A stretch of 64,000 nucleotides of DNA from Wenzhouxiangella sp. AB-CW3 (GTDB taxonomy: Bacteria > Pseudomonadota > Gammaproteobacteria > Xanthomonadales > Wenzhouxiangellaceae), in NCBI RefSeq assembly GCF_014725735.1, contig NZ_CP061368.1, positions 3,363,225 to 3,427,224 on the forward strand. Reading direction: 5' to 3'. Position numbers and translations under genes: made by a program. The notes under the pieces are model-generated. The model saw nothing but the letters and a program-made list of their open reading frames with translations. It did no database searches and was not told where the DNA came from. Numbering within the stretch: the stretch's first letter is position 1; every line of letters begins with the position of its first letter. Positions 1-64,000 of the stretch are shown here, piece by piece.

Positions 1-1312
1 GGCCAAGTCCGCCACCCTGGTCACCGGCGCCTATGCCCGCATCCGCAAGCAATTCAACCTGCCCATCGGCCGCTTCGAAGGCGTCGAGGAAGCCCTGGCG
101 CGCATGGCCGGCCATACCTACGCCATCAGCGCCCTGAGCCGCCAGACCGCATCGGCAGTCGACGACGGCGAGAAACCGGCCGTGCCGGGCGCCATCGCCA
201 AGTACCACTGCACCGAGCAGAGCCGCGACATCATCAAGGACGCCATGGACATCCATGGCGGCAAGGGCATCATTCTCGGGCCGAAGAACTACCTCGGCCG
301 CGCCTGGCAGGGCGCTCCGATCTGGATCACGGTCGAGGGCGCCAACATCCTGACCCGCTCGATGATGATCTTCGGGCAGGGCGCCATCCGCTGCCACCCC
401 TATGTACTCAAGGAGCTCGAAGCCCTCAAGATCGAGGATGATGACGAGCGCCTGAGGGAATTCGACAAGCTGCTGTTTGCCCACATCGGTCATTCGATTT
501 CCAATGCCGTGCGGGCTTTCATCCTGGGCTTGAGCTTTGCCCGTTTTGCCGCCGTGCCCGGCGACCGCCGCACGCGCAAGTACTACCGCAAGCTCAGCCG
601 CTACAGCGCCGCGTTTGCCTACCTGGCCGATATCGCCATGCTCACCTATGGCGGCAAGCTCAAGCAGAAGGAAAAGATTTCCGGTCGCCTGGGTGACGCA
701 CTCAGCCAGCTCTACATCTGCTCGGCCATGCTCAGGCGCTTTGAGCACGAGGGCCGCCCGGCTGCCGATCAGCCGATTCTGGCCTGGGCTTTCCACGATG
801 CCATCTTCAAGATCCAGACCGCGCTGCGCGGCGTGATCGACAACTACCCGATGCCCTGGGTGCGCCCGTTCCTGCGCATGATCATCTTCCCGCTGGGTCG
901 CGTCGAGCGGGCACCCAATGACCGCCTGGGTCACAAGGTGGCCTCGCTGCTGCTCTCGCCTTCGGAAACGCGCGACCGCCTCACCCGCGGGGTTTACCGA
1001 TCGGATGCCGCCGGCCACTGGGTGGGCGTCATGGAAAAACTGCTGCCCGACGTGATCGCCGCCGAGCCACTGGAGCGCAAGATGCTCAAGGCCCAGCGGG
1101 CCGAACAGCTCTCCGGGTACACTTCGGACGAGCATATTGCCTCGGCGGTCAACAATCAGGTGCTAACCGATAAGGAAGCCGAATTCCTGGCCTCGGTACG
1201 CGAGCGCGTCATGGAAATCATCACCGTTGATGACTTCGAGCTCGAAGAGCTCCAGGCCAGCCTGACCAGCACCGGCGAGAAGATCCGCAACGGCGACCGC
1301 AAGGCCGCCTGA
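1..1312 (+). CDS. fadE: Acyl-CoA dehydrogenase FadE, C-terminal part (5' end outside window)
   Basis: Fatty-acid beta-oxidation enzyme that converts acyl-CoA to trans-2-enoyl-CoA using FAD. The reading frame is open from base 2, so the gene begins upstream of the window; about 436 codons are visible of a family that is usually about 810 aa. The visible part begins with the dehydrogenase segment containing RKQFNLPIGRFEGVEEA, followed by the region with DIHGGKGI and the long C-terminal extension (DUF1974-like) typical of proteobacterial FadE, including the stretch around NYPMPWVRPF. An internal ATG at 104 is not the true start because the conserved domain continues before it. The identification is firm; substrate chain length cannot be read from this piece. 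Confidence 0.93.
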   Translation, partial: AKSATLVTGAYARIRKQFNLPIGRFEGVEEALARMAGHTYAISALSRQTASAVDDGEKPAVPGAIAKYHCTEQSRDIIKDAMDIHGGKGIILGPKNYLGRAWQGAPIWITVEGANILTRSMMIFGQGAIRCHPYVLKELEALKIEDDDERLREFDKLLFAHIGHSISNAVRAFILGLSFARFAAVPGDRRTRKYYRKLSRYSAAFAYLADIAMLTYGGKLKQKEKISGRLGDALSQLYICSAMLRRFEHEGRPAADQPILAWAFHDAIFKIQTALRGVIDNYPMPWVRPFLRMIIFPLGRVERAPNDRLGHKVASLLLSPSETRDRLTRGVYRSDAAGHWVGVMEKLLPDVIAAEPLERKMLKAQRAEQLSGYTSDEHIASAVNNQVLTDKEAEFLASVRERVMEIITVDDFELEELQASLTSTGEKIRNGDRKAA

Positions 1313-1555
1313 CCGGATCAACCTGCCCCACCAACAGCGTCTGGCATCTCCTCAACGTCGCCCCGGCCACCGCGCCGGGACCTCACAGGCTCGATCCTGC
1401 ATCGCCCACCCCCAGTCACCGTCCTACCGGCCGAAGAGCCGGGACCCCGCACGCTCACTGCTGCACGGCCTCCACCAATTGCCGCGCTCCAACCGGCCTG
1501 ATTGGGTTAACATGGCGGCTTGCTACTTGGGACCACCGAGTCAGCGACTCAAGAA

Positions 1556-1750
1556 AAAAGCCACGGCATCAGGTGTTTCGGGAAACCGGTGAAAGTCCGG
1601 CACTGCCCCCGCAACTGTAATCGGCACGCCCAGGGTGATTCGGCCCGGACATGCGGCTGGTACAACCACTCCGTCGGATGATGGGGGAAGGTCCAGCCGG
1701 GATGACACGACTGTTCATCCCCGAAAGTCAGGAGACCGGCCTGAGCCAGA
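1556..1750 (+). promoter_or_regulatory. Cobalamin (adenosylcobalamin) riboswitch
   Basis: The leader holds the conserved core of the cobalamin aptamer: GGTGAAAGTCCGGCACTG near 1588, then CCCCCGCAACTGTAA at 1606-1620, and the closing AGTCAGGAGACCGGCCTG at 1727-1744. These match the Cbl consensus elements in order and at usual spacing. It lies about 130 bp upstream of the TonB-dependent receptor start, which fits B12-repressed expression of that receptor. A palindrome GAGTC-AGC-GACTC (1538-1550) lies just upstream and may belong to the promoter region. The exact 5' edge is approximate. Confidence 0.93.
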
Positions 1751-1877
1751 TCATGAACCATTCGGGTTGCGGTGGGCGACCGGGGTCGACGTTGCCTGTG
1801 CATATCCTGACGGCTTCTCGTGCTCCTTCCACCCTCTCCGACCAGTGCGCGGGTGAGCGCGAGGAGCCAACAACACC

Positions 1878-3656
1878 ATGAAACGAAGTACTTTTGCCGG
1901 CCTGGCCGGTTCAGGCCTGCTTTTGACCTCTCTTCATGTCGTTGCCGAGGACGCAGAGCACGACACCGTCGTGGTCACGGCCACACGCAGCGAACAATTG
2001 ATCGAACAGCCGCTGGCCTCGGTCAGCGTCATCGACCGTGCCGCCATCGAGCGCAGCCAGGCGCCCGACATACTGGAACTGCTGCGCCTGGAAGCCGGTA
2101 TCGACATGAGCCGCGCCGGGGGTCCAGGTGGTCAGACCAGCACCTTCATGCGCGGCACCAACTCCAACCATGTGCTGGTGCTGATCGACGGCGTGCGTGC
2201 CGCCTCGTCGGGCACCGGGTCATTCACCTGGGAAATCCTCGACCCCAGCCACATCGAGCGCATCGAGATCGTTCGTGGTCCGCGCGCGGCGCGCTACGGA
2301 TCGGACGCCATAGGTGGCGTCATCCAGATCTTCACCCGCCAGCCCGAAGGCACATCGGTGCGTGCAGCCTACGGCCGCTACAACGACCGGGCGCTGTCAG
2401 CCTCATGGGGCAGCGAAGCCTTCGGCATGAGTCTTGCGGGACGCCGGGTTGACGGGTTTTCGGCACAGAACGAGCGCGGCTTTGCCTTCGATCCGGATGA
2501 TGACGGGTTCGAGAATCTCAGCCTGAACCTGCGTGGCAGCAATGACCTGGGGCCGGGCCAGTTGAGCTGGAGTGCGCGCGCCAGCGACGGCGAAATCGAG
2601 TTCGACCAGGGTGAGTCGGACTTTCTCAACTACGCCATCCAGACCGAATATCGGCACGATGGCAACGGCCCCTGGCAATGGCAGGGCCAAGTCGCCATGT
2701 ACCGCGACCGGCTGGATACCGAAACGCCATTCGGGTTTTCCGAGGCAGTGACGCGGCGAGTCCAGGCCGGCGTGCAGGCCGAGCGCCTGATCGAGGAATA
2801 CACCCTCTGGCTGATCGGCCTGGACAGTTGGCGAGAATCCGGCGTTAGCCGCAACAGCTGGGCCGAGAACCGCTATAACGTGGGTGCCTGGACCGGACTG
2901 CATGCCCATCGCGACCGTACCGACTGGGAGGCCAGTCTGCGTGTTGATGAAGACGAACAGTTCGGCAGCGCCGTGACCGGCAATCTGGCCGGTGGCTGGC
3001 GGCCCAGCGACGCCGTGCGGCTGTATGCCAGTGCCGGACGCGGCTTCCGCGCCCCCAACTTCAACCAGCTTTACTCTCCCGGATCAGGAGGCCTGTTCGC
3101 CGGCAATCCCGAACTGGACCCGGAGTCGTCCTGGACCTACGAGGTCGGCAGTGAGATCCGGCCCACAGACGGCCAGACGGTGACACTCAACCTGTTCGAA
3201 ACCCGCATCGACGACCTGATCGACTTCAGCGGCCCGGAATTTCAGGCCGTCAACGTCGATCGGGCACGTATCCGGGGCGTGGAGCTGCGGCACCAGCTCA
3301 GCCTGGATGCCTGGCGCACAGAGGCGAGCTACACCTGGCAGGACCCGGAAGACCGCGACACCGGTCAGCAATTGCTGCGACGTGCCGAACACAAGGCTGC
3401 CGTGTCAGTCGACCGCCTGCTCGCGACCGGAGGCTGGCTGGGTGGAGAAATCGTCCATACCGGTGAACGGCTGGATGTCGGCGCCGAGCGTCTGCCTTCG
3501 CATACCCTGGTCAACCTGCGTGCCGGCTACCCGCTGGGCAGCGGTTTCCAGGTCGAAGGCCGTCTGGAAAACGTGACCGACAAGAACTACGAGCCGCTGT
3601 TCGGCTTCAATGCCCATGGCCGCAGCCTGTTTATGGCCTTGCGCTGGGAAGGATAA
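1878..3656 (+). CDS. btuB: TonB-dependent vitamin B12 receptor (BtuB family)
   Basis: Outer-membrane receptor of 592 aa, probably importing cobalamin with energy from TonB. A signal peptide (about residues 1-23, ending VVA-ED) is followed by a TonB box at DTVVVTAT (about 30-37), a plug domain (about 40-150, with RGTNSNHVLVLIDG and the IERIEIVRGP motif) and a 22-stranded barrel. The length fits BtuB (about 600 aa). The ATG at 1878 is preceded by GAGGAG at 1860-1865. The cobalamin riboswitch in its leader supports B12 or a corrinoid as ligand; without it the family alone would allow other ligands. It seems to be transcribed alone, with a hairpin right after the stop. Confidence 0.92.
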   Translation: MKRSTFAGLAGSGLLLTSLHVVAEDAEHDTVVVTATRSEQLIEQPLASVSVIDRAAIERSQAPDILELLRLEAGIDMSRAGGPGGQTSTFMRGTNSNHVLVLIDGVRAASSGTGSFTWEILDPSHIERIEIVRGPRAARYGSDAIGGVIQIFTRQPEGTSVRAAYGRYNDRALSASWGSEAFGMSLAGRRVDGFSAQNERGFAFDPDDDGFENLSLNLRGSNDLGPGQLSWSARASDGEIEFDQGESDFLNYAIQTEYRHDGNGPWQWQGQVAMYRDRLDTETPFGFSEAVTRRVQAGVQAERLIEEYTLWLIGLDSWRESGVSRNSWAENRYNVGAWTGLHAHRDRTDWEASLRVDEDEQFGSAVTGNLAGGWRPSDAVRLYASAGRGFRAPNFNQLYSPGSGGLFAGNPELDPESSWTYEVGSEIRPTDGQTVTLNLFETRIDDLIDFSGPEFQAVNVDRARIRGVELRHQLSLDAWRTEASYTWQDPEDRDTGQQLLRRAEHKAAVSVDRLLATGGWLGGEIVHTGERLDVGAERLPSHTLVNLRAGYPLGSGFQVEGRLENVTDKNYEPLFGFNAHGRSLFMALRWEG

Positions 3657-3663
3657 ACACAAT

Positions 3664-3694
3664 GCCCGGATCGGGGCTCGCCTCCGATCCGGGC
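3664..3694. terminator. Bidirectional hairpin terminator candidate
   Basis: A perfect 11-bp inverted repeat, GCCCGGATCGG (3664-3674) and CCGATCCGGGC (3684-3694), sits between the converging receptor and GLUG genes, 7 bp after the receptor stop. It has no clear T-tract on either strand, so it may act only weakly, or by a route other than classical intrinsic termination. Confidence 0.6.
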
Positions 3695-3704
3695 TATTGC
3701 CCGC

Positions 3705-4934
3705 CTACTCTTCGAAACGACTGTGGAAGATCATGTCGGGAAGCTCAATCGGCGGATTGCCAAGCAGGTACGGATAGCCATCATTGATCTCCGGGTCGAT
3801 GGCCCAGACATCATCGAAATCCCACGGTGAGTCCAGACCGTCAGTGTCGGTATCGGTAAAGGTTTCAATTTTGGTCAGCTCGCTGGTTGTCTTCGCCGTT
3901 GCGTCAAACTCGCCTGACAAACCTGACGCCTGCTCGTCCCAGAAGCTGCTCTCAGGAGGCACTTCATTGCTATTGCGACCGATCAGCCCAGCCACCTCAT
4001 CTTCGCCATCAATCTGGGTGGCAACATAGACATTCTGCAGGCTCCCGGAAGATGTCTGCTCACCAACAGCACCACCGACCTGCTCAACACCCGCAACGCT
4101 TCCGAGCATGTAACTGTCAACAACCTGACTTCTCGCGCGACCACTCAGTCCACCAACCTGGTCATTTCCAGAGATATCACCCACAACATGACTGCGAAGA
4201 ATCCAGGCGTCCTCATTGGTACTTCCGACCAGCCCGCCAACCAGTGATTCGGCATTCACCTGACCGTAGAATCGGCTGTCACTGAGTTCAAGCGGATTCT
4301 CGTCCGGGCTGGAGTCGAGGCCACCGATGATTCCACCGACAGTGCCGGCACCATCAACATCGCATTCACATTGCATGAATCGGGCCGAGCCGCGCAGATT
4401 GCCAATCACGCCGCCAACGAAGTTATTGCCGCTTACCGTGCCCGTTACCCACACGTTCTCGATATTGCTGATCACAATCTGGTCATCGAACTGCTGTCGG
4501 TTGGCCCATGCAACCAGGGCTCCGACCTCGGCAGATCCATGCACACTGACCCGCCTGAGCCCAAGATTGGAGATGGTCGACGCACTCACGTATCCGAAAA
4601 GACCAACATAGAACGCATCGTCATTGTCAATAAAGAGGTTGGAAATCGTGTATCCACCGCCATCGTAGTGAATGAAAAAGTCACTGATACTTGCGTTGAT
4701 CGGCTGCCAACCATCGCCTTCATTCCAGGGCGCCACATTCAAGTCGATATCATTAATCTGCTGGAAGTAGTGGTCATCGGGACAGTGCCTGATGTGGTCG
4801 AGTTGCTCAGGGGTAGAGATTTGCCATGGATCACTACTGGTGCCGTCACCACCGGCGAACATGGACGAATCACAGTCAGCCAGCACGATGTGGCTGATCG
4901 AAAAGGTTAGGATCAACAATGTCGCTTTGAGCAT
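3705..4934 (-). CDS. GLUG-repeat exported protein with C-terminal FxxRFE motif
   Basis: Predicted secreted or surface protein of 409 aa. The chosen ATG (4934) starts a signal peptide of about 19 residues (hydrophobic LLILTFSISHIVL then ADC) and has GAGGGAG just upstream; an ATG at 4949 and a start at 4967 add residues ahead of the signal peptide and are less likely. The body has repeated GLUG-type units such as VGGLVGS, VGGLSGR, VGGAVGE and VAGLIGR, a fold seen in bacterial adhesin-like proteins. It starts with a region resembling secreted beta-helix proteins (DPWQISTPEQLDHIR). The very end reads MIFHSRFEE, close to the end of the SpoIID-like protein nearby. The biological role is unknown. 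Confidence 0.8.
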   Translation of the reverse strand: MLKATLLILTFSISHIVLADCDSSMFAGGDGTSSDPWQISTPEQLDHIRHCPDDHYFQQINDIDLNVAPWNEGDGWQPINASISDFFIHYDGGGYTISNLFIDNDDAFYVGLFGYVSASTISNLGLRRVSVHGSAEVGALVAWANRQQFDDQIVISNIENVWVTGTVSGNNFVGGVIGNLRGSARFMQCECDVDGAGTVGGIIGGLDSSPDENPLELSDSRFYGQVNAESLVGGLVGSTNEDAWILRSHVVGDISGNDQVGGLSGRARSQVVDSYMLGSVAGVEQVGGAVGEQTSSGSLQNVYVATQIDGEDEVAGLIGRNSNEVPPESSFWDEQASGLSGEFDATAKTTSELTKIETFTDTDTDGLDSPWDFDDVWAIDPEINDGYPYLLGNPPIELPDMIFHSRFEE

Positions 4935-5119
4935 GGTCTCCCTCGTCATTGAATTCCGGACGATCATTCACCTGACATCCCCAAAGCTCGCTGACACGCA
5001 CCCCAAAGCGTGATGCTAGGCACAAATCACCTGACATCGTTAGAACTGGAACGACCGCACAATGGACTGAGGCGACAACGGTATGGATAATCGTGGGCTG
5101 GCAAGAAATGGACGAGGCC

Positions 5120-6148
5120 ATGTCGATAAAGCCATCGCCGGAGATCGGAGAGTCCACAGGCAACGTGCTCAAATGGTCAACCTTGCACTCCGATCCTGCC
5201 GACTGCCCCCTGAATCAATGGCAGCGCCGATTGAGCGAACTGATACTGCCCATTCGTGCGCGCGTAGAAAACCCCGGGGACAGGGCCGGGTTCAGGGCCA
5301 GCTTTCGCCTGGGCGAGTTTGGCGATGGTGCTTTTCTGGCCGTAAGCGGAATGGCGCAATGGCTGGAGCGAGAGGCCGGCGAGATCAGCAGCAGTCCGGG
5401 TCAATGGCTATTTGCCAGCACCATGGTGTCTGGCCATGGCTGGCTGCATGCCAACGGCACACGTCTGAGAATCGATGAGGGTCAGACCAGCTTTGTCGAC
5501 TCGACCCAGCCGTTTTCACTGGAGTTCGATCAGGAGTTCGAATTTGTATCCGCCATGCTGCCCCGCGCCGACCTGCTCGACCTGAAAGCGCTCACCCCAT
5601 TGGCTCACGGCACCCAGGTACCGCCTCCGGGCGGTGCGGCACTGCACGGTTTTCTCGCCGCCCTGACCGACGACGACTCGACCGATCCCTCACGCCTCTA
5701 CGACCAGTTCATCGGCCTGGTGATCTCGGCCATAGAACCCACCGGCCCAGGCAGCGACTCAGACCGCCTGCTGCCGCGCATTCATGCTTTTCTGCTCCAC
5801 TCGCTGTCGCGCCCCGATCTCAATACGTCGGTGGTCGCCAACCGATTCGGACTGTCCATTCGCCAGGTGCAGCGCCTGTTTCAGGCTCAGGGAACCACCG
5901 TACCACTGTGGATAAGGGAGCAGCGCCTGCGCTGTTGCGCACGCGACCTCGTCAGTCCGGACCTGCAGGAGTCGAGCATCGGCGACATCGCACTGCGCCA
6001 CGGCTTTACCGACATGTCGTATTTCACACGGAGTTTCAATGAGCACTACGGAACCACACCCGGGACCTGGCGCGCCCGTCACTCGAAACCGACCAACGGC
6101 AGTTCGAAGCGGTCCCGGAACAGCCCCTCATCAACCCGGAACACCTGA
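5120..6148 (+). CDS. AraC-family transcriptional regulator
   Basis: DNA-binding regulator, 342 aa from the ATG at 5120 (GACGAGG 6 bp upstream); GTG 5093 and ATG 5108 are possible alternatives. The N-terminal about 200 residues resemble the AraC-binding-like effector domain found with this family. The C-terminal about 100 residues form the two helix-turn-helix AraC domain, with VVANRFGLSIRQVQRLF and IGDIALRHGFTDMSYFTRSF, then YGTTPGTWR. It is divergent from the GLUG gene (about 185 bp between starts), so that gene is a reasonable but unproven target. Its last 70 bp overlap the 3' end of the converging SpoIID-like gene. Confidence 0.9.
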   Translation: MSIKPSPEIGESTGNVLKWSTLHSDPADCPLNQWQRRLSELILPIRARVENPGDRAGFRASFRLGEFGDGAFLAVSGMAQWLEREAGEISSSPGQWLFASTMVSGHGWLHANGTRLRIDEGQTSFVDSTQPFSLEFDQEFEFVSAMLPRADLLDLKALTPLAHGTQVPPPGGAALHGFLAALTDDDSTDPSRLYDQFIGLVISAIEPTGPGSDSDRLLPRIHAFLLHSLSRPDLNTSVVANRFGLSIRQVQRLFQAQGTTVPLWIREQRLRCCARDLVSPDLQESSIGDIALRHGFTDMSYFTRSFNEHYGTTPGTWRARHSKPTNGSSKRSRNSPSSTRNT

Positions 6149-7905
6149 TTCAGGGTGACCTGTTGCTGGACCAGGTCGGCACTGGAAATGGCACCGTCCC
6201 GATCCACATCGATCCTCAACGCCACCCACAGATCGTACAGGCCATTCGGCAGGTTGGCTGGCAGTGAAAACGATCTCTCCACGGTCGAAACGCCGGACGG
6301 CAGTGCAACCAGCCGGTCGTTGTCAGGGTCATCGATGAAATCATCACCGGGTCGGCGAACGCTGGCCCCGATCAGCACCGCCGCGTGCGGTTCGGATGCA
6401 AGATTGCGGACGTCGAGCTCAATGGTGAAAGCCTCACCCGGCTGCACGCTCGCGGGCACCACCCTGACCTCGTCGATCACGAACACCTGAGAAATGGTCG
6501 CAGTACGCAAGCCACTGCCCTCACCATCCGCGTTGTAGTAATGGTCCAGTTGCCGTTTCCAGTTCTTCGGCTCATCCTCCAGCGTCCAGAACTGATTGCC
6601 CCACTGACTCATGCCACGGCCGTGGCCGAAGCAGCTATCGCCAACACTGGGCGGATCAGCCAGACACGACCAGTCGGTCGATGGTGATCCGGCATAACCG
6701 TCACCACATGCGCACTGTCCACTGTCAGCATCACAATCAACGTTCGAGCAGGCACGCGGACCCAGCAGATTATTGTTCTGTGCCGAATACTCCGAGCGAA
6801 ACACACTGCCTTCCCGTACCAGCATTAATCCGGCGGTGCTTGCGACCGCCTGATCCGTGCCGGACTGGGTTTCGTCGTTGTTGACCTGACAGCAGGCATT
6901 GGAGCAGATGTCCCACTCCCCTTCCGGCAATGGATTGAATGCATGCCAGGCGCCGAAGCTGCGGTAGGCCACCGCACCGGCAGCCAGCGCATCGGCATTC
7001 CAGGAACCAAACCACTCGTTGGGCACACCGCGCCGGGTATAGGTTTCGAGCGAAAACACACAGCTGTGCTGACAGGCATTGAGGCAGCCTGGCCGACCGC
7101 AGGTTTCGCTGCAGGCCGCATCGGCAAAGCCGACGACGACACTGGCCGGTGGCTGGTCACCACCCGACTCGCGCTGCACCTGCCGGGAGTCGTCCACCGT
7201 AGTCGGCTCCGGGGTAATGGACGGATCGGCATGAGCGCGATGGGCAGAAGCGGTATGCAAGGCACCGAGTGGCACCTGCATCTCGAGCGCACCGGCACCC
7301 GCCAGAATCTCGTCCCGTCGCCAGTCGGGAAAGTCGGGATGCGACACCTGCATGGCGAAAGATTCAGGCCGATGCTCCCGAATCGCCGGTGGCCGTACCT
7401 CCAACTCGAAATAGCCATTGGCATCGCTGAAGGTTGTTGCCGCATCGTGACTGGTCTCCACCCGCGCACCCGGCACGGGTTCGAAATCTTGCCGGTCATG
7501 AACCCAGCCGGAAATCAGCAACCGCCCGGCCTCTCTGGGCCGGGGCGCAACCGGATGGTCCACCGGGTCGAGCATCAGGGTCCAGCCCGACCCACGGCCC
7601 GCGCCGCGCAGGACGGCATGAAGCGGATGGTAGCCTTCCACCTCGGCGCGTACCGCCGTCACCCCGTCGACCGGCAACACACCGCGGCCATGCACCTGAA
7701 CCTGTCCAACGGCCCGGGGTTCATCCAACAACGCATCAATGACCCCGGCCAAAGGCTCAACCGACACCTCGACGGGCCGGTAAAACACGTCACCCTGAAG
7801 CGCCAGGCCCGTTCGGACATCACGCAGGATCAGATCGGCCTCGACCGCCCAGACAGGCCAGGCGGTTACCACCAACATGGAGAAAAGCAGGATGCGATTG
7901 ACCAC
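6079..7905 (-). CDS. Cysteine-rich SpoIID/LytB-domain exported protein
   Basis: Exported protein of 608 aa from the GTG at 7905, which gives a clean signal peptide (NRILLFSMLVVTAWPVWA) and lies downstream of the hairpin at 7927-7946; starting at 7953 would put that hairpin inside the gene. Residues about 130-215 look like a carboxypeptidase regulatory-like beta domain. The centre has SpoIID/LytB landmarks: LETYTRRGVPNEWF, ALAAGAVAYRS and HGRGMSQWG. That domain cleaves denuded peptidoglycan glycans in SpoIID or enhances amidases in LytB. It is interrupted by cysteine-rich inserts (CGRPGCLNACQHSC; CSNVDCDADSGQCACGDGY). A beta-sandwich of about 110 residues follows, ending FRDRFELPLVGFE. Function in this Gram-negative host is unknown. 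Confidence 0.82.
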   Translation of the reverse strand: MVNRILLFSMLVVTAWPVWAVEADLILRDVRTGLALQGDVFYRPVEVSVEPLAGVIDALLDEPRAVGQVQVHGRGVLPVDGVTAVRAEVEGYHPLHAVLRGAGRGSGWTLMLDPVDHPVAPRPREAGRLLISGWVHDRQDFEPVPGARVETSHDAATTFSDANGYFELEVRPPAIREHRPESFAMQVSHPDFPDWRRDEILAGAGALEMQVPLGALHTASAHRAHADPSITPEPTTVDDSRQVQRESGGDQPPASVVVGFADAACSETCGRPGCLNACQHSCVFSLETYTRRGVPNEWFGSWNADALAAGAVAYRSFGAWHAFNPLPEGEWDICSNACCQVNNDETQSGTDQAVASTAGLMLVREGSVFRSEYSAQNNNLLGPRACSNVDCDADSGQCACGDGYAGSPSTDWSCLADPPSVGDSCFGHGRGMSQWGNQFWTLEDEPKNWKRQLDHYYNADGEGSGLRTATISQVFVIDEVRVVPASVQPGEAFTIELDVRNLASEPHAAVLIGASVRRPGDDFIDDPDNDRLVALPSGVSTVERSFSLPANLPNGLYDLWVALRIDVDRDGAISSADLVQQQVTLNQVFRVDEGLFRDRFELPLVGFE

Positions 7906-7926
7906 GGAATTCCCGGCAACGAGTAG

Positions 7927-7946
7927 CCCGGGGTTGCATCCCCGGG
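7927..7946 (-). terminator. Hairpin between sufT-like gene and SpoIID-like gene
   Basis: CCCGGGG (7927-7933) pairs with CCCCGGG (7940-7946) around the 6-nt loop TTGCAT, just after the stop of the sufT-like gene. It lacks a T-tract, so its role as terminator is inferred from position. It also argues for the GTG start at 7905 for the next gene. Confidence 0.45.
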
Positions 7947-7954
7947 TCACCACT

Positions 7955-8506
7955 TCAGAACATGCCCGTTTCCAGGCGGGCCTCTTCGCTCATCATGTGC
8001 TGGTTCCAGGGGGGGTCGAAGACCATCTCGACGTCGACACGCTCGATGGTGGGGATGCGCAGCAGGCGTTCGCGCACGTCGGCGACGAGGAAGTCGCCCA
8101 TGCCGCAGCCCGGGGCGGTGAGTGTCATTTCGACGTGGACGTGGCGGCTGCCGTCGTCCTGTTTTTCTATCTTGCACTCGTAGATCAGGCCCAGGGCGAC
8201 GATGTTGATCGGGATCTCGGGGTCGTAGACGGTTTTCATCTGCTCCCAGACGAGTTCCTCAACGTCCTGGTCACTGGCGTTTTCCGGCAGCTCCGGCACC
8301 GGCGGCGGTTCCTTGCCGATGGCGTCGGCATCATTGCCCGATAGGCGGAACAGGCGGCCGTCGACGTAGATGGTGTAGGTGCCACCCAGCGACTGGGTGA
8401 TGTAGCCGACGGTGCCGGCCGGCAGCTCGACTTCGGCGCCCTCGGGCACCATGACCGCCTCGCAGTCGCGTTCGAATTTGACCGGGGTGTAGGAGTTGCC
8501 GAACAT
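7955..8506 (-). CDS. sufT: Fe-S cluster assembly/maturation protein SufT (DUF59)
   Basis: 183-aa protein of the SufT group, which helps mature iron-sulfur proteins. The N-terminal about 70 residues carry the SufT-specific extension (VPEGAEVELPAGTVGYITQS, LGGTYTIYVDG). The C-terminal MIP18/DUF59 domain has DPEIPINIVALGLIYE and the TLTAPGCGMG motif with its conserved cysteine. Size and domain order match SufT rather than a single-domain DUF59 protein. It is here a single gene, away from any suf operon in view. Its ATG (8506) follows a 121-bp gap that holds its promoter and the terminator of the peptidase gene. Confidence 0.9.
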   Translation of the reverse strand: MFGNSYTPVKFERDCEAVMVPEGAEVELPAGTVGYITQSLGGTYTIYVDGRLFRLSGNDADAIGKEPPPVPELPENASDQDVEELVWEQMKTVYDPEIPINIVALGLIYECKIEKQDDGSRHVHVEMTLTAPGCGMGDFLVADVRERLLRIPTIERVDVEMVFDPPWNQHMMSEEARLETGMF

Positions 8507-8575
8507 GCGGCCCTCAATACAGGATTGATTCGGTCCCTATTATATCGGGATGGGGGGATGGCAGTGCAAGGATCA

Positions 8576-8608
8576 AGGCGAAAGGCTCGTTCCTTTCACC
8601 TTTCGCCT
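8576..8608 (-). terminator. Hairpin after M1 peptidase gene
   Basis: A 10-bp inverted repeat AGGCGAAAGG (8576-8585) / CCTTTCGCCT (8599-8608) lies 20 bp past the stop of the M1 peptidase gene, on its downstream side. The arms are perfect; there is no long T-tract. Confidence 0.45.
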
Positions 8609-8627
8609 TTCACCTGTTACCTGCCTT

Positions 8628-10544
8628 TTAGAGCCCCAACGCCCGTTCGGCCGCCTGGCGGGTGAGCGGGTGGTAACCGGGGCGGGCGCGCTCGTAGACT
8701 TCGATGGCCCATTCGTGGCCCCATTCGCTTTCGGCCAGGGCCGCGTAGAGGGGGCGGGTGAACTTGTTGCGGCCGACTTCGAGCAGGAAGTCTTCCAGCC
8801 GGGCGATGGCCGGTTCGTACTCGTTTTCGACCGCGAGCATCAGCCACAGGAAAAGGATCTCGTAGTTCTGCTCATCGGTCAGCTCGAAGCGCTCGTCCAT
8901 GGCCACCATGGTATCGGTGTCGATCTCGCCTTCCAGGCTGATCAGGAAATGGCGCCACTGGTGCACCGACCAGTCGTCGGCCGGCAGGTCTTCCAGTGCC
9001 TTGTCCCCGACCAGCCAGGCTTCACGACTCTCGTCAACAAGCTCGAAGGCATCGGACTCCGGCGCGATGGCGAATTCCGGCATGCCGGGCTCGTAGAGCC
9101 ATTCGTCGAGTTGTTCCATGGTCACATTGCCCGGATGGGCTTCGACCAGGTGTTCGCGGGCGTAGTCGCGAAAGTCCTCGGTGGTGATGGACTGGAAGGC
9201 GAAGTGGTCGAAGTATTCGCGCAGGAAGGCGTCGAAGGTCTCGCGGCCGAATTCGTGTTCCAGCCAGTCGAGGAAGAAACGGCCCATGTCATAGGGCACG
9301 CGCATGAAGGCCTGCTCGGGGTCGCGGTCGGACAGGTCGCGCACCAGTTGCCGGTCGCGCGGGTCGGCCTCGGCGACCACGTCCTGGAGCCCGTCCCAGG
9401 CCAGCTTGGCGAGCTGGTCGCGGATTTCCTCGCCGTAGAGTGCTTCCATGATGCGCGCCTCGAAGTAGACGGTAAAACCCTCGTTGAGCCACAGGTCGCG
9501 CCAGGCGGCATTGGTGACCAGGTTGCCCGACCAGGAGTGGGCCAGTTCGTGTGCGACCAAGGACAACAGACTGCGATCGCCGGCAATGATGGTGGGCGTG
9601 ACATACGACAGGCGCGGATTCTCCATGCCACCGAAGGGGAAGCTCGGCGGCAGCACCAGCAGGTCGTATCGGCCCCAGCGGTACTCGCCGTAGAGTTCCT
9701 CGCCGATGTCGATCATTTCTTCAAGCTGAACGAACTCGTCGGCCGCAGCCTCGATCCACTGCGGTTCGGCGTAGACGCCCGAACGCGGTCCGGTCTCGGC
9801 AAAGACCAGATCGCCGATGGCAATCGCCATCAGGTAGGACGGAATGGCTTCAGGCATGTGGAAGCTGTACTCGCCGGTGTCGTTGCGCTCGAAGGCGTTG
9901 CCGTCGGCGCCCATGACCACCATCAGATCGCGCGGGCCGCGCACGGTGGCATCGAAGGTGTAGCGCACCGCCGGCGTGTCCTGCAGAGGCACCCAGGTAC
10001 GGGCGTAATGCGGCTGGCTTTGCGAGAACATGAACGGTTTGCCCGAGGAGGTCTGTTCCTCGTTGAGCCATTGCAGGCCGAAGGCATCCGGCGAGCTGGC
10101 ATAGTCGATGCGCACCGCCTCGATACCCTGCGGCAGCACGATGATCAGCGGCTGGCCGAGATGACCATGATCCTCGCCCAGGCGCCAGGACACCGGCAGG
10201 TATTCGCCGTCGGGCTGAACTGCATTGACGTCGCGAATGTCGAGATCGCGGGTGTCGAGCACCAGTCGCGGGTGGCTGGCCTCGGGGCGTTCAAGGTCCA
10301 GCACGACATGCCCCGACAGCGTGCGGGCATTCATGTCGGCGTCCAGGTCCATCGTCATGTGGGTGACATGGACCTTTTCGTACTCGGCGAAGCTGTGCGG
10401 GTCGGTGCCGGTTTCCACGCGGACCTCGGCGGTCGGCTCCCGGGGCTCGGTCGGCTCCGGCGGCGCGGGCGGCTCTTCGGGCTGGCAGGCGGCCAGCAGG
10501 ATGGCAGCGGCAGTCAGTGAAACAAGGCGCGTAATCGGGTTCAT
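8628..10544 (-). CDS. M1-family metallopeptidase, lipoprotein
   Basis: Zinc aminopeptidase of 638 aa, likely anchored to a periplasmic membrane face. The signal peptide ends in the lipobox LLAAC (Cys about 19), followed by a Pro/Glu-rich linker. The M1 signatures are present in order: GGMENPRLSY (exopeptidase motif), HELAHSW and, 18 residues on, NEGF (zinc ligands His, His, Glu). An N-terminal beta-rich domain (about 45-240) and a helical C-terminal domain surround the catalytic core, as in the leukotriene A4 hydrolase-like branch. The length agrees with that branch. It is monocistronic and divergent from the cytochrome gene (70 bp between starts). Substrate unknown. Confidence 0.92.
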   Translation of the reverse strand: MNPITRLVSLTAAAILLAACQPEEPPAPPEPTEPREPTAEVRVETGTDPHSFAEYEKVHVTHMTMDLDADMNARTLSGHVVLDLERPEASHPRLVLDTRDLDIRDVNAVQPDGEYLPVSWRLGEDHGHLGQPLIIVLPQGIEAVRIDYASSPDAFGLQWLNEEQTSSGKPFMFSQSQPHYARTWVPLQDTPAVRYTFDATVRGPRDLMVVMGADGNAFERNDTGEYSFHMPEAIPSYLMAIAIGDLVFAETGPRSGVYAEPQWIEAAADEFVQLEEMIDIGEELYGEYRWGRYDLLVLPPSFPFGGMENPRLSYVTPTIIAGDRSLLSLVAHELAHSWSGNLVTNAAWRDLWLNEGFTVYFEARIMEALYGEEIRDQLAKLAWDGLQDVVAEADPRDRQLVRDLSDRDPEQAFMRVPYDMGRFFLDWLEHEFGRETFDAFLREYFDHFAFQSITTEDFRDYAREHLVEAHPGNVTMEQLDEWLYEPGMPEFAIAPESDAFELVDESREAWLVGDKALEDLPADDWSVHQWRHFLISLEGEIDTDTMVAMDERFELTDEQNYEILFLWLMLAVENEYEPAIARLEDFLLEVGRNKFTRPLYAALAESEWGHEWAIEVYERARPGYHPLTRQAAERALGL

Positions 10545-10613
10545 CGATTCTCAATCCATCGGGTTCTGGTAATCTTTCCAATCATCGCACAACTGGAAGT
10601 GGAGACCACAGTC

Positions 10614-11087
10614 ATGAAGCTCTTGCGAAACCTCGCCCTGGTGGCAGCTGCCTTGACCTTTGTTGTAGCCCAGCCCGTTCTGGCCGATGACTGGCTGACC
10701 AATGCCGACGAGGACACGCGTGCCGAGCGACTGAGCAGTTACCTGGGCGGCTTCAGTGGTGCGATGTGGGAAGTCGGCAATCGCTGGGAACGCATGGCAC
10801 AGGCCATTCGCGACGACAACTTCGAGCTCGCCCACTATCACTGGGACAAGATCGGCAGCGCCATTCGCGGTGGCTACATGAAACGCCCCGCCCGCCAGGC
10901 CAATGCCGACGCCCTGTTTCTCGACGGCATCTGGAAGAATTACCTGGAAACGCTGGAATCCGGCGATGGCGAGGCCATCCGCAAGCAGTTCGGCCAGGCC
11001 CGCGATGCCTGCATGGCTTGCCACGTGGCCGAGGACGTGCCATTCATGAACGACCAGCCGATGTTTACCGAGCAGGAAGTGGAATAG
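10614..11087 (+). CDS. Exported single-heme c-type cytochrome, cytochrome c'-like
   Basis: 157-aa periplasmic protein. The ATG at 10614 starts a signal peptide (KLLRNLALVAAALTFVVAQPVLA-DD) and follows GGAAGTGGAG; an in-frame GTG at 10599 is less likely. The mature part is mostly alpha-helical, and the only heme site, CMACH, is near the C-terminus (about residues 140-144), the arrangement seen in class II cytochromes c and related helical cytochromes. No clear second axial ligand can be assigned by eye. It may carry electrons or bind small ligands; nothing adjacent identifies a partner. Confidence 0.75.
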   Translation: MKLLRNLALVAAALTFVVAQPVLADDWLTNADEDTRAERLSSYLGGFSGAMWEVGNRWERMAQAIRDDNFELAHYHWDKIGSAIRGGYMKRPARQANADALFLDGIWKNYLETLESGDGEAIRKQFGQARDACMACHVAEDVPFMNDQPMFTEQEVE

Positions 11088-11155
11088 CCCGCTGAAGGCA
11101 TCGGAAAACGCTTATGGCTCGGGCCGGCGCTGGTGCCGACGATACGCGTAGCCGG

Positions 11156-11629
<474 letters not shown>

Positions 11630-11652
11630 TTGACGACATTGACGACCCGACC

Positions 11653-11904
11653 ATGCGCCCCGACTTCCAGACCATCGACGACATCACCCGCAAGCTGGCC
11701 GCCGCCGTGCCCGAGGAGCTGAAGACCGCGCGCGCCGAGCTGCATGAACAGTTCCGCGCCATCCTCGAGACCACCTTCAACCGCATGGACCTGGTCACGC
11801 GCGAGGAATTCGAAATTCAGAAGAAGGTGCTGGCGCGCACCCGTGAGAAACTGGAAGCGATAGAGGCGCAACTTGACGGGGAGGACGGCAAAGACCCCGA
11901 GTAA
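11653..11904 (+). CDS. ubiK: Ubiquinone biosynthesis accessory factor UbiK (YqiC/BMFP)
   Basis: 83-aa helical protein. The N-terminal half and the C-terminal coiled coil (FEIQKKVLARTREKLEAIEA) match the BMFP/UbiK family, including DLVTREEFEIQ. UbiK works with UbiJ in aerobic ubiquinone synthesis and binds lipids. In many gammaproteobacteria it lies close to comM; here about 6 kb of accessory genes separate the two. Confidence 0.88.
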   Translation: MRPDFQTIDDITRKLAAAVPEELKTARAELHEQFRAILETTFNRMDLVTREEFEIQKKVLARTREKLEAIEAQLDGEDGKDPE

Positions 11905-11938
11905 GCAGCCATCTCATGGCCTCTTGCCGTCTGCGGTC

Positions 11939-12802
11939 TTACGTCTTCCGCCTGTCCACTCTTTTCCTGCCGGCAATCAATACCGCTGCAACGATCACGG
12001 CTGCACCGACCGTCAGCCGCAGCCAATCCACATCCCGATCCCAGATCATCACGTTGACCAGGATGCCGGCGGGAATGAGCATGTTGTTCATCGCCGCGAG
12101 CTGGCCGGTGTTGACGCGCTTGGCGCCCAGGTTCCAGCCCAGGTAGCCCAGCCCCGAAGCGCCCAGGCCCAGCCACAGCAACACACCCCATTGCACACCG
12201 GTGGCTGGCATGTTCGCGAAGTCGGCATACAGCGCCATGCCCAGCCCGGACACCAGTGCCGCGCCGAGAAAGAACAGGCCGAACACGTGCACCTGCTCGA
12301 GTTCACCGCCCAGGTCCAGGCGCTTGTAAGCCACCTGCCCGGCGGCAAAGCACAGGTTGGCGGCCTGCACCAGCAAGAACCCGGTCACGAAGCTGTCGCT
12401 CAACTCCCCGTAGCGAATGATCGCCGCACCCGCCACGGCCAGCGCTGCCCCGAGCCAGAAGCGACCCGGCAGGCGCCGGCGACCGATCATCACCTCGTCG
12501 ATCAGTGTGACGTAGAGCGGGGTGAAGATGGTGAACAGCAACAATTCCGGAACGCTCAGGTACGCGTAGGAGTGGAACAGAAACAGGTACATCAGCCCGA
12601 TCTGCACCGCACCGATGGCCATCAGCGACAGTGCCGGGCGCAGGCTGACATGCACGCGCAGCAACAGCGGCGCAAACAACAGCGCGGCAAGGGTCACTCG
12701 AAGAAAGACCGAGATGTAGTCGTCTACCTGCCCGGACAGGTAGACCCCGATCAGCGAGAAGCTGAACGCCCAGCCCAGCGTGACCAGCCACAGCAGGATC
12801 AC
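11939..12802 (-). CDS. EamA/DMT-family transporter
   Basis: 287-aa inner-membrane protein with about ten hydrophobic segments in two EamA repeats (about residues 1-130 and 145-280), a family that exports amino acids or other small metabolites. It starts directly with the first membrane segment (LLWLVTLGWAFSFSLIG). Its start overlaps the stop of the glycosyltransferase by 4 bp (12799-12802), so the two genes are probably translationally coupled. The C-terminus is a short basic tail (RKRVDRRKT). Substrate unknown. Confidence 0.87.
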   Translation of the reverse strand: MILLWLVTLGWAFSFSLIGVYLSGQVDDYISVFLRVTLAALLFAPLLLRVHVSLRPALSLMAIGAVQIGLMYLFLFHSYAYLSVPELLLFTIFTPLYVTLIDEVMIGRRRLPGRFWLGAALAVAGAAIIRYGELSDSFVTGFLLVQAANLCFAAGQVAYKRLDLGGELEQVHVFGLFFLGAALVSGLGMALYADFANMPATGVQWGVLLWLGLGASGLGYLGWNLGAKRVNTGQLAAMNNMLIPAGILVNVMIWDRDVDWLRLTVGAAVIVAAVLIAGRKRVDRRKT

Positions 12803-15072
12803 GGCGCGAATACCGACTCGACGGCGGCACGGAAGGCCGCCGGCGAGCAGTCGCGCTCGACCGCTTCACGACCACGCTGGCGGACGGCCGCCCACAGCGT
12901 CTCGTCCTCGTGCAGGGCATGGCAATGCCCGGCAAAGTCGTGCGCATCGTCGGCGGCCAGCAGCTCCCGGCCATGCCGCCAGCCCAGTTGCCGTGCCAGC
13001 AACGAGGTCGTGACGCACGGCAGGCCGAAAGCGGCCGCCTCGTGCACCTTGTGTGGAATGCCGGCGGCAAAGCGCGTCGGGGCGATGAATACGCGCGCCC
13101 GATCGAACACCGGCTCGAGGTCATCCAGTCGTCCGGTGAACGTCACGCCATCGCGCTCGAGGCGGTGACGGATATCTGCACTGCAGTCACCGACCACGGT
13201 CAGCTCGACCGGATCGGCCTGACCGGCGGCCAGCAACGGCAGGATGTCCTCGACAAACCAGACCAGCGAGTCGACGTTGGGCGAATCGGCATCGCCTAAG
13301 GCCCCGACAAACAGGTAGCCGCTGCGATGATCGAAGCTGGCGAGCGTAAGGTCATGGTCGAGCGCGTGACCGATCACCGAGACGTGTTCGCAGCCAGCCT
13401 CGCGAAACAGCCCGGCCTCGTGTTCGGACACGGCAATGACCTGGTCGGCCTGGCCGGCCAGAGCCAGTTCGGCCTGGAGCATCGATGCACGCCGCCGGGG
13501 CGACAGCGTCTTGCCGGCCAGTTCCAGGGCCAGCATCTCGCGGCTGGCGGTGACCGCCTCGGCGTCGTAGACCAGCTCGAACTCGCGCAGACGCTTGCGA
13601 ATGCGAGCGATGGCATCGCCGGCAAACTGCATGTTGTGCGAGCGGCTCACGACGATGCGCGAATAGACATCGTGGCGTGAGAGCAGGAACGATTGCAGAT
13701 CCAGCCGCCCGCCCGGCCGCATCACTTCCACTTCTTCGGGGAGCGTCGCGCGGATATCGGCCCAGGATTCACTCGCCGGCCACATTGGATAGAAGGTGAC
13801 TTCGAACCCCAGCGCCACCAGCTCATGCACCATTTGCCGACAGCGCGGATAGCCGGTGCCAAGGCTGGCATGCGGGACCCGGTCGTCGATGTAGAGCAGG
13901 CGCGGCCGGTCAGGACGGCTGCGCGCCAGCGGTCTTGTTGCCCGGTCACGTACGGGCTGTCCGGACAGGAATGCGTCATGGCGCTCGGAAAAGACCCGGC
14001 GATGCTCGGCCTGCAGGCGGGCGGCTGCCTCGAAATTGGACGAACTGCCGAACTCGTAGTGCAGTACCACCGCACCGGGCTCGTAGACATTGCGATAGCC
14101 GGCAAGCAGCAGGCGCACGCAGTAGTCGGCATCTTCGTAATAGGCCGGCGAGTAGCGGGCATCCAGCCCACCCAGCGATTCGAACAAGGCTCGCCGGGTC
14201 ATCAGAAACACGCCGGAGCAATAGTCGACCTCGCGCCGGAACATGAACTCGCAAGCCGAGGGATGACCATCACGACCGTAGCCCTCGCAGGTGCCGTCGG
14301 CGTAGATGATGGACCCGGCCTCCTGCAACCGGCCGTCGAGCTGCACCACGCGCGCGCCGACACTGCCGCTGACCTCGTCACCGGCAAGCTGGGCATGAGC
14401 CCGCGCCATGGCACCGGGCAGCAGCACGGCATCGTTGTTGAGCAGCAGCAGATGCTCGCCCTTCGCCCGGGCCGCGGCCTGATTGACCGCCTCGACGAAA
14501 CCGGCGTTGTGATCGTTGCGAATGATCTCAACGCCGTCCAGGCGCTTCAGCAATTCGCCGGTGCGATCAGACGAAGCGTTGTCGACCACGATCAACTCGA
14601 AAGGGACACCCTGCTGTTGAAGCGAGCGCAGGCACTGCAGGGTCAGTGCGGCCTGGTTGTAGAGCACCAGCAGCACGGACACCATCGGCTGATCGGGCCG
14701 ATCGAACGACAGGCGCGCCGTTCCCGAAAGAAATTCTTCCAACGCCGGCTCGGCCAATGCCCGGAAGGCTTCGCGTTGCCGGCTTGCCGCCGGCTGCGGC
14801 GCGGCAACCGGCCGGCGCAACAGGCGCCGGGCCATCAACCAGGCGCGCATTCCCCAGCGATGCGAAGTCAGCCAGCGTCCTGCACGCTGGCGCAGGGCCA
14901 CCAGTCGCGAAACGGACGCGCCTGCATGGCCTTCCCTCTCCGTCTCCACGGACGTGCCCGCATCGTCGGACAACGCGGCACGCATGTCGTTCAGCAGTCG
15001 ATCGAGCTGCTGCTGCGACGAGAGACCGCCGGCACTGGCAGGCGGCTGCCCTGATGAATCCGTTTCCGACAT
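12799..15072 (-). CDS. Two-domain glycosyltransferase (GT2 + GT4-like)
   Basis: 757 aa from the ATG at 15072; an ATG at 15102 and a GTG at 15159 are also open and the start is uncertain. After a variable N-terminus of about 120 residues comes a GT2 (GT-A fold) domain: VSVLLVLYNQ, VVDNASSDRTGELL, LLLLNNDAVLLP as the DXD-like site, then YYEDADYCVRLLLAGY. The C-terminal about 370 residues look like a GT-B (GT4-like) domain, beginning RLLYIDDRVPHASLGTGY and holding GIPHKVHEAAAFGLP with the family's nucleotide-sugar-binding EAAAFGLP stretch. Such fusions build surface polysaccharides or glycoproteins. The coupled EamA gene is the only partner in view. Confidence 0.85.
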   Translation of the reverse strand: MSETDSSGQPPASAGGLSSQQQLDRLLNDMRAALSDDAGTSVETEREGHAGASVSRLVALRQRAGRWLTSHRWGMRAWLMARRLLRRPVAAPQPAASRQREAFRALAEPALEEFLSGTARLSFDRPDQPMVSVLLVLYNQAALTLQCLRSLQQQGVPFELIVVDNASSDRTGELLKRLDGVEIIRNDHNAGFVEAVNQAAARAKGEHLLLLNNDAVLLPGAMARAHAQLAGDEVSGSVGARVVQLDGRLQEAGSIIYADGTCEGYGRDGHPSACEFMFRREVDYCSGVFLMTRRALFESLGGLDARYSPAYYEDADYCVRLLLAGYRNVYEPGAVVLHYEFGSSSNFEAAARLQAEHRRVFSERHDAFLSGQPVRDRATRPLARSRPDRPRLLYIDDRVPHASLGTGYPRCRQMVHELVALGFEVTFYPMWPASESWADIRATLPEEVEVMRPGGRLDLQSFLLSRHDVYSRIVVSRSHNMQFAGDAIARIRKRLREFELVYDAEAVTASREMLALELAGKTLSPRRRASMLQAELALAGQADQVIAVSEHEAGLFREAGCEHVSVIGHALDHDLTLASFDHRSGYLFVGALGDADSPNVDSLVWFVEDILPLLAAGQADPVELTVVGDCSADIRHRLERDGVTFTGRLDDLEPVFDRARVFIAPTRFAAGIPHKVHEAAAFGLPCVTTSLLARQLGWRHGRELLAADDAHDFAGHCHALHEDETLWAAVRQRGREAVERDCSPAAFRAAVESVFAP

Positions 15073-15232
15073 GCCGTACTCGGCCTCTGCGTGAAACGCC
15101 ATGAATGGCGGGAAGGCCGGGATATCAGTCCCCGACACGAATGGTGGCGATTCTGCCACAGTGCGGCCAGTCCGGCCGATTCGATGTTCTGGGGGGTGTC
15201 GTCACCAACAGACGCCTTCCAATGCCAGAATC

Positions 15233-15266
15233 TTGACAAGGAAACGATCCTTGCTAAAGTAAGGAC
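15233..15266 (+). promoter_or_regulatory. Promoter and operator of the AbrB/PIN toxin-antitoxin operon
   Basis: TTGACA (15233-15238), 16-bp spacer, TAAAGT (15255-15260). Only 6 bp separate the -10 from the ATG, so the transcript would be nearly or fully leaderless. Inside the spacer lies CAAGGA (15237-15242) / TCCTTG (15248-15253), a 6-bp inverted repeat with a 5-bp centre that is well placed as an operator for autorepression by the AbrB-type antitoxin. Confidence 0.65.
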
Positions 15267-15566
15267 ATGGCCAAGGTCACGTCCAAACTGCAGATCACGC
15301 TGCCCAAGCGCATTGCCGAGCAGCATGGCATTGCCCCCGGTGACGAGATCGAGTTCCAGTCCGCGGGCGAAGTCATTCGCATCGTCCCGGCTGGAAGCCG
15401 GTCGCGCGAACGGCTCGACCAGCGCGAACGTCTGCGTCTGTTTGACGAAGCCAGCAAGCGCCAGGCCGAGCGTGCATCGAAACTTGCCCTGCCTGATCAT
15501 CCGCCGGCCGAACGCGACTGGCAACGCGACGATCTCTACACGCGCGGAAAGGAAAACGGCGAGTAA
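15267..15566 (+). CDS. AbrB/MazE-type antitoxin (SpoVT-AbrB domain)
   Basis: 99 aa. The N-terminal swapped-hairpin domain is clear: AKVTSKLQITLPKRIAEQHG then PGDEIEF, as in VapB/MazE-like antitoxins that bind DNA and autoregulate. The charged C-terminal half (DQRERLRLF and on) would wrap and neutralise the toxin. It is followed 5 bp later by a PIN-domain gene, the usual antitoxin-toxin order. The start fits the family consensus exactly. Confidence 0.9.
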   Translation: MAKVTSKLQITLPKRIAEQHGIAPGDEIEFQSAGEVIRIVPAGSRSRERLDQRERLRLFDEASKRQAERASKLALPDHPPAERDWQRDDLYTRGKENGE

Positions 15567-15571
15567 CCCGG

Positions 15572-16057
15572 ATGCGCTCCAGGCTGATTGACACCAATGT
15601 CCTGGTCTACCGGTTCGACCCGCGCGACCCGCTCAAGCAGGCGATCGCCAGCCGCGTGCTCCGCGAGGGCCTGACCGACGACAGCCTGGTACTGCCCCAT
15701 CAGGCCATCATCGAGTTCGTCGCCGCCGTATCCCGCCCCCGCGCCGATCTCGAAGGAGCGCCGTTGCTCGACCAGCCCGACGCCCTGCGCGAGGCCGAAT
15801 CGCTGATCCTTCAGTTTCCCATGATCTACCCGAATCGCGAGGTACTGACCACCGCACTGAGAGGCGTCGCCGCCTACAAACTGTCGTGGTTCGATGCCCA
15901 TCTCTGGGCCTGCGCCGAAACCTTCGGCATCCCGGAGATCCTGTCGGAGGATTTCGAACACGGCCGCCATTACGGCAGCGTGCGCATCAACAACCCATTC
16001 CTGGTTGGATCAGGAAAAGTCCAGCAACTGCCGCCGCTCTACGGCCAGGGCAGTTGA
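15572..16057 (+). CDS. PIN-domain ribonuclease toxin (VapC-like)
   Basis: 161-aa PIN nuclease. The acidic residues expected in the active site appear in order: Asp in LIDTNVLVYRFD, Glu in AIIEFVAAVS, Asp in SWFDAHLWA and Asp/Glu in ILSEDFEHG. VapC toxins cut tRNA or rRNA with Mg2+; the target here is unknown. It is cotranscribed with the AbrB-type antitoxin just upstream. All key acids are kept, so it is probably active. Confidence 0.9.
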   Translation: MRSRLIDTNVLVYRFDPRDPLKQAIASRVLREGLTDDSLVLPHQAIIEFVAAVSRPRADLEGAPLLDQPDALREAESLILQFPMIYPNREVLTTALRGVAAYKLSWFDAHLWACAETFGIPEILSEDFEHGRHYGSVRINNPFLVGSGKVQQLPPLYGQGS

Positions 16058-16070
16058 TGCCTGGAACTGG

Positions 16071-16608
16071 TCACGCATGCTTGAGCAGCCACATGCCCAC
16101 GACACCATTGCCACCCAGGTGGAACAACACGCGGATCACGGCACGCTCCAGCAGGCCGGGGTTCTCCGTTCGATTGAAAATCTCCCAGGATGAGCGATGC
16201 AGTGCGACCCCAAGACCGTTGTCTCGCGCCATTTCTTCAAGAAATCCGGGCTGTAACGGACACTCGTCCGGTTCCTTGATTGGCACGGAGTAGCCGCGCC
16301 CGGCCGCCAGCGAACCCGCGTTCCCTCCATGACTGCGCCTCGCCAGGGTCGACGTAGAGGACGACGTGACAATGATTCGACATCACCGCATAGGCATACA
16401 CCGACACGGCAAAGCATTCGGCCAGTTCCAGTATCCGCGCCTCGATCCACTGGCGGCGATATTCAAAGCACTGTCCAGTCAGCCTGTCCTGGCCACACAG
16501 AAAAGCACGTCGCACACATCGTGTCACGACATGGTAGTAACCGGGGTCGTTTTCGGAAACCAGATGACTGCGTGGATAAGTCATGCCGGCATTCTTGCCA
16601 GCGGACAA
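16071..16608 (-). pseudogene. Decayed REP-associated (Y1) transposase remnant
   Basis: The 5' part (16237-16608) keeps a Y1/RAYT-like start: PGYYHVVTRCVRRAFL, then AECFAVSVYAYAVMSNHCHVVLYVD, with the HUH motif altered to HCH. After about residue 90 the sequence loses family similarity, and shorter open pieces in other frames (16136-16450 and 16071-16286, the latter with LEEMARDNGLGVALHRSSWEIF) continue the protein. This points to a deletion plus frameshifts in a gene that was about 300 aa. It is probably inactive. The family normally mobilises REP palindromes. Confidence 0.7.
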
Positions 16609-16838
16609 CTACTGGTCTATCGGAGATCTCCTCAATGGGCAGTAGGAAATCTCCTGTTCAATGCCTGTCCCGAAAAAAAACGTCCCGAAAAAAAACGAAA
16701 ACGCGCCGAAAAAACGCGCACGGTCCTGCCAACTCTGTGAAAAGCGGGAGAATAGCACGACGATCCGGACCTGCCGATGCCGTGCAAACCAGCAGCGCTG
16801 CGCAGATCGACGGCGTGTCAATCGCGCACGACCACCAG
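16609..16838. other. Gene-free stretch with A-tract repeats
   Basis: No gene is supported here. A CCCGAAAAAAAACG unit occurs twice in tandem near 16672-16703, followed by ACGCGCCGAAAAAACGCGC. It lies downstream of the DUF3368/antitoxin operon and may help end that transcript, since it reads as T-tracts on the minus strand. Confidence 0.5.
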
Positions 16839-17327
16839 CTAAAGCTCCCCGACCCGCTCCAGCACGGCTCGAATCACCTCCGGCGCGATGCGAAAGTCGC
16901 TTTGGTGCAGGCTCTCGAACACCTGGCGGGCCGAGGGGATGACCTGGCGCGCCCGGGCCTCGCCAATCACGGCGGCAGTGCCCGCAATGTTCAGGCCACA
17001 CTCACGCGCATGCGCCCGGCCCGCACGCTCGTCAATCAACAGCAGCGTACCGGGATGCTTGAGGGCCAATTCGATGCAGGCCCGCTCGCCATCGTCCAGG
17101 TCCAGGCGCCCGCGAGGCACGACCCTCTGCGGCCAGACCTTCAGCCAACCGCGATCAACGGCCTGCCGTAGTGCGTCCTGGTCGGCGGTGCTGGGAGTGG
17201 GGAAGATTTCGGCTTCGACCTGGGCCGGGATCCAGACCGTACCGAAGAGATGCTTGAGCCAGGGCAGTCCACCTACCCGACCGAGCGCGATCAGCGGACT
17301 GGCGTCGCTTACGACGAAGCGAGCCAC
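16839..17327 (-). CDS. DUF3368 PIN-like toxin
   Basis: 162 aa. It begins VSDASPLIALGRVG, the DUF3368 variant of the PIN active-site start, and continues with DLDDGERACIELAL and LLIDERAGRAHA, holding the other conserved acidic residues. These proteins are paired with UPF0175-type antitoxins and are predicted RNases. Its start overlaps the antitoxin stop by 19 bp, so the pair is one operon with the antitoxin first. Confidence 0.87.
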   Translation of the reverse strand: MARFVVSDASPLIALGRVGGLPWLKHLFGTVWIPAQVEAEIFPTPSTADQDALRQAVDRGWLKVWPQRVVPRGRLDLDDGERACIELALKHPGTLLLIDERAGRAHARECGLNIAGTAAVIGEARARQVIPSARQVFESLHQSDFRIAPEVIRAVLERVGEL

Positions 17328-17653
17328 TGGTCGAGCGACTCCATGTCCTCGTTCACTTCCGTTGCACTCTGACGAATCACCGGTATGCCAAGGCGCGACA
17401 GGTGGCTGATGAAGTCCGACATCGTCATTTCGGCCAACGTTGCCGCCCGGTTGAGCGATAACTCGCCATCTCGGAACAGCGCGGTGGCCAACGCTGCCCG
17501 GACCCCGGCCATGTCCAGCACACCGGTGCGTTCCAGGTTGACCATCAAGGCATCCGGGCGATTTCGGTTCATCACCAACACCAGGTCCTCGCGCGCCTGA
17601 CGCAAGGCCTCACTGGGGTTGTTCTTCAGTCCGCTGACGTTGACGGTTTTCAT
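17309..17653 (-). CDS. Antitoxin with Phd-like N-terminus and UPF0175 C-terminus
   Basis: 114 aa. The first about 50 residues look like a Phd/YefM-type DNA-binding start (KTVNVSGLKNNPSEALRQA, then LVLVMNRNRPDALMV). The C-terminal part, ALATALFRDGELSLNRAATLAEMTMSDFISHL, is the UPF0175 helix-turn-helix-like segment. The combined protein probably represses its own promoter and binds the DUF3368 toxin. No clear Shine-Dalgarno precedes the ATG. Confidence 0.82.
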   Translation of the reverse strand: MKTVNVSGLKNNPSEALRQAREDLVLVMNRNRPDALMVNLERTGVLDMAGVRAALATALFRDGELSLNRAATLAEMTMSDFISHLSRLGIPVIRQSATEVNEDMESLDQWLASS

Positions 17654-17691
17654 GGGAATATTTGGTGGGAATATAATATGGGAAGATTATA
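17654..17691 (-). promoter_or_regulatory. Antitoxin promoter with three 13-bp-phased direct repeats
   Basis: Read on the plus strand, GGGAATAT (17654-17661), GGGAATAT (17667-17674) and GGGAAGAT (17680-17687) repeat at an exact 13-bp period right upstream of the antitoxin ATG. A minus-strand TATAAT lies at 17691-17686, overlapping the third copy. This is a credible autorepression site. Confidence 0.6.
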
Positions 17692-17892
17692 CGGGGAAAG
17701 AAGCCGACAGACAAGGCAGAGGTCAAGAACCTCGCCCTTTTTATGGAAGTACTACGACCCATCGGAAACAACCCCACCGGCCCACTGATCCTCATAGCAA
17801 ATTTCCTACAAGGGTCGGGGCGGCATTGCCATCGAACTTAATCGGATCGCCCGGCACCATGAAGGCCGGAATCCACCAGCGAGTGATCGATC

Positions 17893-18855
17893 ATGGGACT
17901 GGCCACCATTCATTCACGCGCCGCGGTAGGCATCGAGGCGCCCGAGGTATCGGTCGAGGTCAACCTGTCGCCCGGCCTGCCGCTGTTCGGCATCGTCGGC
18001 CTGCCGGAAACCGCCGTCAGAGAGAGCAAGGACCGGGTGCGTGCGGCCATTCGCAATTGCGAGTTCAAACTGCCGAGCTGGCGCACCACGGTATCGCTGG
18101 CGCCGGCCGATCTGCCCAAGGAAGGGGCGCGGTTTGATCTGCCGATTGCCGTGGGTGTGCTGGCTGCCTCGGGGCAGGTCGAGGTGGAGGATCTCGATGA
18201 CTGGGAGTTTCTCGGTGAGCTGTCGCTGACCGGGCGGCTGCGCTCGGTGAAAGGCGCATTGCCGGCCATCATTCGCGCCCGTGATGCCGGCAGGAAGCTG
18301 ATCCTGCCGCGCGCCAATGCCGAGGAAGCCGGGCTGGTAGGCGATGCCGAGGTCTATCTGGCCGAGTCGCTGGCCGAAGTTGCCGCCGCCCTCAATAATC
18401 ACCAGACACTGGTGCGAGCCGAACCGACCGAGGACACGATCGAGTTCACCGGGCCGGACCTGAGCGATGTACTCGGGCAACAACGCGCGCGCCGCGCGCT
18501 GGAGATCTGCGCCGCTGGCGGCCATAATCTTCTGCTCCTCGGCCCACCCGGCACCGGCAAGACGCTCCTGGCCTCACGCCTGCCCGGCATCCTTCCACCC
18601 ATGGCCGAAGAGGAGGCGCTGGAGGCGGCGGCGGTGGCCTCGGTGGCCGGCCTGGGACTGGATCCGGCGACCTGGAAACAGCGCCGATTCCGCACCCCTC
18701 ACCACACCGCTTCCGGGGTGGCACTGGTGGGTGGGGGCTCGAAACCCAGGCCAGGGGAGATCTCGCTGGCGCATGCCGGTGTGCTTTTTCTAGACGAATT
18801 AGTGCTTAGGCTGCAAGAGAATCCAGTCCAGCTTGAGGGGCCAGTGCCCTGTTGA
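17893..18855 (+). pseudogene. comM: comM 5' portion, split by the genomic island
   Basis: First 303 codons of the Mg-chelatase-like AAA+ protein ComM (YifB), a branch-migration helicase that helps integrate DNA during natural transformation. It has the N-terminal Lon-protease-like domain (GLPLFGIVGLPETAVRESKD) and the Walker A motif LLLLGPPGTGKT. The Walker B motif is complete in GVLFLDE. After DEL (codon ending 18801) the frame runs into 17 unrelated codons and stops at 18855. The rest of the gene is at 40957-41556. Without the second half the product is almost surely inactive. The last native-looking codons (CTT TTT CTA GAC GAA TTA) are unusually AT-rich for this gene. Confidence 0.93.
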
Positions 18856-18861
18856 TTCTCT
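18816..18861. repeat. Hairpin at the left end of the island
   Basis: AGAGAATC (18816-18823) and GATTCTCT (18854-18861) form a perfect 8-bp inverted repeat, with a second short stem GGGGCC/GTGCCC-like inside the loop. Its position next to the comM junction suggests a role in element end recognition or a transcription stop, but this is inference. Confidence 0.5.
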
Positions 18862-19371
18862 GCCGGTGCCCAATTGAGTAGGCCCGGAGGCGGCGGCGGA
18901 TTCACGCTCGTCTAGGATAAATTACCTTCCTACACTTTCCCCATGACGTACGTCCCGTACGTTGTCGCCAAACTCACCGAATATGATAATCTCAGGGCAG
19001 ATCAGGCCCCCTTCGGAGTGGCGGGCCTGGTTTGCAGGCATTTGAAGGGAGAGTGATCGTGCCCAGGACGATCCGCACATGAATATCGGCGTTGGAAAAA
19101 TTTGCCGAAATGCCCACATGTCCATCCAGTTGACAGGGGTTTTAGCTCGCCTGTCACCTCAAAATTATTCCACCCCTGCGACTTCCCCGCTAATTTATAC
19201 GGATTTCGCCCGTATCCATATGCGTCACGGATGGGTGATAATTCCAGCGACAGTCAAAAAGTCGGTAGATGATTATCAAGAACTTCTTATTCTCACAGCC
19301 CTATTGCCGAGCATTACCTGTCTGTTTATACAAAATAATCCGTATGACGCAATGTTGAAACACACTTTCTA
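18862..19371. other. Gene-poor left end of the island before the first cassette
   Basis: About 510 bp between the left-end hairpin and the first cassette boundary. No convincing gene: a 97-codon open frame (19079-19372) has no recognisable domain and no good ribosome-binding site. No integron integrase gene and no recognisable promoter-attI arrangement can be seen, although the last bases act as the attI-like or attC-like half-site GTTAGAGC (19372-19379). Confidence 0.55.
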
Positions 19372-19382
19372 GTTAGAGCACA

Positions 19383-19751
19383 ATGAAATCCTACCTTCTC
19401 CATTTAATCTTTTTCCTCGTGGCTGTTGGCTCAGGCCTAGCAGTTGCGTACCTTGTCGCCGAAAAGAGGTATGGAGAAATTGATCCGTTTCTTGATCTAA
19501 TGTGGAGCGTCGAACGAGAACACGCCGAGATAACGACAAGCCTACATCTCGGAACCATTAAAGCCGCGTTGGATGAAGATTACGAAACCATTCTAAGATG
19601 GAATTGCATATTTATGAGGTCCAATCTACCAAGGTTACGCATCTACGACGGTGATTCTGATCTTCAACGAAAGCGGGTTCAGGAAAGGCTCGAAAGGGCA
19701 ACTACCATGGTGCGAGAACTTGAGGAGAGAGACCTATGCGATGTGGAATAG
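19383..19751 (+). CDS. Cassette 1: small single-pass membrane protein, unknown function
   Basis: 122 aa. Residues about 5-26 form a transmembrane helix or uncleaved signal (LHLIFFLVAVGSGLAVAYLV). The rest is charged and soluble, with helical stretches and two cysteines (about 80 and 119). I recognise no family. The ATG is 4 bp beyond the cassette core GTTAGAGC, with no Shine-Dalgarno, which is common in gene cassettes. The attC starts 16 bp after the stop. Low GC like other cassettes. Confidence 0.65.
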   Translation: MKSYLLHLIFFLVAVGSGLAVAYLVAEKRYGEIDPFLDLMWSVEREHAEITTSLHLGTIKAALDEDYETILRWNCIFMRSNLPRLRIYDGDSDLQRKRVQERLERATTMVRELEERDLCDVE

Positions 19752-19766
19752 TAGCTGACGCTTTAT

Positions 19767-19860
19767 GCTCTAACAAAGGGTTCAACCGGACGCCGGTAAG
19801 CTTCCGGGCGGCAAAGCCGGGCGAGCTCGGTGGCGGCGCCGGTTAACCCAAACGTTGGGC
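19767..19860 (+). repeat. attC site of cassette 1
   Basis: 94 bp from GCTCTAAC (19767-19774) to the core GTTGGGC (19854-19860). The inner L boxes pair as GGTTCAACCGG with CCGGTTAACCC, and the centre forms a long GC-rich stem (GGACGCCGG...CGGCGCC), giving the usual folded attC shape. Confidence 0.88.
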
Positions 19861-19923
19861 GACGGATATATCTCGATGACAAAAATCTACTATAGCACCG
19901 GCAGAGATTAGGGGAAGTGCTCA

Positions 19924-22900
19924 ATGCGACATATTCCGACCTCTCTCTATATCGATACCGAGTTCTTCAAAAGGCAAGGGCTGCGTTTTGACACAAAGGC
20001 ATTCACCGCATTAATTGACACATTTGCCAAAGGTGGCCTTCGCCTGCTCGTCCCGGTAATTATGGAGCGTGAGTTACTTCGCCATTTTGTCAGGGAGGCT
20101 GAAAAAGTCGCCAATGCAGTCACAAACGCACATAAGGCATATCCTGTCAACGAATTAGCTCTTGCTGAACTCCCTTCTCAAGACGAAATGAAAACGAAAT
20201 GTATTGAAGAGATGAACCGAAAATGGTCTTCCTTCAAAGAGCATTTTGTCGTTGAAAACCTGCCGATCGCTGGCAATCTCGAGGATGTCGTTGACTGGTA
20301 TTTTGAAATCCGTCCTCCTTTCTCCGAGAAGAAATCCAAGGAATTTCCCGACGCGTTCATTATCAGCACTCTAGATCAGTATCATAAGCAACACCACGCA
20401 AACATTGCTGTCGTTGGTTTGGATGGTGATGTTAGTCAAGCTTGCGCGAGTAGGCGCTACATTGTGTATTTCCCTAATCTGGAAAAGTACATAGAGGCAT
20501 TCCAGCCAGAACTGTTAGGCAAAGAAAGGCTGCCCGGTGACGTCGATCTTACGAAACCCATCACCACCGAGGATCTGACAGAACTGAAGGCCATACTTGC
20601 TCGTGGGAACCAGGTGACTCCAATTGAAGTTGAACGGGTCATGCAGTTATTGGAGAGCAGAGGGTCTAATTACGATTACTTTTTCCAAAACGCTGACGAC
20701 GCTGTTTGGTTAACGCCACTTTCGGAAAGAGGATATTTTACCAATCCTCCCGGCACAGAACAGACTACCGAAGGGCACTATATTGCCCCATGGTGGCCCC
20801 CCCTCGAATATCTGATACGCATTTTTGATGCAGCCCCTGCTGAGGTGTTGGGAGTAATTTCATCACTTCCGAATACGGTGAATTTTCGGGTTCTGGAAGG
20901 TGTCTTGAAAATTGTATTAAAAGCCGATTCGGCTGACGCGATTTTGAGTTTTTCGCGATTCATTACATCCTTTGTTAAAAACTGCCGATGGGGTCACGAG
21001 CTCATCATCAGTTTGCTGAAAAAGCCATTCATTTTTGATGCACACCTTTCGGAAGTTACACCTTCTTTACTACTCAATATTGTTGAGTTCCGCAGAGATC
21101 CCCGTGAACAGGAGAGGCAGTCCCGGCGCAAAGATAACCCGGAAGCCTGGAACACTTCGCTAGAGCCGAAGCCGCGTTTCGATCAATGGGAGTACCAGCA
21201 AATCCTGGAAAAAGGCGTTCGCCCCTTGGCTGAGCATGAACCTTATCAGGTTTCCCGCATCCTGATTGATGCGGTGGCAAGCATGATCAGACTGGGAAAG
21301 CACCCGCAAGATTTCGAAGAAGGCAGCGATCAGGACTATTCGGAGATCTGGTGCAAAAGGCTGGATATGCCGGATCGCGACTATCAGGATTCGAAGGAAG
21401 CTCTGGTGCAGACGCTGACCTATGCCTGTGAGCAAGTCTATGACAAAACCCCGGAATCCATTAACGCCCTGGATCAGGCGTTGCGAAATCATCGCTGGAA
21501 CGTGTTCAAGCGTCTGCGGCAGCACCTTTACGCATCACATCCCAATGACCAGACCCTCCCATGGATACGCGAGGAGATCCTTGGTCACGATGGCTATTCC
21601 AAGTGGGAACATCACTACGAATTCCAATTGATGATCCGCAAGGCAAGTGAACACTTTGGCCTCCGTTTACTCAGTGAGGACGAACGAAAAGGGATTTTCG
21701 ACGCCATTTTCAGCGGGCCTTCCAAAGTGGATTTTCGCGAATGGATGGGGGAACGATACAGTGAGGAGGCTTTTCAGCAGCATCAGCGCTACTTTCATCG
21801 TATGCAGCTACGCCCATTCGCCGCACTGCTAGGAGGCGGGGATGTTCGACGGTATTTCGATGAGCTCGAAAGTGAATCCTCGGCTGACGGTGTTACCGAT
21901 GATAGCTATTCTCCCTACGGCGGAGTAACCGGCGGCACGGTCAGCTACCGGAGCCCGAAGTCCACCGAGGATCTTGAGAGCTTCACCGATGATGAGCTTC
22001 TGACCTATCTGAACGATTGGAACGAGGAGCATCGGGACAAGGACAACTGGCTGGTTGAGATCAATATCTCCGCGCTGGCTGGCGTCTTTCAGTCCCTGTT
22101 CAAAGAAAAGATTGTACCAGATGACGAACGCCTGGCTTTCTGGCTGGCGAACCGTGACAGGATTGCTCGGCCGGTCTACGTCGCCGCGATGCTCAAGGCC
22201 ATGCTCGAACTCGTCAAGGAAAAGAATTTCGACAAACTGGACCAGTGGCTTGAGTTCTGTGCATGGGTCCTGTCACATCCGGACACGTCGCGAGTGGAAG
22301 GACAACCCGAGCCGCGAGACGAATCACGCGACCATCCCGACTGGGGCAGCTCGCGCCGGGCCGTGGTTAATTTTATTGACGCCTGTGTGAACAAGGATAC
22401 GGAAGCGCCAATTACCGCAAGGGACGGCCTTGCCGCTCTCCTTCGACAGGCGTGCGGTCAGTCCGACTGGCGGCTCGACCACGACCGCCCGGTGCTGCTT
22501 AACCGCGACGATCCTATCACCGAGGCCATCAACAATACCCGCAGCCGGGCACTTGAATCCCTCGTCAATTTCGGCTTCTGGATTCGCCGCCAGTTGCCGG
22601 AAGACCAGCTGCCGGAAGTGACCGACATCCTCGCGGAACGTCTAGCCGAGAATGCTGAAATTCCGCTAACCCGGCCTGAGCAGGCGCTGCTGGGGATGCA
22701 CTTCGGAAACATCTGCACCCTCAATCGGGATTGGGCCGTCCAGCAACGCGAGATCTTTTTCCCGCAGGCAAATGAAGCTGTTTGGCGGGATGCTTTTGGC
22801 AGCTATATCCGCTTTAACCGTCCGGTCAAGCTAACGTTTGAAATTCTGCGGGGTGAGTTTGAATACGCAATAGAGAACCTGAATATCCTGGCGATCGAAA

Positions 22901-23514
22901 AAGGCGACGGTAAGGGGCTTATCGACAGACTGGGCCAGCACCTTTTCACCTACTACCTTTGGGAAGTCTACCCTCTGACGGGTAATGAAAGCCTGCTTGA
23001 GCGCTTTTATGAAAAGACCAAAGATGACCGGAAACGTTGGGGGCAACTCTTCGACCATGTTGGTCGATCACTGAGAAATAGCGGCAGGCAACTAGAAAAA
23101 ACTCTGACCGACCGCATTATCGCTTTTTTCGATTGGCGCTTTGAAGCCGCTGAGCCGCTGGAGCTTCAGGAATTTACCTTTTGGCTGGAAGCCGAATGTC
23201 TCGGCTCTGACTGGCGTTTGCAATCGTACTCGAAGATTCTCGATCTTGGCCGGGGAAAAGATGTAGGGCTTTTGCTTGAGGTGAGAGCTCTGAATAAACT
23301 GCTCCCGAATCACCAGGCATTGGTAGTTGAATGCTTTGCGAAAATTACGGCTGCCATGGACCAAGGCACGGAGATGTATATTTCAGCTGATGAGGCCAAG
23401 CCAATTCTAAAGGCTGGCCTGACTGCTGAAGACCCTCAGGTCCGCGAAAATGCTGAACGTGCCCGGGAAAATCTGTTGCGGCTCGGTCGCTTTGATTACC
23501 TGGATATTGAATGA
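19924..23514 (+). CDS. Cassette 2: 1196-aa protein with N-terminal PIN-like nuclease domain
   Basis: Very large for a cassette gene. Residues 1-175 look like a PIN domain of the DUF4935-like type: LYIDTEFF (Asp11), VIMERELLRHF (Glu48/Glu50), FPDAFIIST (Asp142) and VVGLDGDVS (Asp166/168), which would form the acidic metal site of an RNase. The remaining about 1000 residues are mostly helical, without a motif I recognise; they may be a sensor or scaffold. The ATG follows AGGGGAAG. Its attC begins 80 bp after the stop. A PIN effector with a long helical sensor would fit anti-phage abortive infection, but that is inference. Confidence 0.8.
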   Translation: MRHIPTSLYIDTEFFKRQGLRFDTKAFTALIDTFAKGGLRLLVPVIMERELLRHFVREAEKVANAVTNAHKAYPVNELALAELPSQDEMKTKCIEEMNRKWSSFKEHFVVENLPIAGNLEDVVDWYFEIRPPFSEKKSKEFPDAFIISTLDQYHKQHHANIAVVGLDGDVSQACASRRYIVYFPNLEKYIEAFQPELLGKERLPGDVDLTKPITTEDLTELKAILARGNQVTPIEVERVMQLLESRGSNYDYFFQNADDAVWLTPLSERGYFTNPPGTEQTTEGHYIAPWWPPLEYLIRIFDAAPAEVLGVISSLPNTVNFRVLEGVLKIVLKADSADAILSFSRFITSFVKNCRWGHELIISLLKKPFIFDAHLSEVTPSLLLNIVEFRRDPREQERQSRRKDNPEAWNTSLEPKPRFDQWEYQQILEKGVRPLAEHEPYQVSRILIDAVASMIRLGKHPQDFEEGSDQDYSEIWCKRLDMPDRDYQDSKEALVQTLTYACEQVYDKTPESINALDQALRNHRWNVFKRLRQHLYASHPNDQTLPWIREEILGHDGYSKWEHHYEFQLMIRKASEHFGLRLLSEDERKGIFDAIFSGPSKVDFREWMGERYSEEAFQQHQRYFHRMQLRPFAALLGGGDVRRYFDELESESSADGVTDDSYSPYGGVTGGTVSYRSPKSTEDLESFTDDELLTYLNDWNEEHRDKDNWLVEINISALAGVFQSLFKEKIVPDDERLAFWLANRDRIARPVYVAAMLKAMLELVKEKNFDKLDQWLEFCAWVLSHPDTSRVEGQPEPRDESRDHPDWGSSRRAVVNFIDACVNKDTEAPITARDGLAALLRQACGQSDWRLDHDRPVLLNRDDPITEAINNTRSRALESLVNFGFWIRRQLPEDQLPEVTDILAERLAENAEIPLTRPEQALLGMHFGNICTLNRDWAVQQREIFFPQANEAVWRDAFGSYIRFNRPVKLTFEILRGEFEYAIENLNILAIEKGDGKGLIDRLGQHLFTYYLWEVYPLTGNESLLERFYEKTKDDRKRWGQLFDHVGRSLRNSGRQLEKTLTDRIIAFFDWRFEAAEPLELQEFTFWLEAECLGSDWRLQSYSKILDLGRGKDVGLLLEVRALNKLLPNHQALVVECFAKITAAMDQGTEMYISADEAKPILKAGLTAEDPQVRENAERARENLLRLGRFDYLDIE

Positions 23515-23594
23515 GGGATCCAGCATGAAAACAGCGTCTGAAATCCATTGGAACAGATACTTAGCAATCAACATGAAGAGTAAAAACAAAGCAT

Positions 23595-23667
23595 TCCCAA
23601 CAAAGGCATGCACGCGGACAGCAATTCCGCTGCGCTCCATTGCCGCCAGTGATGCCAGTCGTTAAAT
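23595..23667 (+). repeat. attC site of cassette 2
   Basis: 73 bp from TCCCAAC (23595-23601) to the core GTTAAAT (23661-23667). Inner boxes AAGGCAT and GATGCC pair, with a central stem GGACAGCAATTCCGCTG/TCCATTGCC. The 5' half-site matches the start of the big cassette (TTGGG) in the five core bases. Confidence 0.83.
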
Positions 23668-23670
23668 GTC

Positions 23671-24186
23671 ATGGGAGTCTTCGAAGAAAAGCTAGCTAGA
23701 GCTGAGCGGCTTGAGGTGATCTGCCAGCGCGCTGGATTCGCTTTATGGCAGCTTCAATCCCTGGAGGCGAGTTCGGCTCAAGCCTTCGTGCTCATGGCAA
23801 AGGCAAAGCGTGGAATGGGCGAAAAGATGGGTAGCAAATTGCTGGGATCGGCGTTGAAGAATACTTTTGGGAAGACCGTGCACTCCATGCGGCGGAAAGG
23901 AGTGATTTCTGGTGAACTAGAGCAACGTTTCGAAAGTATCCTAAAAGAGCGTAACTGGCTTGTTCATCGATCAAGAGTAGACAGCGAGCAAGCTATCGTG
24001 GATACGCAAGCATTTGAAGCATTACACGCCCGAATAGACCAGATAGCTGAGGAGTCGCATTCACTCATGAAGGCTCTTGCTGATATGGCTGTCGACTTCA
24101 CCCTTAGAAGTGGGGTTCCAAAAGAGCGAATTCAGATCGAAGAAAGAGAATTGCTAAAAAGGTGGCATAGTCGTGATGACATCTAA
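23671..24186 (+). CDS. Cassette 3: HEPN-like protein (candidate RNase toxin)
   Basis: 171-aa, wholly helical-looking soluble protein. Residues 94-99 (RNWLVH, in the context LKERNWLVHRSR) give the RNxxxH motif of HEPN ribonucleases, placed within a helix after a conserved-looking GELEQRFESIL stretch. HEPN proteins act in toxin-antitoxin and abortive infection systems, but many non-catalytic relatives exist. I recognise no closer family. The ATG follows the core by 3 bp. The stop codon TAA lies inside the attC half-site CATCTAAC, so gene and recombination site overlap. Confidence 0.7.
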   Translation: MGVFEEKLARAERLEVICQRAGFALWQLQSLEASSAQAFVLMAKAKRGMGEKMGSKLLGSALKNTFGKTVHSMRRKGVISGELEQRFESILKERNWLVHRSRVDSEQAIVDTQAFEALHARIDQIAEESHSLMKALADMAVDFTLRSGVPKERIQIEERELLKRWHSRDDI

Positions 24187-24265
24187 CACACCGTTCAAGC
24201 TTGTTCCGCGCTTCGCGCTCCACCGGACGCGGCTAACGCCGCGCCGCTTAGCCTAGACGTTAGAC
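24180..24265 (+). repeat. attC site of cassette 3
   Basis: From CATCTAAC (24180-24187) to the core GTTAGAC (24259-24265). It has the classical layout: GTTCAAGC box, central palindrome GCGCTTCGCGC, stem GGACGCGG/CCGCGCC and CTTAGCCTAGAC before the core. It is the most textbook-like attC in the array. Confidence 0.92.
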
Positions 24266-24327
24266 CACCGAGTCATTCACGAAGCGAATACATCCACAAA
24301 AGTGTCAGTCGATTATAGGACGATAGA

Positions 24328-25425
24328 ATGGCAGATACGCAGAATTCAAGTCTGAGCAGGGCGAAAACGAACAAAGAAGACGAGTTCTACACGCAGCTGG
24401 AAGACGTCGAGCGAGAACTCAAACACTATCGGAAGCACTTCAAGGGCAAGGTAGTTTACCTTAATTGCGACGACCCTAGGGTCAGTGCGTTCTTCCACTT
24501 CTTTTCGTATAACTTCGAGAAGCTCGGTCTCAAGAAGTTAATCGCGACCTGCTACAAGAACAACAAACGCGACCTTTTCAGCGAAAATAGCAGCGAGCGT
24601 GCGATCTATCTTGAGTACGAGGGTGACAAGGATGGTGACCGCATCCCTGGGGATGATGAAATCGAGGTCAATTTCTTGGAGGGCGACGGAGACTTCCGTA
24701 GCGCTGAGGCTATCAAGCTCTTAAAGCAGGCGGACATCGTGGTCACGAACCCGCCCTTCTCGCTGTTCCGGGAGTACATCGCTCAGCTCTTCGAGTACGA
24801 CAAGAAGTTCATTATCCTTGCGAACCAAAATGCCCTTAAGTACAAAGGGATCTTCCCTCTGATACAGCGCGGCGAGCTGTGGGTCGGTGCCAATAGTGGG
24901 GATATGAGTTTCAGGGTCCCGGACTACTACACGCCTCGCGCCACCCGCTTCTGGATAGACGACAATGGTCAGAAGTGGCGGAGTTTCGGAAATATGTGCT
25001 GGTTTACGAACCTAGACTTTACAAAGCGTCACGAGGATCTGATTCTGTACAAGACCTATAACCCAGATGAGTACCCGAGGTACGATAACTTTGACGCGAT
25101 TGAAGTGAGCAAGGTCGCGGATATTCCAAAGGACTATCCGGGCGTTATGGGTGTAACGATTGGTTTCCTTACTAAGCACAATCCCGACCAGTTCGAGATA
25201 GTCGGCATCTCTCAGTCTTGGTACGGCGCAGCCTCCAAGCAGTACCCGACACAAATTCAGGTGAGCTCAAACGGCAAAAGGAGCAACGTCGGAAAACTCA
25301 ACGACGCGCCGGCAATCAAGGTGGACTCACCGCCCAAGGATAAGACATATTACATAGTGGGCGAGGAATACTTCACATCGCTTTATGCACGCGTTTTCAT
25401 CAGAAACAAGAAGGTGGAGAAGTGA
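24328..25425 (+). CDS. Cassette 4a: EcoRI-family adenine-specific DNA methyltransferase
   Basis: 365 aa. It matches the EcoRI methylase family: an N-terminal KEDEFYTQLEDVERELKHY, then VVYLNCDDPRVSAF and the catalytic motif IV NPPF (residues 141-144) in IVVTNPPFSLFREYI. Members transfer a methyl group from SAM to N6 of adenine. Normally the partner is an EcoRI-like nuclease; here the next gene, overlapping by 4 bp, is a DUF262-HNH protein, so the two may form a restriction-modification or related defence pair. The C-terminal part (about 240-365) includes a region typical of the family. Recognition sequence unknown. Confidence 0.88.
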   Translation: MADTQNSSLSRAKTNKEDEFYTQLEDVERELKHYRKHFKGKVVYLNCDDPRVSAFFHFFSYNFEKLGLKKLIATCYKNNKRDLFSENSSERAIYLEYEGDKDGDRIPGDDEIEVNFLEGDGDFRSAEAIKLLKQADIVVTNPPFSLFREYIAQLFEYDKKFIILANQNALKYKGIFPLIQRGELWVGANSGDMSFRVPDYYTPRATRFWIDDNGQKWRSFGNMCWFTNLDFTKRHEDLILYKTYNPDEYPRYDNFDAIEVSKVADIPKDYPGVMGVTIGFLTKHNPDQFEIVGISQSWYGAASKQYPTQIQVSSNGKRSNVGKLNDAPAIKVDSPPKDKTYYIVGEEYFTSLYARVFIRNKKVEK

Positions 25426-26519
25426 AGATCGAACTTCAGGAAATTCCAGTGCGAGATTTAGTTTCCGACTACGAAGACCACGAAGAAGCAGGAGTCCGAG
25501 GGTACGGGGGCAAACTCGATATTCGCCCTCCTTACCAGCGCGAGTTTATCTACGGGGAGAAGGAGCGGCAAGCAGTCATCAAAACCGTGACGCAAGACTT
25601 TCCTCTCAACGTCATGTACTGGTCAGTACGCGACGACGGCCATTTCGAGGTGATTGATGGACAGCAGCGCACAATCTCCATCTGCCAGTACGTCGAAGGC
25701 GATTTCTCATGGAACGGCCTTTACTTCCATAACCTCACAGACGATCAGCAAGAACAGATACTCAACTACAAGCTGATGGTCTATTTTTGTGAAGGGACCG
25801 ATAGCGAACGACTCAGTTGGTTCGAAACCATCAATATCGCCGGAAAGGAGTTGACCAAGCAGGAACTTCGAAACGCCGTCTTCGCCGGTCCGTGGTTGTC
25901 TGACGCAAAGAAATACTTCAGCAAAACCGACTGTGTAGCCTACAAGGTCGGTGGTGACCTCATGAAAGGCACGCCGATTCGACAGGAATATCTCGAAACG
26001 GTCATTGCGTGGAAATGTGGCGATAAGAGCGATGCCTCAATCAGAGACTTCATGGGAAAAAACCAGAAAAAATCTAAGGCAAATGATCTGTGGGTCTACT
26101 TCCAAAACGTCGTTGCGTGGGTGAGAGCGACCTTTCCCGTGGAGCGCAAGAAAGAAATGAAAGGGCAACCCTGGGGAATACTGTACAACCAGCACAAGGA
26201 TGCGGACCTTGACCCTGACGCGCTCGAAGAACAAGTCGCGAAGTTGATGGCCGACCCGGACGTAACGAACAAGAAGGGTATCTACTTGTTTGTTCTAAAC
26301 GGCAAAGAGAAGCATCTGAGCATTCGTCAATTTGATGAAAGGATGAGGCGTGAGGCTTTTGAGCGCCAAAAAGGGGTCTGTCCTGCTTGCAACGAGACCT
26401 TTACTATCGAAGAGATGCAAGCAGACCATATCAAACCGTGGCACGAAGGCGGAAAAACGGAGGCAGCAAACTGCCAGATGCTTTGTATCGACGACAACCG
26501 AAAAAAGGGTGGTAAATAG
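25422..26519 (+). CDS. Cassette 4b: DUF262-HNH nuclease
   Basis: 365 aa, starting at a GTG overlapping the methyltransferase stop (GTGA). The N-terminal DUF262 (ParB-like NTP-using) domain has RPPYQREFIYG and DGQQRTISICQ. The C-terminal about 45 residues are an HNH endonuclease: CPAC, then ADHIKPWHEGGKTEAANCQ and LC-x4-N. DUF262 nucleases include GmrSD and other restriction or anti-phage enzymes, often acting on modified DNA. The operon with an adenine methyltransferase suggests modification-linked restriction. It ends just before attC4. Confidence 0.87.
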   Translation: MKIELQEIPVRDLVSDYEDHEEAGVRGYGGKLDIRPPYQREFIYGEKERQAVIKTVTQDFPLNVMYWSVRDDGHFEVIDGQQRTISICQYVEGDFSWNGLYFHNLTDDQQEQILNYKLMVYFCEGTDSERLSWFETINIAGKELTKQELRNAVFAGPWLSDAKKYFSKTDCVAYKVGGDLMKGTPIRQEYLETVIAWKCGDKSDASIRDFMGKNQKKSKANDLWVYFQNVVAWVRATFPVERKKEMKGQPWGILYNQHKDADLDPDALEEQVAKLMADPDVTNKKGIYLFVLNGKEKHLSIRQFDERMRREAFERQKGVCPACNETFTIEEMQADHIKPWHEGGKTEAANCQMLCIDDNRKKGGK

Positions 26520-26522
26520 CCT

Positions 26523-26599
26523 AGTCTAACAAAAGCGTCAATGCGGGCCGGCCTTTCCGCTGGCGCTCCAAAGCCGGCCGGTTACGCTAATCGTTAGGT
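26523..26599 (+). repeat. attC site of cassette 4
   Basis: From AGTCTAAC (26523-26530) to the core GTTAGGT (26593-26599). Inner boxes AGCGTCA and TTACGCTAAT pair, and the centre is a strong stem GGGCCGGCCTTT/AAAGCCGGCC. It ends a two-gene cassette of about 2.3 kb. Confidence 0.9.
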
Positions 26600-26607
26600 T
26601 TACCTAG

Positions 26608-27161
26608 ATGCAGCTTCTATCAACTGTCATTACTAGCGCGCTCGTTGCGACCGTCGCTGGTGCAGCCATTAACGAGTGGCTTCGTAGTCGGGTTGCAAAG
26701 CAGACGGCAAGGTATGATGCGCTCGCGGCCGCCGTTTCTCTTGAGGGCTATGGAATTTCGTGTGCCCAAAAGCGATTATCAATCATGATTTGGTATACGA
26801 TTCTGAGGGGCATACTGGAGCACCCTTACCCAGAGTGCCGGAGCTACCTGATCTTCCAAGAATATCTGTAGTAGCGGAATTTTTACGCCCACGTAAAGGC
26901 GCCTTAATCGATCGAGTGCTGTCTTTACCGCAAAAGATTCACCAAGCACAGCAGCATGTTGAGTTTTGGTGGGATGTGACAGCGGATCGTGAGGATACCT
27001 CAGATGTTCTTGCTAAACATGCGGCGGGCATGGGGCTGTAAGCAATTGATCTCGCTGCTGATCTTCGAACTGATTTTGATTTGCCTTCCAGAGATCTTGT
27101 TTTCGGGGAATTGGACGTCAGAAGAACTCTTCAAGAAAGGCTAACTCATGAAGATCGATGA
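26608..27161 (+). pseudogene. Cassette 5: decayed gene with N-terminal membrane segment
   Basis: Starts as a protein with a hydrophobic N-terminus (TVITSALVATVAGAAINEWL) and a conserved-looking RYDALAAAVSLEGYG. At about 26750-26765 the reading frame shifts; the likely continuation is in the frame of 26760 (HDLVYDSEGHTGAPLPRVPE and on), which then meets an in-frame TAA at 27039-27041. After that stop the same frame goes on sensibly (AIDLAADLRTDFDLP ... ERLTHEDR) to a stop at 27161. So one frameshift and one nonsense change separate three pieces of one gene of about 180 codons. Family unknown. Confidence 0.65.
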
Positions 27162-27170
27162 TTACTCTAA

Positions 27171-27190
27171 GCCTAACGATCGTTTGGCAA
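27171..27190 (+). repeat. Truncated attC of cassette 5
   Basis: GCCTAAC (27171-27177) is complementary to the cassette start TTAGGTT in six of seven positions and is followed by an L-box-like GATCGTTTGGC. No matching downstream half or GTTRRRY core at normal distance is seen; the recombinase remnant takes over instead. Confidence 0.6.
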
Positions 27191-27207
27191 GGTTGGGTTC
27201 TACAGAC

Positions 27208-27553
27208 TCAAGGGTCACGGCTCGCGTGTCGCCGTGCTTCGTATTCCGGAATACAGCCACCCCCGTTCCAAGTGCAAATCTTCCAGTGTAAGGCCAAGAA
27301 TTTCGCCTTGCGTATGCCTGTGCCCAGGGCACAGGGCACAGGCGACGATAGAATAAAACTGCGGGTTGCGGCTGGCCTTGCAGGCCGCCAGCGGCGCTTT
27401 CCGCTCATCCTCGTCCCGGTAGCGGGTTCGCTCGTTCCGGAGCTTTGTGATAGGCCTGACGCCCTTCATAGGATCGTCATCGATCCACTTCCACTTTCTG
27501 GCGTGGGAAAGGAGGAAAGCGAGCAGGTCCCAGTAGTGCTTCATTGTTTTCAC
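27208..27553 (-). pseudogene. Tyrosine-recombinase (integrase) remnant
   Basis: About 110 codons similar to the middle of XerC-like phage integrases: HYWDLLAFLLSHARKWKWID (part of the core-binding domain), then RYRDEDERKAPLAACK and GEILGLTLEDLHLERGW. The box-I arginine region is garbled (CPGHRHTQGEI), the end shifts frame, and the HxxR and Tyr boxes are missing. It is inactive. It sits exactly where the cassette array breaks off. Confidence 0.72.
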
Positions 27554-27725
27554 GCTCTCTGGCCGAGTCTTCCTCTAAGGGGTTCAGCTCGTCTTCGGGC
27601 AATGGACTCATTTCGAATCCGAGTTCTTCGAATATGCGCTCTTCCTCGGCGCTCAGCTCAGCGGACTCCGCATCTTCAATCGGGCGCAGCCAGGGCTTGG
27701 ATTTCGGCCATCCCGTCTTTTCCAT
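27477..27725 (-). CDS. Small acidic protein at the end of the NUDIX operon (3' end possibly altered)
   Basis: 82 aa, strongly acidic in its centre (AELSAEEERIFEELGFEMS, then PLPEDELNPLEEDSARE). The ATG at 27725 has a strong AAGGAGCAAGTA leader, and the gene lies 40 bp after the NAD-kinase-like gene on the same strand, so it is probably the fourth gene of that operon. Its last about 25 codons overlap the recombinase remnant in another frame, so the native C-terminus may have been replaced. No known family. Confidence 0.5.
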   Translation of the reverse strand: MEKTGWPKSKPWLRPIEDAESAELSAEEERIFEELGFEMSPLPEDELNPLEEDSARERENNEALLGPARFPPFPRQKVEVDR

Positions 27726-27765
27726 TACTTGCTCCTTCTTTTCGCAGAGTGCCAGACCTGTTCGC

Positions 27766-28704
27766 TCATCCCTCAACGATGAGGCCACGTTGGGCTGACA
27801 ACGTGATATGGGCTGACAGTCCTGAGTGGAACGCGATCGCGTCTTCAGTAATCCCATCGGAGAAAATCACCCCGCCCTGGGCCATTTCCGAGGTCACGGA
27901 GAGGCGAGATCCGGCCTTGATGTGGCCGGTGGTCAATTCCGTGCCCAGCCCGACGGACGGAAATGGCTCGCGCACGAAGTAGAACAACGAATCGGCGTCC
28001 CAAGGCATTCGTGCCTGCCTCGACGCCGGAATCGTCACAGATGCACCCCAAACGCTCGCGGTCCGATAGGCACCTTGAACAATGGAGCGCATCCAACCGG
28101 TCGAGCCAACCCCGGTAGAGACCACGATCCCGCTGGAGGAATGGTGCTCGGCTCGGCCCTCGGCCTGGATCCGATAACGGGCCGAGACGTGGTCTTTGCG
28201 CCCGATGAACAAGTCATTGACCGCCAGAAGCTTCTGACCATCCGAGGTAGCGGCTTCTGCAAGCGTGACGGCTTTCTGGTCCGCGCGGCCCGCCAGGTTC
28301 CGCTGTAGCACATGCCCAAAGTCACCGGGCTCGGTTCGGCACAGCACGCCCTCGATCGTGTCGGGGTCAGGATTGACCGCGATGATCGGAATGCCGACTG
28401 CGTACTTGACGGTGTTGGCCACCAGCCCGTCCGGACCTATGGTGACCACCAGATCGGAGTCCCGAAACGGAAAACTGCTGACCATCCCGCGCCGGACCAT
28501 CTGGACGGGTAAGTCCTCCGGGACGGCGCCACGCACGGCCCGTAGCGCTCGGTCGAACCGCTGGTGCTCGTCTTCCAGCGGCCCGAGGTCCTGTCCGGCC
28601 CTGTCTAGGTAGAACCGGGCCTGCTCCAGGGTCACGAAACGCTGTTTGAGTTCCTCCAGCCGCGTTTCGCGGGTGACGACGATCAGGCGCTCAGGCCGCA
28701 TCAC
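27766..28704 (-). CDS. Divergent NAD(+)/diacylglycerol-kinase-fold protein
   Basis: 312 aa. The NAD-kinase fold is suggested by LVVTIGPDGLVANTV (in place of GGDGT) and SSGIVVSTGVGSTGWMRSI (in place of the conserved TPTGSTAY segment), with a C-terminal beta-rich domain. The N-terminal about 65 residues are helical and unlike housekeeping NadK. The altered GGDGT suggests a changed substrate or loss of kinase activity. Its ATG overlaps the SPFH gene end by 14 bp. With an NrtR-like regulator in the operon, a role in NAD or nucleotide metabolism is the leading guess. Confidence 0.72.
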   Translation of the reverse strand: MMRPERLIVVTRETRLEELKQRFVTLEQARFYLDRAGQDLGPLEDEHQRFDRALRAVRGAVPEDLPVQMVRRGMVSSFPFRDSDLVVTIGPDGLVANTVKYAVGIPIIAVNPDPDTIEGVLCRTEPGDFGHVLQRNLAGRADQKAVTLAEAATSDGQKLLAVNDLFIGRKDHVSARYRIQAEGRAEHHSSSGIVVSTGVGSTGWMRSIVQGAYRTASVWGASVTIPASRQARMPWDADSLFYFVREPFPSVGLGTELTTGHIKAGSRLSVTSEMAQGGVIFSDGITEDAIAFHSGLSAHITLSAQRGLIVEG

Positions 28705-29584
28705 TTTTCGCCCCGTCCTGGCGGGTCATCCAGCCGCTGAGCTGCGAGAGCAGGTCAGGCGTGATGCTGAGCTGGCCGATGGTCTGCGGATGCTCGGCAA
28801 ATTGCCGAAGCGCCAGCCCGACCAGGGACTGACCGGAGAGCTCGGCGTAGGGCTCGAGCTTCATCCGCTCCGCCTTGGCCTCAGCCTCCGCTTGCCGGAG
28901 CTGATTGGCCGTCTGGCGCTCGACCAGCTCCTTGCGCTCCTCTTCCCGGCTAATCTGGGCGTCGAGCTTGTCCTTGGCCAGCTTCGATTCCTGCTGCTGG
29001 GCGGAAAAGCGCCGGCCGTAAATGGCATCGTCGGCCCGTTTGTTCAGGCTCTCGCGGTATTCGGCCTCGAGGGCCTTCCGAAGCTCGGGCGCCGGGCTGA
29101 GTTCGAGCAGGTGGATTCCCTCGACCGTCAGCCCCAGCGCTCTCAGTTCCGAATCCTCGGTCAGCCGCTCTTCAAGCGAACCAACCAGCTCGGCGCCGGC
29201 GCGCAGGGCATGCTCGAAGGCCATTTCCTGCACGATTGGCCGGCAGTGGCTCTGGACGGCCGCGATGACACGCGATTCCAGCAGTTGGCGGCCCTGAACG
29301 GTCGGCCGGCCGGTCTCGGGGTCCACCTCGAATGGCAAGCTGCCAGCGGCCGCGAGCGGATCGGTGATGCGGAAGCTGACGCTGCCGTGGATGTGGAGCT
29401 CCTGGTGATCCTGGGTGTACTCGCTCAGGGAGAACCCCGCATCGAGCGAAGTCGCCGGAACGGCCAGGATGTTGGTGTTGTGGGGTAAGTACCAGAACGA
29501 CAACCCGAGCCCGGAGCGGCGGATCTGCCCCTGCCGTTGGACGAGGATCTGGTGGTTGGGGTCACCTTTGTAGTAGCGGAGCAT
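28691..29584 (-). CDS. SPFH/Band 7-domain protein
   Basis: 297 aa. The N-terminal SPFH domain (about 20-180) includes the beta-rich LGLSFWYLPHNTNILAVPAT and the later ALGLTVEGIHLLELSP typical of this family. A long charged coiled coil follows (ESKLAKDKLDAQISREEER and on, about 185-250). There is no obvious N-terminal membrane helix, so the protein is probably cytoplasmic or peripherally attached. SPFH proteins form large ring or cage assemblies. RBS GGAGGAGG sits 6 bp upstream of the ATG. It lies between the NUDIX and NAD-kinase-like genes. Confidence 0.82.
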   Translation of the reverse strand: MLRYYKGDPNHQILVQRQGQIRRSGLGLSFWYLPHNTNILAVPATSLDAGFSLSEYTQDHQELHIHGSVSFRITDPLAAAGSLPFEVDPETGRPTVQGRQLLESRVIAAVQSHCRPIVQEMAFEHALRAGAELVGSLEERLTEDSELRALGLTVEGIHLLELSPAPELRKALEAEYRESLNKRADDAIYGRRFSAQQQESKLAKDKLDAQISREEERKELVERQTANQLRQAEAEAKAERMKLEPYAELSGQSLVGLALRQFAEHPQTIGQLSITPDLLSQLSGWMTRQDGAKSDAA

Positions 29585-29608
29585 GGCTGCCTCCTCCTTT
29601 CTGTGAGG

Positions 29609-30271
29609 TCACTTGATGATCTGCACCGGCTCGTCGGACACGAGCCGGAACAGTTCGGCCGGCCGGTGTGGGCCGTCCTGAAATTTTCGCCCTGTGCCCT
29701 TCACAAGGCCTCTGGCCTTGAGGGCAGCTCGGAAATTACGCTTGTCCAGGGAATGGCCGAGAACGGCCTCATGGACGCCCTGAGCCTGTCTGAGCGTGAA
29801 TTCCTCGGGTAGCAACTGGAAAGCGATGGTCGAGTACTCGACCTTGGCCGATAGACGCTCTCGGGCCACCTGAAGGATCTCGGCGTGATCGAATGCCAAG
29901 TCCGGCAGTTCGTCGACCGGAAACCAGGCGGCCGCGTCGGCGTCGGTCGCGGCCTCGAGAATCAGCTCGTCGGAGCGGACCAGGGCGAAATAGGCCACGG
30001 TCACGACCCTGCCCCGTGGATCCCGGTCCGGGTCGCCGAAGGTGTAGAGTTGCTCCAAATAGGCCTCGTCGACGCCGGTCTCTTCCAGCAACTCGCGCCG
30101 GGCGCACTCGGCCAACGACTCCCCTTCCTGCACAAAGCCGCCCGGGAGGGCCCAGGAGCCCTTGTACGGCTCGCTGGCGCGGCGGACCAGCAGAACCTTC
30201 AGTCGCTCCTGCTGGATCGTGAACAGGACGATGTCGGTAGTCAGCAGGACCTTGGTGGGTGAGAAGCTCAT
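29609..30271 (-). CDS. NUDIX-type regulator with winged-helix C-terminus (NrtR-like)
   Basis: 220 aa from the ATG at 30271 (a GTG at 30280 is an alternative). The Nudix box GGFVQEGESLAECARRELLEETGV matches GX5EX7REUXEEXGU with its catalytic residues retained, so ADP-ribose hydrolysis is possible. The C-terminal part, QLLPEEFTLRQAQGVHEAVLG then LDKRNFRAALKARGLV, is the winged-helix DNA-binding domain of NrtR, the repressor of NAD-metabolism genes that senses ADP-ribose or NAD-related ligands. Paired operators upstream support autoregulation. It is the first gene of the operon. No Shine-Dalgarno is visible. Confidence 0.85.
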   Translation of the reverse strand: MSFSPTKVLLTTDIVLFTIQQERLKVLLVRRASEPYKGSWALPGGFVQEGESLAECARRELLEETGVDEAYLEQLYTFGDPDRDPRGRVVTVAYFALVRSDELILEAATDADAAAWFPVDELPDLAFDHAEILQVARERLSAKVEYSTIAFQLLPEEFTLRQAQGVHEAVLGHSLDKRNFRAALKARGLVKGTGRKFQDGPHRPAELFRLVSDEPVQIIK

Positions 30272-30282
30272 TTCGGACACTT

Positions 30283-30329
30283 AGTGTTAATGTGACACTT
30301 ATATTAGTGTCCATTTTACACTATGTCAA
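30283..30329 (-). promoter_or_regulatory. Promoter with two NrtR-like operators
   Basis: On the minus strand TTGACA (30329-30324), a 17-bp spacer and TAATAT (30306-30301) form a strong sigma70-type promoter. Two copies of AGTGT-N7-ACACT occur at 30283-30299 and 30306-30322, starting 23 bp apart; the first overlaps the spacer and -10, the second lies over the start of transcription. Both are placed to block RNA polymerase, and the NUDIX-winged-helix protein just downstream is the obvious candidate to bind them. Confidence 0.75.
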
Positions 30330-30506
30330 GCGGGCTGAGACACAAATTTTCCAGCCCAGATTCCTACATCTCGCATCAGAAATTTCCTACAGGCGCTTAG
30401 GCTAGCTGTCTATCGCGCCTTCCGCCGCGCCACCAGACAATGGGGCAGCCAAATGCACAGGAGAGAACAGATGAGCCATAAAGCAGAGCGACTCTGGAGA
30501 GTAAGT

Positions 30507-30533
30507 ATCCCCCGGCAAAGCCGGGGGCTTTAA
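30507..30533. terminator. Strong GC hairpin at the IS200-like end
   Basis: CCCCCGGC-AAA-GCCGGGGG followed by CTTTAATT. It is one of several stem-loops clustered at 30507-30597 (others: GCCGCTCGAAGCGGC, GGAGCTAGCGCTCC, GCCCCCTAAAGGGGGC) that mark the end of the IS200-type element, downstream of its transposase gene. It could stop transcription and also serve as a transposase recognition hairpin. Confidence 0.6.
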
Positions 30534-30596
30534 TTGTGAGCCGCTCGAAGCGGCCTGTGACGGAGCTAGCGCTCCTTGAGCCCCCTAAAGGGGGCG

Positions 30597-30911
30597 TTAC
30601 ATCAAGTTTAGCTGGTCCAGTCGACGGTCCTCGGCCTCCTGATTGCGGATATAGTCCCGGATCACCTGCTCGTCTCGCCCCACCGTCGAAGCGAAGTAGC
30701 CCCGGGCCCAGAAATGCTGGCCCACGTAGTTCCTCCGGCGACCCGCGTGAACCCGGGCGATATGGATCGCGCTCTTCCCTTTGATGAATCCGACCACCTG
30801 AGAAACAGCGTACTTCGGCGGGATCGATATCATCATGTGAACGTGATCAGGCATCAGATGACCCTCTTCGATATCGCTCTCCTTCTGCCTCGCCAGAGAC
30901 CGAACGGAACG
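30597..30911 (-). pseudogene. tnpA: IS200 transposase, 3' part
   Basis: Codes for about 103 residues of the Y1 transposase: SLARQKESDIEEGHLMPDH and HVHMMISIPPKY, which contain the HUH metal motif (HVH), then FWARGYFASTVGRDEQVIRDYIRNQ with the catalytic tyrosine. The family length is about 150 aa, so the missing start lies beyond the IS3 insertion (32459-32589). Upstream open sequence inside the IS3 element is unrelated. Confidence 0.88.
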
Positions 30912-30945
30912 TGTCAACACTTTCCCAACACATCGGCGCGTTTTT

Positions 30946-32007
30946 CTATGTAACAACCTCGGGTAGCTCGCTGTTGACCGGGGTTGGTGAGATCTGGAAC
31001 GCATCGGGCTTGTCGAGTAACTCCGCTGCGGTCTGACCATCGTCCGGATTGATCGAGACCACTGTTGGTGGCCGGGCGACTCGGGGCGGCCCTTTGACGT
31101 AACGCTCGGGATGCGCCGCATAGTGCCGGTCCATCGCCGCTTGTCGAACCTGCCAGATTGATTCGAACCGTCCGGTGTAGAGGTCTTCAGGTGTAAACAG
31201 CGCCAGACCCTCGTGCGGTCGGCGGCTGTAGGCTGGGAAGAACTCGCTGCCCCACTGCCGGGCGTGGCCCTCGTCCCGGAAACGACCTGGGTAGCTTGGC
31301 CAGTACTTGAGCGTTTTGAACTGACTTTCGCTGAATGCATTGTCGTTGCTGACTCTCGGCCTCGAGAAGCTGCGGGTAACGCCAAGATCGGACAACAGAT
31401 CACCGAAGCTGTGTGCGATCATCGGCGAGCCACGGTCCTGATGGACGATGAGTTGATTGGGCTCGATATCCCGACGCGACAGGACTTCGCGGAACAGGTG
31501 ACAAGCCAGACCGGCGTTCTCCTTGCGCGAGACCATCCAGCCGACCGGATATCGGCTGAACAGGTCCAGGATGACGTACAGGCTCAGGTAAAAGCCGCGT
31601 GTGATCGTCGCCAGCTTCGTGATGTCCCAGGTGTAGACCTGGTCTGGACCCGTCGCCTCCAGTTGCGGCTTGACGTGGTGCTGTGCCGGCCGCTGGTTGC
31701 GACGTTCGCGCGTTTCCTTTCGCCGGCCGAGCAAGCGATACATGGTCGAGATTGAACCCAGCACGGTGCCTTCGCTGAGCAGCGTTGCGTAGACTTGGCG
31801 CGGGGCGGTGTCCAGGAAGCGCTCGGAGTGTAACTCGTCAAGAATGCGCTGCTCTTCGATCTCCGACAGTCCGCGGTCCCGGCCAGTTGGCGCTGCAGCC
31901 CGCTTGCGTTGCCGGCGATCCGGATAGCACCAGTGGCGCGGTACATTCAGAGCCCGGCAGGCCTGCGCCTTGGGCACATCCGGCGGCAAGGTAGTCAGGC
32001 AGCTCAC
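30946..32007 (-). CDS. IS3-family transposase OrfB (DDE integrase core)
   Basis: 353 aa. The rve/DDE catalytic residues can be placed at YTWDITKL (Asp), LIVHQDRGSPM (Asp) and SESQFKTLKY (Glu). An N-terminal HTH_21-like part (SEIEEQRILDELHSERF, then YRLLGRR) precedes it. It starts at a GTG overlapping the orfA stop by 4 bp, so coupling is likely. orfA also carries an A8 run (32049-32056) that could support frameshifting to an OrfAB fusion. Full length, probably active. Confidence 0.9.
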   Translation of the reverse strand: MSCLTTLPPDVPKAQACRALNVPRHWCYPDRRQRKRAAAPTGRDRGLSEIEEQRILDELHSERFLDTAPRQVYATLLSEGTVLGSISTMYRLLGRRKETRERRNQRPAQHHVKPQLEATGPDQVYTWDITKLATITRGFYLSLYVILDLFSRYPVGWMVSRKENAGLACHLFREVLSRRDIEPNQLIVHQDRGSPMIAHSFGDLLSDLGVTRSFSRPRVSNDNAFSESQFKTLKYWPSYPGRFRDEGHARQWGSEFFPAYSRRPHEGLALFTPEDLYTGRFESIWQVRQAAMDRHYAAHPERYVKGPPRVARPPTVVSINPDDGQTAAELLDKPDAFQISPTPVNSELPEVVT

Positions 32008-32387
32008 GATTTGTTGCCGTCTTTGTCGCTGTCGAACAGGTGCAATACTTTTTTTTGGAGATCGACCAGTTGCTCGGCCACGTAGGCGCGCTTCTCCAGC
32101 TTGGCGTTAGCCTTTTTCAGGCGCTCGAGCTCCTTGTCGCGGGGGTCGGCGGGCTTACGGCCCGGCTGGCGGGCGGCCACGCCGGCTTCGCCATGCTCGG
32201 CCAGATCCTTGCGCCAAGTAGACAGCTGACCTGCATAAAGGCCCTGCCGTCGCAGCCAGGCGCCTTTCTCTCCGTGCGGTAAGGCATCGGCCTCAGCCAA
32301 CAGACGCTTCTTCTCGGCTACACTGAACCGGCGACGGGTGCGCTTTTCCAGGCGCGGATCGGTGACCACTTCATTGGAATCAGACAT
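32004..32387 (-). CDS. IS3-family transposase OrfA
   Basis: 127 aa. It has a helix-turn-helix of the IS3 OrfA type (RRRFSVAEKKRLLAEAD, then GLYAGQLSTWRKDL) and a C-terminal leucine-zipper-like helix (ELERLKKANAKLEKRAYVAE). It binds the IS ends together with OrfB. It precedes orfB with a 4-bp overlap. Confidence 0.9.
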   Translation of the reverse strand: MSDSNEVVTDPRLEKRTRRRFSVAEKKRLLAEADALPHGEKGAWLRRQGLYAGQLSTWRKDLAEHGEAGVAARQPGRKPADPRDKELERLKKANAKLEKRAYVAEQLVDLQKKVLHLFDSDKDGNKS

Positions 32388-32458
32388 ATTTCCACTCCGT
32401 TAGCGCCCTGAATGTTACAGATAAAACCGATCAGGTGCTGTTGGGAGTAATGTTGACA

Positions 32459-32589
32459 CACAGGGGAAAAACTTCGATCAACTCCCGCCGAATCACACCA
32501 TAAAGGCGTTTCCGGCGATACTTCGGGATGAAAACGATGTGGTACTTACACTCCCATCGTGTGTGTCGTAAACTGCTGACTTGTCTCAT
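32459..32589 (-). pseudogene. tnpA: IS200 transposase, 5' part
   Basis: From an ATG at 32589 with a near-perfect AAGGAGAAACC leader, 43 codons read MRQVSSLRHTRWECKYHIVF and IPKYRRKRLYG, ending in ELIEVFP. This is the N-terminus of IS200 TnpA, including the HIVFIPKYR signature. The frame is lost at the IS3 insertion. Confidence 0.88.
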
Positions 32590-32690
32590 GGTTTCTCCTT
32601 AGCGTGGTGCTTGGCGGCTCACGCTTTGGAGTTACCATGAGATTTCCGGAATCGTCAAACATTGAATGCCTCCCCAGCAGAGCTGGGGGG

Positions 32691-33265
32691 TCTCCCGAAT
32701 TTGTCTAGCGGTTGCTGTGGAAACTGCGGAGCGAGGAGGTAAGATCCAGCAGGCACGGGGCCTTCGGGACAGATTCGAGCAGCGAGTCAAGTATTCCCAG
32801 GATCTCAACAAAGAGCATTTCACCTCGCCGTCCAGCACTGAACATGCAACCTGCTAGGGCACGGGAACTATTCGATACACCGAGGGTGTGAGTAAGCTGG
32901 AAGATATGGCCGCCCGGCCAGGGGCTTGCGTTTGCGCTGGCAGTAGGGGCGGCCGGGCAACCCGTTGCTCTGCCGATCTGCATGAATGCCTATCTCGCAC
33001 TTGCTGGAGAGAGGAATGTCCATGTGGCGAACCTACTTGCGGTGCGCATGCTTATGTTGCAGGCTGAGTGCATGAGAGTGGTCGAGCAATCTGATATATA
33101 CCCGACTGGAGGATCGTAGCCAATTGCGTTACCACCGCCTCCAGAGGAAATCGTTTCTATTTGTATAGCGGGGGCGTTACCGAGATTCCATATCCAGCCC
33201 TACGGCCGTGTGCCGATGCGTATAAACTTTTGTTTTTATAGCCTTGTTGCAGATGGAGTTCCTGT
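32691..33265. other. Gene-free stretch between the IS200-like end and the SIR2-PIN gene
   Basis: About 575 bp with no supported gene. A short plus-strand open stretch (32700-32857, with RFEQRVKYSQDLNKEHF) might be a gene remnant but matches nothing I know. The last part must hold the SIR2-PIN promoter. A palindrome-like GGCGGCCGGGC/GGCCGCCCGGCC pair lies at about 32909-32958. Confidence 0.45.
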
Positions 33266-35821
33266 ATGCCAAAAGATGCCAATGCGCTGCGCGAAGCAGT
33301 AAACGAGTTTTTCGGCCGTCATGGTGACGTCTACCTATTTGCAGGCGCAGGGGTTGGTGTAGCTGCAGGATTGCCTGATTGGAAAGGCTTTCTGGAAAAC
33401 CTTGCGCAGACATGCCGACAATACGATATAAATCTGTACCATGCGATGGCTGCCAGGATTTCTCAGAATCGGTTGACCTCCGCAGCAACATTGTACTTTA
33501 TCGCTGATATACCTGAGGCAGAGCGATACAGCGCCATTAGAGATCAGCTTAGAGAATATAACCACAAAGGGGTTGTTAAGTGTCTAACAAAGCTCCCGGT
33601 GTCCGGAGTGGTAACTACTAATTATGATAGATCCCTGTTAGATGTTTATTCTTCCGATGAGAATGGCAGCCCGTCGGATTTCTTCTATCCCGACCCCTCA
33701 TTAAATCAGGTTCAATTTTCAGATGATTTTTTTGTTGCAAGAATTCATGGGCGTATAGAGAACCCGAACAAGATTGTTTTACAGGAGCAGGACTACGATG
33801 CTTTGATAGACGACACAACCTATTTGGATGTTCTGACTTACCTTTTCGCTCACTGCAACCTTCTCGTTGTTGGCTATTCCTTCCTAGATCCAGCAATCCA
33901 AAACGTCCTGACCGCAGTAGCTGCTAATGTAGGTACGATTCAGTCCGGCCGCCATCTGGCGCTGATACCCGACGATGAAAGTACAGAGCTAGTGGGGCAG
34001 TTGAGCAAACTGAACGTTGAAGTATTGACCTATGATTCAAAGGATAACCATAGGGTGCTTTGGGATGCAATTTGCAGGACAGAGAAGAGCTCGGATAGCA
34101 TAACAGGTCTGGAAACGACTGATCCTTTCGTTGTCGCTCGAGCGTATTTCGCGACCTGTTACGCGCGATACAAAATGCAAGGGCAGTTAGCTCCTCTTTT
34201 GGATATCATTGTTGAAGGGGTGCTTTTGTCGGAGTTAGATAAGGTTGATGGATCTATCGACGTTTCTAAGCTTGTCGAAAATGTTGCAGACGTGATATCG
34301 GTTAGATCTGTGCAAATAGAGAATGACATTCGCGGACAACTATTCAAGCTGAATTCGGGCGGGTACGTTGCGATTGTTGAAGGCAATGTCTCTCGTGTGA
34401 CAAGAAAGGCGCCTAGAAAGCTTGAGGATCTCGATACTCTAGCCAAATCCATTGGAGCCAGGATGGATTTGGAGGGGGTCGGGCTTCAGAATGAAGCTCA
34501 TCGTAAGGCTATCGCCCCTGCTATTGAACACCTTGTTCTCTCAAGAGGCTGGCACCTGAGCGCCTCGTTTGCAACGCACCGAGTTCCAGATCATGTTTCT
34601 GTCCCAGATATATTTCACGGGTATTCCTTTCCTAAAGGGTTCCCCAAAAAGACCTTCACTCGCAGCGTTGAGGGAATGTTGTTCAATCCAGAGCCGAGGG
34701 AATCGAAGGCATTGGCTCGTCTGGGGGAGATAGCGTTTGGCCTCGAATTGGTGCTAAGGGCTCCAAGAAGTGCGTTTTTCCTAGAAAAAACCTTACCAGA
34801 AGAAATTTATCTGGATGCAAACGTTTTGATGCCAGCCATAGTTCACGGCCATCCTTTTAACGCGGTATATTCAAGGCTTATTAGAAAAATTCAAAGGTTT
34901 GCTGCTGAGTCCAAATCCAATCTCTTCATTCGGGCACACAGGGTTGTCCTCAATGAAATTGTAAGTCATCGAAGGTTAGCTATCCAGGAATATGAAAGGT
35001 TAGGAAGCAACGACTCGGAGGTCGAGAGGGAGGCGACCTACTACGGGTTGGATAATATGAATGTATTCCTTGCTGGCTACATTCAAACTAAGCGGGATGG
35101 CGCGGTTTCAGATTTTTCTGAATACATTCGGAAGTATGCCTCCTACGGAAAAGAGAGAGATCTCGAGGGGTATCTAAAGAGAACGACGACTATTATGCTC
35201 GTAGGTAATGAAAGGACGGAGGAAGCAGAAAGCTATCCAGATATACTCCATGCATTGGAAAAGGCTTATTCGCGCCGTTCTTTTTGGGAAAGGAAAGATG
35301 CAGCGCTAATCAGGCATGATGCTCAGCAGTTATCCCGGTTGCACAGTGGGGTTATGGGGGGTAAGCGGAGCATTTTTGTTACAGCGGACCGCACTCTTCG
35401 TCAGACCTTAGGGGAAACAAATTACGCGGATCTATCAAATTATATGATGAGCCATGTTGGCCTTGTCAATATGACACGGCTCATTGCTGCTGCGTACGAG
35501 GATGGCGGCGAGTTGTCTACGTCCACTGGAAGACTAATGTGGGCTGTCAGTCGCACCGATCACGCTGAGAGAATACGTAGATACCTTATTAATCAAGCAT
35601 TACGTGAGTATGATGCTGCATTGGCTGCTTCAATGGGGTCTGTGGTTGATGATATCGCAGAGGATGTTGTCATTGAAGCGAATAGACGGGATATTGATTT
35701 GGATGCCAATTCTGCGTTAGAAAAAGATCAAATCGGAAGACTTTTTGATGAATATGAAGATCGCTTCTTTGAGAAAATGAGGGACGTAGTTCGGCAGAGA
35801 GAGAGTGGTAGACAGAGTTAA
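33266..35821 (+). CDS. SIR2-PIN fusion protein (candidate anti-phage effector)
   Basis: 851 aa. Residues about 20-280 form a SIR2-like (SIR2_2-type) domain: LFAGAGVGVAAGLPDW (26-39), VVTTNYDRSLLD, ARIHGRIENPNKIVL with the catalytic-type His, and VVGYSFLDPAIQNVL. Such domains in defence proteins cleave NAD+. A middle region (about 290-500) is unassigned. The C-terminal part (from about 510) has a PIN-like nuclease: IYLDANVLM (Asp about 516), VVLNEIVSH (Glu), KDAALIRHDA and FVTADRTLR (Asp). A helical tail follows. GGAG lies 10 bp before the ATG. NADase and RNase joined in one chain is the main novelty; the defence role is inferred from domains and location. Confidence 0.82.
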   Translation: MPKDANALREAVNEFFGRHGDVYLFAGAGVGVAAGLPDWKGFLENLAQTCRQYDINLYHAMAARISQNRLTSAATLYFIADIPEAERYSAIRDQLREYNHKGVVKCLTKLPVSGVVTTNYDRSLLDVYSSDENGSPSDFFYPDPSLNQVQFSDDFFVARIHGRIENPNKIVLQEQDYDALIDDTTYLDVLTYLFAHCNLLVVGYSFLDPAIQNVLTAVAANVGTIQSGRHLALIPDDESTELVGQLSKLNVEVLTYDSKDNHRVLWDAICRTEKSSDSITGLETTDPFVVARAYFATCYARYKMQGQLAPLLDIIVEGVLLSELDKVDGSIDVSKLVENVADVISVRSVQIENDIRGQLFKLNSGGYVAIVEGNVSRVTRKAPRKLEDLDTLAKSIGARMDLEGVGLQNEAHRKAIAPAIEHLVLSRGWHLSASFATHRVPDHVSVPDIFHGYSFPKGFPKKTFTRSVEGMLFNPEPRESKALARLGEIAFGLELVLRAPRSAFFLEKTLPEEIYLDANVLMPAIVHGHPFNAVYSRLIRKIQRFAAESKSNLFIRAHRVVLNEIVSHRRLAIQEYERLGSNDSEVEREATYYGLDNMNVFLAGYIQTKRDGAVSDFSEYIRKYASYGKERDLEGYLKRTTTIMLVGNERTEEAESYPDILHALEKAYSRRSFWERKDAALIRHDAQQLSRLHSGVMGGKRSIFVTADRTLRQTLGETNYADLSNYMMSHVGLVNMTRLIAAAYEDGGELSTSTGRLMWAVSRTDHAERIRRYLINQALREYDAALAASMGSVVDDIAEDVVIEANRRDIDLDANSALEKDQIGRLFDEYEDRFFEKMRDVVRQRESGRQS

Positions 35822-35949
35822 GCCGCTTTGGATAACTCTGCGAACGAGGGCTTCCAACCTAAGGCAGCGATCTCGTCGTACCCCAGTTTTTAGGGGATTC
35901 GCAGCTCACGTTGTTGGCAAAGCCAAAGATGAATACCCGCAGTGTCAAC

Positions 35950-36270
35950 TTAGTCTTCAGTCTCCAAACGCTTCAATCGTTCACTGAGATGCAAATTGCA
36001 TAATGCGTGAATGGTGCGCTGCAGGCGCTTGTTCTTCTCTCTTGCCTCCCTTAGACGCCTATTTAAGAGCCCAACGCTCGACGGGGCACGTCCCCTAGCT
36101 ACCAATATATCTGGACCAAATTCCGCAATTAGCTGCCGCCGATATGTATATGCCGTAGATCTTGGCACACGAGAAGCCTTTGCCAGGTCCGGAATCGAGA
36201 ATGTTTTAACACCATCCCGCTCTAGCATCCGCCTTCCGATTGAAACAAGCTTTGAAAGGGTTGTGCTCAT
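35950..36270 (-). CDS. Small HTH/coiled-coil protein of the recombinase module (TnpC-like)
   Basis: 106 aa. The N-terminal part has a helix-turn-helix (FSIPDLAKASRVPRSTAYTY) and the C-terminal half is a basic coiled coil (LREAREKNKRLQRTIHAL). This layout and its position, 4 bp after the second large recombinase, match TnpC of Tn554, a small accessory protein for transposition orientation and efficiency. Sequence identity to TnpC is not claimed. RBS GAAGG lies about 10 bp before the ATG. Confidence 0.68.
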   Translation of the reverse strand: MSTTLSKLVSIGRRMLERDGVKTFSIPDLAKASRVPRSTAYTYRRQLIAEFGPDILVARGRAPSSVGLLNRRLREAREKNKRLQRTIHALCNLHLSERLKRLETED

Positions 36271-36274
36271 CTCA

Positions 36275-38074
36275 TCAACCTTCGCTGTTTAGAACTCTGT
36301 CTGCCGTAGCAATTCGCTCTCTTAGCATTTCAACGGTCTGAGTGGGGATACCGCCGCGAGCTAAAAGTTCTTTATCCCTACCTCTTGTGCGCCTCCACCA
36401 GTCCAAAGTTTCCTGTGTACGAATGTTGTTGCTGCAGCCCGCGCAGATTTCTGGAGATCTAAGCCTATCATCTGGCCCAGAATCGCCCTTGCATTTGGCC
36501 AATTCCTTGATGAAAAGGCAATATCCCCACTCACATGCGTGTATGCTGACACCCTGGTTTCGGAGATGCTCAATAACTTGCTCTTGCTCCACCTCACCTT
36601 GGAACACCATGCCTGAAAAGACTGAGCCTGAAACAATTTCCCCATTCTTGACTAGGCTCGCGATCTCAGAAAGCAGCTCTTCCTCAGCATATCCGGCGAT
36701 TAGTGCCTGTAATTCGAAATCAGATCCAACATAGCTGTCGTCAGTCATCCTATAATCGATGTGACCATACAACGTCGAGATACTATCCAGACCAGCTTTG
36801 TCTCGGGTAGCGACGAACTGAGCGAATGTCTTTCGAGCTAGGCGTGGGTTGACTGAACCACGCATTAAGCCATTGTTCCTGGACACCACCTCATCGGCTA
36901 CTGTTTGCATCACGGGTCCAATTTTCTCTGGGGCTGCAAATCGCCTACCAGGCTCCCGGCGTTTATCAAAAAAGGCACCTCGCCCTCCTAGGCCAACAAA
37001 TAAATAATTTGATTCCGGAGATCGTCTGTGGCTCTGAAGACGCTTGATTGTATCCACAGAGGACACAAGTAGCTCTATTGCCGGCCAATAGTGATCACGC
37101 CTGCCATACTTGATAATCTTTCCTTTGACGTAAGGATACTTAACACCATCGGAGTGCTTAATATAGACGATACAATTAGTACGTAAATCCACGAATTCGG
37201 AAGGCCGCATCCCGGTGAGCATCATGATAAGAGTGACCGCACCAGCATTGATCAGCCTAATGTTTCTTGCCAGCCACCCCGTTGAGTTCAGCTTAAACGG
37301 GATAAACGAGTTCGGCAAAAGCAGCCTCTTCCCAGAACACGTCCTCTGTAGATACTTATGAATCCTGTCGCGAACTACACAAGTGGAACTGCCTTTTGCA
37401 TATTCCATATCAGCAATGTCTTGACATCGAATCCAAATCGGGAGCAACTTAGCGCCTTCTTCAACAACCTCCTTGGAAAACGCAATCATCTCTTTGGCAA
37501 GCGGCCTTTCAATTGACTCTACAGCGCAACCTTTTACCCTCCCCAAACTGCTCACTTGGTTTTGAAGCTTGATGATCGACTTAGGACGAACCCCGAATGG
37601 AATACCAAAGTCTTGTGAGGTATTGTGCAGGTCCGAAAGGACCGCCACGATAGCATCTAAGTAGGCTGTAGAAGGTCGCTCATTATTTTGCCCCCGCGTA
37701 CGCAGAAATCGCTCGCATAACTTTTCGCTAATGTTTTTTGGATCCCTAATTCCTTCTCCTGCTGCCCAAAGGAGAAAAACTTTTACAATTTGGAGAGTCG
37801 CCTTCACCGAGCTTACTTGTAGAACATCCCGATTGTCATCTGGCGCCTCAAGTTTTCTTATTGTATACACTTTTGCCAAGAATAGGAGCTTGTGCAACTC
37901 AGGTTGCATAAGGCCACCTAGCTTATGTCGCGTTCCCCAAATGATTGCTATATCTCGATCGGAGTTTGCCACGTTCACAAAAACCCATCTGCTTCGGGTA
38001 ATAGACTTCGCTATGCTCAGCATAGAGGCGCGTTCATCGATACACTTGATTGCTTGTGCTTGATCTATAAGCAT
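36275..38074 (-). CDS. Large tyrosine recombinase 2 (TnpB-like)
   Basis: 599 aa. The C-terminal catalytic domain shows box I at LTGMRPSEFVDLR (Arg), the second arginine in NPRLARKTFAQF, and the YGHIDYRMTDDSYVG end with His and Tyr. A cysteine-rich tail follows (HACEWGYC, then CAGCSNNI), which may bind zinc, as in Tn554 TnpB-type proteins. Its ATG overlaps the upstream stop by one base (TGATG). The N-terminal about 250 residues are a helical core-binding region longer than in typical integrases. Confidence 0.82.
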   Translation of the reverse strand: MLIDQAQAIKCIDERASMLSIAKSITRSRWVFVNVANSDRDIAIIWGTRHKLGGLMQPELHKLLFLAKVYTIRKLEAPDDNRDVLQVSSVKATLQIVKVFLLWAAGEGIRDPKNISEKLCERFLRTRGQNNERPSTAYLDAIVAVLSDLHNTSQDFGIPFGVRPKSIIKLQNQVSSLGRVKGCAVESIERPLAKEMIAFSKEVVEEGAKLLPIWIRCQDIADMEYAKGSSTCVVRDRIHKYLQRTCSGKRLLLPNSFIPFKLNSTGWLARNIRLINAGAVTLIMMLTGMRPSEFVDLRTNCIVYIKHSDGVKYPYVKGKIIKYGRRDHYWPAIELLVSSVDTIKRLQSHRRSPESNYLFVGLGGRGAFFDKRREPGRRFAAPEKIGPVMQTVADEVVSRNNGLMRGSVNPRLARKTFAQFVATRDKAGLDSISTLYGHIDYRMTDDSYVGSDFELQALIAGYAEEELLSEIASLVKNGEIVSGSVFSGMVFQGEVEQEQVIEHLRNQGVSIHACEWGYCLFIKELAKCKGDSGPDDRLRSPEICAGCSNNIRTQETLDWWRRTRGRDKELLARGGIPTQTVEMLRERIATADRVLNSEG

Positions 38075-39762
38075 CAGTAGAGCTCTGGTAGCGGGGCAAG
38101 ATCTCGGAGAAGGTCATCGCTATAGCCCACACTCAGTTTGGGCTGCACATCATGACAAATCACATTGAGTAATTCCTGATATACGTTTCGGAAGCGTCTT
38201 GCCCCCTCGGGGCTTAGCATCATTCGGCTCTTCGTCTGCTCTAGGTGGCGTTTGGCTTGCTCGACTCGGGTTGCAATATAGACGTTATTCTTTGGAATAA
38301 TGGCGCCTGGGCAGAAGAAGCATCCCAGAAAATTTGTACACAAACTTCCCTTTTTCTGTCCCTCGGCAATTCCTGCATACGGATCCTTGCAATGAGTTCC
38401 GAAAAGCGTTTCGAACCCCCTTCCAAATGAGCGGGCCTCATCTTCAGCAGACCACTTTACAATCTCACCTTGGAAATGGCGAATAGTACTGTTATGGCGG
38501 GCCATTTGGGCTTGATTGTTTAGGTATCTTTGAGTAGTCCTCATCTCGCCGTGCTGAAGCGCTTTTGTTGCGGCTTCAACGCCTGCTTTGCTATCGATTT
38601 CGCTCGCGATCGACGCACGAAAGCGTCGTAACTCTACTCCATCAATCCCGAGCCTTTCTGAAAACCTTGGCCAGAGATTATAGAGGTGGGCATCCGATGG
38701 CGTTGCGTAGACCCTGCTTTTCAGTTGGCAGACAAATAGTCTATTCCTGAAGTCTGCCGACACTTGGCTTTGGAAGTATTCCTGTAGATTTTTCAGCCGT
38801 CTAATGATGTTAGGTGCCGCCCACTTCACCCTAGGGTCAAACGTCTTACATTGCTCACGTGATGCCCTCGCTTTCTCCCAAAATATAGTCTCCTTGTTTG
38901 TGCCGCACTGCTCGATACAATCTCGCCTCAGATTCCAAATCGATAGAGGGTTGCCTACAGTCTGAATTAGCAACGCTACGTAGAACGGCATCAAGTCGGG
39001 GCCAGTAAGCTCAAGTTGACATCTGAGCTCTGTGAGCCCCATTCCCAATTGCTGCATTTTCCTTATAAGCGGGATTGGCAATGAGTTAGCTTTAGGGAGT
39101 TCTCCTTCACCGTGCGCGAGAACCTCCTTGATCAGCTCATTCCTGTCTGGTTGGTACAGCTCTCCAAACTCTTCTCTTATTGTGTGGCTTCGGGAAGCCT
39201 CAATGAATTTACCCCGACTTTCAATTCGTTCTTCAATCTGCTCTATTGCTTTGTAACACTCAATCAGGATCCGTTTGATCTCAGAAGCCGGAATAATGAC
39301 CTTCGGTATATGAAACGTCCGTTGCTTCTTTAGTCCTCTTTGAGTACGAATCCGGTTCTTGAACTCGCAGATCTCATAGTCCTGCATCCAGGCAAGCAGG
39401 CTTCTGGATTCGTTGAAGACTCCATCTCTCGTCCGCATTGACTTTGGAAGGGCTTCGCAAAACCTGATAAACGCTACAAACTCGCTATCGCCAAACTGGG
39501 AAGGGCTCGCAATAGCTTCTCTATTTAGGAATTTTGCCAAGTATCCAAGCCGATAGAAAGCTTGGGTACGAGTACCAGGCCTTCGAGGCGTATTGATCTG
39601 GACGAAGGCATTGGCGACGGGCGAGCACCAAGCTTCGGGGAGTCGTGTCCTGTTGAAGGCGAAGGATTGACTGCTCTTTCCGTTTTTGCCTCTCGCGAAG
39701 TACGCTCGACCGTTGCGCACACGGAATTCAATGGGCTCATCAAGAAGATCACGCCCCTTCAC
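38074..39762 (-). CDS. Large tyrosine recombinase 1 (TnpB-like)
   Basis: 562 aa. Catalytic features are less standard: NPLSIWNLRRDC for box I, ELRRFRASIASEI for the second arginine box, and LQHGEMRTTQRYLN with His and the nucleophilic Tyr. A cysteine cluster (CTNFLGCFFCPG) follows, likely a zinc site. It starts at a GTG overlapping the 390-aa integrase by 14 bp, so all genes of the module are translationally coupled. Either it is a divergent active recombinase or a partner subunit of the other two. Confidence 0.78.
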   Translation of the reverse strand: MKGRDLLDEPIEFRVRNGRAYFARGKNGKSSQSFAFNRTRLPEAWCSPVANAFVQINTPRRPGTRTQAFYRLGYLAKFLNREAIASPSQFGDSEFVAFIRFCEALPKSMRTRDGVFNESRSLLAWMQDYEICEFKNRIRTQRGLKKQRTFHIPKVIIPASEIKRILIECYKAIEQIEERIESRGKFIEASRSHTIREEFGELYQPDRNELIKEVLAHGEGELPKANSLPIPLIRKMQQLGMGLTELRCQLELTGPDLMPFYVALLIQTVGNPLSIWNLRRDCIEQCGTNKETIFWEKARASREQCKTFDPRVKWAAPNIIRRLKNLQEYFQSQVSADFRNRLFVCQLKSRVYATPSDAHLYNLWPRFSERLGIDGVELRRFRASIASEIDSKAGVEAATKALQHGEMRTTQRYLNNQAQMARHNSTIRHFQGEIVKWSAEDEARSFGRGFETLFGTHCKDPYAGIAEGQKKGSLCTNFLGCFFCPGAIIPKNNVYIATRVEQAKRHLEQTKSRMMLSPEGARRFRNVYQELLNVICHDVQPKLSVGYSDDLLRDLAPLPELY

Positions 39763-40921
39763 TGACCATACCCTCTAGCACTTCGCCGTTTAGAAACCCG
39801 AGGGCCTCGTTCAAAGTTGAAGGATCTTCTTCTATACTTTTTATGTATATCATGGTCGATTCGATCGATCGATGGCCTAGCAGCCTCTGTAGCATTTTTA
39901 ATGGCGCAATGGGCTTTGCTTTAGCAATGACATAAAGGGACCTGAGGGTATTGATCGCATATGTATGACGAAGATCATGGAATCTCACGCGCCGAGGAAA
40001 CTTCGAAGCCACTCTTGCTCTGTAGAAGGCTGATGTTATGGCGGCCGGTGTTATAGTTTGACCGAACCGGTTCCGCCAGAGAAGGCCTGCCCCATCAAGT
40101 GGAAAGTTGGGATTCTTCGCGGAAAGCTCAGCCATATAACGCTTTGTCTTGCTGACAATGGTATTGGGTACATACAAAGTCCGGTAACCACCACCTTTTG
40201 TTTTCACTTCAAGTTCGCAGAGAACTTGAACTTCCACCGAAGCGGAAAAAATGTCTCCGGTCCTAAGCATAGCTATTTCCCCTCTGCGAGCCCCGGAGTA
40301 AAGAGCCCACAGTGCTATTAACCGATAAGGATTATTTAGGTTCTTCAGCAGATCGTCAAGATGGTCGGGATTAATCGCTCTCGGTAAATACTGATACTTC
40401 TTTACCAGGAGCGTTCGTCTTTTGGGGGAAACGTAAAGACCGGTACGCGAATTGTCTGAGCTTATAAGCGTTAACATCGATTTGCTCAAGGAAATATTTC
40501 TGGTATTTGCCCATCGATAATGTCGGATAACACATGAGAGTCGGTCGTTTATCGTCGTAGTGGCGAGGGACTTTCCGTTAATACCAGTAGGCCGCAACAA
40601 CGCTGAACGGTACGAAACCAAATCTGAACTACGCGCATATGACCAAGTTAGGCGATTTCGACTCAATGTAGCGAACCAATCGGCAAGATGCTCTGCATAG
40701 GTTCTTAGTGTCTTGAGACTCGATACAGAACAAGAGACAAAGTATGCGTCCAGCAAGTAGTCATTGATCGCGTCAACGGGCTTCCCATCAATGTCAACAA
40801 CGCAGGGAAAGCCATCAGGAATTCTGGCGTCATGGTGCCCAACCAGATCCTCAGCCGCCTTGGACTCGAATACCCGCAGGTCTGTCATGCACAAGTACCT
40901 TTTTATCAAAGGGTTAGGCAT
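39749..40921 (-). CDS. Tyrosine recombinase/integrase (TnpA-like), first gene of the module
   Basis: 390 aa (an ATG 11 codons on, at 40888, is an alternative start). It has an N-terminal SAM-like core-binding domain and a complete catalytic set: SGARRGEIAML (Arg), HDLRHTYAINT (His-x-x-Arg) and LGHRSIESTMIYI (His, Tyr). It begins 35 bp inside the right comM junction, as expected for an element-end integrase. A minus-strand TATACT in the terminal sequence (about 40943-40948) could drive the whole four-gene module. Confidence 0.9.
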   Translation of the reverse strand: MPNPLIKRYLCMTDLRVFESKAAEDLVGHHDARIPDGFPCVVDIDGKPVDAINDYLLDAYFVSCSVSSLKTLRTYAEHLADWFATLSRNRLTWSYARSSDLVSYRSALLRPTGINGKSLATTTINDRLSCVIRHYRWANTRNISLSKSMLTLISSDNSRTGLYVSPKRRTLLVKKYQYLPRAINPDHLDDLLKNLNNPYRLIALWALYSGARRGEIAMLRTGDIFSASVEVQVLCELEVKTKGGGYRTLYVPNTIVSKTKRYMAELSAKNPNFPLDGAGLLWRNRFGQTITPAAITSAFYRARVASKFPRRVRFHDLRHTYAINTLRSLYVIAKAKPIAPLKMLQRLLGHRSIESTMIYIKSIEEDPSTLNEALGFLNGEVLEGMVSEGA

Positions 40922-40956
40922 ATACTGAAAGCCTTAGTCTAGAGTATAGCCTAATG

Positions 40957-41556
40957 CCCGAGTATTCCCGGCATGTGCTGGAGGTGTTGCGCGAGCCGCT
41001 GGAGTCGGGCCGGGTGGTGATCTCGCGGGCCGCGGTGCAGGCCGAGTTTCCGGCCGATTTTCAACTGGTCGCGGCCATGAATCCCTGCCCGTGCGGCTAT
41101 GAGGGCGACCCGTCGGGCCGCTGCGGCTGCACGCCGGATCAGATCCAGCGCTACCGCGACCGGATCTCGGGGCCGTTGCTCGATCGCATCGACCTGCACG
41201 TGGAGGTGCCGCGCCAGTCGTTGAAGGATCTGCCGCCCGGCGAGCCGTCCTCGGCGGTGCGCGAACGGGTGATGGATGCCCGCAAAACCCAGGCCGGGCG
41301 CGGCACGGTCAACGCGCGGCTGGATGTCGGGGGCATACGCGAGCACTGTGTGCTCGACGGCAAGCTCTCGAACCTGCTCGAACAGGCCTGTGAACGACTG
41401 CAACTGTCAGCGCGTGCCCACCATCGCATTCTCAGGGTGGCACGCACCATTGCCGATCTAGATGGCAGCGGGAAGATCACCATGCCCCACCTGACCGAGG
41501 CCATTGGCTACCGTCAGCTCGACCGACGTTCCAGCCAGTGGGCGCAAAGCGCCTGA
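40957..41556 (+). pseudogene. comM: comM 3' portion, separated by the island
   Basis: 199 codons from PEYSRHVLEVLREPLESG to the stop, continuing ComM directly after the Walker B motif. It contains the family's NPCPCGYEGDP zinc-like cluster, the DRISGPLLDRIDLHVEVP sensor segment and the C-terminal Mg-chelatase domain. An ATG at 40954 formed at the junction could start translation, but a product without Walker A and B would not work as a helicase. Confidence 0.93.
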
Positions 41557-41595
41557 CACGATCCGGTCGCGGGCTACTCGACCCGTGATTGAAAT

Positions 41596-42054
41596 TCAGA
41601 AGTCGGACAACATGTTGACATTGCGCACCAGGCGCTTCTTCTCGCGCTCGGCACGATCGCGCAGCGACTTGAACAATTCGGTCTGTTCGGGAAGCGTGCC
41701 GGCCCGTTCGAGCTCGCCGTAAAACTCGACGAACCATTCGGCCACATCAAGGGCGGCATCGAGCAGTTCATTGGCGCTGACGTCGGGATGTTGCAGGGTA
41801 GTCAGGCGCTCGCGCACGACGCGGTCATCCAGATCAGCCGGTTCCCACTCGCGCAGGGCGGCATTGATCGAATCGCGCGAGTAACCGTGCAGGGCCTCGG
41901 CCGACTTGTTTTCCATCGCTTCGAGATATTCGAGCAGCAGATGGGCGCGGGGATCGCTGACATTGGCGTCCAGCGCCTTGTAGGTCTCGCCCAGTTGGTG
42001 ATGCAGATGCTCGATGTAGGCCAGGATATCGCGGGTTTCGCTGAGCTTTTTCAT
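41596..42054 (-). CDS. Helical-bundle protein, possibly ferritin-like
   Basis: 152 aa, all helical by pattern, starting KKLSETRDILAYIEHLHHQL. Acidic and histidine residues spaced along the helices (HHQLGETYKAL, LLEYLEAMENKSAEAL) resemble a ferritin-like four-helix bundle, but a complete di-iron ExxH pair cannot be confirmed by eye. It is monocistronic, converging on comM. Function unknown. Confidence 0.6.
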   Translation of the reverse strand: MKKLSETRDILAYIEHLHHQLGETYKALDANVSDPRAHLLLEYLEAMENKSAEALHGYSRDSINAALREWEPADLDDRVVRERLTTLQHPDVSANELLDAALDVAEWFVEFYGELERAGTLPEQTELFKSLRDRAEREKKRLVRNVNMLSDF

Positions 42055-42129
42055 CCCTGTTCCTCAACAACGGTTGCGGACCCAGTATAGAACCGAACGG
42101 CGCCGGCCGGCGAGAGCGAAACGGGCCGG

Positions 42130-43341
42130 CTATGGACCGCCGCCGGCCCGGATCTCGTCTATAGCCGCAAGCAGGATGTCAGCCTCGTCGAGACCATTGG
42201 GCCAGTGCGGCGACAGGCGCAGCCAGCCGTCGGGGCTGGCGCTCTCAATGCCGTACTCGGCAAGTGCCCGCGACCAGGCCGGACCGGCCGCGGCGTCGGT
42301 TGTACACACACTCAATATGCCGGAGCGCCCCTCATTTTCGACCATGCGGGCGCTGCTGAACCCGCGATCGAGCAGGCCGGGCTCGAGTGCATCATGCCAG
42401 GCCTGGACATGCTCGAAGATGGACTCGACTCCGATGGCATCGATCAGGCCGACGCTGGCCTCCAGGCCGGCGGCGGCCAGTGTGTGCGGGGTGCCGAACT
42501 CGACCATGCGTGCCGATTGAACCAGGGGGCGGTCATAACGCAACTCGTTCGGAGCGCGGGTCAGGAATGCAAACGGATCGGCGTGACTGAGCCAGCCGGC
42601 GACATTGGGTTCAAGGCGTGCTGCCGCTTCCGCGCGGGCATAGAAGCAACCTGTGCCTTCCGGCCCCATCAGCCATTTGTGGCTGCCGCAGGTCAGATAG
42701 TCGATGGCGCAGGCTTCGACATCCAGCGGCACCACGCCCATCGCCTGGATGGCATCGACGAACAGTTCGGCGCCATGCTGGCGACACATCGCCCCCATGG
42801 TTTCCAGCGGCATGCGCTGACCAGTGGTGAACTGCACTGCACTGACGGCCACCAGGCGGATGCCGGCGCGCAGATGGTCTTCCATCTGCTGCAACCAGCC
42901 GGCGTGATCAGTACGGAAATCATCGGCCCTCATCCACACCAGTTCCAGCCCTTCGCGCCGTGCCGCCTGCTGCCAGGGCGTGATGTTGGTGGGAAACTCG
43001 CCATCAAAAACGAGGATGCGATCCCCGCGCCGCCAGGGAATGCCCAGCGCCACCGCCAGCACGCCGGCCGTGGTGTTGCCCACCAGCGCCAGGTCGCGGG
43101 TCGGTGCACCGATCAGATGGGCCAGTCGCCCACGCAGGCGCTCGCGCCGTTCGGTCTCGTTGGCATAGCTGCCCATGCCATCACGGGCATACTGCGACAG
43201 GCAGGCACTAACCGCATTGACCACCGGCTGCGACGGCGGCGAGAGCGAGGCATGGTTGGCGTAAACCCGTGTTTCAAGCTCCGGGAACAACTCCCGGCTA
43301 CCCAGCCGGGGCGGTGCGTAGCGATCAACTGCGCTTGCCAT
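42130..43341 (-). CDS. Class V aminotransferase (PLP-dependent)
   Basis: 403 aa from the ATG at 43341, which has GGAGG 8 bp upstream; a longer frame to 43455 lacks this. Fold-type I residues are clear: the PLP-phosphate region NTTAGVLAVALG, FVDAIQAMGVVPLD with the ring-stacking Asp, and SHKWLMGPEGTG with the Schiff-base lysine. Class V includes cysteine desulfurases, isopenicillin-N epimerases and kynureninase-like enzymes; the GSHKW context fits the epimerase/desulfurase-like group, without further resolution. Divergent from tamA. Confidence 0.87.
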   Translation of the reverse strand: MASAVDRYAPPRLGSRELFPELETRVYANHASLSPPSQPVVNAVSACLSQYARDGMGSYANETERRERLRGRLAHLIGAPTRDLALVGNTTAGVLAVALGIPWRRGDRILVFDGEFPTNITPWQQAARREGLELVWMRADDFRTDHAGWLQQMEDHLRAGIRLVAVSAVQFTTGQRMPLETMGAMCRQHGAELFVDAIQAMGVVPLDVEACAIDYLTCGSHKWLMGPEGTGCFYARAEAAARLEPNVAGWLSHADPFAFLTRAPNELRYDRPLVQSARMVEFGTPHTLAAAGLEASVGLIDAIGVESIFEHVQAWHDALEPGLLDRGFSSARMVENEGRSGILSVCTTDAAAGPAWSRALAEYGIESASPDGWLRLSPHWPNGLDEADILLAAIDEIRAGGGP

Positions 43342-43538
43342 ACTCGCGGCCTCCGCTCGCCCTGCCACCGATCGTGTGTTCGAACAATGGTCTGATACAG
43401 CCTGCAAACATACCAAATCTCGCTGAGTGGTCTGGGCCCGAAGCTTAGCACTCATGGCCGGCCGATCACCGGGAACGCCCCCGGTTCACGTGCGATTCAC
43501 TTGAAACCCGGGCTCGCGGTTACCATAGCGCTTTACAC

Positions 43539-45476
43539 ATGGTTGCATCCTGGTTGGCCTCTTTGCCCAGATTGTTGATTGTCGCCCTGCTCGCCCTGAG
43601 CCTGTCGATCGCGGTACGCGCCGATTCCGGCAGCGTTGTGACCGAAGTATCCGGCATCAGCGGCGAATTGCTCGAGAACGTGCGCTTGAGCGTGTCGCTG
43701 GTGCGAGCTGAATCACTCGATGAGATATCGGTCTGGCGGTTGCGCCAGATGGCCACCGATGCTCGTTCGGAGGTACGCGAAGCCCTGCGTCCCTTTGGCT
43801 ACTATCGGCCCCGGGTGGAAGTGCGGCTGGACGAACCCGAGACCGAAGGCGACCCCTGGCGCGCCACACTTCGGGTTGAACCAGGTCGCCCTGTGCGGGT
43901 TCATGCCGCCGAGATCCGCATTACCGGTGAAGGCGCCGATGACCCCGAACTCAAGGAGTGGCAGGCCGAATGGCCGCTGCCGGAAGACGCGGTGTTGCGC
44001 CACGAGGACTGGAGTGAAGCCTGGCGCGATCTTGAACGACTGGCCGAGCGCCGCGGCTACTTCGACGCACATTTCGTGGCCCGCCGCATCGAGGTCGACC
44101 CGGACCGCAACCGGGCCGATCTCAGGCTGGTCTACGACACCGGGCCGCGCTACCGCTTCGGTACCTACCGGGCTCGGGACGCCGATTTTTCCGATCGGCT
44201 GATCAATCGTCTGACCATCGTCGAGCCCGGCGAGGCCTACGACATTACCCGGGTGGACGAACAACGCGAAGCCCTGGTCCGAGCCGGTCTGTTCCGACGC
44301 GTGATCATCGAAGAGGAACGCGACAGCGAGGAGCATGTCGTTGACCTGGACTACCAGCTCGAAACGCGTCCGCCCAACACCTATCGGGCAACCGCCGGCT
44401 TTGGCACGGACACCGGTGCCCGCCTCCAGCTTGGCTGGGAACGCCACTACCTGTCGCGCCGCGGCAATCGCCTGGATTCCGCCCTGGGTTTGCAGCAGCG
44501 CAACAATGAAATGGTGGCACGGTCGGAGTATCAACACCCTCGCGGCAGCACGCCGTCCGACTTTCTGACCGCCGGCATGTTTCTCAGACGCGAACAGGAC
44601 AACTTCCGCTTCATCGACGAGAACCGACTGGAGCCGGTCTTCGACGCTTTCGAGGGACGGCGTGAGCAATCCGAGATCAGCTTCGGTCGCATGCAGGAGC
44701 GTGGCTGGCTGCCGCGGTGGTTCCAGCCGGTCGAGGAACGCCTCAGCATTTCCGTGCTGCACGAATCGTTCGATGCCTTTCGGGAAGCCCGTTTTTCCGA
44801 AGAGAATGAAGCCCTGCTGGCGGCCAACCCCGACCTGGAAGAGCTTTTGCGCACCAGCACCGACACCATATCGGTCGGTGCGCGCTGGCGGTTGCCCAAC
44901 ATCAGCGGCAGCGGATTTCACACCCAGGGGCAGGTGCTGCGCGCACACGTCATCGCCGCCCACGAATCGCTGGGATCTCCGGTCAGCTTTACCCAAGGCT
45001 ATCTCGGCGGGCGCTGGCATCACCTGTTCGGTGATCGCCACAAGCTGCTCTTGCGTGGTGAGCTCGGCTACACCGAGGCGCGTACCCGTGAAATGGATCT
45101 GACGCTTGATGACCGACAGCTCGAGCTGTCGCTGACCGAGCTGCCGGAGCGCTATCGTTTCAGAACCGGTGGCGACCGCAGCGTGCGCGGCTACGGTTTC
45201 GAGAACCTGAGCACCAACCGCAATGGCGCCAATCACCTGGTCGTCGGTTCGATGGAATACGAGTATCGCGTTGGTGAGAGCTGGTCGCTGGCGGCCTTCT
45301 ACGATGTCGGCAACGCCTTCAACGACCTCGGCAATCCGAAGCTGCGCCGCGGCACCGGTGTCGGTTTTCGCTGGTATACGCTGATCGGACCGATTCAGCT
45401 CGATATCGCCAGCCCCCTGGATGACCCCGACACATCCTGGCGGCTGCACTTCACCATTGGCACGCAACTGCTATGA
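43539..45476 (+). CDS. tamA: Outer-membrane assembly protein TamA (Omp85 family)
   Basis: 645 aa. A signal peptide (LLIVALLALSLSIAVRA-DS) is followed by about three POTRA domains (about 30-260) and a 16-strand Omp85 barrel carrying the L6-loop signature RFRTGGDRSVRGYGFE. TamA works with TamB to insert certain outer-membrane proteins and to move phospholipids. Its stop overlaps the tamB start by 4 bp. Length is slightly more than the usual 577 aa. Confidence 0.93.
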   Translation: MVASWLASLPRLLIVALLALSLSIAVRADSGSVVTEVSGISGELLENVRLSVSLVRAESLDEISVWRLRQMATDARSEVREALRPFGYYRPRVEVRLDEPETEGDPWRATLRVEPGRPVRVHAAEIRITGEGADDPELKEWQAEWPLPEDAVLRHEDWSEAWRDLERLAERRGYFDAHFVARRIEVDPDRNRADLRLVYDTGPRYRFGTYRARDADFSDRLINRLTIVEPGEAYDITRVDEQREALVRAGLFRRVIIEEERDSEEHVVDLDYQLETRPPNTYRATAGFGTDTGARLQLGWERHYLSRRGNRLDSALGLQQRNNEMVARSEYQHPRGSTPSDFLTAGMFLRREQDNFRFIDENRLEPVFDAFEGRREQSEISFGRMQERGWLPRWFQPVEERLSISVLHESFDAFREARFSEENEALLAANPDLEELLRTSTDTISVGARWRLPNISGSGFHTQGQVLRAHVIAAHESLGSPVSFTQGYLGGRWHHLFGDRHKLLLRGELGYTEARTREMDLTLDDRQLELSLTELPERYRFRTGGDRSVRGYGFENLSTNRNGANHLVVGSMEYEYRVGESWSLAAFYDVGNAFNDLGNPKLRRGTGVGFRWYTLIGPIQLDIASPLDDPDTSWRLHFTIGTQLL

Positions 45477-48400
45477 AGAAACTGCTGATCATCGTCGCGA
45501 TCCTGTTGGCCCTGCTGGCCGCCGGCCTGGTCTCGGCCTGGTGGTGGCTGACCGATACCCGCAGCGGCGCCCAGTGGGCGCTGAATCGGGCCGCGCCGCA
45601 CCTGGACGTTCTGAGCTGGGAGCAGCTTGAAGGCGGCCTGGCCAGCGGCCTGGTCTTTGATGGCGTGGTGCTGGAACAGGCCGGCACCCGCGTGACCGCA
45701 GATCGGCTGGAGCTGGCAGCACGCGTTCATCTGCTGGGCGGGCCCCGGGTACACGTCCAGCATCTCTACCTGCATGGTCCGAACGTTCATCTGCCCGCAC
45801 CGGCGGACGAGGAGCGCGAACCCGGCGACCCGTTCGATCCCGGCGCGCTGGCCTTGCCGCTGGCCATCGACATCCATGATCTGCGCATCGAGCGCTTCGA
45901 GCTCCACCAGCACGATGGAGAAACACAGGCGGTCGATCGGCTGAGTTTCTCCGGACACTATTCCGACCACATCCGCATCGACCGCCTGGCTGTGTCCGCA
46001 CCCGCCGGTCAGCTTGAAGGCAGCGGTCAGTGGTCGCTGGTCCAGCCCTACTCCGTGCGCCTGAACCTGAGCTCCGAACTCGCGATAGACGAGGAAACCG
46101 GCCAGGCGCTGGACCTGGAAATCCGCGGACCTATGAATTCACTGGAAGTGGGCCTGACAGCGCAAGGCCCCGCGGCACTCAGCGGCCAGGCGCGTGTGCG
46201 CGGGCTGCCCGACGTGCCCTCCGGGCGCCTGCGGCTGGAAGGTCAGTTCGCCGACTGGCCCGGTCTGGATCTGGCCCTGACCGAGCTTGATATCGAGGCC
46301 GAGGGTGACGCTGATGACTGGTCGCTGGTACTCGACACGCGCCTGAACGGCATGGAGATACCGCCGGCACGCTGGCAGCTCCAGGCCAGCGGCGACCTGG
46401 CGCGGGTCGACATCGAGTCACTGCGCAGCGATATTCTGGACGGCGAGATCCAGGGTCGTGGCTGGCTTGATCACGGTGGCGAGACCCTGGCGGCCAGCAT
46501 GGACTTGCAGTTCAGCGGCCTGGACTTTACCTCGCTTTACCCGGAATGGCCTGACCAGGCCCGTGTCGAAGGCGAACTGGCGGCCCGGATCGACGGCGAC
46601 GAGATCCATCTCGAGCACGTTGACCTGTCAGCCCCGCCAACAGAGTTGAAGCTCACGGGCAATGGCCGATTCGTGCCCGCGGCCGACGAGCTGGCCCTGG
46701 ACCTGGAATGGGCCAACCTGGTCTGGCCGCCCCTGCTCGACGAAGGTGAACCCCTGCTGTCCAGCGAATCCGGACGGGTGCGCCTGAGCGGACGCATCAG
46801 TGACTGGCAGCTGGAACTTGATGCCCTGCTGGCGAGCGCCGAGCTGCCGGCCGGCCAACTGGACCTGCGCGCAACCGGAAGCAACGAGCGCGCCGACTTC
46901 GAACGGCTGTCGCTGAACCTGCAAGAGGCCGGCCGACTGGCCGCCCAGGGCGATGTCGCATGGGCACCCGAGTTGGAAACCCGCATTGAGCTGACCCTGG
47001 AACAGCTCGACCCGGGGCGCTTTGTTGCGCAGCTGCCCGGGCGCATCGATGCCCGCGCCACTGTTGCTGCCCGACAGAACGAGCGCCTGCAACTCGATAT
47101 CCAACTCGACCGGCTCGCCGGCCAGCTTCGGGATCACGCCTTGGCCGGTAGTGGCCGGCTGCGACTGACCGACGATATGCCCGAAGCCGCCCGGCTGGAT
47201 ATCAGCCTGGGCGACAACCAGATCGGCATTGCCAGCGAAGATGGCAATCACTGGCAATGGCGCCTGGATGCCGACGCACTGGATCAGCTCTGGCCGGGCA
47301 TTTCGGGCAGCGCCCTGCTCCAAGGCAGCCTGTCGCCGCACGAGCGCAGGTTGCTGGCCCGTGGCGAGGTCGAGGCTGCCGGATTCGGCGACTTCTCCGT
47401 CGAACGTGTCCACCTTGACACCGAACTGCACTGGGACGAACAACCCAGGGTGGATGCCAGCCTGAAGCTCAGCGACCTCGATCTCAATCCCTGGGACCGC
47501 ATTGACCAGATCGAGATGGTGGTCAGTGGTGGCTGCGTCGACCATCGTATGGAACTCAACTTGTCGGGCATGCGCGGCACCCTGGACATGGCCGGGCGCG
47601 GCACGCTGGAAGGCTGCCTGACCGACTATTCGGGGTGGGAGGGCCATATCGAGCGCCTCTACCTGGGTGAGACCGTCGCCGGCAACTGGCAACTGGCCGA
47701 GGGATTGCCGATCCGCATCGATCCTGATACCACTGAAGCGGGGCCGGGCTGCCTGCGCGCCGTGGGCGATGGAGACGGCCGGCTGTGCCTGCGCGAGCTG
47801 CAACTCGACAGCGACAACCACGTGCGCATCGGCATTCACCAGGTGCCCATGGATCTCTTGCTGTTGCCGCTGGACCCGGTGTTCACGCTGACCACACCAC
47901 TGTCTGGCCAGATGGACGCAAGCTGGAGTGGTGGTGGCATCGAGCAGGTCACCGGCCATCTCGAACTCGAACCCGGCGCTCTGCGCGCCCTCGGCGACGA
48001 CGACGACCTGCTGACCATCGATTCGGTCAGACTGGACTTCATCCCGCAGGGGGGCCACGGCCTGCTGCTCGACCTGATCGCCCGCCTGGAAGGAGACAGC
48101 GAACTGACCGGACAGGCCCATGTGATCGACCTGCGCGACCCCGGCAGCACCTTGATCAATGCCGACACCCGGCTCGACCTGCCCGACATCGGCGCCTTCA
48201 ACCACCTGGTCGCCGAACTCGATCAGCTGGGAGGCCGCCTGCATGCGCGTCTGAACCTGGCCGGCAGCGTGAACGCGCCCAATATCAATGGCCGCCTGAG
48301 TATTTCCGACGGCTTCCTGGCCCACGCGCCACTGGGCCTGAGGGTCACCGACATCGACTTCGACCTGGAAGGCGTGACTGACCATGCCACGCTGGTCGGA

Positions 48401-49300
48401 CGGATGAAGTCGGGGGATGGCCACTTGAATCTCGACGGCGCGCTGACCCAGCAGGACGGACGCTGGGTGATGGAAGCCGGCATCGAAGGCGACGGTTTTT
48501 CCTTTGCCGACGTCGACTGGCTGCGCATTGATGCTAGCCCGTCCATACAACTGACCGGCAATCACGACCGTCTCGACATTGATGGCGACATCAAAATCGA
48601 CCGTCTGCGCGGCGGCCTGCCACCTGGCGCCGGTGAGCGGATCCGGCCCTCCGGCGACGTGGTCGTGCTGGGCGAAACGATTGAAGACGACCCCGACCTG
48701 CCGGTACGGCGTCTACACGGCCGGCTCGGTATCCATGTTGGTGACAATGCACGCATGTCCGCTCTGGGCCTGCAGGCGCGCCTTGCCGGCGATCTGGAGC
48801 TGCTGTGGAACGGCGGCCCGGAACCGCGAGGTCGTGGCGTCATCCTCATACCCGAGGGGTCCTACCGGGCCTACGGCCAGAACCTGGAGATCCGCGACGG
48901 CGAAGTGTTGTTTACCGGTCACCCACTCGACAACCCCCGCCTCGACATCCGCGCGGTGCGCGACATCTTCGGCGACCCGCGCGTCGAGGCAGCCGGGGTA
49001 CACATCCGTGGCCCGGCCCGCGACCCCATCGTCGAACTCTACACCGACCCACCAACCACCGACGAAAAGGCCCTGGCCTACGTGGTCACCGGCGCCGATT
49101 TCGATCATGCCGGCGGCCAGGCGGCCGTGAACGTCGGCTTCTACCTGCTGCCCCGCCTGTTCGTCAGCTACGGCATTGGCCTGTTCGAGGCCGGCAACGT
49201 GCTGTCCGGACGCTACGAACTGTCGGAACGCTGGGGTGTGCGGGTGGTATCGGGTGAGCGGGATACCGGGGTGGATATTGGCTTCATTACCGATAGGTAA
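45473..49300 (+). CDS. tamB: Translocation and assembly module protein TamB (DUF490)
   Basis: 1275 aa. One N-terminal transmembrane helix (LLIIVAILLALLAAGLVSAW) anchors it in the inner membrane. A long repetitive beta-rich (AsmA-like/bridge-like) region spans the periplasm, and the C-terminal DUF490 domain ends in the TDPPTTDEKALAYVVTGAD and YLLPRLFVSYGIGLF motifs that engage TamA. It is coupled to tamA by ATGA. Length matches E. coli TamB (1259 aa). Confidence 0.94.
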   Translation: MKKLLIIVAILLALLAAGLVSAWWWLTDTRSGAQWALNRAAPHLDVLSWEQLEGGLASGLVFDGVVLEQAGTRVTADRLELAARVHLLGGPRVHVQHLYLHGPNVHLPAPADEEREPGDPFDPGALALPLAIDIHDLRIERFELHQHDGETQAVDRLSFSGHYSDHIRIDRLAVSAPAGQLEGSGQWSLVQPYSVRLNLSSELAIDEETGQALDLEIRGPMNSLEVGLTAQGPAALSGQARVRGLPDVPSGRLRLEGQFADWPGLDLALTELDIEAEGDADDWSLVLDTRLNGMEIPPARWQLQASGDLARVDIESLRSDILDGEIQGRGWLDHGGETLAASMDLQFSGLDFTSLYPEWPDQARVEGELAARIDGDEIHLEHVDLSAPPTELKLTGNGRFVPAADELALDLEWANLVWPPLLDEGEPLLSSESGRVRLSGRISDWQLELDALLASAELPAGQLDLRATGSNERADFERLSLNLQEAGRLAAQGDVAWAPELETRIELTLEQLDPGRFVAQLPGRIDARATVAARQNERLQLDIQLDRLAGQLRDHALAGSGRLRLTDDMPEAARLDISLGDNQIGIASEDGNHWQWRLDADALDQLWPGISGSALLQGSLSPHERRLLARGEVEAAGFGDFSVERVHLDTELHWDEQPRVDASLKLSDLDLNPWDRIDQIEMVVSGGCVDHRMELNLSGMRGTLDMAGRGTLEGCLTDYSGWEGHIERLYLGETVAGNWQLAEGLPIRIDPDTTEAGPGCLRAVGDGDGRLCLRELQLDSDNHVRIGIHQVPMDLLLLPLDPVFTLTTPLSGQMDASWSGGGIEQVTGHLELEPGALRALGDDDDLLTIDSVRLDFIPQGGHGLLLDLIARLEGDSELTGQAHVIDLRDPGSTLINADTRLDLPDIGAFNHLVAELDQLGGRLHARLNLAGSVNAPNINGRLSISDGFLAHAPLGLRVTDIDFDLEGVTDHATLVGRMKSGDGHLNLDGALTQQDGRWVMEAGIEGDGFSFADVDWLRIDASPSIQLTGNHDRLDIDGDIKIDRLRGGLPPGAGERIRPSGDVVVLGETIEDDPDLPVRRLHGRLGIHVGDNARMSALGLQARLAGDLELLWNGGPEPRGRGVILIPEGSYRAYGQNLEIRDGEVLFTGHPLDNPRLDIRAVRDIFGDPRVEAAGVHIRGPARDPIVELYTDPPTTDEKALAYVVTGADFDHAGGQAAVNVGFYLLPRLFVSYGIGLFEAGNVLSGRYELSERWGVRVVSGERDTGVDIGFITDR

Positions 49301-49386
49301 CAGGGTTCAGGGTTCAGGGTTCAGGGTTCAGGGTTCAGGAAATCGTCTCAACTGCCCGCCCCTGAAACCTGAACCCTGAAACCTCA
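49301..49386. repeat. GGGTTCA tandem repeats with an inverted half
   Basis: About five copies of the 7-bp unit GGGTTCA (49303-49339) begin right after the tamB stop, and AACCTGAACCCTGAAACCT (about 49366-49384) gives inverted copies, so the RNA could fold into a hairpin. It probably acts as the end of the tam transcript. The -10 TATAAT (49391-49396) of the next gene follows directly. Confidence 0.65.
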
Positions 49387-49435
49387 ACCGTATAATTGTT
49401 TCAACAAATTTCCGTCGTAGAAATGAGGAACGCCC

Positions 49436-49906
49436 ATGACTAATCCGGCCAAGTGCCTTCAGGAAACCTATGCACCGCATAACGCCTGTTTTGGGTGTGG
49501 GCCGTCCAATGAAAAAGGGCTGCGGATTCGGTCTTTCGTCCAGGGCGATCGGGTGGTGGCCGACTGGACGCCGGAGGCGCATCACGAGGCGTTCCCGGGC
49601 GTGCTCAACGGCGGCATCATCGGATCGCTGCTCGACTGTCACATGAACTGGACGGCGGCCTGGCACCTGATGGAATCGCAAAAGCTGGACAAGCCGCCGT
49701 GCACGGTCACCATGGAGTACGCGGTCAAGCTGCGCCGCCCGACCCCGACCGACGGCCCGCTGCACCTGGAAGCCTGGGTGACCGACACCGACGGCGACAT
49801 GGTCACCGTGGAGGCCGAACTGAGCGCGGGCGAAAAGATCTGCGACCGCGCCACCGGCAAGTTCATCGCCGTACAGCCGGGGCATCCGGCTTACCACCGC
49901 TGGTAG
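49436..49906 (+). CDS. PaaI-type hotdog thioesterase
   Basis: 156 aa. It has the hotdog-fold core with HHEAFPGVLNGGIIGSLLDCH, where the HxxxxPGxxxGG pattern sits at the active site, and VTMEYAVKLRRPTPTDGPL. An N-terminal CFGCGPSN gives extra cysteines. Such enzymes hydrolyse acyl-CoA thioesters. GAGGAACGCCC precedes the ATG and TATAAT lies at 49391-49396. Substrate unknown. Confidence 0.83.
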   Translation: MTNPAKCLQETYAPHNACFGCGPSNEKGLRIRSFVQGDRVVADWTPEAHHEAFPGVLNGGIIGSLLDCHMNWTAAWHLMESQKLDKPPCTVTMEYAVKLRRPTPTDGPLHLEAWVTDTDGDMVTVEAELSAGEKICDRATGKFIAVQPGHPAYHRW

Positions 49907-49928
49907 CCGCAGCGGAGCGAACACCGGG

Positions 49929-50162
49929 GGTGGGAGTAGACGCCGGGCGGTATCGGGCAATGCGGCGGCATTTGTGGCGATCGGCCGGCAAGGGTTCGTA
50001 ATGCCACGCAGGCGTTTTGGTGCCACTGAAACACCGCCTATGCATCGGTTGGATCAAGGGATTCGAGTCAGGCCAGTGCTACGGCTGGTACGGCAAGCAC
50101 ATAAGTAGCGGCCGCGCCGCAAATGCCGCCGCATTGCCCGACACCACCCGTCCACCCCCACC
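49929..50162. mobile_element. Miniature inverted-repeat element (MITE-like)
   Basis: About 234 bp flanked by imperfect inverted repeats of about 50 bp: the left arm 49929-49979 and the right arm 50115-50162 (inverted). They share an unbroken TCGGGCAATGCGGCGGCATT core and GGTGGG at the outer tips. No coding capacity is evident inside. It fills the gap between the thioesterase gene and the TauE/SafE gene; the right arm touches the stop of the latter. No target duplication can be identified with confidence. Confidence 0.75.
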
Positions 50163-50881
50163 TACCTTCGTGGGGTGACGCAGTCGACGACGAACTGCAT
50201 CCACGGATGGTCGATCGAATGCGCCAGCCAGGGCCCCAGTGCCACCAGCAACCCGGAAAAGGCAACAAGAAACGCAGCGGTGTAACGCAACCCCCGGCGA
50301 TTGACGGCCGAACGAAACTTCAGCACGGCCAGGCCGGTGCCCAGCAGCAAGGGCACGGTGCCGATACCGAATGCCAGGACCATGGCGGTCGTGGCCAGCG
50401 GGTCGGCCAGAAACACGGCGGCGGCGACCACTGAATAGAGCAGCCCGCATGGCAACAAGCCCCACAACAGCCCAAGCCCGAGTGCGTTGTCCAGCGACCT
50501 GACGGGAAGAAAGCGGGCAAGTAGCGGCATCAGACGGCGCGTGAATGGTGCCGCCAGTTCGCCGGCCCGGTCGCGGAAGCGTCCGGGCAGTGCAATGTAG
50601 GCGGCCATGGCGACCAGCAAGGCGCCGAGCAGCACTCGCATGATCAAGGGAGCCGTTTCCGGCAACAGCGTGGCCGGGAGCATGCCGATGCCCGTGGCCA
50701 CCAGGGCTATGGCCAGGTAGCTGGCAATCCGTCCCAGATGAAAACCGGCCGCCAGCCCGGGCCGGTCGCCGGGCAACTGGGCATGCAACATGCCAGCGAT
50801 GCCCCCGCACATGCCCAGGCAGTGAGTCGAACCGAACAGTCCGGCCAGCAGGCCGGCCAGTAAAGCCGCCTCCGGCGTCAT
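50162..50881 (-). CDS. Sulfite exporter TauE/SafE-type membrane protein near the cbb3 locus
   Basis: 239 aa from the ATG at 50881. About six to seven membrane segments, with the motif GSTHCLGMCGGIAGML at the first helix and LPCGLLYSVVAAAVF later. These cysteine pairs mark the DsbD-like/urease-accessory-type branch found beside ccoNOQP loci, thought to act in metal (copper) delivery or cytochrome maturation. A longer reading from 50962 lacks a good signal. It is separated from ccoS by the PilZ gene on the other strand. Confidence 0.82.
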   Translation of the reverse strand: MTPEAALLAGLLAGLFGSTHCLGMCGGIAGMLHAQLPGDRPGLAAGFHLGRIASYLAIALVATGIGMLPATLLPETAPLIMRVLLGALLVAMAAYIALPGRFRDRAGELAAPFTRRLMPLLARFLPVRSLDNALGLGLLWGLLPCGLLYSVVAAAVFLADPLATTAMVLAFGIGTVPLLLGTGLAVLKFRSAVNRRGLRYTAAFLVAFSGLLVALGPWLAHSIDHPWMQFVVDCVTPRR

Positions 50882-50976
50882 CGTTCCGCTGGCTCCCCGC
50901 CCGGTGGTGAAGGCATGAAAGGATCGGGCTGTGCTAATCTGATCATTACCATCCCCAACCATGCCGGGAGCAGCCC

Positions 50977-51324
50977 ATGAACGACAGACGCGCTTACGAT
51001 CGCCGGCATTCGATCATATACCTGCAGGTGTTCGACCGGGACTCGGGTTCGGCACTGGGCAACCTGGTCGATATTTCGGAAAAAGGTGTCATGCTGGTCA
51101 GCAAGGCGCCCATGGAGAACGACCAGCAGTATGCCTTGCGCATGCATCTGCCCGAACCAGTCAACGGCAACTATACGGTGGACTTCGAAGCGGTGGTGCG
51201 CTGGTGTCGACAGGACATCAATCCCGACCTGTACGACATCGGCTTCGAGCTGATCAATCCGCCAAAGTCTTTCGAGGATGCGCTGGAAAGCCTGGTCAAG
51301 GGATACATGTTTACCGGCAACTAG
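50977..51324 (+). CDS. PilZ-domain protein (cyclic di-GMP receptor)
   Basis: 115 aa, a stand-alone PilZ domain. The c-di-GMP-binding arginines can be placed in RRAYDRRHS and the second motif in LVDISEKGVML (DxSxxG). It ends with a helix (SFEDALESLVKGYM). It may regulate motility or surface behaviour in response to c-di-GMP. It is on the opposite strand to its neighbours. Confidence 0.86.
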   Translation: MNDRRAYDRRHSIIYLQVFDRDSGSALGNLVDISEKGVMLVSKAPMENDQQYALRMHLPEPVNGNYTVDFEAVVRWCRQDINPDLYDIGFELINPPKSFEDALESLVKGYMFTGN

Positions 51325-51346
51325 CCCGGAATAATCATGCCCCGGC

Positions 51347-51523
51347 CTACTGCGAGCCAGAGCGATCATTATCGTTCGGCGGCTCTTCATCGTCGTCGAG
51401 AATATCCATCGCCGGAGTATCCAGGTCATCGAACTGATCGTTCTTCACGGCCCAGAAAAAGGCGCCGATGGCCAGCACCATGAGAATGACCGACAGCGGG
51501 ATGAGGACGTAGATGATGTTCAT
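51347..51523 (-). CDS. ccoS: cbb3 oxidase maturation protein CcoS
   Basis: 58 aa from the ATG at 51523. One membrane helix (IIYVLIPLSVILMVLAIGAFF) followed by WAVKNDQFDDLDTPA, the CcoS signature, and an acidic tail. CcoS helps insert copper and heme cofactors into the cbb3 oxidase. Its start overlaps the ccoI stop by 4 bp, so it is the last gene of the maturation operon. Confidence 0.93.
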   Translation of the reverse strand: MNIIYVLIPLSVILMVLAIGAFFWAVKNDQFDDLDTPAMDILDDDEEPPNDNDRSGSQ

Positions 51524-54078
51524 GGGCGACTCGCGTCGGGCGACGGGAGACAGGAGGCGGATGACGGGTGAGCCTCGTCCCCCGCACTCGATCGACCATC
51601 GTCCCTCCCCCATCTTCCATCTTCCGCCTCCCATCTCCCGTCTCCCCTCTTCCGTCTCCCGCTTCCCGATGCGCTGCGGCGTCCCAACCGCTGCGCATTG
51701 AGAACCACCACCAGGCTGGAAGCCGACATGCCGATGGCGGCCAGCCAGGGCGGGACGAAACCGGCGGCGGCAAAAGGCAGTGCGGTGGCGTTGTAGCTGA
51801 ACGACAGGGCCAGGTTCTGGCGCACGATGCGGCGCACTTTCGGCGCCAGTGCGAAAGCCGATGACACCCGCTGCAGGCCACGGCCGGTGACCACCAGGTC
51901 GGACTGGCTGCGGGCAATGTCCGCACCTTCGGCCAGGGCCAGGGAAATATCGGCACCCGCCAGCACCGGGGCATCGTTGATGCCGTCGCCGACCATGGCC
52001 ACGCGCGCACCCTCGCTTTGCAGTCGACGCACCAGTTCCAGCTTGTCGGACGGGCTCATGTCTCCATGATAACCTTCGATTCTCAGCTCCCGTGCGACCC
52101 GGGCGACGTTGTCGAGACGGTCACCGGAAGCCAGCAGGACCTTCAGCCCGTTGGCCCGCAAGCCGTCGACCAATGCGTGAGCGCCGTCGCGCAGCGGGCT
52201 GTCGATGCGGAACCAGGCAATCAGCTCACCATGGCCGACCAGCGCCACCCACTGGCCCTCATCAGGTTCGCTCAGGGTCTGTTCCAGCGCCTGTGCAGCG
52301 AATTCCGGCTTGCCCAGGCAAAAAGTGACGCCGTCCACCGTGCCGGTCACGCCGCAGGCGGTAATGGCTTCGGCGTCGCTGACCGGATGACCATCGTCAT
52401 GTTCGGCAAAGGCGGTCGCAACCGGATGGCGACTGACACGCTCGAGTCTTCCGGCCAGGCGGCAGGCCTCGTCTTTGGAGAAGTGATCGCTTGCCATCCG
52501 AACCTCGCCGATGGTCATCTCCGGTCGGGTCAGCGTGCCGGTCTTGTCGAACACCACGTGGGTGATCTTCGGCAGTTTCTCGAGTGCATCGGGAGTTGAA
52601 ATCAATACACCGAGGCGCGCGAAACCGCGGCTGGCCGCGGCCAGGGCAACGGGGGTGCCCAGCGCCAGCGCACAGGGGCAGGAGACCACCAGCACCGAGA
52701 TCATCACCGGCAAAGCGCGGGCCGGGTCGATCTGCCACCAGACGATGCCGGCAATGGCCGCGCCGGTGAGCACGAAGACGATGAAATAGCTGGCCAGGCG
52801 ATCGGCCATCTGCGCCATGCGCGGCTTGAAGCTGCGTGCCTGGTCGAGCAGACGCACGATGCCCGATAGCACGGTGGACTGACCAAGGTTTTCGACGCGC
52901 ACGGTCAGATTGCCTTCGCGCACCAGGCTGCCGGCCAGCACCTCGTCACCGCCGACCCGCCGGCGCGGGGTGGATTCGCCCGACAGCAGGGATTCGTCGA
53001 TCATGGCGTTACCGGATTCGATGACGCCATCGGCCGGAAGCGTCTCGCCCGCGCCCACCTGGACCCGGTCACCGACCTCGAGCTCGACCAGGGTCACGTC
53101 TTCGACGCCGCTTTCGGTCAGGCGTCGGGCCTGCACCGGTAGCGAGCGGGCCAGCGCCGAGTGCAGTTGACCGGCGTTCTGGCGCGCCACCAGCACCGCG
53201 TAGCGGCCCAGCAGCAAGAAGAAGATGAACATCACCACCGAGTCGAAGTAGACCTGCCCGGCATCCAGTGTGGTAATCACTACGCTGGAAAACAGCGCCA
53301 GCAGCATGGCGCTGGCCACAGGGATGTCCATGGACATGCGCTTCTGCCTCAAGGCGCGCCAGGCCGAGCGGTAGAACAGCTGGCCGGAGTACAGGCAGAC
53401 CGGCACGGCCACGACCATGGAAATGACCAGGAAGAAGCGCTCGGACTGCGGGTCGATGTCCTGCCAGGAGCCGATGTACTTGGCCAGGGCGTAGCTCATG
53501 ACCTGCATCATGCCCAGGCCGGCCACGACGATGTACTTAAGCATCTGCAGTCGCTCAGCCCGGTTGCGCGCCTGCCCGGCCATGGGCGAGTCCAGGTGCG
53601 GACGGTAGCCCAGCGCGGCCAGGCGCGCCGCGATCTCGCTCAAGGCAGTGCGCTCGGGATTCCAGTTCAGGTGGGCGCGGCCATCGGTGACATCAACCCG
53701 GATCTCGGCCACGCCTTCCAGTTCTCCAACGTAGCGGTGAATCAGCCAGGCACAGGCAGCACAGTGCACGTTTTCCAGCACCAGGGTCAATCGCTGGAAT
53801 CCGTCGCAGTCGGGACGCGCATAGTGCTCGAGGATGGCGTCGCGATCCCAGGCGGCGAAGTCCCGGCGCGAGGCCTTGGCCAGCTCCGGGCGCTCGGGCA
53901 GCGCGTCGCGGAATTCGTAATAACGGCCCAGCCCGGCCGAGTCGATCAGGGTGGCCACGGTTAGGCAGCCGTGGCAGCACATGGCCCGTTCAGTCCCGCC
54001 GACAATGGCCTGAATATCGACACCTTCGGGAATGCTTTCCCCGCAGTGCCAGCAGTCGTTGTGGTGCTGCACGGTCAC
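51520..54078 (-). CDS. ccoI: Copper-translocating P-type ATPase CcoI for cbb3 oxidase
   Basis: 852 aa. Order: N-terminal metal region with CCHGCLTVA, an HMA domain with VHCAACAWLI, TM helices with the CPC motif in SCPCALALGTP, the phosphorylation site DKTGTLT and the hinge GDGINDAPVLAGAD. It pumps copper to the periplasm for the CuB site. The 3' end is odd: beyond about residue 805, the tail RKRGDGRWEAEDGRWGRDDG and following is encoded by a purine-rich GGAGACGGGAG-type repeat that appears to have displaced the original stop. It overlaps fixH and ccoS by 4 bp on either side. Confidence 0.94.
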   Translation of the reverse strand: MTVQHHNDCWHCGESIPEGVDIQAIVGGTERAMCCHGCLTVATLIDSAGLGRYYEFRDALPERPELAKASRRDFAAWDRDAILEHYARPDCDGFQRLTLVLENVHCAACAWLIHRYVGELEGVAEIRVDVTDGRAHLNWNPERTALSEIAARLAALGYRPHLDSPMAGQARNRAERLQMLKYIVVAGLGMMQVMSYALAKYIGSWQDIDPQSERFFLVISMVVAVPVCLYSGQLFYRSAWRALRQKRMSMDIPVASAMLLALFSSVVITTLDAGQVYFDSVVMFIFFLLLGRYAVLVARQNAGQLHSALARSLPVQARRLTESGVEDVTLVELEVGDRVQVGAGETLPADGVIESGNAMIDESLLSGESTPRRRVGGDEVLAGSLVREGNLTVRVENLGQSTVLSGIVRLLDQARSFKPRMAQMADRLASYFIVFVLTGAAIAGIVWWQIDPARALPVMISVLVVSCPCALALGTPVALAAASRGFARLGVLISTPDALEKLPKITHVVFDKTGTLTRPEMTIGEVRMASDHFSKDEACRLAGRLERVSRHPVATAFAEHDDGHPVSDAEAITACGVTGTVDGVTFCLGKPEFAAQALEQTLSEPDEGQWVALVGHGELIAWFRIDSPLRDGAHALVDGLRANGLKVLLASGDRLDNVARVARELRIEGYHGDMSPSDKLELVRRLQSEGARVAMVGDGINDAPVLAGADISLALAEGADIARSQSDLVVTGRGLQRVSSAFALAPKVRRIVRQNLALSFSYNATALPFAAAGFVPPWLAAIGMSASSLVVVLNAQRLGRRSASGSGRRKRGDGRWEAEDGRWGRDDGRSSAGDEAHPSSASCLPSPDASRP
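51530..51660 (-). repeat. Purine-rich GGGAGA/GGAAGA repeat in the ccoI 3' end
   Basis: On the minus strand, related units such as GGAGACGG, GGAGATGG, GGAAGATGG and GGAGGG repeat for about 60-70 bp (51595-51660), and an inverted CTCCTGTCTCCCGTC follows near 51538-51552. It lies inside the ccoI coding region and makes the strongly charged C-terminal tail. Confidence 0.65.
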
Positions 54079-54587
54079 AGGCGCTGCGCACTCAGCCGGA
54101 TCTCATCCGGAGCATCGGGTTCGGAGCGCATGCGACCGCCCAGCCACCAGGTCTGCGACAGGTCGCTGACCACGATGCGTGAGCGCTCGCTCGGGCTGCC
54201 GGCCAGCTCGCCCATATATTGGTTGTCACCATTGCGATGGACCACGGCGGTGGTGTCTCCGTCGCTGGTAGCGGGGTGAACGAACTTGACCAGCAGCGAG
54301 TCCGGCAGGTTCTTGAGGTCATTGGCGCCCAGTTCGATCCAGACCTGGCCTCCGTCGACCCGCAATGCGCCACTCAGGCCCATGGAGCGCGCCATGGCGG
54401 TGCGCTGGTTGGTATCGACCAGGGCCCTGCCCAGCGGAGCATGATCGCCGCTGACGATCTCGGGCGGATTGCTCAGGCCAATGGTCAGAATGCCCAGGCC
54501 AAAGATCGGGCCCAGGCTCAGTATGCCCAGAATGAACCAGGGCCAGGGTTCCCTGTACCAGGGTCGAACAGTGATTTCTGATTCCAT
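54075..54587 (-). CDS. ccoH: FixH/CcoH-family protein
   Basis: 170 aa from the ATG at 54587 (AGGGG upstream). A single N-terminal membrane helix (WPWFILGILSLGPIFGLGIL) anchors a periplasmic beta-domain containing NPPEIVSGD and FVHPATSDGDTTAVVH. FixH/CcoH stabilises the cbb3 oxidase during assembly. It overlaps ccoI by ATGA and follows ccoG. Confidence 0.9.
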   Translation of the reverse strand: MESEITVRPWYREPWPWFILGILSLGPIFGLGILTIGLSNPPEIVSGDHAPLGRALVDTNQRTAMARSMGLSGALRVDGGQVWIELGANDLKNLPDSLLVKFVHPATSDGDTTAVVHRNGDNQYMGELAGSPSERSRIVVSDLSQTWWLGGRMRSEPDAPDEIRLSAQRL

Positions 54588-54591
54588 GATG

Positions 54592-55980
54592 CTAACCCCT
54601 CGGTTCCTGGGGGATGAAAAAGCGGGTTTCCTCGCGCGTACTGATATTGCCTTCGGCATCCTCGCCAAGGATCTCGATAGTATGCATTCCAGGTGCGGCG
54701 ATCTCCATTGGGACGGCCAGGGTCATGGGCAGATCGACCACTTGCCCGGGGTCCAGGCTGACCCCCCGAGAGGGCTCTATTACCCGCAGCTCGGGCAGCC
54801 CCTCGGCCGTGACCCGGATGAACATTTCCTCGTCGCTGCGGTTGGTCAGCTTGAGCCGGTAGGCGTTTTCCAGGTCGGACCCGGCCACCCGGTACATGGC
54901 GCCGCGATCGCGCAGCACATCCACCAGGAGGGGGTCGCGACCGGTCAGAATCACGCCGACCAGGGTTGCCAGCAATATCAGTGCGGCAAGATAGACAAAG
55001 ATCCGCGGCCTGAGAATGCGGGTGGGCCGGTCGGCCATGGCGTTCTCGGTGGAATAGCGGATCAGGCCACGCGGGTAGCTCATCTTGTCCATGACCTCGT
55101 CACACACATCGACGCAGGCGGCGCAGGCGATGCATTCGATCTGCAAGCCATCGCGGATGTCGATACCCGTGGGACAGACCTGCACGCAGGCCTCGCAGTC
55201 GATGCAGTCTCCCAGCCCCAGGGCCTTGTGATCGGCAGTTCGTTTGCGCGCACCCCGTGGTTCACCACGCTGCTCGTCGTAGGAAATAACCAGCGAATCC
55301 TGGTCGAACATCGCCGCCTGAAAGCGGGCATACGGGCACATGTAGGTACACACCTGCTCACGCAGGTATCCGGCATTGCCGTAGGTGGCAAAGGCATAGA
55401 AGAACAGCCAGAAAGTCTCCCAGCTGCCGAGCTGGAAATCCAGCACGCGCGGACCCAGATCACGGATCGGCACGAAGAAACCGACAAAAGTGAAACCGGT
55501 CCACAGCGCGAACGTGATCCAGAGGAACTGCTTGGCCGACTTGCGTGCGAGCTTCTCCTTCGTCCACGGTCCCTTGTCGAGCTTGATGCGCTTGTTGCGC
55601 CGGCCCTCGGTAACCCGTTCCATCCACAGGAACACTTCGGTCCAGACCGTTTGCGGGCAGGCATAACCGCACCACAGGCGACCGGCCAGGGCGGTGAAGA
55701 AGAATAGCGACAGGGCCGCCATGGCCAGTAGCAATGACAGGATGAACAGGTCCTGCGGCCACAGGGTGATACCGAAGAAATGGAACTGGCGATTGACCAG
55801 GTCGAACAGCACGATCTGCTGCCCGCCCACGTTGATCCAGGGCAACAGGTAGTACAGGCCCAGCAACACCCAGGCGGCGGTAACCCGCAGCCGGGCAAAA
55901 CGTCCACTGACCTCCCGCGGATAGACCTTGGGGGCCTTGACGTAGAGCGGGATGGTTTCCTGGTTGCCGGAATCGCTCAT
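54592..55980 (-). CDS. ccoG: cbb3 oxidase accessory ferredoxin-like protein CcoG (RdxA/FixG)
   Basis: 462 aa from the ATG at 55980; the longer frame to 56232 covers the upstream gene and is not used. It has about five membrane helices, a WCGYACPQTVW motif and two 4Fe-4S ferredoxin clusters (CIDCEACVQVCP and CIACAACVDVC), then a C-terminal immunoglobulin-like domain. CcoG is a cupric reductase that supports copper delivery to cbb3. It overlaps the small membrane protein gene by 4 bp. Confidence 0.94.
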   Translation of the reverse strand: MSDSGNQETIPLYVKAPKVYPREVSGRFARLRVTAAWVLLGLYYLLPWINVGGQQIVLFDLVNRQFHFFGITLWPQDLFILSLLLAMAALSLFFFTALAGRLWCGYACPQTVWTEVFLWMERVTEGRRNKRIKLDKGPWTKEKLARKSAKQFLWITFALWTGFTFVGFFVPIRDLGPRVLDFQLGSWETFWLFFYAFATYGNAGYLREQVCTYMCPYARFQAAMFDQDSLVISYDEQRGEPRGARKRTADHKALGLGDCIDCEACVQVCPTGIDIRDGLQIECIACAACVDVCDEVMDKMSYPRGLIRYSTENAMADRPTRILRPRIFVYLAALILLATLVGVILTGRDPLLVDVLRDRGAMYRVAGSDLENAYRLKLTNRSDEEMFIRVTAEGLPELRVIEPSRGVSLDPGQVVDLPMTLAVPMEIAAPGMHTIEILGEDAEGNISTREETRFFIPQEPRG

Positions 55981-56282
55981 TGTTCGGGTTTCACACCTCG
56001 TCGCTTCAGTGGCTTGAGCAACAGTGCGGTGAACAGGCTGGAAGCGGCCGTCGCGGCCCAGAACATGATGAAGGCGATGGTATAGCCACCGCCGCGCGTG
56101 ATCTCTAGCTCGGGAAAGGTGATGTCGCGCAGTGCCAGCGGGTCGACGAAGATGAAGAACACCACCGTTGCCATGGCCGCGGTAAAGAACGAGGGCCAGA
56201 GTATGGCCCCGAACCACTGCACCATCGGCCACGGGCCGATCGCGCCGCGATCCGAACTCCGGCGCGAGGCACGATCAGTCAT
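55977..56282 (-). CDS. Small membrane protein between ccoP and ccoG
   Basis: 101 aa with two membrane helices (AILWPSFFTAAMATVVFFIF and YTIAFIMFWAATAASSLFTA). It overlaps ccoP by 8 bp and ccoG by 4 bp, so it is clearly part of the oxidase operon. Small proteins of this kind occur at this position in related bacteria; the function is not known to me. Confidence 0.8.
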   Translation of the reverse strand: MTDRASRRSSDRGAIGPWPMVQWFGAILWPSFFTAAMATVVFFIFVDPLALRDITFPELEITRGGGYTIAFIMFWAATAASSLFTALLLKPLKRRGVKPEQ

Positions 56283-57183
56283 CGTCGTCCCGGTTCAGGC
56301 TCAGCACGTAGGCGGTCACCAGCTTCGATCGGCCTTCGCCAAGCAGCCGATCCTGTGCCGGCATGATGCCTTCGCGGCCATCGCGAATGGTCTGGCGCAG
56401 AGCTTCGAGGCTGCTGCCATAAATGTACCTTCCGGCCGTGAGGTCGGGGGCACCAAGATGGACGTTGCCTGTGCCATCTACACCATGACAGGCAGCACAC
56501 TGCTGTTCATAGTGACGGCGGCCGGCCGCAGCCATGCTGCTGTCGACCGATTGCCCCGCCAGTTGCTGGACGTAGACAGCGGTGCGTGTCACACCCTGCT
56601 CACCCAGCACATCGCCCAATGGCGGCATGACCGCATGCCGACCTTCGTAGATGCTGGTGAAGACCTGGTCAGGCTCGCCGCCCCAGATCCAGTGGCCATC
56701 GGTAAGGTTGGGATAACCCGGCGCACCGCGCGCATCCGAGCCATGGCAGGTCGAGCAGTTGTGGGCATAGATGTTGCTGCCCATGCGCAGGGCATCGGGA
56801 TGCTCGACCAGTTCTTCAATCGGCCGGTCGAGCAACTCGCCGAAGCGCTCCTCAAAGTCCGCGGCGGCCTGCGCCCGCTCTTCCTGGTACTGGCCTTCGG
56901 AACTCCATCCCAACACCCCCTGGAAATTGCCCAGCCCCGGGTAGAGCACCAGGTAGAGCAGCGTCCAGATGATTGTGCCGTAGAACAGCCACAGCCACCA
57001 GCGCGGCAGCGGTTTGTTGAGCTCGGTGATGTCCTCGTCCCAGACATGGCCGGTGGTTTCCTCGCCTTCCTCGTTCTTCATCGAGGGCACGCGGGCAAGC
57101 TGGGTGCTGACCAGCAGCCAGATGACCCAGGCGGTAAAGCCCAGGGTTCCGATAATGACGAACCAGTGCCAGAAGGCGCTCAT
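56275..57183 (-). CDS. ccoP: cbb3 cytochrome c oxidase subunit III CcoP (diheme)
   Basis: 302 aa. Two N-terminal membrane helices (about 8-28 and 60-82) and two cytochrome c domains with CSTCH and CAACH heme sites, each with a later methionine ligand candidate (VMPPLGDVL, IMPAQDRLL). It accepts electrons for the oxidase. The ATG overlaps the ccoQ stop. Confidence 0.95.
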   Translation of the reverse strand: MSAFWHWFVIIGTLGFTAWVIWLLVSTQLARVPSMKNEEGEETTGHVWDEDITELNKPLPRWWLWLFYGTIIWTLLYLVLYPGLGNFQGVLGWSSEGQYQEERAQAAADFEERFGELLDRPIEELVEHPDALRMGSNIYAHNCSTCHGSDARGAPGYPNLTDGHWIWGGEPDQVFTSIYEGRHAVMPPLGDVLGEQGVTRTAVYVQQLAGQSVDSSMAAAGRRHYEQQCAACHGVDGTGNVHLGAPDLTAGRYIYGSSLEALRQTIRDGREGIMPAQDRLLGEGRSKLVTAYVLSLNRDDDD

Positions 57184-57353
57184 TTCGATTCCTCCCCGTT
57201 GTGGCCGGTGCTGTTGCGGTCATTGGACTGATCTTCATCCAGCGGCAGGCTGGCCTGTTCATCGAAGTCCTCGCGGTTCTTGACGATGAACACCCAGACG
57301 ACCACGGCAACGAAACCGAGCATGGCCAGGACGGTCACGATCGCGCTGCTCAT
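57180..57353 (-). CDS. ccoQ: cbb3 oxidase subunit CcoQ (FixQ)
   Basis: 57 aa, one membrane helix ([20 protein letters not shown]) followed by [14 protein letters not shown], typical of CcoQ. It fits exactly between ccoO and ccoP with ATGA overlaps on both sides (57350-57353 and 57180-57183). It stabilises the complex. Confidence 0.93.
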
Positions 57354-58006
57354 GAGTCACCCCCGCTATCGTCGGCGGCGGCGTGCTGTCCGGTCCAATC
57401 GGTGCCCAGACTCTGCAGGTAGGCGATGATGGCGTCCATCTCGGTTCTGCCGGCCACCGCCTCGACGGCGCCCTCGATGTCCTCGTCGGTGTAGGGGGTG
57501 CCGATACGTTGGAGAGCACGCATGCGCCGCTGAATCACTTCCGGATCGACATAGCGCTCGGCCAGCCACGGATAGGCCGGCATGTTGGAGCCCGGCACCA
57601 CCGCACGCGGATCCATCATGTGCAGGTAATGCCAGTCGTCGCTGTAGAGCCCGCCGACACGGGCCAGGTCCGGTCCGGTGCGCTTCGAACCCCACTGGAA
57701 GGGGCGGTCGTAGACATGCTCGCCGGCCACCGAGTAGTGGCCGTAGCGCTCGGTCTCGGCACGAAACGGCCGGATCTGCTGGCTGTGGCAGTTGTAACAG
57801 CCCTCCGCGACGTAGACATCGCGCCCGGCCAGTTCCAGCGGGCCCCAGGGCTGAACCCCCTCGGCCGGCTCAACCACCGAGGCCTTGAACATCAGCGGCA
57901 CGATCTCGACGATGCCGCCGATGCTGATGACCAGCACGATGAGAATGCCCATCAGTCCGACGTTCTTCTCGATCTTTTCGTGCAATGTGCCTTTCTTGTC
58001 GCTCAT
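57350..58006 (-). CDS. ccoO: cbb3 cytochrome c oxidase subunit II CcoO (monoheme)
   Basis: 218 aa. One N-terminal membrane helix ([20 protein letters not shown]) and a cytochrome c domain with the CYNCH heme site in [14 protein letters not shown], then [11 protein letters not shown] with the axial methionine. Overlaps ccoN and ccoQ by 4 bp each. Confidence 0.96.
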
Positions 58007-59430
58007 GCCGTCGCTCCTTTCGGCTCGATGACCGGCGCCTCATCGGTGCGGCCCATCTGGGCGGTCTTCCAGAAGTTGTAGACCATGAAGAACATGCCGG
58101 CGGTAAAGATGAATCCACCAATCAGGCGCAGGATGTAGTAGGGCTCGGTGAACTGCAGCACCTCGATGAAGGTGTAGGTCAGCGTGCCGTCATCATTGAA
58201 GGTGCGCCACATCAGACCCTGCATCACCCCGGCAATCCACATGGCCACGATGTAGAGCACGGTACCGATGGTCGAGACCCAGAAGTGCCACTCCATCAGG
58301 CGGGTGGAATACATCTTCTCCACGCCCATCAGGCGTGGCCACAGGCTGTAGAGCGCGCCGATGGAGATCATCGCCACCCAGCCCAGCGCACCGGCATGAA
58401 CGTGGCCGATGGTCCAGTCGGTGTAGTGCGACAGCGCGTTGACCGTCTTGATCGACATCATCGGACCCTCGAAAGTGGCGATGCCGTAGAACGACAGCGC
58501 CACGATCATGAAGCGCAGCGCCGGGTCGGTGCGCAGCTTGTACCACACGCCCGAGAGCGTCATGATGCCGTTGATCATGCCGCCCCAGCTCGGCGCCAGC
58601 AACATGACCGAGAACACCATGCCGAGGGTCTGCACCCAGTCGGGCACCGAGGTGTAGTGGAGATGGTGCGGGCCGGCCCACATGTAGATCGCGATCAGCG
58701 ACCAGAAGTGCACGATGGACAGGCGGTAGGAGTAGACCGGCCGCCCGGCCTGCTTGGGCACGAAGTAATACATCATGCCGAGGAAGCCGGCGGTCAGGAA
58801 GAAGCCGACTGCATTGTGGCCGTACCACCACTGCACCATGGCGTCGACCGCGCCGGCATAGAGCGGGTAGGAGTGCAGCCAGCCGGTAGGAATGGCCAGG
58901 TTGTTGACGATGTGCAGCACCGCGATGGTGAGGATGTAGGCACCGAAGAACCAGTTGGCCACGTAGATGTGCCGGACCTTGCGCTGGACGATGGTGCCGA
59001 AAAACACCACGGCATAGGCAACCCAGACGATGGCAATCAGCACCGCCAGCGGCCAGATCAGTTCGGCATATTCCTTGCCCATGGTGTGGCCCATGGGCAG
59101 GGTGATGGCCGCGCCGACGATGACCGCCTGCCAGCCCCAGAAGGTGAAGGCGGCCAGCTTGTCGGAAAACAGTCGCACGTGCGAGGTGCGCTGCACGCAG
59201 TAATAGCTGGTGGCAAACAGGGCCGAACCGCCGAAGGCAAAGATCACGGCGTTGGTATGCAATGGTCGCAGACGTCCGTAGCTCAGCCACGGAATCTCCC
59301 AGCCCAGGCCCGGCCAGATCAGCTGGGCAGCGATGAACACGCCGACGGCCATGCCGACGATGCCCCAGATCACGGTGGCCCAGGCAAATTGCCGGACGAC
59401 CTTGTCGTTATAGGTAGTGGTTTGGCTCAT
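58003..59430 (-). CDS. ccoN: cbb3 cytochrome c oxidase subunit I CcoN
   Basis: 475 aa from the ATG at 59430 (AGGGAA upstream; a start 5 codons earlier is possible). Heme-copper oxidase catalytic subunit with about 12 membrane helices; histidine-rich motifs such as [33 protein letters not shown] and [10 protein letters not shown] supply the low-spin heme, heme b3 and CuB ligands. It reduces O2 with high affinity. First gene of the operon ccoNOQP-orf-ccoG-ccoH-ccoI-ccoS. Confidence 0.97.
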
Positions 59431-59471
59431 GAAGTTCCCTTTCAAAGAGATGCTGCGCGCGAGTCGCCGAT

Positions 59472-59513
59472 ATTATCAGGCGTGCACACGACTGAATTAT
59501 TGATCCCGGTCAA
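59472..59513 (-). promoter_or_regulatory. FNR/ANR-type promoter of the cbb3 operon
   Basis: On the plus strand TTGATCCCGGTCAA (59500-59513) matches the FNR/ANR box TTGAT-N4-ATCAA with one mismatch. On the minus strand it is followed after exactly 22 bp by GATAAT (59477-59472). That puts the box centre at about -41.5, the class II activating position. Low-oxygen induction of ccoN is the expected outcome. Confidence 0.82.
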
Positions 59514-59592
59514 TAGTTCATTTTACATACATCTTATGCCGACGTGCAGTCGATGGGTATGATGTGGCTCACGAATTTCACCAGGAGGCAAG

Positions 59593-61050
59593 GTGGCAAG
59601 CGCTCAGGTCAACGGAGTGAAGGGCTGGTTGCTGGCAGAAGCCGTGCGCCTGCACGAGGCCCGTCAGGGCCGCTGCGAGGACGCTGCCGCCGTCGCCCTG
59701 GCGCGCAGCTCGGCCGGCAGCCTGTCGCAGCGACTGATGACACGGGCCGCGAGGCTGACGGTGGGTCAGGCCTCCGGGCGTGATCTTGCTCGCCTGGGAA
59801 GCCTGTTGCGGATCCTGGCCGGACTGACGCTGGCCATGGCCGCTCTGGCCGGACTGGCCACGGCACGCGCCAGTGTTCCTGATGAACAGATCAATGTGCT
59901 GCTGGCCATGATCGTGGTGCTGGCCCCACCCACGCTGACCCTGTTGTTGTGGCTGATCTTGATGTCTGCCCGGCGTGGCACCACCGGCTCGGGTGGACTG
60001 ATCGGCCAGGCGTTGACCGGCGCGCTGCGTCGCATCGGCGCCCGCTTTCTGTCCGGGCCGCTGGCCCGCGAACTGGCCGAGGCCGGTGCCGGCTTGATGC
60101 AGGCCCGCCTGGGCCGCTGGTTTCTGGCCAGCATCATGCACGGGTTCTGGCTGGTTTTTACCCTGGTGGCAACGCTGACCCTGGGGCTTTACTTTTCCTT
60201 TGCCCAGTACGACCTGGTCTGGGGCACCACCATTCTCGACGAAGACAGCGTGGTGCAACTGGTCTCGGGCCTGGCGGCCCTGCCCGCGGCACTGGGACTG
60301 ATGGGCGTGCCCGAAGCGGAGTGGATCCTGGCTGCTCGACAGGACACACCCGAGATCGGTGCGCGCGCCGAATGGGCCAGCTTTCTCATGGCCAGCGTGC
60401 TGGTCTACGGCAGCCTGCCACGACTGCTGCTGGTGCTGCTGTCGGCCTGGCTTGCATGGCGTGCCCGGCGCAATCTGGCGCTGGACACGTCCCACCCGGA
60501 GTATCTGCGCCTGGCCGCGGAACTCGAGCCGATCTCGCTGTCATCGCGGACCCTGGGCGACCAGCCCGCGAAACCGCGCAAGCGTGCCCGACACAAGCGG
60601 CCGAACAATCCATCCCGGGCGGTGGTCTTCGGGATAGAACTGGAGCGTGATCACGATGGGCATCCCCCGGAGCTGCCCGGCCTGGCTGCCGACCGCATTG
60701 GTCTGGCCGATGATCGTGCTGGGCGTCAGGCCGTGCGCCGGCTCGTCGGTGAACGCCGGCGGCCTCCTGAAGCGCTGATTGCAGTGTGTTCCATGCTGCG
60801 CACGCCGGATGCCGGCACCGAGCGTTTCCTGGCCGGGCTGGCCGACACGGCCGGCGCCCCATTGATCCTGGTGCTGGACGAATCGGAACTGCTGGTCGAA
60901 CGAGGCGGACCGTTGAAAACTCGTCTGGCCGACTGGCAGGACCTGGCCGAGCGGGTGGGTGCCGACTGCGTGGCGCTTGACAGCCAACAGCCGGACGCCT
61001 CGGCACTGGCGCACCTGCAGCAATCTCTGCGGGGCGAATCCGTATCGTGA
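59593..61050 (+). CDS. DUF2868 membrane protein
   Basis: 485 aa, starting at a GTG with a strong AGGAGG leader. It has about four membrane segments in the first 280 residues (LLRILAGLTLAMAALAGLAT; WFLASIMHGFWLVFTLVA) and a soluble C-terminal half. This is the DUF2868 family, nearly always next to a DUF3482 GTPase, as here (4-bp overlap with the next gene). The role of the pair is unknown. Confidence 0.85.
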   Translation: MASAQVNGVKGWLLAEAVRLHEARQGRCEDAAAVALARSSAGSLSQRLMTRAARLTVGQASGRDLARLGSLLRILAGLTLAMAALAGLATARASVPDEQINVLLAMIVVLAPPTLTLLLWLILMSARRGTTGSGGLIGQALTGALRRIGARFLSGPLARELAEAGAGLMQARLGRWFLASIMHGFWLVFTLVATLTLGLYFSFAQYDLVWGTTILDEDSVVQLVSGLAALPAALGLMGVPEAEWILAARQDTPEIGARAEWASFLMASVLVYGSLPRLLLVLLSAWLAWRARRNLALDTSHPEYLRLAAELEPISLSSRTLGDQPAKPRKRARHKRPNNPSRAVVFGIELERDHDGHPPELPGLAADRIGLADDRAGRQAVRRLVGERRRPPEALIAVCSMLRTPDAGTERFLAGLADTAGAPLILVLDESELLVERGGPLKTRLADWQDLAERVGADCVALDSQQPDASALAHLQQSLRGESVS

Positions 61051-62411
61051 ACAGGAGCCTGAAAATGGCCCTGGTCGGCCACACCAATACCGGCAAGACC
61101 TCGCTGGTGCGCACCCTGACGCACGACCGCGGTTTTGGCGAAGTCGCCGATCGCGGCGGCACCACGCGTCAGGTCAGCGTGGTGGATCTGGCGATCGCCG
61201 ATGAAACCCTGATCGAACTGTTCGACTCGCCGGGCCTGGAAAATGCCCCGGAACTGATCGAATGGCTGGAAGATCTGCCGGGGCGACGCCACGATGGCCC
61301 TGAACGGATCGGCCGGCTGCTCGAAGACCGTCAGGCGCGGGAACGATTCGACCACGAAGCACGGGTGCTGGAGCTGGTCGGCCAGGTGGATGTTGCCCTC
61401 TACGTGATCGACACGCGAGAACCTGTACTGGAGAAGTACAAGGACGAGCTGGCCATCCTCGGGCTGAGCGGCCGCCCCATCGTGGCCCTGCTCAATTTTG
61501 TCGCGGCCCCCTCCAGTCGCGAAGCCGAGTGGCGCGAAGCGCTGTCGCGCCTGATGCTGCACAACGTGGTGGCTTTCGACGCGGCCATTCGCGACCCCGG
61601 CACGGAATGGCGCCTGCTCGAGAAGATCGCCACCCTGCTCGACGAGCACGCCGCCACGATCAAACGCTGGATGGATCACCGCCGCGAACAGGAAGCCAAA
61701 CGACATCACGCCGCCCGGCGCGCCATCGCCGAGATGCTGGTGGATGTGGCCGCCTATCGACAGGAGGTGCCCGAGACCGCCGCCCTGACCGAGTGGCAAG
61801 CCATGCAGGCCCGGGTGAGCGAGCGCGAACAGCATTGTGTCGAGATCCTGCTCGAGCTTTACCGGTTCGGCCATGAGGACTACGACGACAGTGACCTGCC
61901 CCTGAGCGGGGGGCAGTGGGACGCCGACCCCTTCGACACCGAAACGCTCAAGTACTACGGCATTCGCACCGGCAAGTACCTGGGCGCCGGCGCGAGCACG
62001 GGAGCCGCCATCGACATCGGCACCGGCGGGCTGACCCTCGGCACCGGCACCCTGGCCGGTACGCTCATCGGTACGGGTGTGGGTCTGACAAGAACACTCG
62101 GAGACCGACTGCTGGGCCGCATGCGCAGTCGTGCCGTGCTGGCGGTGGATGACAAGACCCTGGGCTTGCTGGCGACCCGGCAACTGCACCTGCTGGCCAC
62201 CCTGGTTCGCCGCGGTCATGGCAGCCAGGCGCCGGTCGGTGCTATCGACAAGTCGCGGCCGGTCTTTGATCGCCTGCCCGCCCCGCTCCGAAAGTCGCGC
62301 TTTCATCCAAGCTGGTCGTCACTGGACAAACGCTGGCGACCCGACACCCGTCGCGAAGACTGCATCCAGCGCCTGGCCGGGAAAATGCGAACCACCGGAG
62401 ACGATGCCTGA
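61047..62411 (+). CDS. GTPase with DUF3482 domain
   Basis: 454 aa. The N-terminal GTPase has G1 GHTNTGKTS, G3 in LFDSPGLEN (DxPG form) and an IVALLNFV segment where G4 NKxD is replaced, which is usual in this group. The C-terminal DUF3482 part has a glycine-rich membrane-active-looking stretch (GAGASTGAAIDIGTGGLTLG). Pairs with the DUF2868 protein upstream. Confidence 0.85.
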   Translation: MNRSLKMALVGHTNTGKTSLVRTLTHDRGFGEVADRGGTTRQVSVVDLAIADETLIELFDSPGLENAPELIEWLEDLPGRRHDGPERIGRLLEDRQARERFDHEARVLELVGQVDVALYVIDTREPVLEKYKDELAILGLSGRPIVALLNFVAAPSSREAEWREALSRLMLHNVVAFDAAIRDPGTEWRLLEKIATLLDEHAATIKRWMDHRREQEAKRHHAARRAIAEMLVDVAAYRQEVPETAALTEWQAMQARVSEREQHCVEILLELYRFGHEDYDDSDLPLSGGQWDADPFDTETLKYYGIRTGKYLGAGASTGAAIDIGTGGLTLGTGTLAGTLIGTGVGLTRTLGDRLLGRMRSRAVLAVDDKTLGLLATRQLHLLATLVRRGHGSQAPVGAIDKSRPVFDRLPAPLRKSRFHPSWSSLDKRWRPDTRREDCIQRLAGKMRTTGDDA

Positions 62412-62622
62412 AGACCTTACCCGGTCCGGTCAGCCCCGGTGGCAGTGTGCCTGACGTCACGCTGGCTTTTGCCGTGACAAGGGCGTACAATAAAGCGGCC
62501 TGTAGCCTATGGCAGATTGAGTCAAGACAGTTCCCTCCGCGTTTCGCCAAGGTTCCCGTCCGACATTCCTTCCGCAATAAGCTGCAAGCGTTTTGTTCAT
62601 TTTTATACAGGTAACAAGTATC

Positions 62623-62826
62623 ATGGCAACAGGTTCAGTCAAGTGGTTCAACGAGGCCAAAGGATTCGGTTTCATCAGCCAGGATGACGGCGGCAAGGAC
62701 GTCTTCGTTCACTTCTCCGCCATCCAGGGCTCCGGTTTCAGAACCCTGGCCGAAGGTCAGAAGGTCTCCTTCGACATCCAGGATGGCCCCAAGGGCCCGC
62801 AGGCCGCAAACGTCCAGGCGGACTGA
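62623..62826 (+). CDS. CspA-family cold-shock protein
   Basis: 67 aa. It has RNP-1 KGFGFI and RNP-2 VFVHF, the RNA-binding motifs of the single cold-shock domain. The ATG (62623) follows AGGTAAC, and a long untranslated leader (from the DUF3482 gene end, about 210 bp) may hold temperature-responsive structure. Acts as RNA chaperone or transcription antiterminator. Confidence 0.95.
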
Positions 62827-62856
62827 AGCGGATCACTGCGATCAACAGGGAACGAG

Positions 62857-62884
62857 AAGCCCCGCCGCGTGCGGGGCTTTTTTT
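62857..62884 (+). terminator. Intrinsic terminator of the cold-shock gene
   Basis: GCCCCGC-CGCGT-GCGGGGC followed by a run of seven T. A textbook rho-independent terminator 30 bp after the stop. Confidence 0.95.
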
Positions 62885-62946
62885 GTCTGCACAATGCGCG
62901 CATCACTAGCCCGAGTAACATGATTCACTAGCCCGAGGAGACCGCC

Positions 62947-63609
62947 ATGACCCACAGCGAAACACCCGAGACCATGGACCTGCCACTTGATCCGCCACTG
63001 GATGCAGCCGAAGCCCGGGTGCTCGGCTGCCTGATGGAAAAGGAAGCCACCACGCCGGACAACTACCCCCTGACACAGAATGCCACCATCAGCGCCTGCA
63101 ACCAGAAGAGCAGTCGCGATCCGATCATGAAGCTCGACCCCGGCACCGTGGGCGGCGCCTTGCGGTCGCTGGAACGCCGAGAGCTGGTTCGCAGTGAATT
63201 CGGCGCCCGGGCCAGCCGCTATCGGCACCAGGCCGACCGGTCGCTGGAGCTGACCGCTCCCCAGCGCGCCGTGCTCGCCCTGCTTCTGCTGCGCGGGCCC
63301 CAGACCGGCGCCGAACTGTTTACCCGCAGTGAGCGCCTGCACGCCTTCGACGATGTCGATGAAGTGCTCTACACCCTGGAACGACTGGCGTCACGGGATA
63401 CGCCCCTGGTGGTTCAGCTGCCCCGGCAGGCGGGCCAGCGCGGTGAGCGTTTCATGCACAGGTTGTGTGGCGAAGTCGATGTCGATGCCGATGTCGCATC
63501 CGGCCCGGCGTCGGCACCGACGCCCCCCGCATCAGACATTGAACAGCGTCTTGCCGACCTGGAAGAACGGGTGGCGGAACTGGAGTCGCGCCTGGATGAC
63601 GGCGACTAG
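62947..63609 (+). CDS. yceH: YceH family protein (UPF0502/DUF480)
   Basis: 220 aa. Two winged-helix domains: ARVLGCLMEKEATTPDNYPL, then NQKSSRDP and GGALRSLERRELV, which are family hallmarks, and TAPQRAVLALLLLRGPQT for the second. A C-terminal coiled coil (RLADLEERVAELESRL) is present. The exact role is unknown. Confidence 0.92.
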   Translation: MTHSETPETMDLPLDPPLDAAEARVLGCLMEKEATTPDNYPLTQNATISACNQKSSRDPIMKLDPGTVGGALRSLERRELVRSEFGARASRYRHQADRSLELTAPQRAVLALLLLRGPQTGAELFTRSERLHAFDDVDEVLYTLERLASRDTPLVVQLPRQAGQRGERFMHRLCGEVDVDADVASGPASAPTPPASDIEQRLADLEERVAELESRLDDGD

Positions 63610-64000
63610 CGATCAGACTCCGATTCGGCCGGCGACTGACTGCGCTCCGACGGGCATGCAAAGGGAACACCATCGCGACCGGCATGGTAGGCATGGCGCT
63701 CACCATCGAATTCCAGCTTGACGTACATTCCCTCCACCAGCGCCTGGGTATACATGCCTCCGGGCTCGGGGCAACCCAGCGCGCCATCGCGCCAGGTCAC
63801 GCGACGGGCACGGATCACGCTGATCGCATGCGGCTCCACGCCCAGACGGCCCGCCAGGTCCTGACGTGCCATGTCAACGCTCTCATCAAGACTGACCTGG
63901 CGCGCTGGTTCAGCGGGGGCTAGCTCTTCACCGCCGGCTTCCGGCTCGACGACCTGCTCCGGCTCTTCTTCAGCCGGCGGCAGTTCCTCCTGGCAGGCAG
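63606..64000 (-). CDS. Probable lipoprotein with acidic linker, 5' end outside window
   Basis: The minus-strand frame is open from its stop at 63606 to the window edge. Upstream of the internal ATG at 63872 it reads ..AC-QEELPPAEEEPEQVVEPEAGGEE, so the true start lies beyond the window and the edge cuts a lipobox (x-Ala-Cys) of a signal peptide. The rest is a compact domain (QDLAGRLGVEPHAISVIRAR, then YVKLEFDGERHAYHAG). About 130 residues are visible. No family recognised. It meets yceH tail to tail with a 4-bp overlap. Confidence 0.7.
   Translation of the reverse strand, partial: ACQEELPPAEEEPEQVVEPEAGGEELAPAEPARQVSLDESVDMARQDLAGRLGVEPHAISVIRARRVTWRDGALGCPEPGGMYTQALVEGMYVKLEFDGERHAYHAGRDGVPFACPSERSQSPAESESDR

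Follow-up and report, generated by a model that had tools for sequence, protein, structure and literature searches.

A 22-kb island in comM of Wenzhouxiangella sp. AB-CW3 appears to belong to a comM-targeting clade of SE/GInt-type elements

The strand-biased circularizing integrative elements (SEs) carry the genes intA, tfp, intB, and srap (Idola 2023, PMC10214605). After insertion of an SE, 6 bp of the host are found on the intA side and 6 bp of the donor on the far side (PMC10214605, PMC9345347). GInts are organized around a four-gene recombination operon (ginABCD), with varied cargo, site-specific insertion, and a model of 6-nt stagger (Bardaji 2017, PMC5385486). Tn554, as described in PMC10214605, also uses tyrosine recombinases, inserts site-specifically, and leaves a 6-bp footprint. 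Two other groups, Tn6022 and Tsy, reach the gene comM via TnsF, which requires 10 bp in Walker B (Faure 2023, PMC10293859). The comM product is a helicase that acts in the recombination of transformed DNA, and loss of the gene lowers transformation in Acinetobacter (PMC11472951).

We analyzed a stretch of 64,000 nucleotides from Wenzhouxiangella sp. AB-CW3 (hereafter, the window), in which comM is split by an island. The limits of the island and of both comM parts are as follows.

17893-18799, plus strand: comM 5′ part, codons up to ...FLDE and the first base of the Leu codon; joins in frame with 40955-41556
18800-18805, plus strand: left 6-bp spacer TAGTGC, a foreign footprint that does not fit the comM pattern TNCCNG
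18806-40954, no strand assigned: island core, 22,149 bp, with inverted termini TTAGG...CCTAA
40955-40960, plus strand: right 6-bp spacer TGCCCG, native comM sequence on the IntA side
40955-41556, plus strand: comM 3′ part, LPEY... to the stop

The initial annotation had joined the two comM halves in frame to a 502-codon ComM, and the joined parts indeed encode 502 amino acids, reading HAGVLFLDELPEYSRHVLEV. Its DEL/PEY join was correct in frame but assigned to comM two bases that belong to the left spacer; likewise, its insertion site stands, whereas its exact limits give way to a core at 18806-40954 flanked by 6-bp spacers. The core is AT-richer than its surroundings, as had been noted (GC 0.523 versus 0.635 in the rest of the window), and both of its ends open with TTAGGCT when read inward. 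Each comM half matches a single place in the genome, and a second comM copy is accordingly absent. The comM of the window is broken and, judging from its sequence, probably non-functional, its inactivation being very likely because the gene is interrupted directly behind Walker B and its halves lie 22 kb apart. Natural transformation might be lowered accordingly, as the initial annotation expected, if this host transforms.

The comparison of comM with relatives that the initial annotation proposed revealed the empty site. In G008, whose ComM is closest to that of the window among the relatives (91% identity over the first 302 amino acids), comM is intact and the same amino acids stand at the break position in an uninterrupted stretch. 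The FLDELPE motif is also uninterrupted in 23 of 29 relatives' loci (L003-L031) in a DNA pattern search; among the other six, the locus of G048 (L028) has an interrupted comM, and the remaining five were judged from open frames only. An ancestrally split comM is ruled out by the intact gene of the relatives. The right spacer is native, because the L-P-E codons dictate TNCCNG at this position and G008 has exactly TGCCCG.

The right end of the island is occupied by a module of four minus-strand genes, with IntA nearest to the comM 3′ half.

39749-40921, minus strand: IntA, 390 aa, canonical tyrosine recombinase (Pfam PF00589 and PF02899)
38074-39762, minus strand: gene 2, 562 aa, Tfp-like tyrosine-recombinase fold (from alignments and predicted fold)
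36275-38074, minus strand: gene 3, IntB-like, 599 aa, large tyrosine recombinase (from alignments; PF00589 below cut-off)
35950-36270, minus strand: gene 4, 106 aa, behind gene 3, in the place of Srap/GinD/TnpC

In alignments, Arg-212, Lys-242, His-315, Arg-318, His-350, and Tyr-359 of IntA are invariant among the aligned relatives. Gene 2 has no match in Pfam. Its product lacks the box I arginine and retains the box II arginine, the histidine, and the tyrosine (R382, H404, and Y413; alignments); its structure, predicted from 18 sequences (mean pLDDT 79.6, pTM 0.54), has XerH as the best structural match (E 8e-6, TM 0.55 by target length). The gene 3 product features R290, K322, R414, H438, and Y448 together with a C-terminal cysteine cluster (alignments), and the position of the box II histidine in plasmid relatives is, by eye, taken by an arginine in the window, G228, and G830. 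Gene 4 has no match in Pfam, nor by BLAST against the other small genes. Profiles of genes 1-3 match, in order and also by hhalign, genes 1-3 of two Pseudomonas plasmid modules, L144, which is SE-like by gene order only, and L145, which has three annotated recombinases and is not a proven GInt.

This organization resembles that of SEs, in which intA, a degenerate recombinase, a large recombinase, and a small protein are likewise found at one end with the cargo behind, and a 6-bp footprint likewise keeps host sequence on the intA side. SEs also share with the clade of the window a small number of preferred targets and a GC content below that of the host. In contrast to the comM clade, which is also found in Betaproteobacteria, SEs are reported only in Gammaproteobacteria in the text of PMC10214605. 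SE-6283 and SE-6945 possess imperfect 19-bp inverted repeats (PMC9345347), whereas the window has TTAGG...CCTAA, its terminal inverted repeat being TTAGGCT with little similarity beyond. The RHRY catalytic set is missing from Tfp of SEs; of this set, gene 2 is without the box I arginine and retains R382, H404, and Y413. Tn554 differs by description in having two recombinases and TnpC, without a counterpart of gene 2. The likeness to SEs and GInts is drawn from gene order and published descriptions, and a plasmid search with the L044 and L047 modules retrieved no named SE.

The GInt plan of three integrases and a small protein at one end, with cargo behind, is equally shared by the window. The island could accordingly be an ordinary GInt that happens to sit in comM, given that GInts show the four-gene plan, have their cargo beyond gene 4, and possess imperfect repeats with the 6-nt stagger (PMC5385486), and that the profiles of genes 1-3 score higher against L145 than against L144. 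We consider this unlikely. The first arginine is missing from GinC, the product of the third gene, in GInts (PMC5385486), but from gene 2 in the window, where gene 3 keeps R290. Moreover, the main text of the GInt study names an ABC-transporter gene and ssb as targets and does not mention comM, and the status of L145 as a GInt is not proven.

The same recombinase genes recur at comM in other genomes, where the initial annotation had suggested looking for them. Within the order, 8 of 398 genomes, that of the window included, have a match to gene 2; among the seven others, G228 carries the module in comM. Nine matches were obtained from 297 genomes around G228, adding G830, also with the module in comM, and G048 contains a decayed copy in comM that has lost most of the module. 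In a class-wide search of 368 genomes, the window's own genome was the only match, and a scan of genome contigs with gene 2 alone found none. A genome-contig search with an IntB alignment yielded 21 module loci, 14 of them in comM: Massilia (two), Pelomonas, Roseateles, Oxalicibacterium, Herbaspirillum, Rhodoferax (two), Burkholderia (two), Stenotrophomonas (three), and Lysobacter. These 14 include the contigs of G830 (L105) and G048 (L107). Absence from other genomes means little, because the contig search used a single IntB motif.

In the other seven loci (L101, L108-L112, and L114), no comM lies beside the module; the insertion site of L108 is not visible because the locus begins at IntA on the contig end. 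Some copies are eroded, namely the comM 5′ half of G830 and locus L117, and the comM 3′ piece of L116 is short and contains a stop. In all 14 comM loci, the window, and G228, IntA or its remnant adjoins the comM 3′ half and points the same way. This regularity bears on the idea that the recombinase genes are passengers and that another event broke comM, for which the other mobile genes of the island (IS3-type and IS200-type) could be cited: it refutes the idea unless a single insertion is ancestral to all loci, and we find the passenger reading scarcely credible.

Right junctions were examined in 16 comM elements (window, G228, and the 14 loci), 15 of which were readable, L117 being the exception. 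In all 15, the same comM base is broken, just after Walker B, where the codons L-P-E mark the position used by the clade. The junction reads CCTAA/TNCCNG in 14 of the 15; L100 has TGTAA. An insertion of a tyrosine-recombinase island into comM, as first suspected, is thus supported by an empty site, by defined ends, and by a junction base common to 15 comM elements, the window included. Because relatives of its four-gene module occur at this same base in many bacteria, the island appears to be specialized in seeking out comM and not to be an isolated insertion.

Left junctions were examined in 14 comM 5′ halves, 12 of which were readable (L122 and L128 fell outside the search pattern), and TTAGG directly follows the 6-bp spacer in all 12. 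The far-side spacer fits the native TNCCNG in only one of 12 elements and the IntA-side spacer in 12 of 12, the latter count holding partly by construction because the search pattern required the L-P-E codons. The DNA patterns presuppose the FLDEL and LPE codons, which fixes the first T of the left spacers and part of the IntA-side motif, whereas the position of the element end directly before the IntA-side spacer is independent of the pattern. The pairing of the comM halves of Rhodoferax sp. OV413 is assumed, since they come from two contigs. Across the 12 elements, the spacers therefore show a polarity, foreign on the far side in 11 and host bases on the IntA side, which corresponds to an SE-type footprint. 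In the two Cupriavidus plasmid copies, CCTAA is followed by CACAGC.

The comM elements also group together in phylogeny. In a first tree (33 modules, 1510 columns), a branch with an ultrafast bootstrap of 99 separates the two Cupriavidus copies, together with the window and the comM elements, from the other modules. A second tree, calculated from 30 rows with a mixture model, gave the same split with an SH-aLRT of 98. L105 (identical to L071), L107 (decayed), L114 (from the same strain as L054), L116 (a near-copy of G228), and L048 were left out of the 33-module tree, and the fragments L117, L112, and L072 additionally from the 30-row tree. On the 30-row tree, built from three proteins, the comM label requires two changes, compared with a mean of 10.0 after shuffling, and none of 500 shuffles was as low; the exceptions inside the comM group are the two Cupriavidus plasmid copies. 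The placement of the window copy is less sure because of its long branch (2.18), yet AU tests of two alternative placements, in the plasmid-type group (p 0.015) and in the distant group (p 0.012), moderately reject both. Gain and loss are inseparable on the tree because it is unrooted.

From the ends of the island, its empty site, the common junction base, the orientation, the tree grouping, and the spacer polarity, all read from sequence, the island is very probably a site-specific mobile element with an SE/GInt-group four-gene module, belonging to a clade that homes to one comM base. It would represent a comM-targeting clade among the known SE/GInt-type elements, of which we found no earlier report in the published main texts that were searched; comM has no whole-word occurrence in the main texts of the SE studies (PMC10214605, PMC9345347). 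The recombinases would cut attB with a 6-bp stagger, and the element would move as a circle that takes along 6 bp flanking the site it had occupied before. Upon insertion, the IntA side would keep the 6 bp of the host, and the far side would receive the imported 6 bp. The likely catalysts are IntA and IntB, with gene 2 perhaps a largely structural or accessory recombinase and gene 4 an accessory factor.

The 11 far-side spacers that are unlike comM suggest, without showing, that the donors were located elsewhere. Tentatively, and with slightly less than even confidence, we read the far-side 6 bp as the previous address of the element, which would imply a life between two addresses, with comM as the chromosomal home and plasmids as the vehicle. 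If so, 11 of the 12 comM copies (10 of 11 distinct elements) came from sites other than comM, plausibly plasmids, given the two Cupriavidus plasmid copies within the comM group. It is somewhat more doubtful that the far-side spacer is the element's own att sequence and no copy of a previous address. Such an origin would agree with G228 and Stenotrophomonas sp. 278, whose near-identical modules share the left spacer TCGTCC in different comM alleles. Against it, left spacers vary among related elements (TCGTCC in G228 versus TGTCTC in G048, with IntA 76% identical over 170 aa), the far-side spacer of a Massilia element, TGCCCG, equals a comM spacer, and published SE insertions carry the 6 bp of the donor (PMC9345347, PMC10214605).

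comM itself is widespread in the order, with a match at E 1e-20 in 380 of 398 genomes, and is used by other elements. We took a census of comM breaks in 30 genomes picked by eye, on account of partial or double matches, among the matches listed, plus G049, so that all counts are lower bounds. Tn6022-like elements with TnsF occur in at least three genomes (G049, G072, and G236, the last assigned only from the position of TnsF between the comM halves) and break comM near codon 284, ∼18 codons upstream of the SE-type break. G087 has a Tn7-like element in comM in which TnsF was not detected. Elements of 6-9 kb near codon 212, before Walker A, are present in at least three genomes (G242, G340, and G370) and carry putative large serine recombinases, checked in Pfam for G340 only. 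G024 possesses a second, truncated comM copy that ends at the Tn7-type site, and comM breaks of unassigned type are present in G264 and G234.

Tn6022/AbaR elements resemble the window in interrupting comM and bearing cargo, but differ in their Tn7-type transposition genes, TnsF, and break position. A Tn7-like origin of the island was rejected: TnsF has no match in the genome of the window, and a Pfam search of 17 island ORFs gave no match to TnsA, TniB, or TniQ. These absences and the distance between the breaks support the earlier proposal that the target is used independently of the AbaR/Tn6022 machinery. The island is not the first tyrosine-recombinase element in comM, because Tsy, which inserts in the Walker B codons, has already been published (PMC10293859).

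A Tsy-like element in comM of G084, with YRec, HTH, TnsF, and GIY-YIG, breaks the gene at GACGAACT / CGAGTGG, in the same codons as the island and overlapping the SE-type spacer. This closeness, and the tyrosine recombinases used by both, raise the question of whether the island is a member of Tsy that entered comM via TnsF, which we judge highly improbable. The Tsy set consists of YRec, HTH, and TnsF with N-terminal zinc fingers, often with GIY-YIG (PMC10293859), whereas the island has three recombinase-like proteins, including the gene 2/IntB pair that Tsy lacks, and a small one. Tsy YRec adjoins the comM 5′ half (PMC10293859), as it also does in G084, whereas IntA of the island adjoins the 3′ half, and TnsF has no match in the genome, as described above. 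Comparison of TnsF with IntA, gene 2, and IntB by hhalign gave probabilities of at most 1.6%, a weak test because the TnsF profile comprises only three sequences.

Behind the SE/GInt-like module, the island carries the following cargo genes and insertion element.

19924-23514, plus strand: 1196-aa protein with N-terminal PIN_12; residues 234-1025 resemble Dsr1 profile positions 307-1054
24328-25425, plus strand: EcoRI-type adenine methyltransferase (PF13651, PADLOC MTase_II)
25422-26519, plus strand: GmrSD_N-HNH type II restriction enzyme, adjoining the methylase
28691-29584, minus strand: Band 7/SPFH protein (PF01145)
29609-30280, minus strand: NUDIX protein with NrtR-type winged helix, cargo
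30946-32387, minus strand: IS3-type element with two ORFs, taken as a secondary insertion
33266-35821, plus strand: SIR2-domain protein, 851 aa, with a ThsA/LmuA-like N-terminal part

An IS200-type fragment also lies within the island, so that the recombinases, insertion sequences, and defence-like genes listed by the initial annotation are all present. The cargo of 11 other comM elements was surveyed with PADLOC, using 20 large ORFs near the module. Strong matches were SspB and SspC in L098, GajA and GajB in L113, Tmn in L103, and PDC-M48B in L104; weaker matches were found in L099, L100, L106, and L115, and the scanned ORFs of L102, L118, and L105 gave no match. Defence-like cargo is frequent in this sample of comM elements but not universal. 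The partly defence-like cargo of the window island may benefit the host or the island.

Within one order, at least four machineries strike comM: Tn6022-like elements, Tsy-like elements, serine-recombinase elements, and the SE/GInt-like clade. The conserved Walker B DNA offers such elements a landing site of wide occurrence. Several users of comM fit the published idea that mobile elements profit from disabling the ability of the host to swap them out, and together they offer a comparative system for this idea. Moreover, the 6-bp spacers may make the itineraries of such elements readable from genomes.

Within comM of G084 (L087, 8055-12285) lies a full set of genes (YRec, HTH, TnsF, and GIY-YIG) like that of Tsy, the published tyrosine-recombinase transposon that enters comM through TnsF. 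The break in comM overlaps the SE-type spacer, the 6 bp beside the island core in the L-P-E codons just after Walker B, whereas the orientation of the element is opposite to that of the SE-type elements. Plasmid copies of an element from the comM group, which carries the four-gene recombinase module, occur in Cupriavidus (L041 and L101) at a non-comM site.

The comM gene is also interrupted or, in an extra copy, truncated at other positions. A Tn7-like element, for which TnsF was not detected, is found near codon 284 in G087 (L095/L096), and a truncated extra comM copy in G024 (L052, 7933-8853), about 4 kb from the intact comM, ends at the Tn7-type GGG site. In G242 (L090), G340 (L091), and G370 (L092), three elements of 6-9 kb each, with one large and one small serine-recombinase-like gene, break comM at about codon 212, immediately ahead of the Walker A codons. 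The comM of G234 (L093/L094) holds an 18-kb insertion near codon 350, in which no machinery was identified.

The cargo of the window island includes two large defence-like genes and a block of higher GC that adjoins an IS3-type element:

19924-23514: PIN domain joined to a Dsr1-like body
27766-30280: GC-richer block with Band 7, NUDIX-NrtR, and one unassigned protein
33266-35821: SIR2 domain with an additional C-terminal part

The C-terminal part of the SIR2 protein resembles a PIN domain by eye only. The GC-richer block was perhaps acquired separately.
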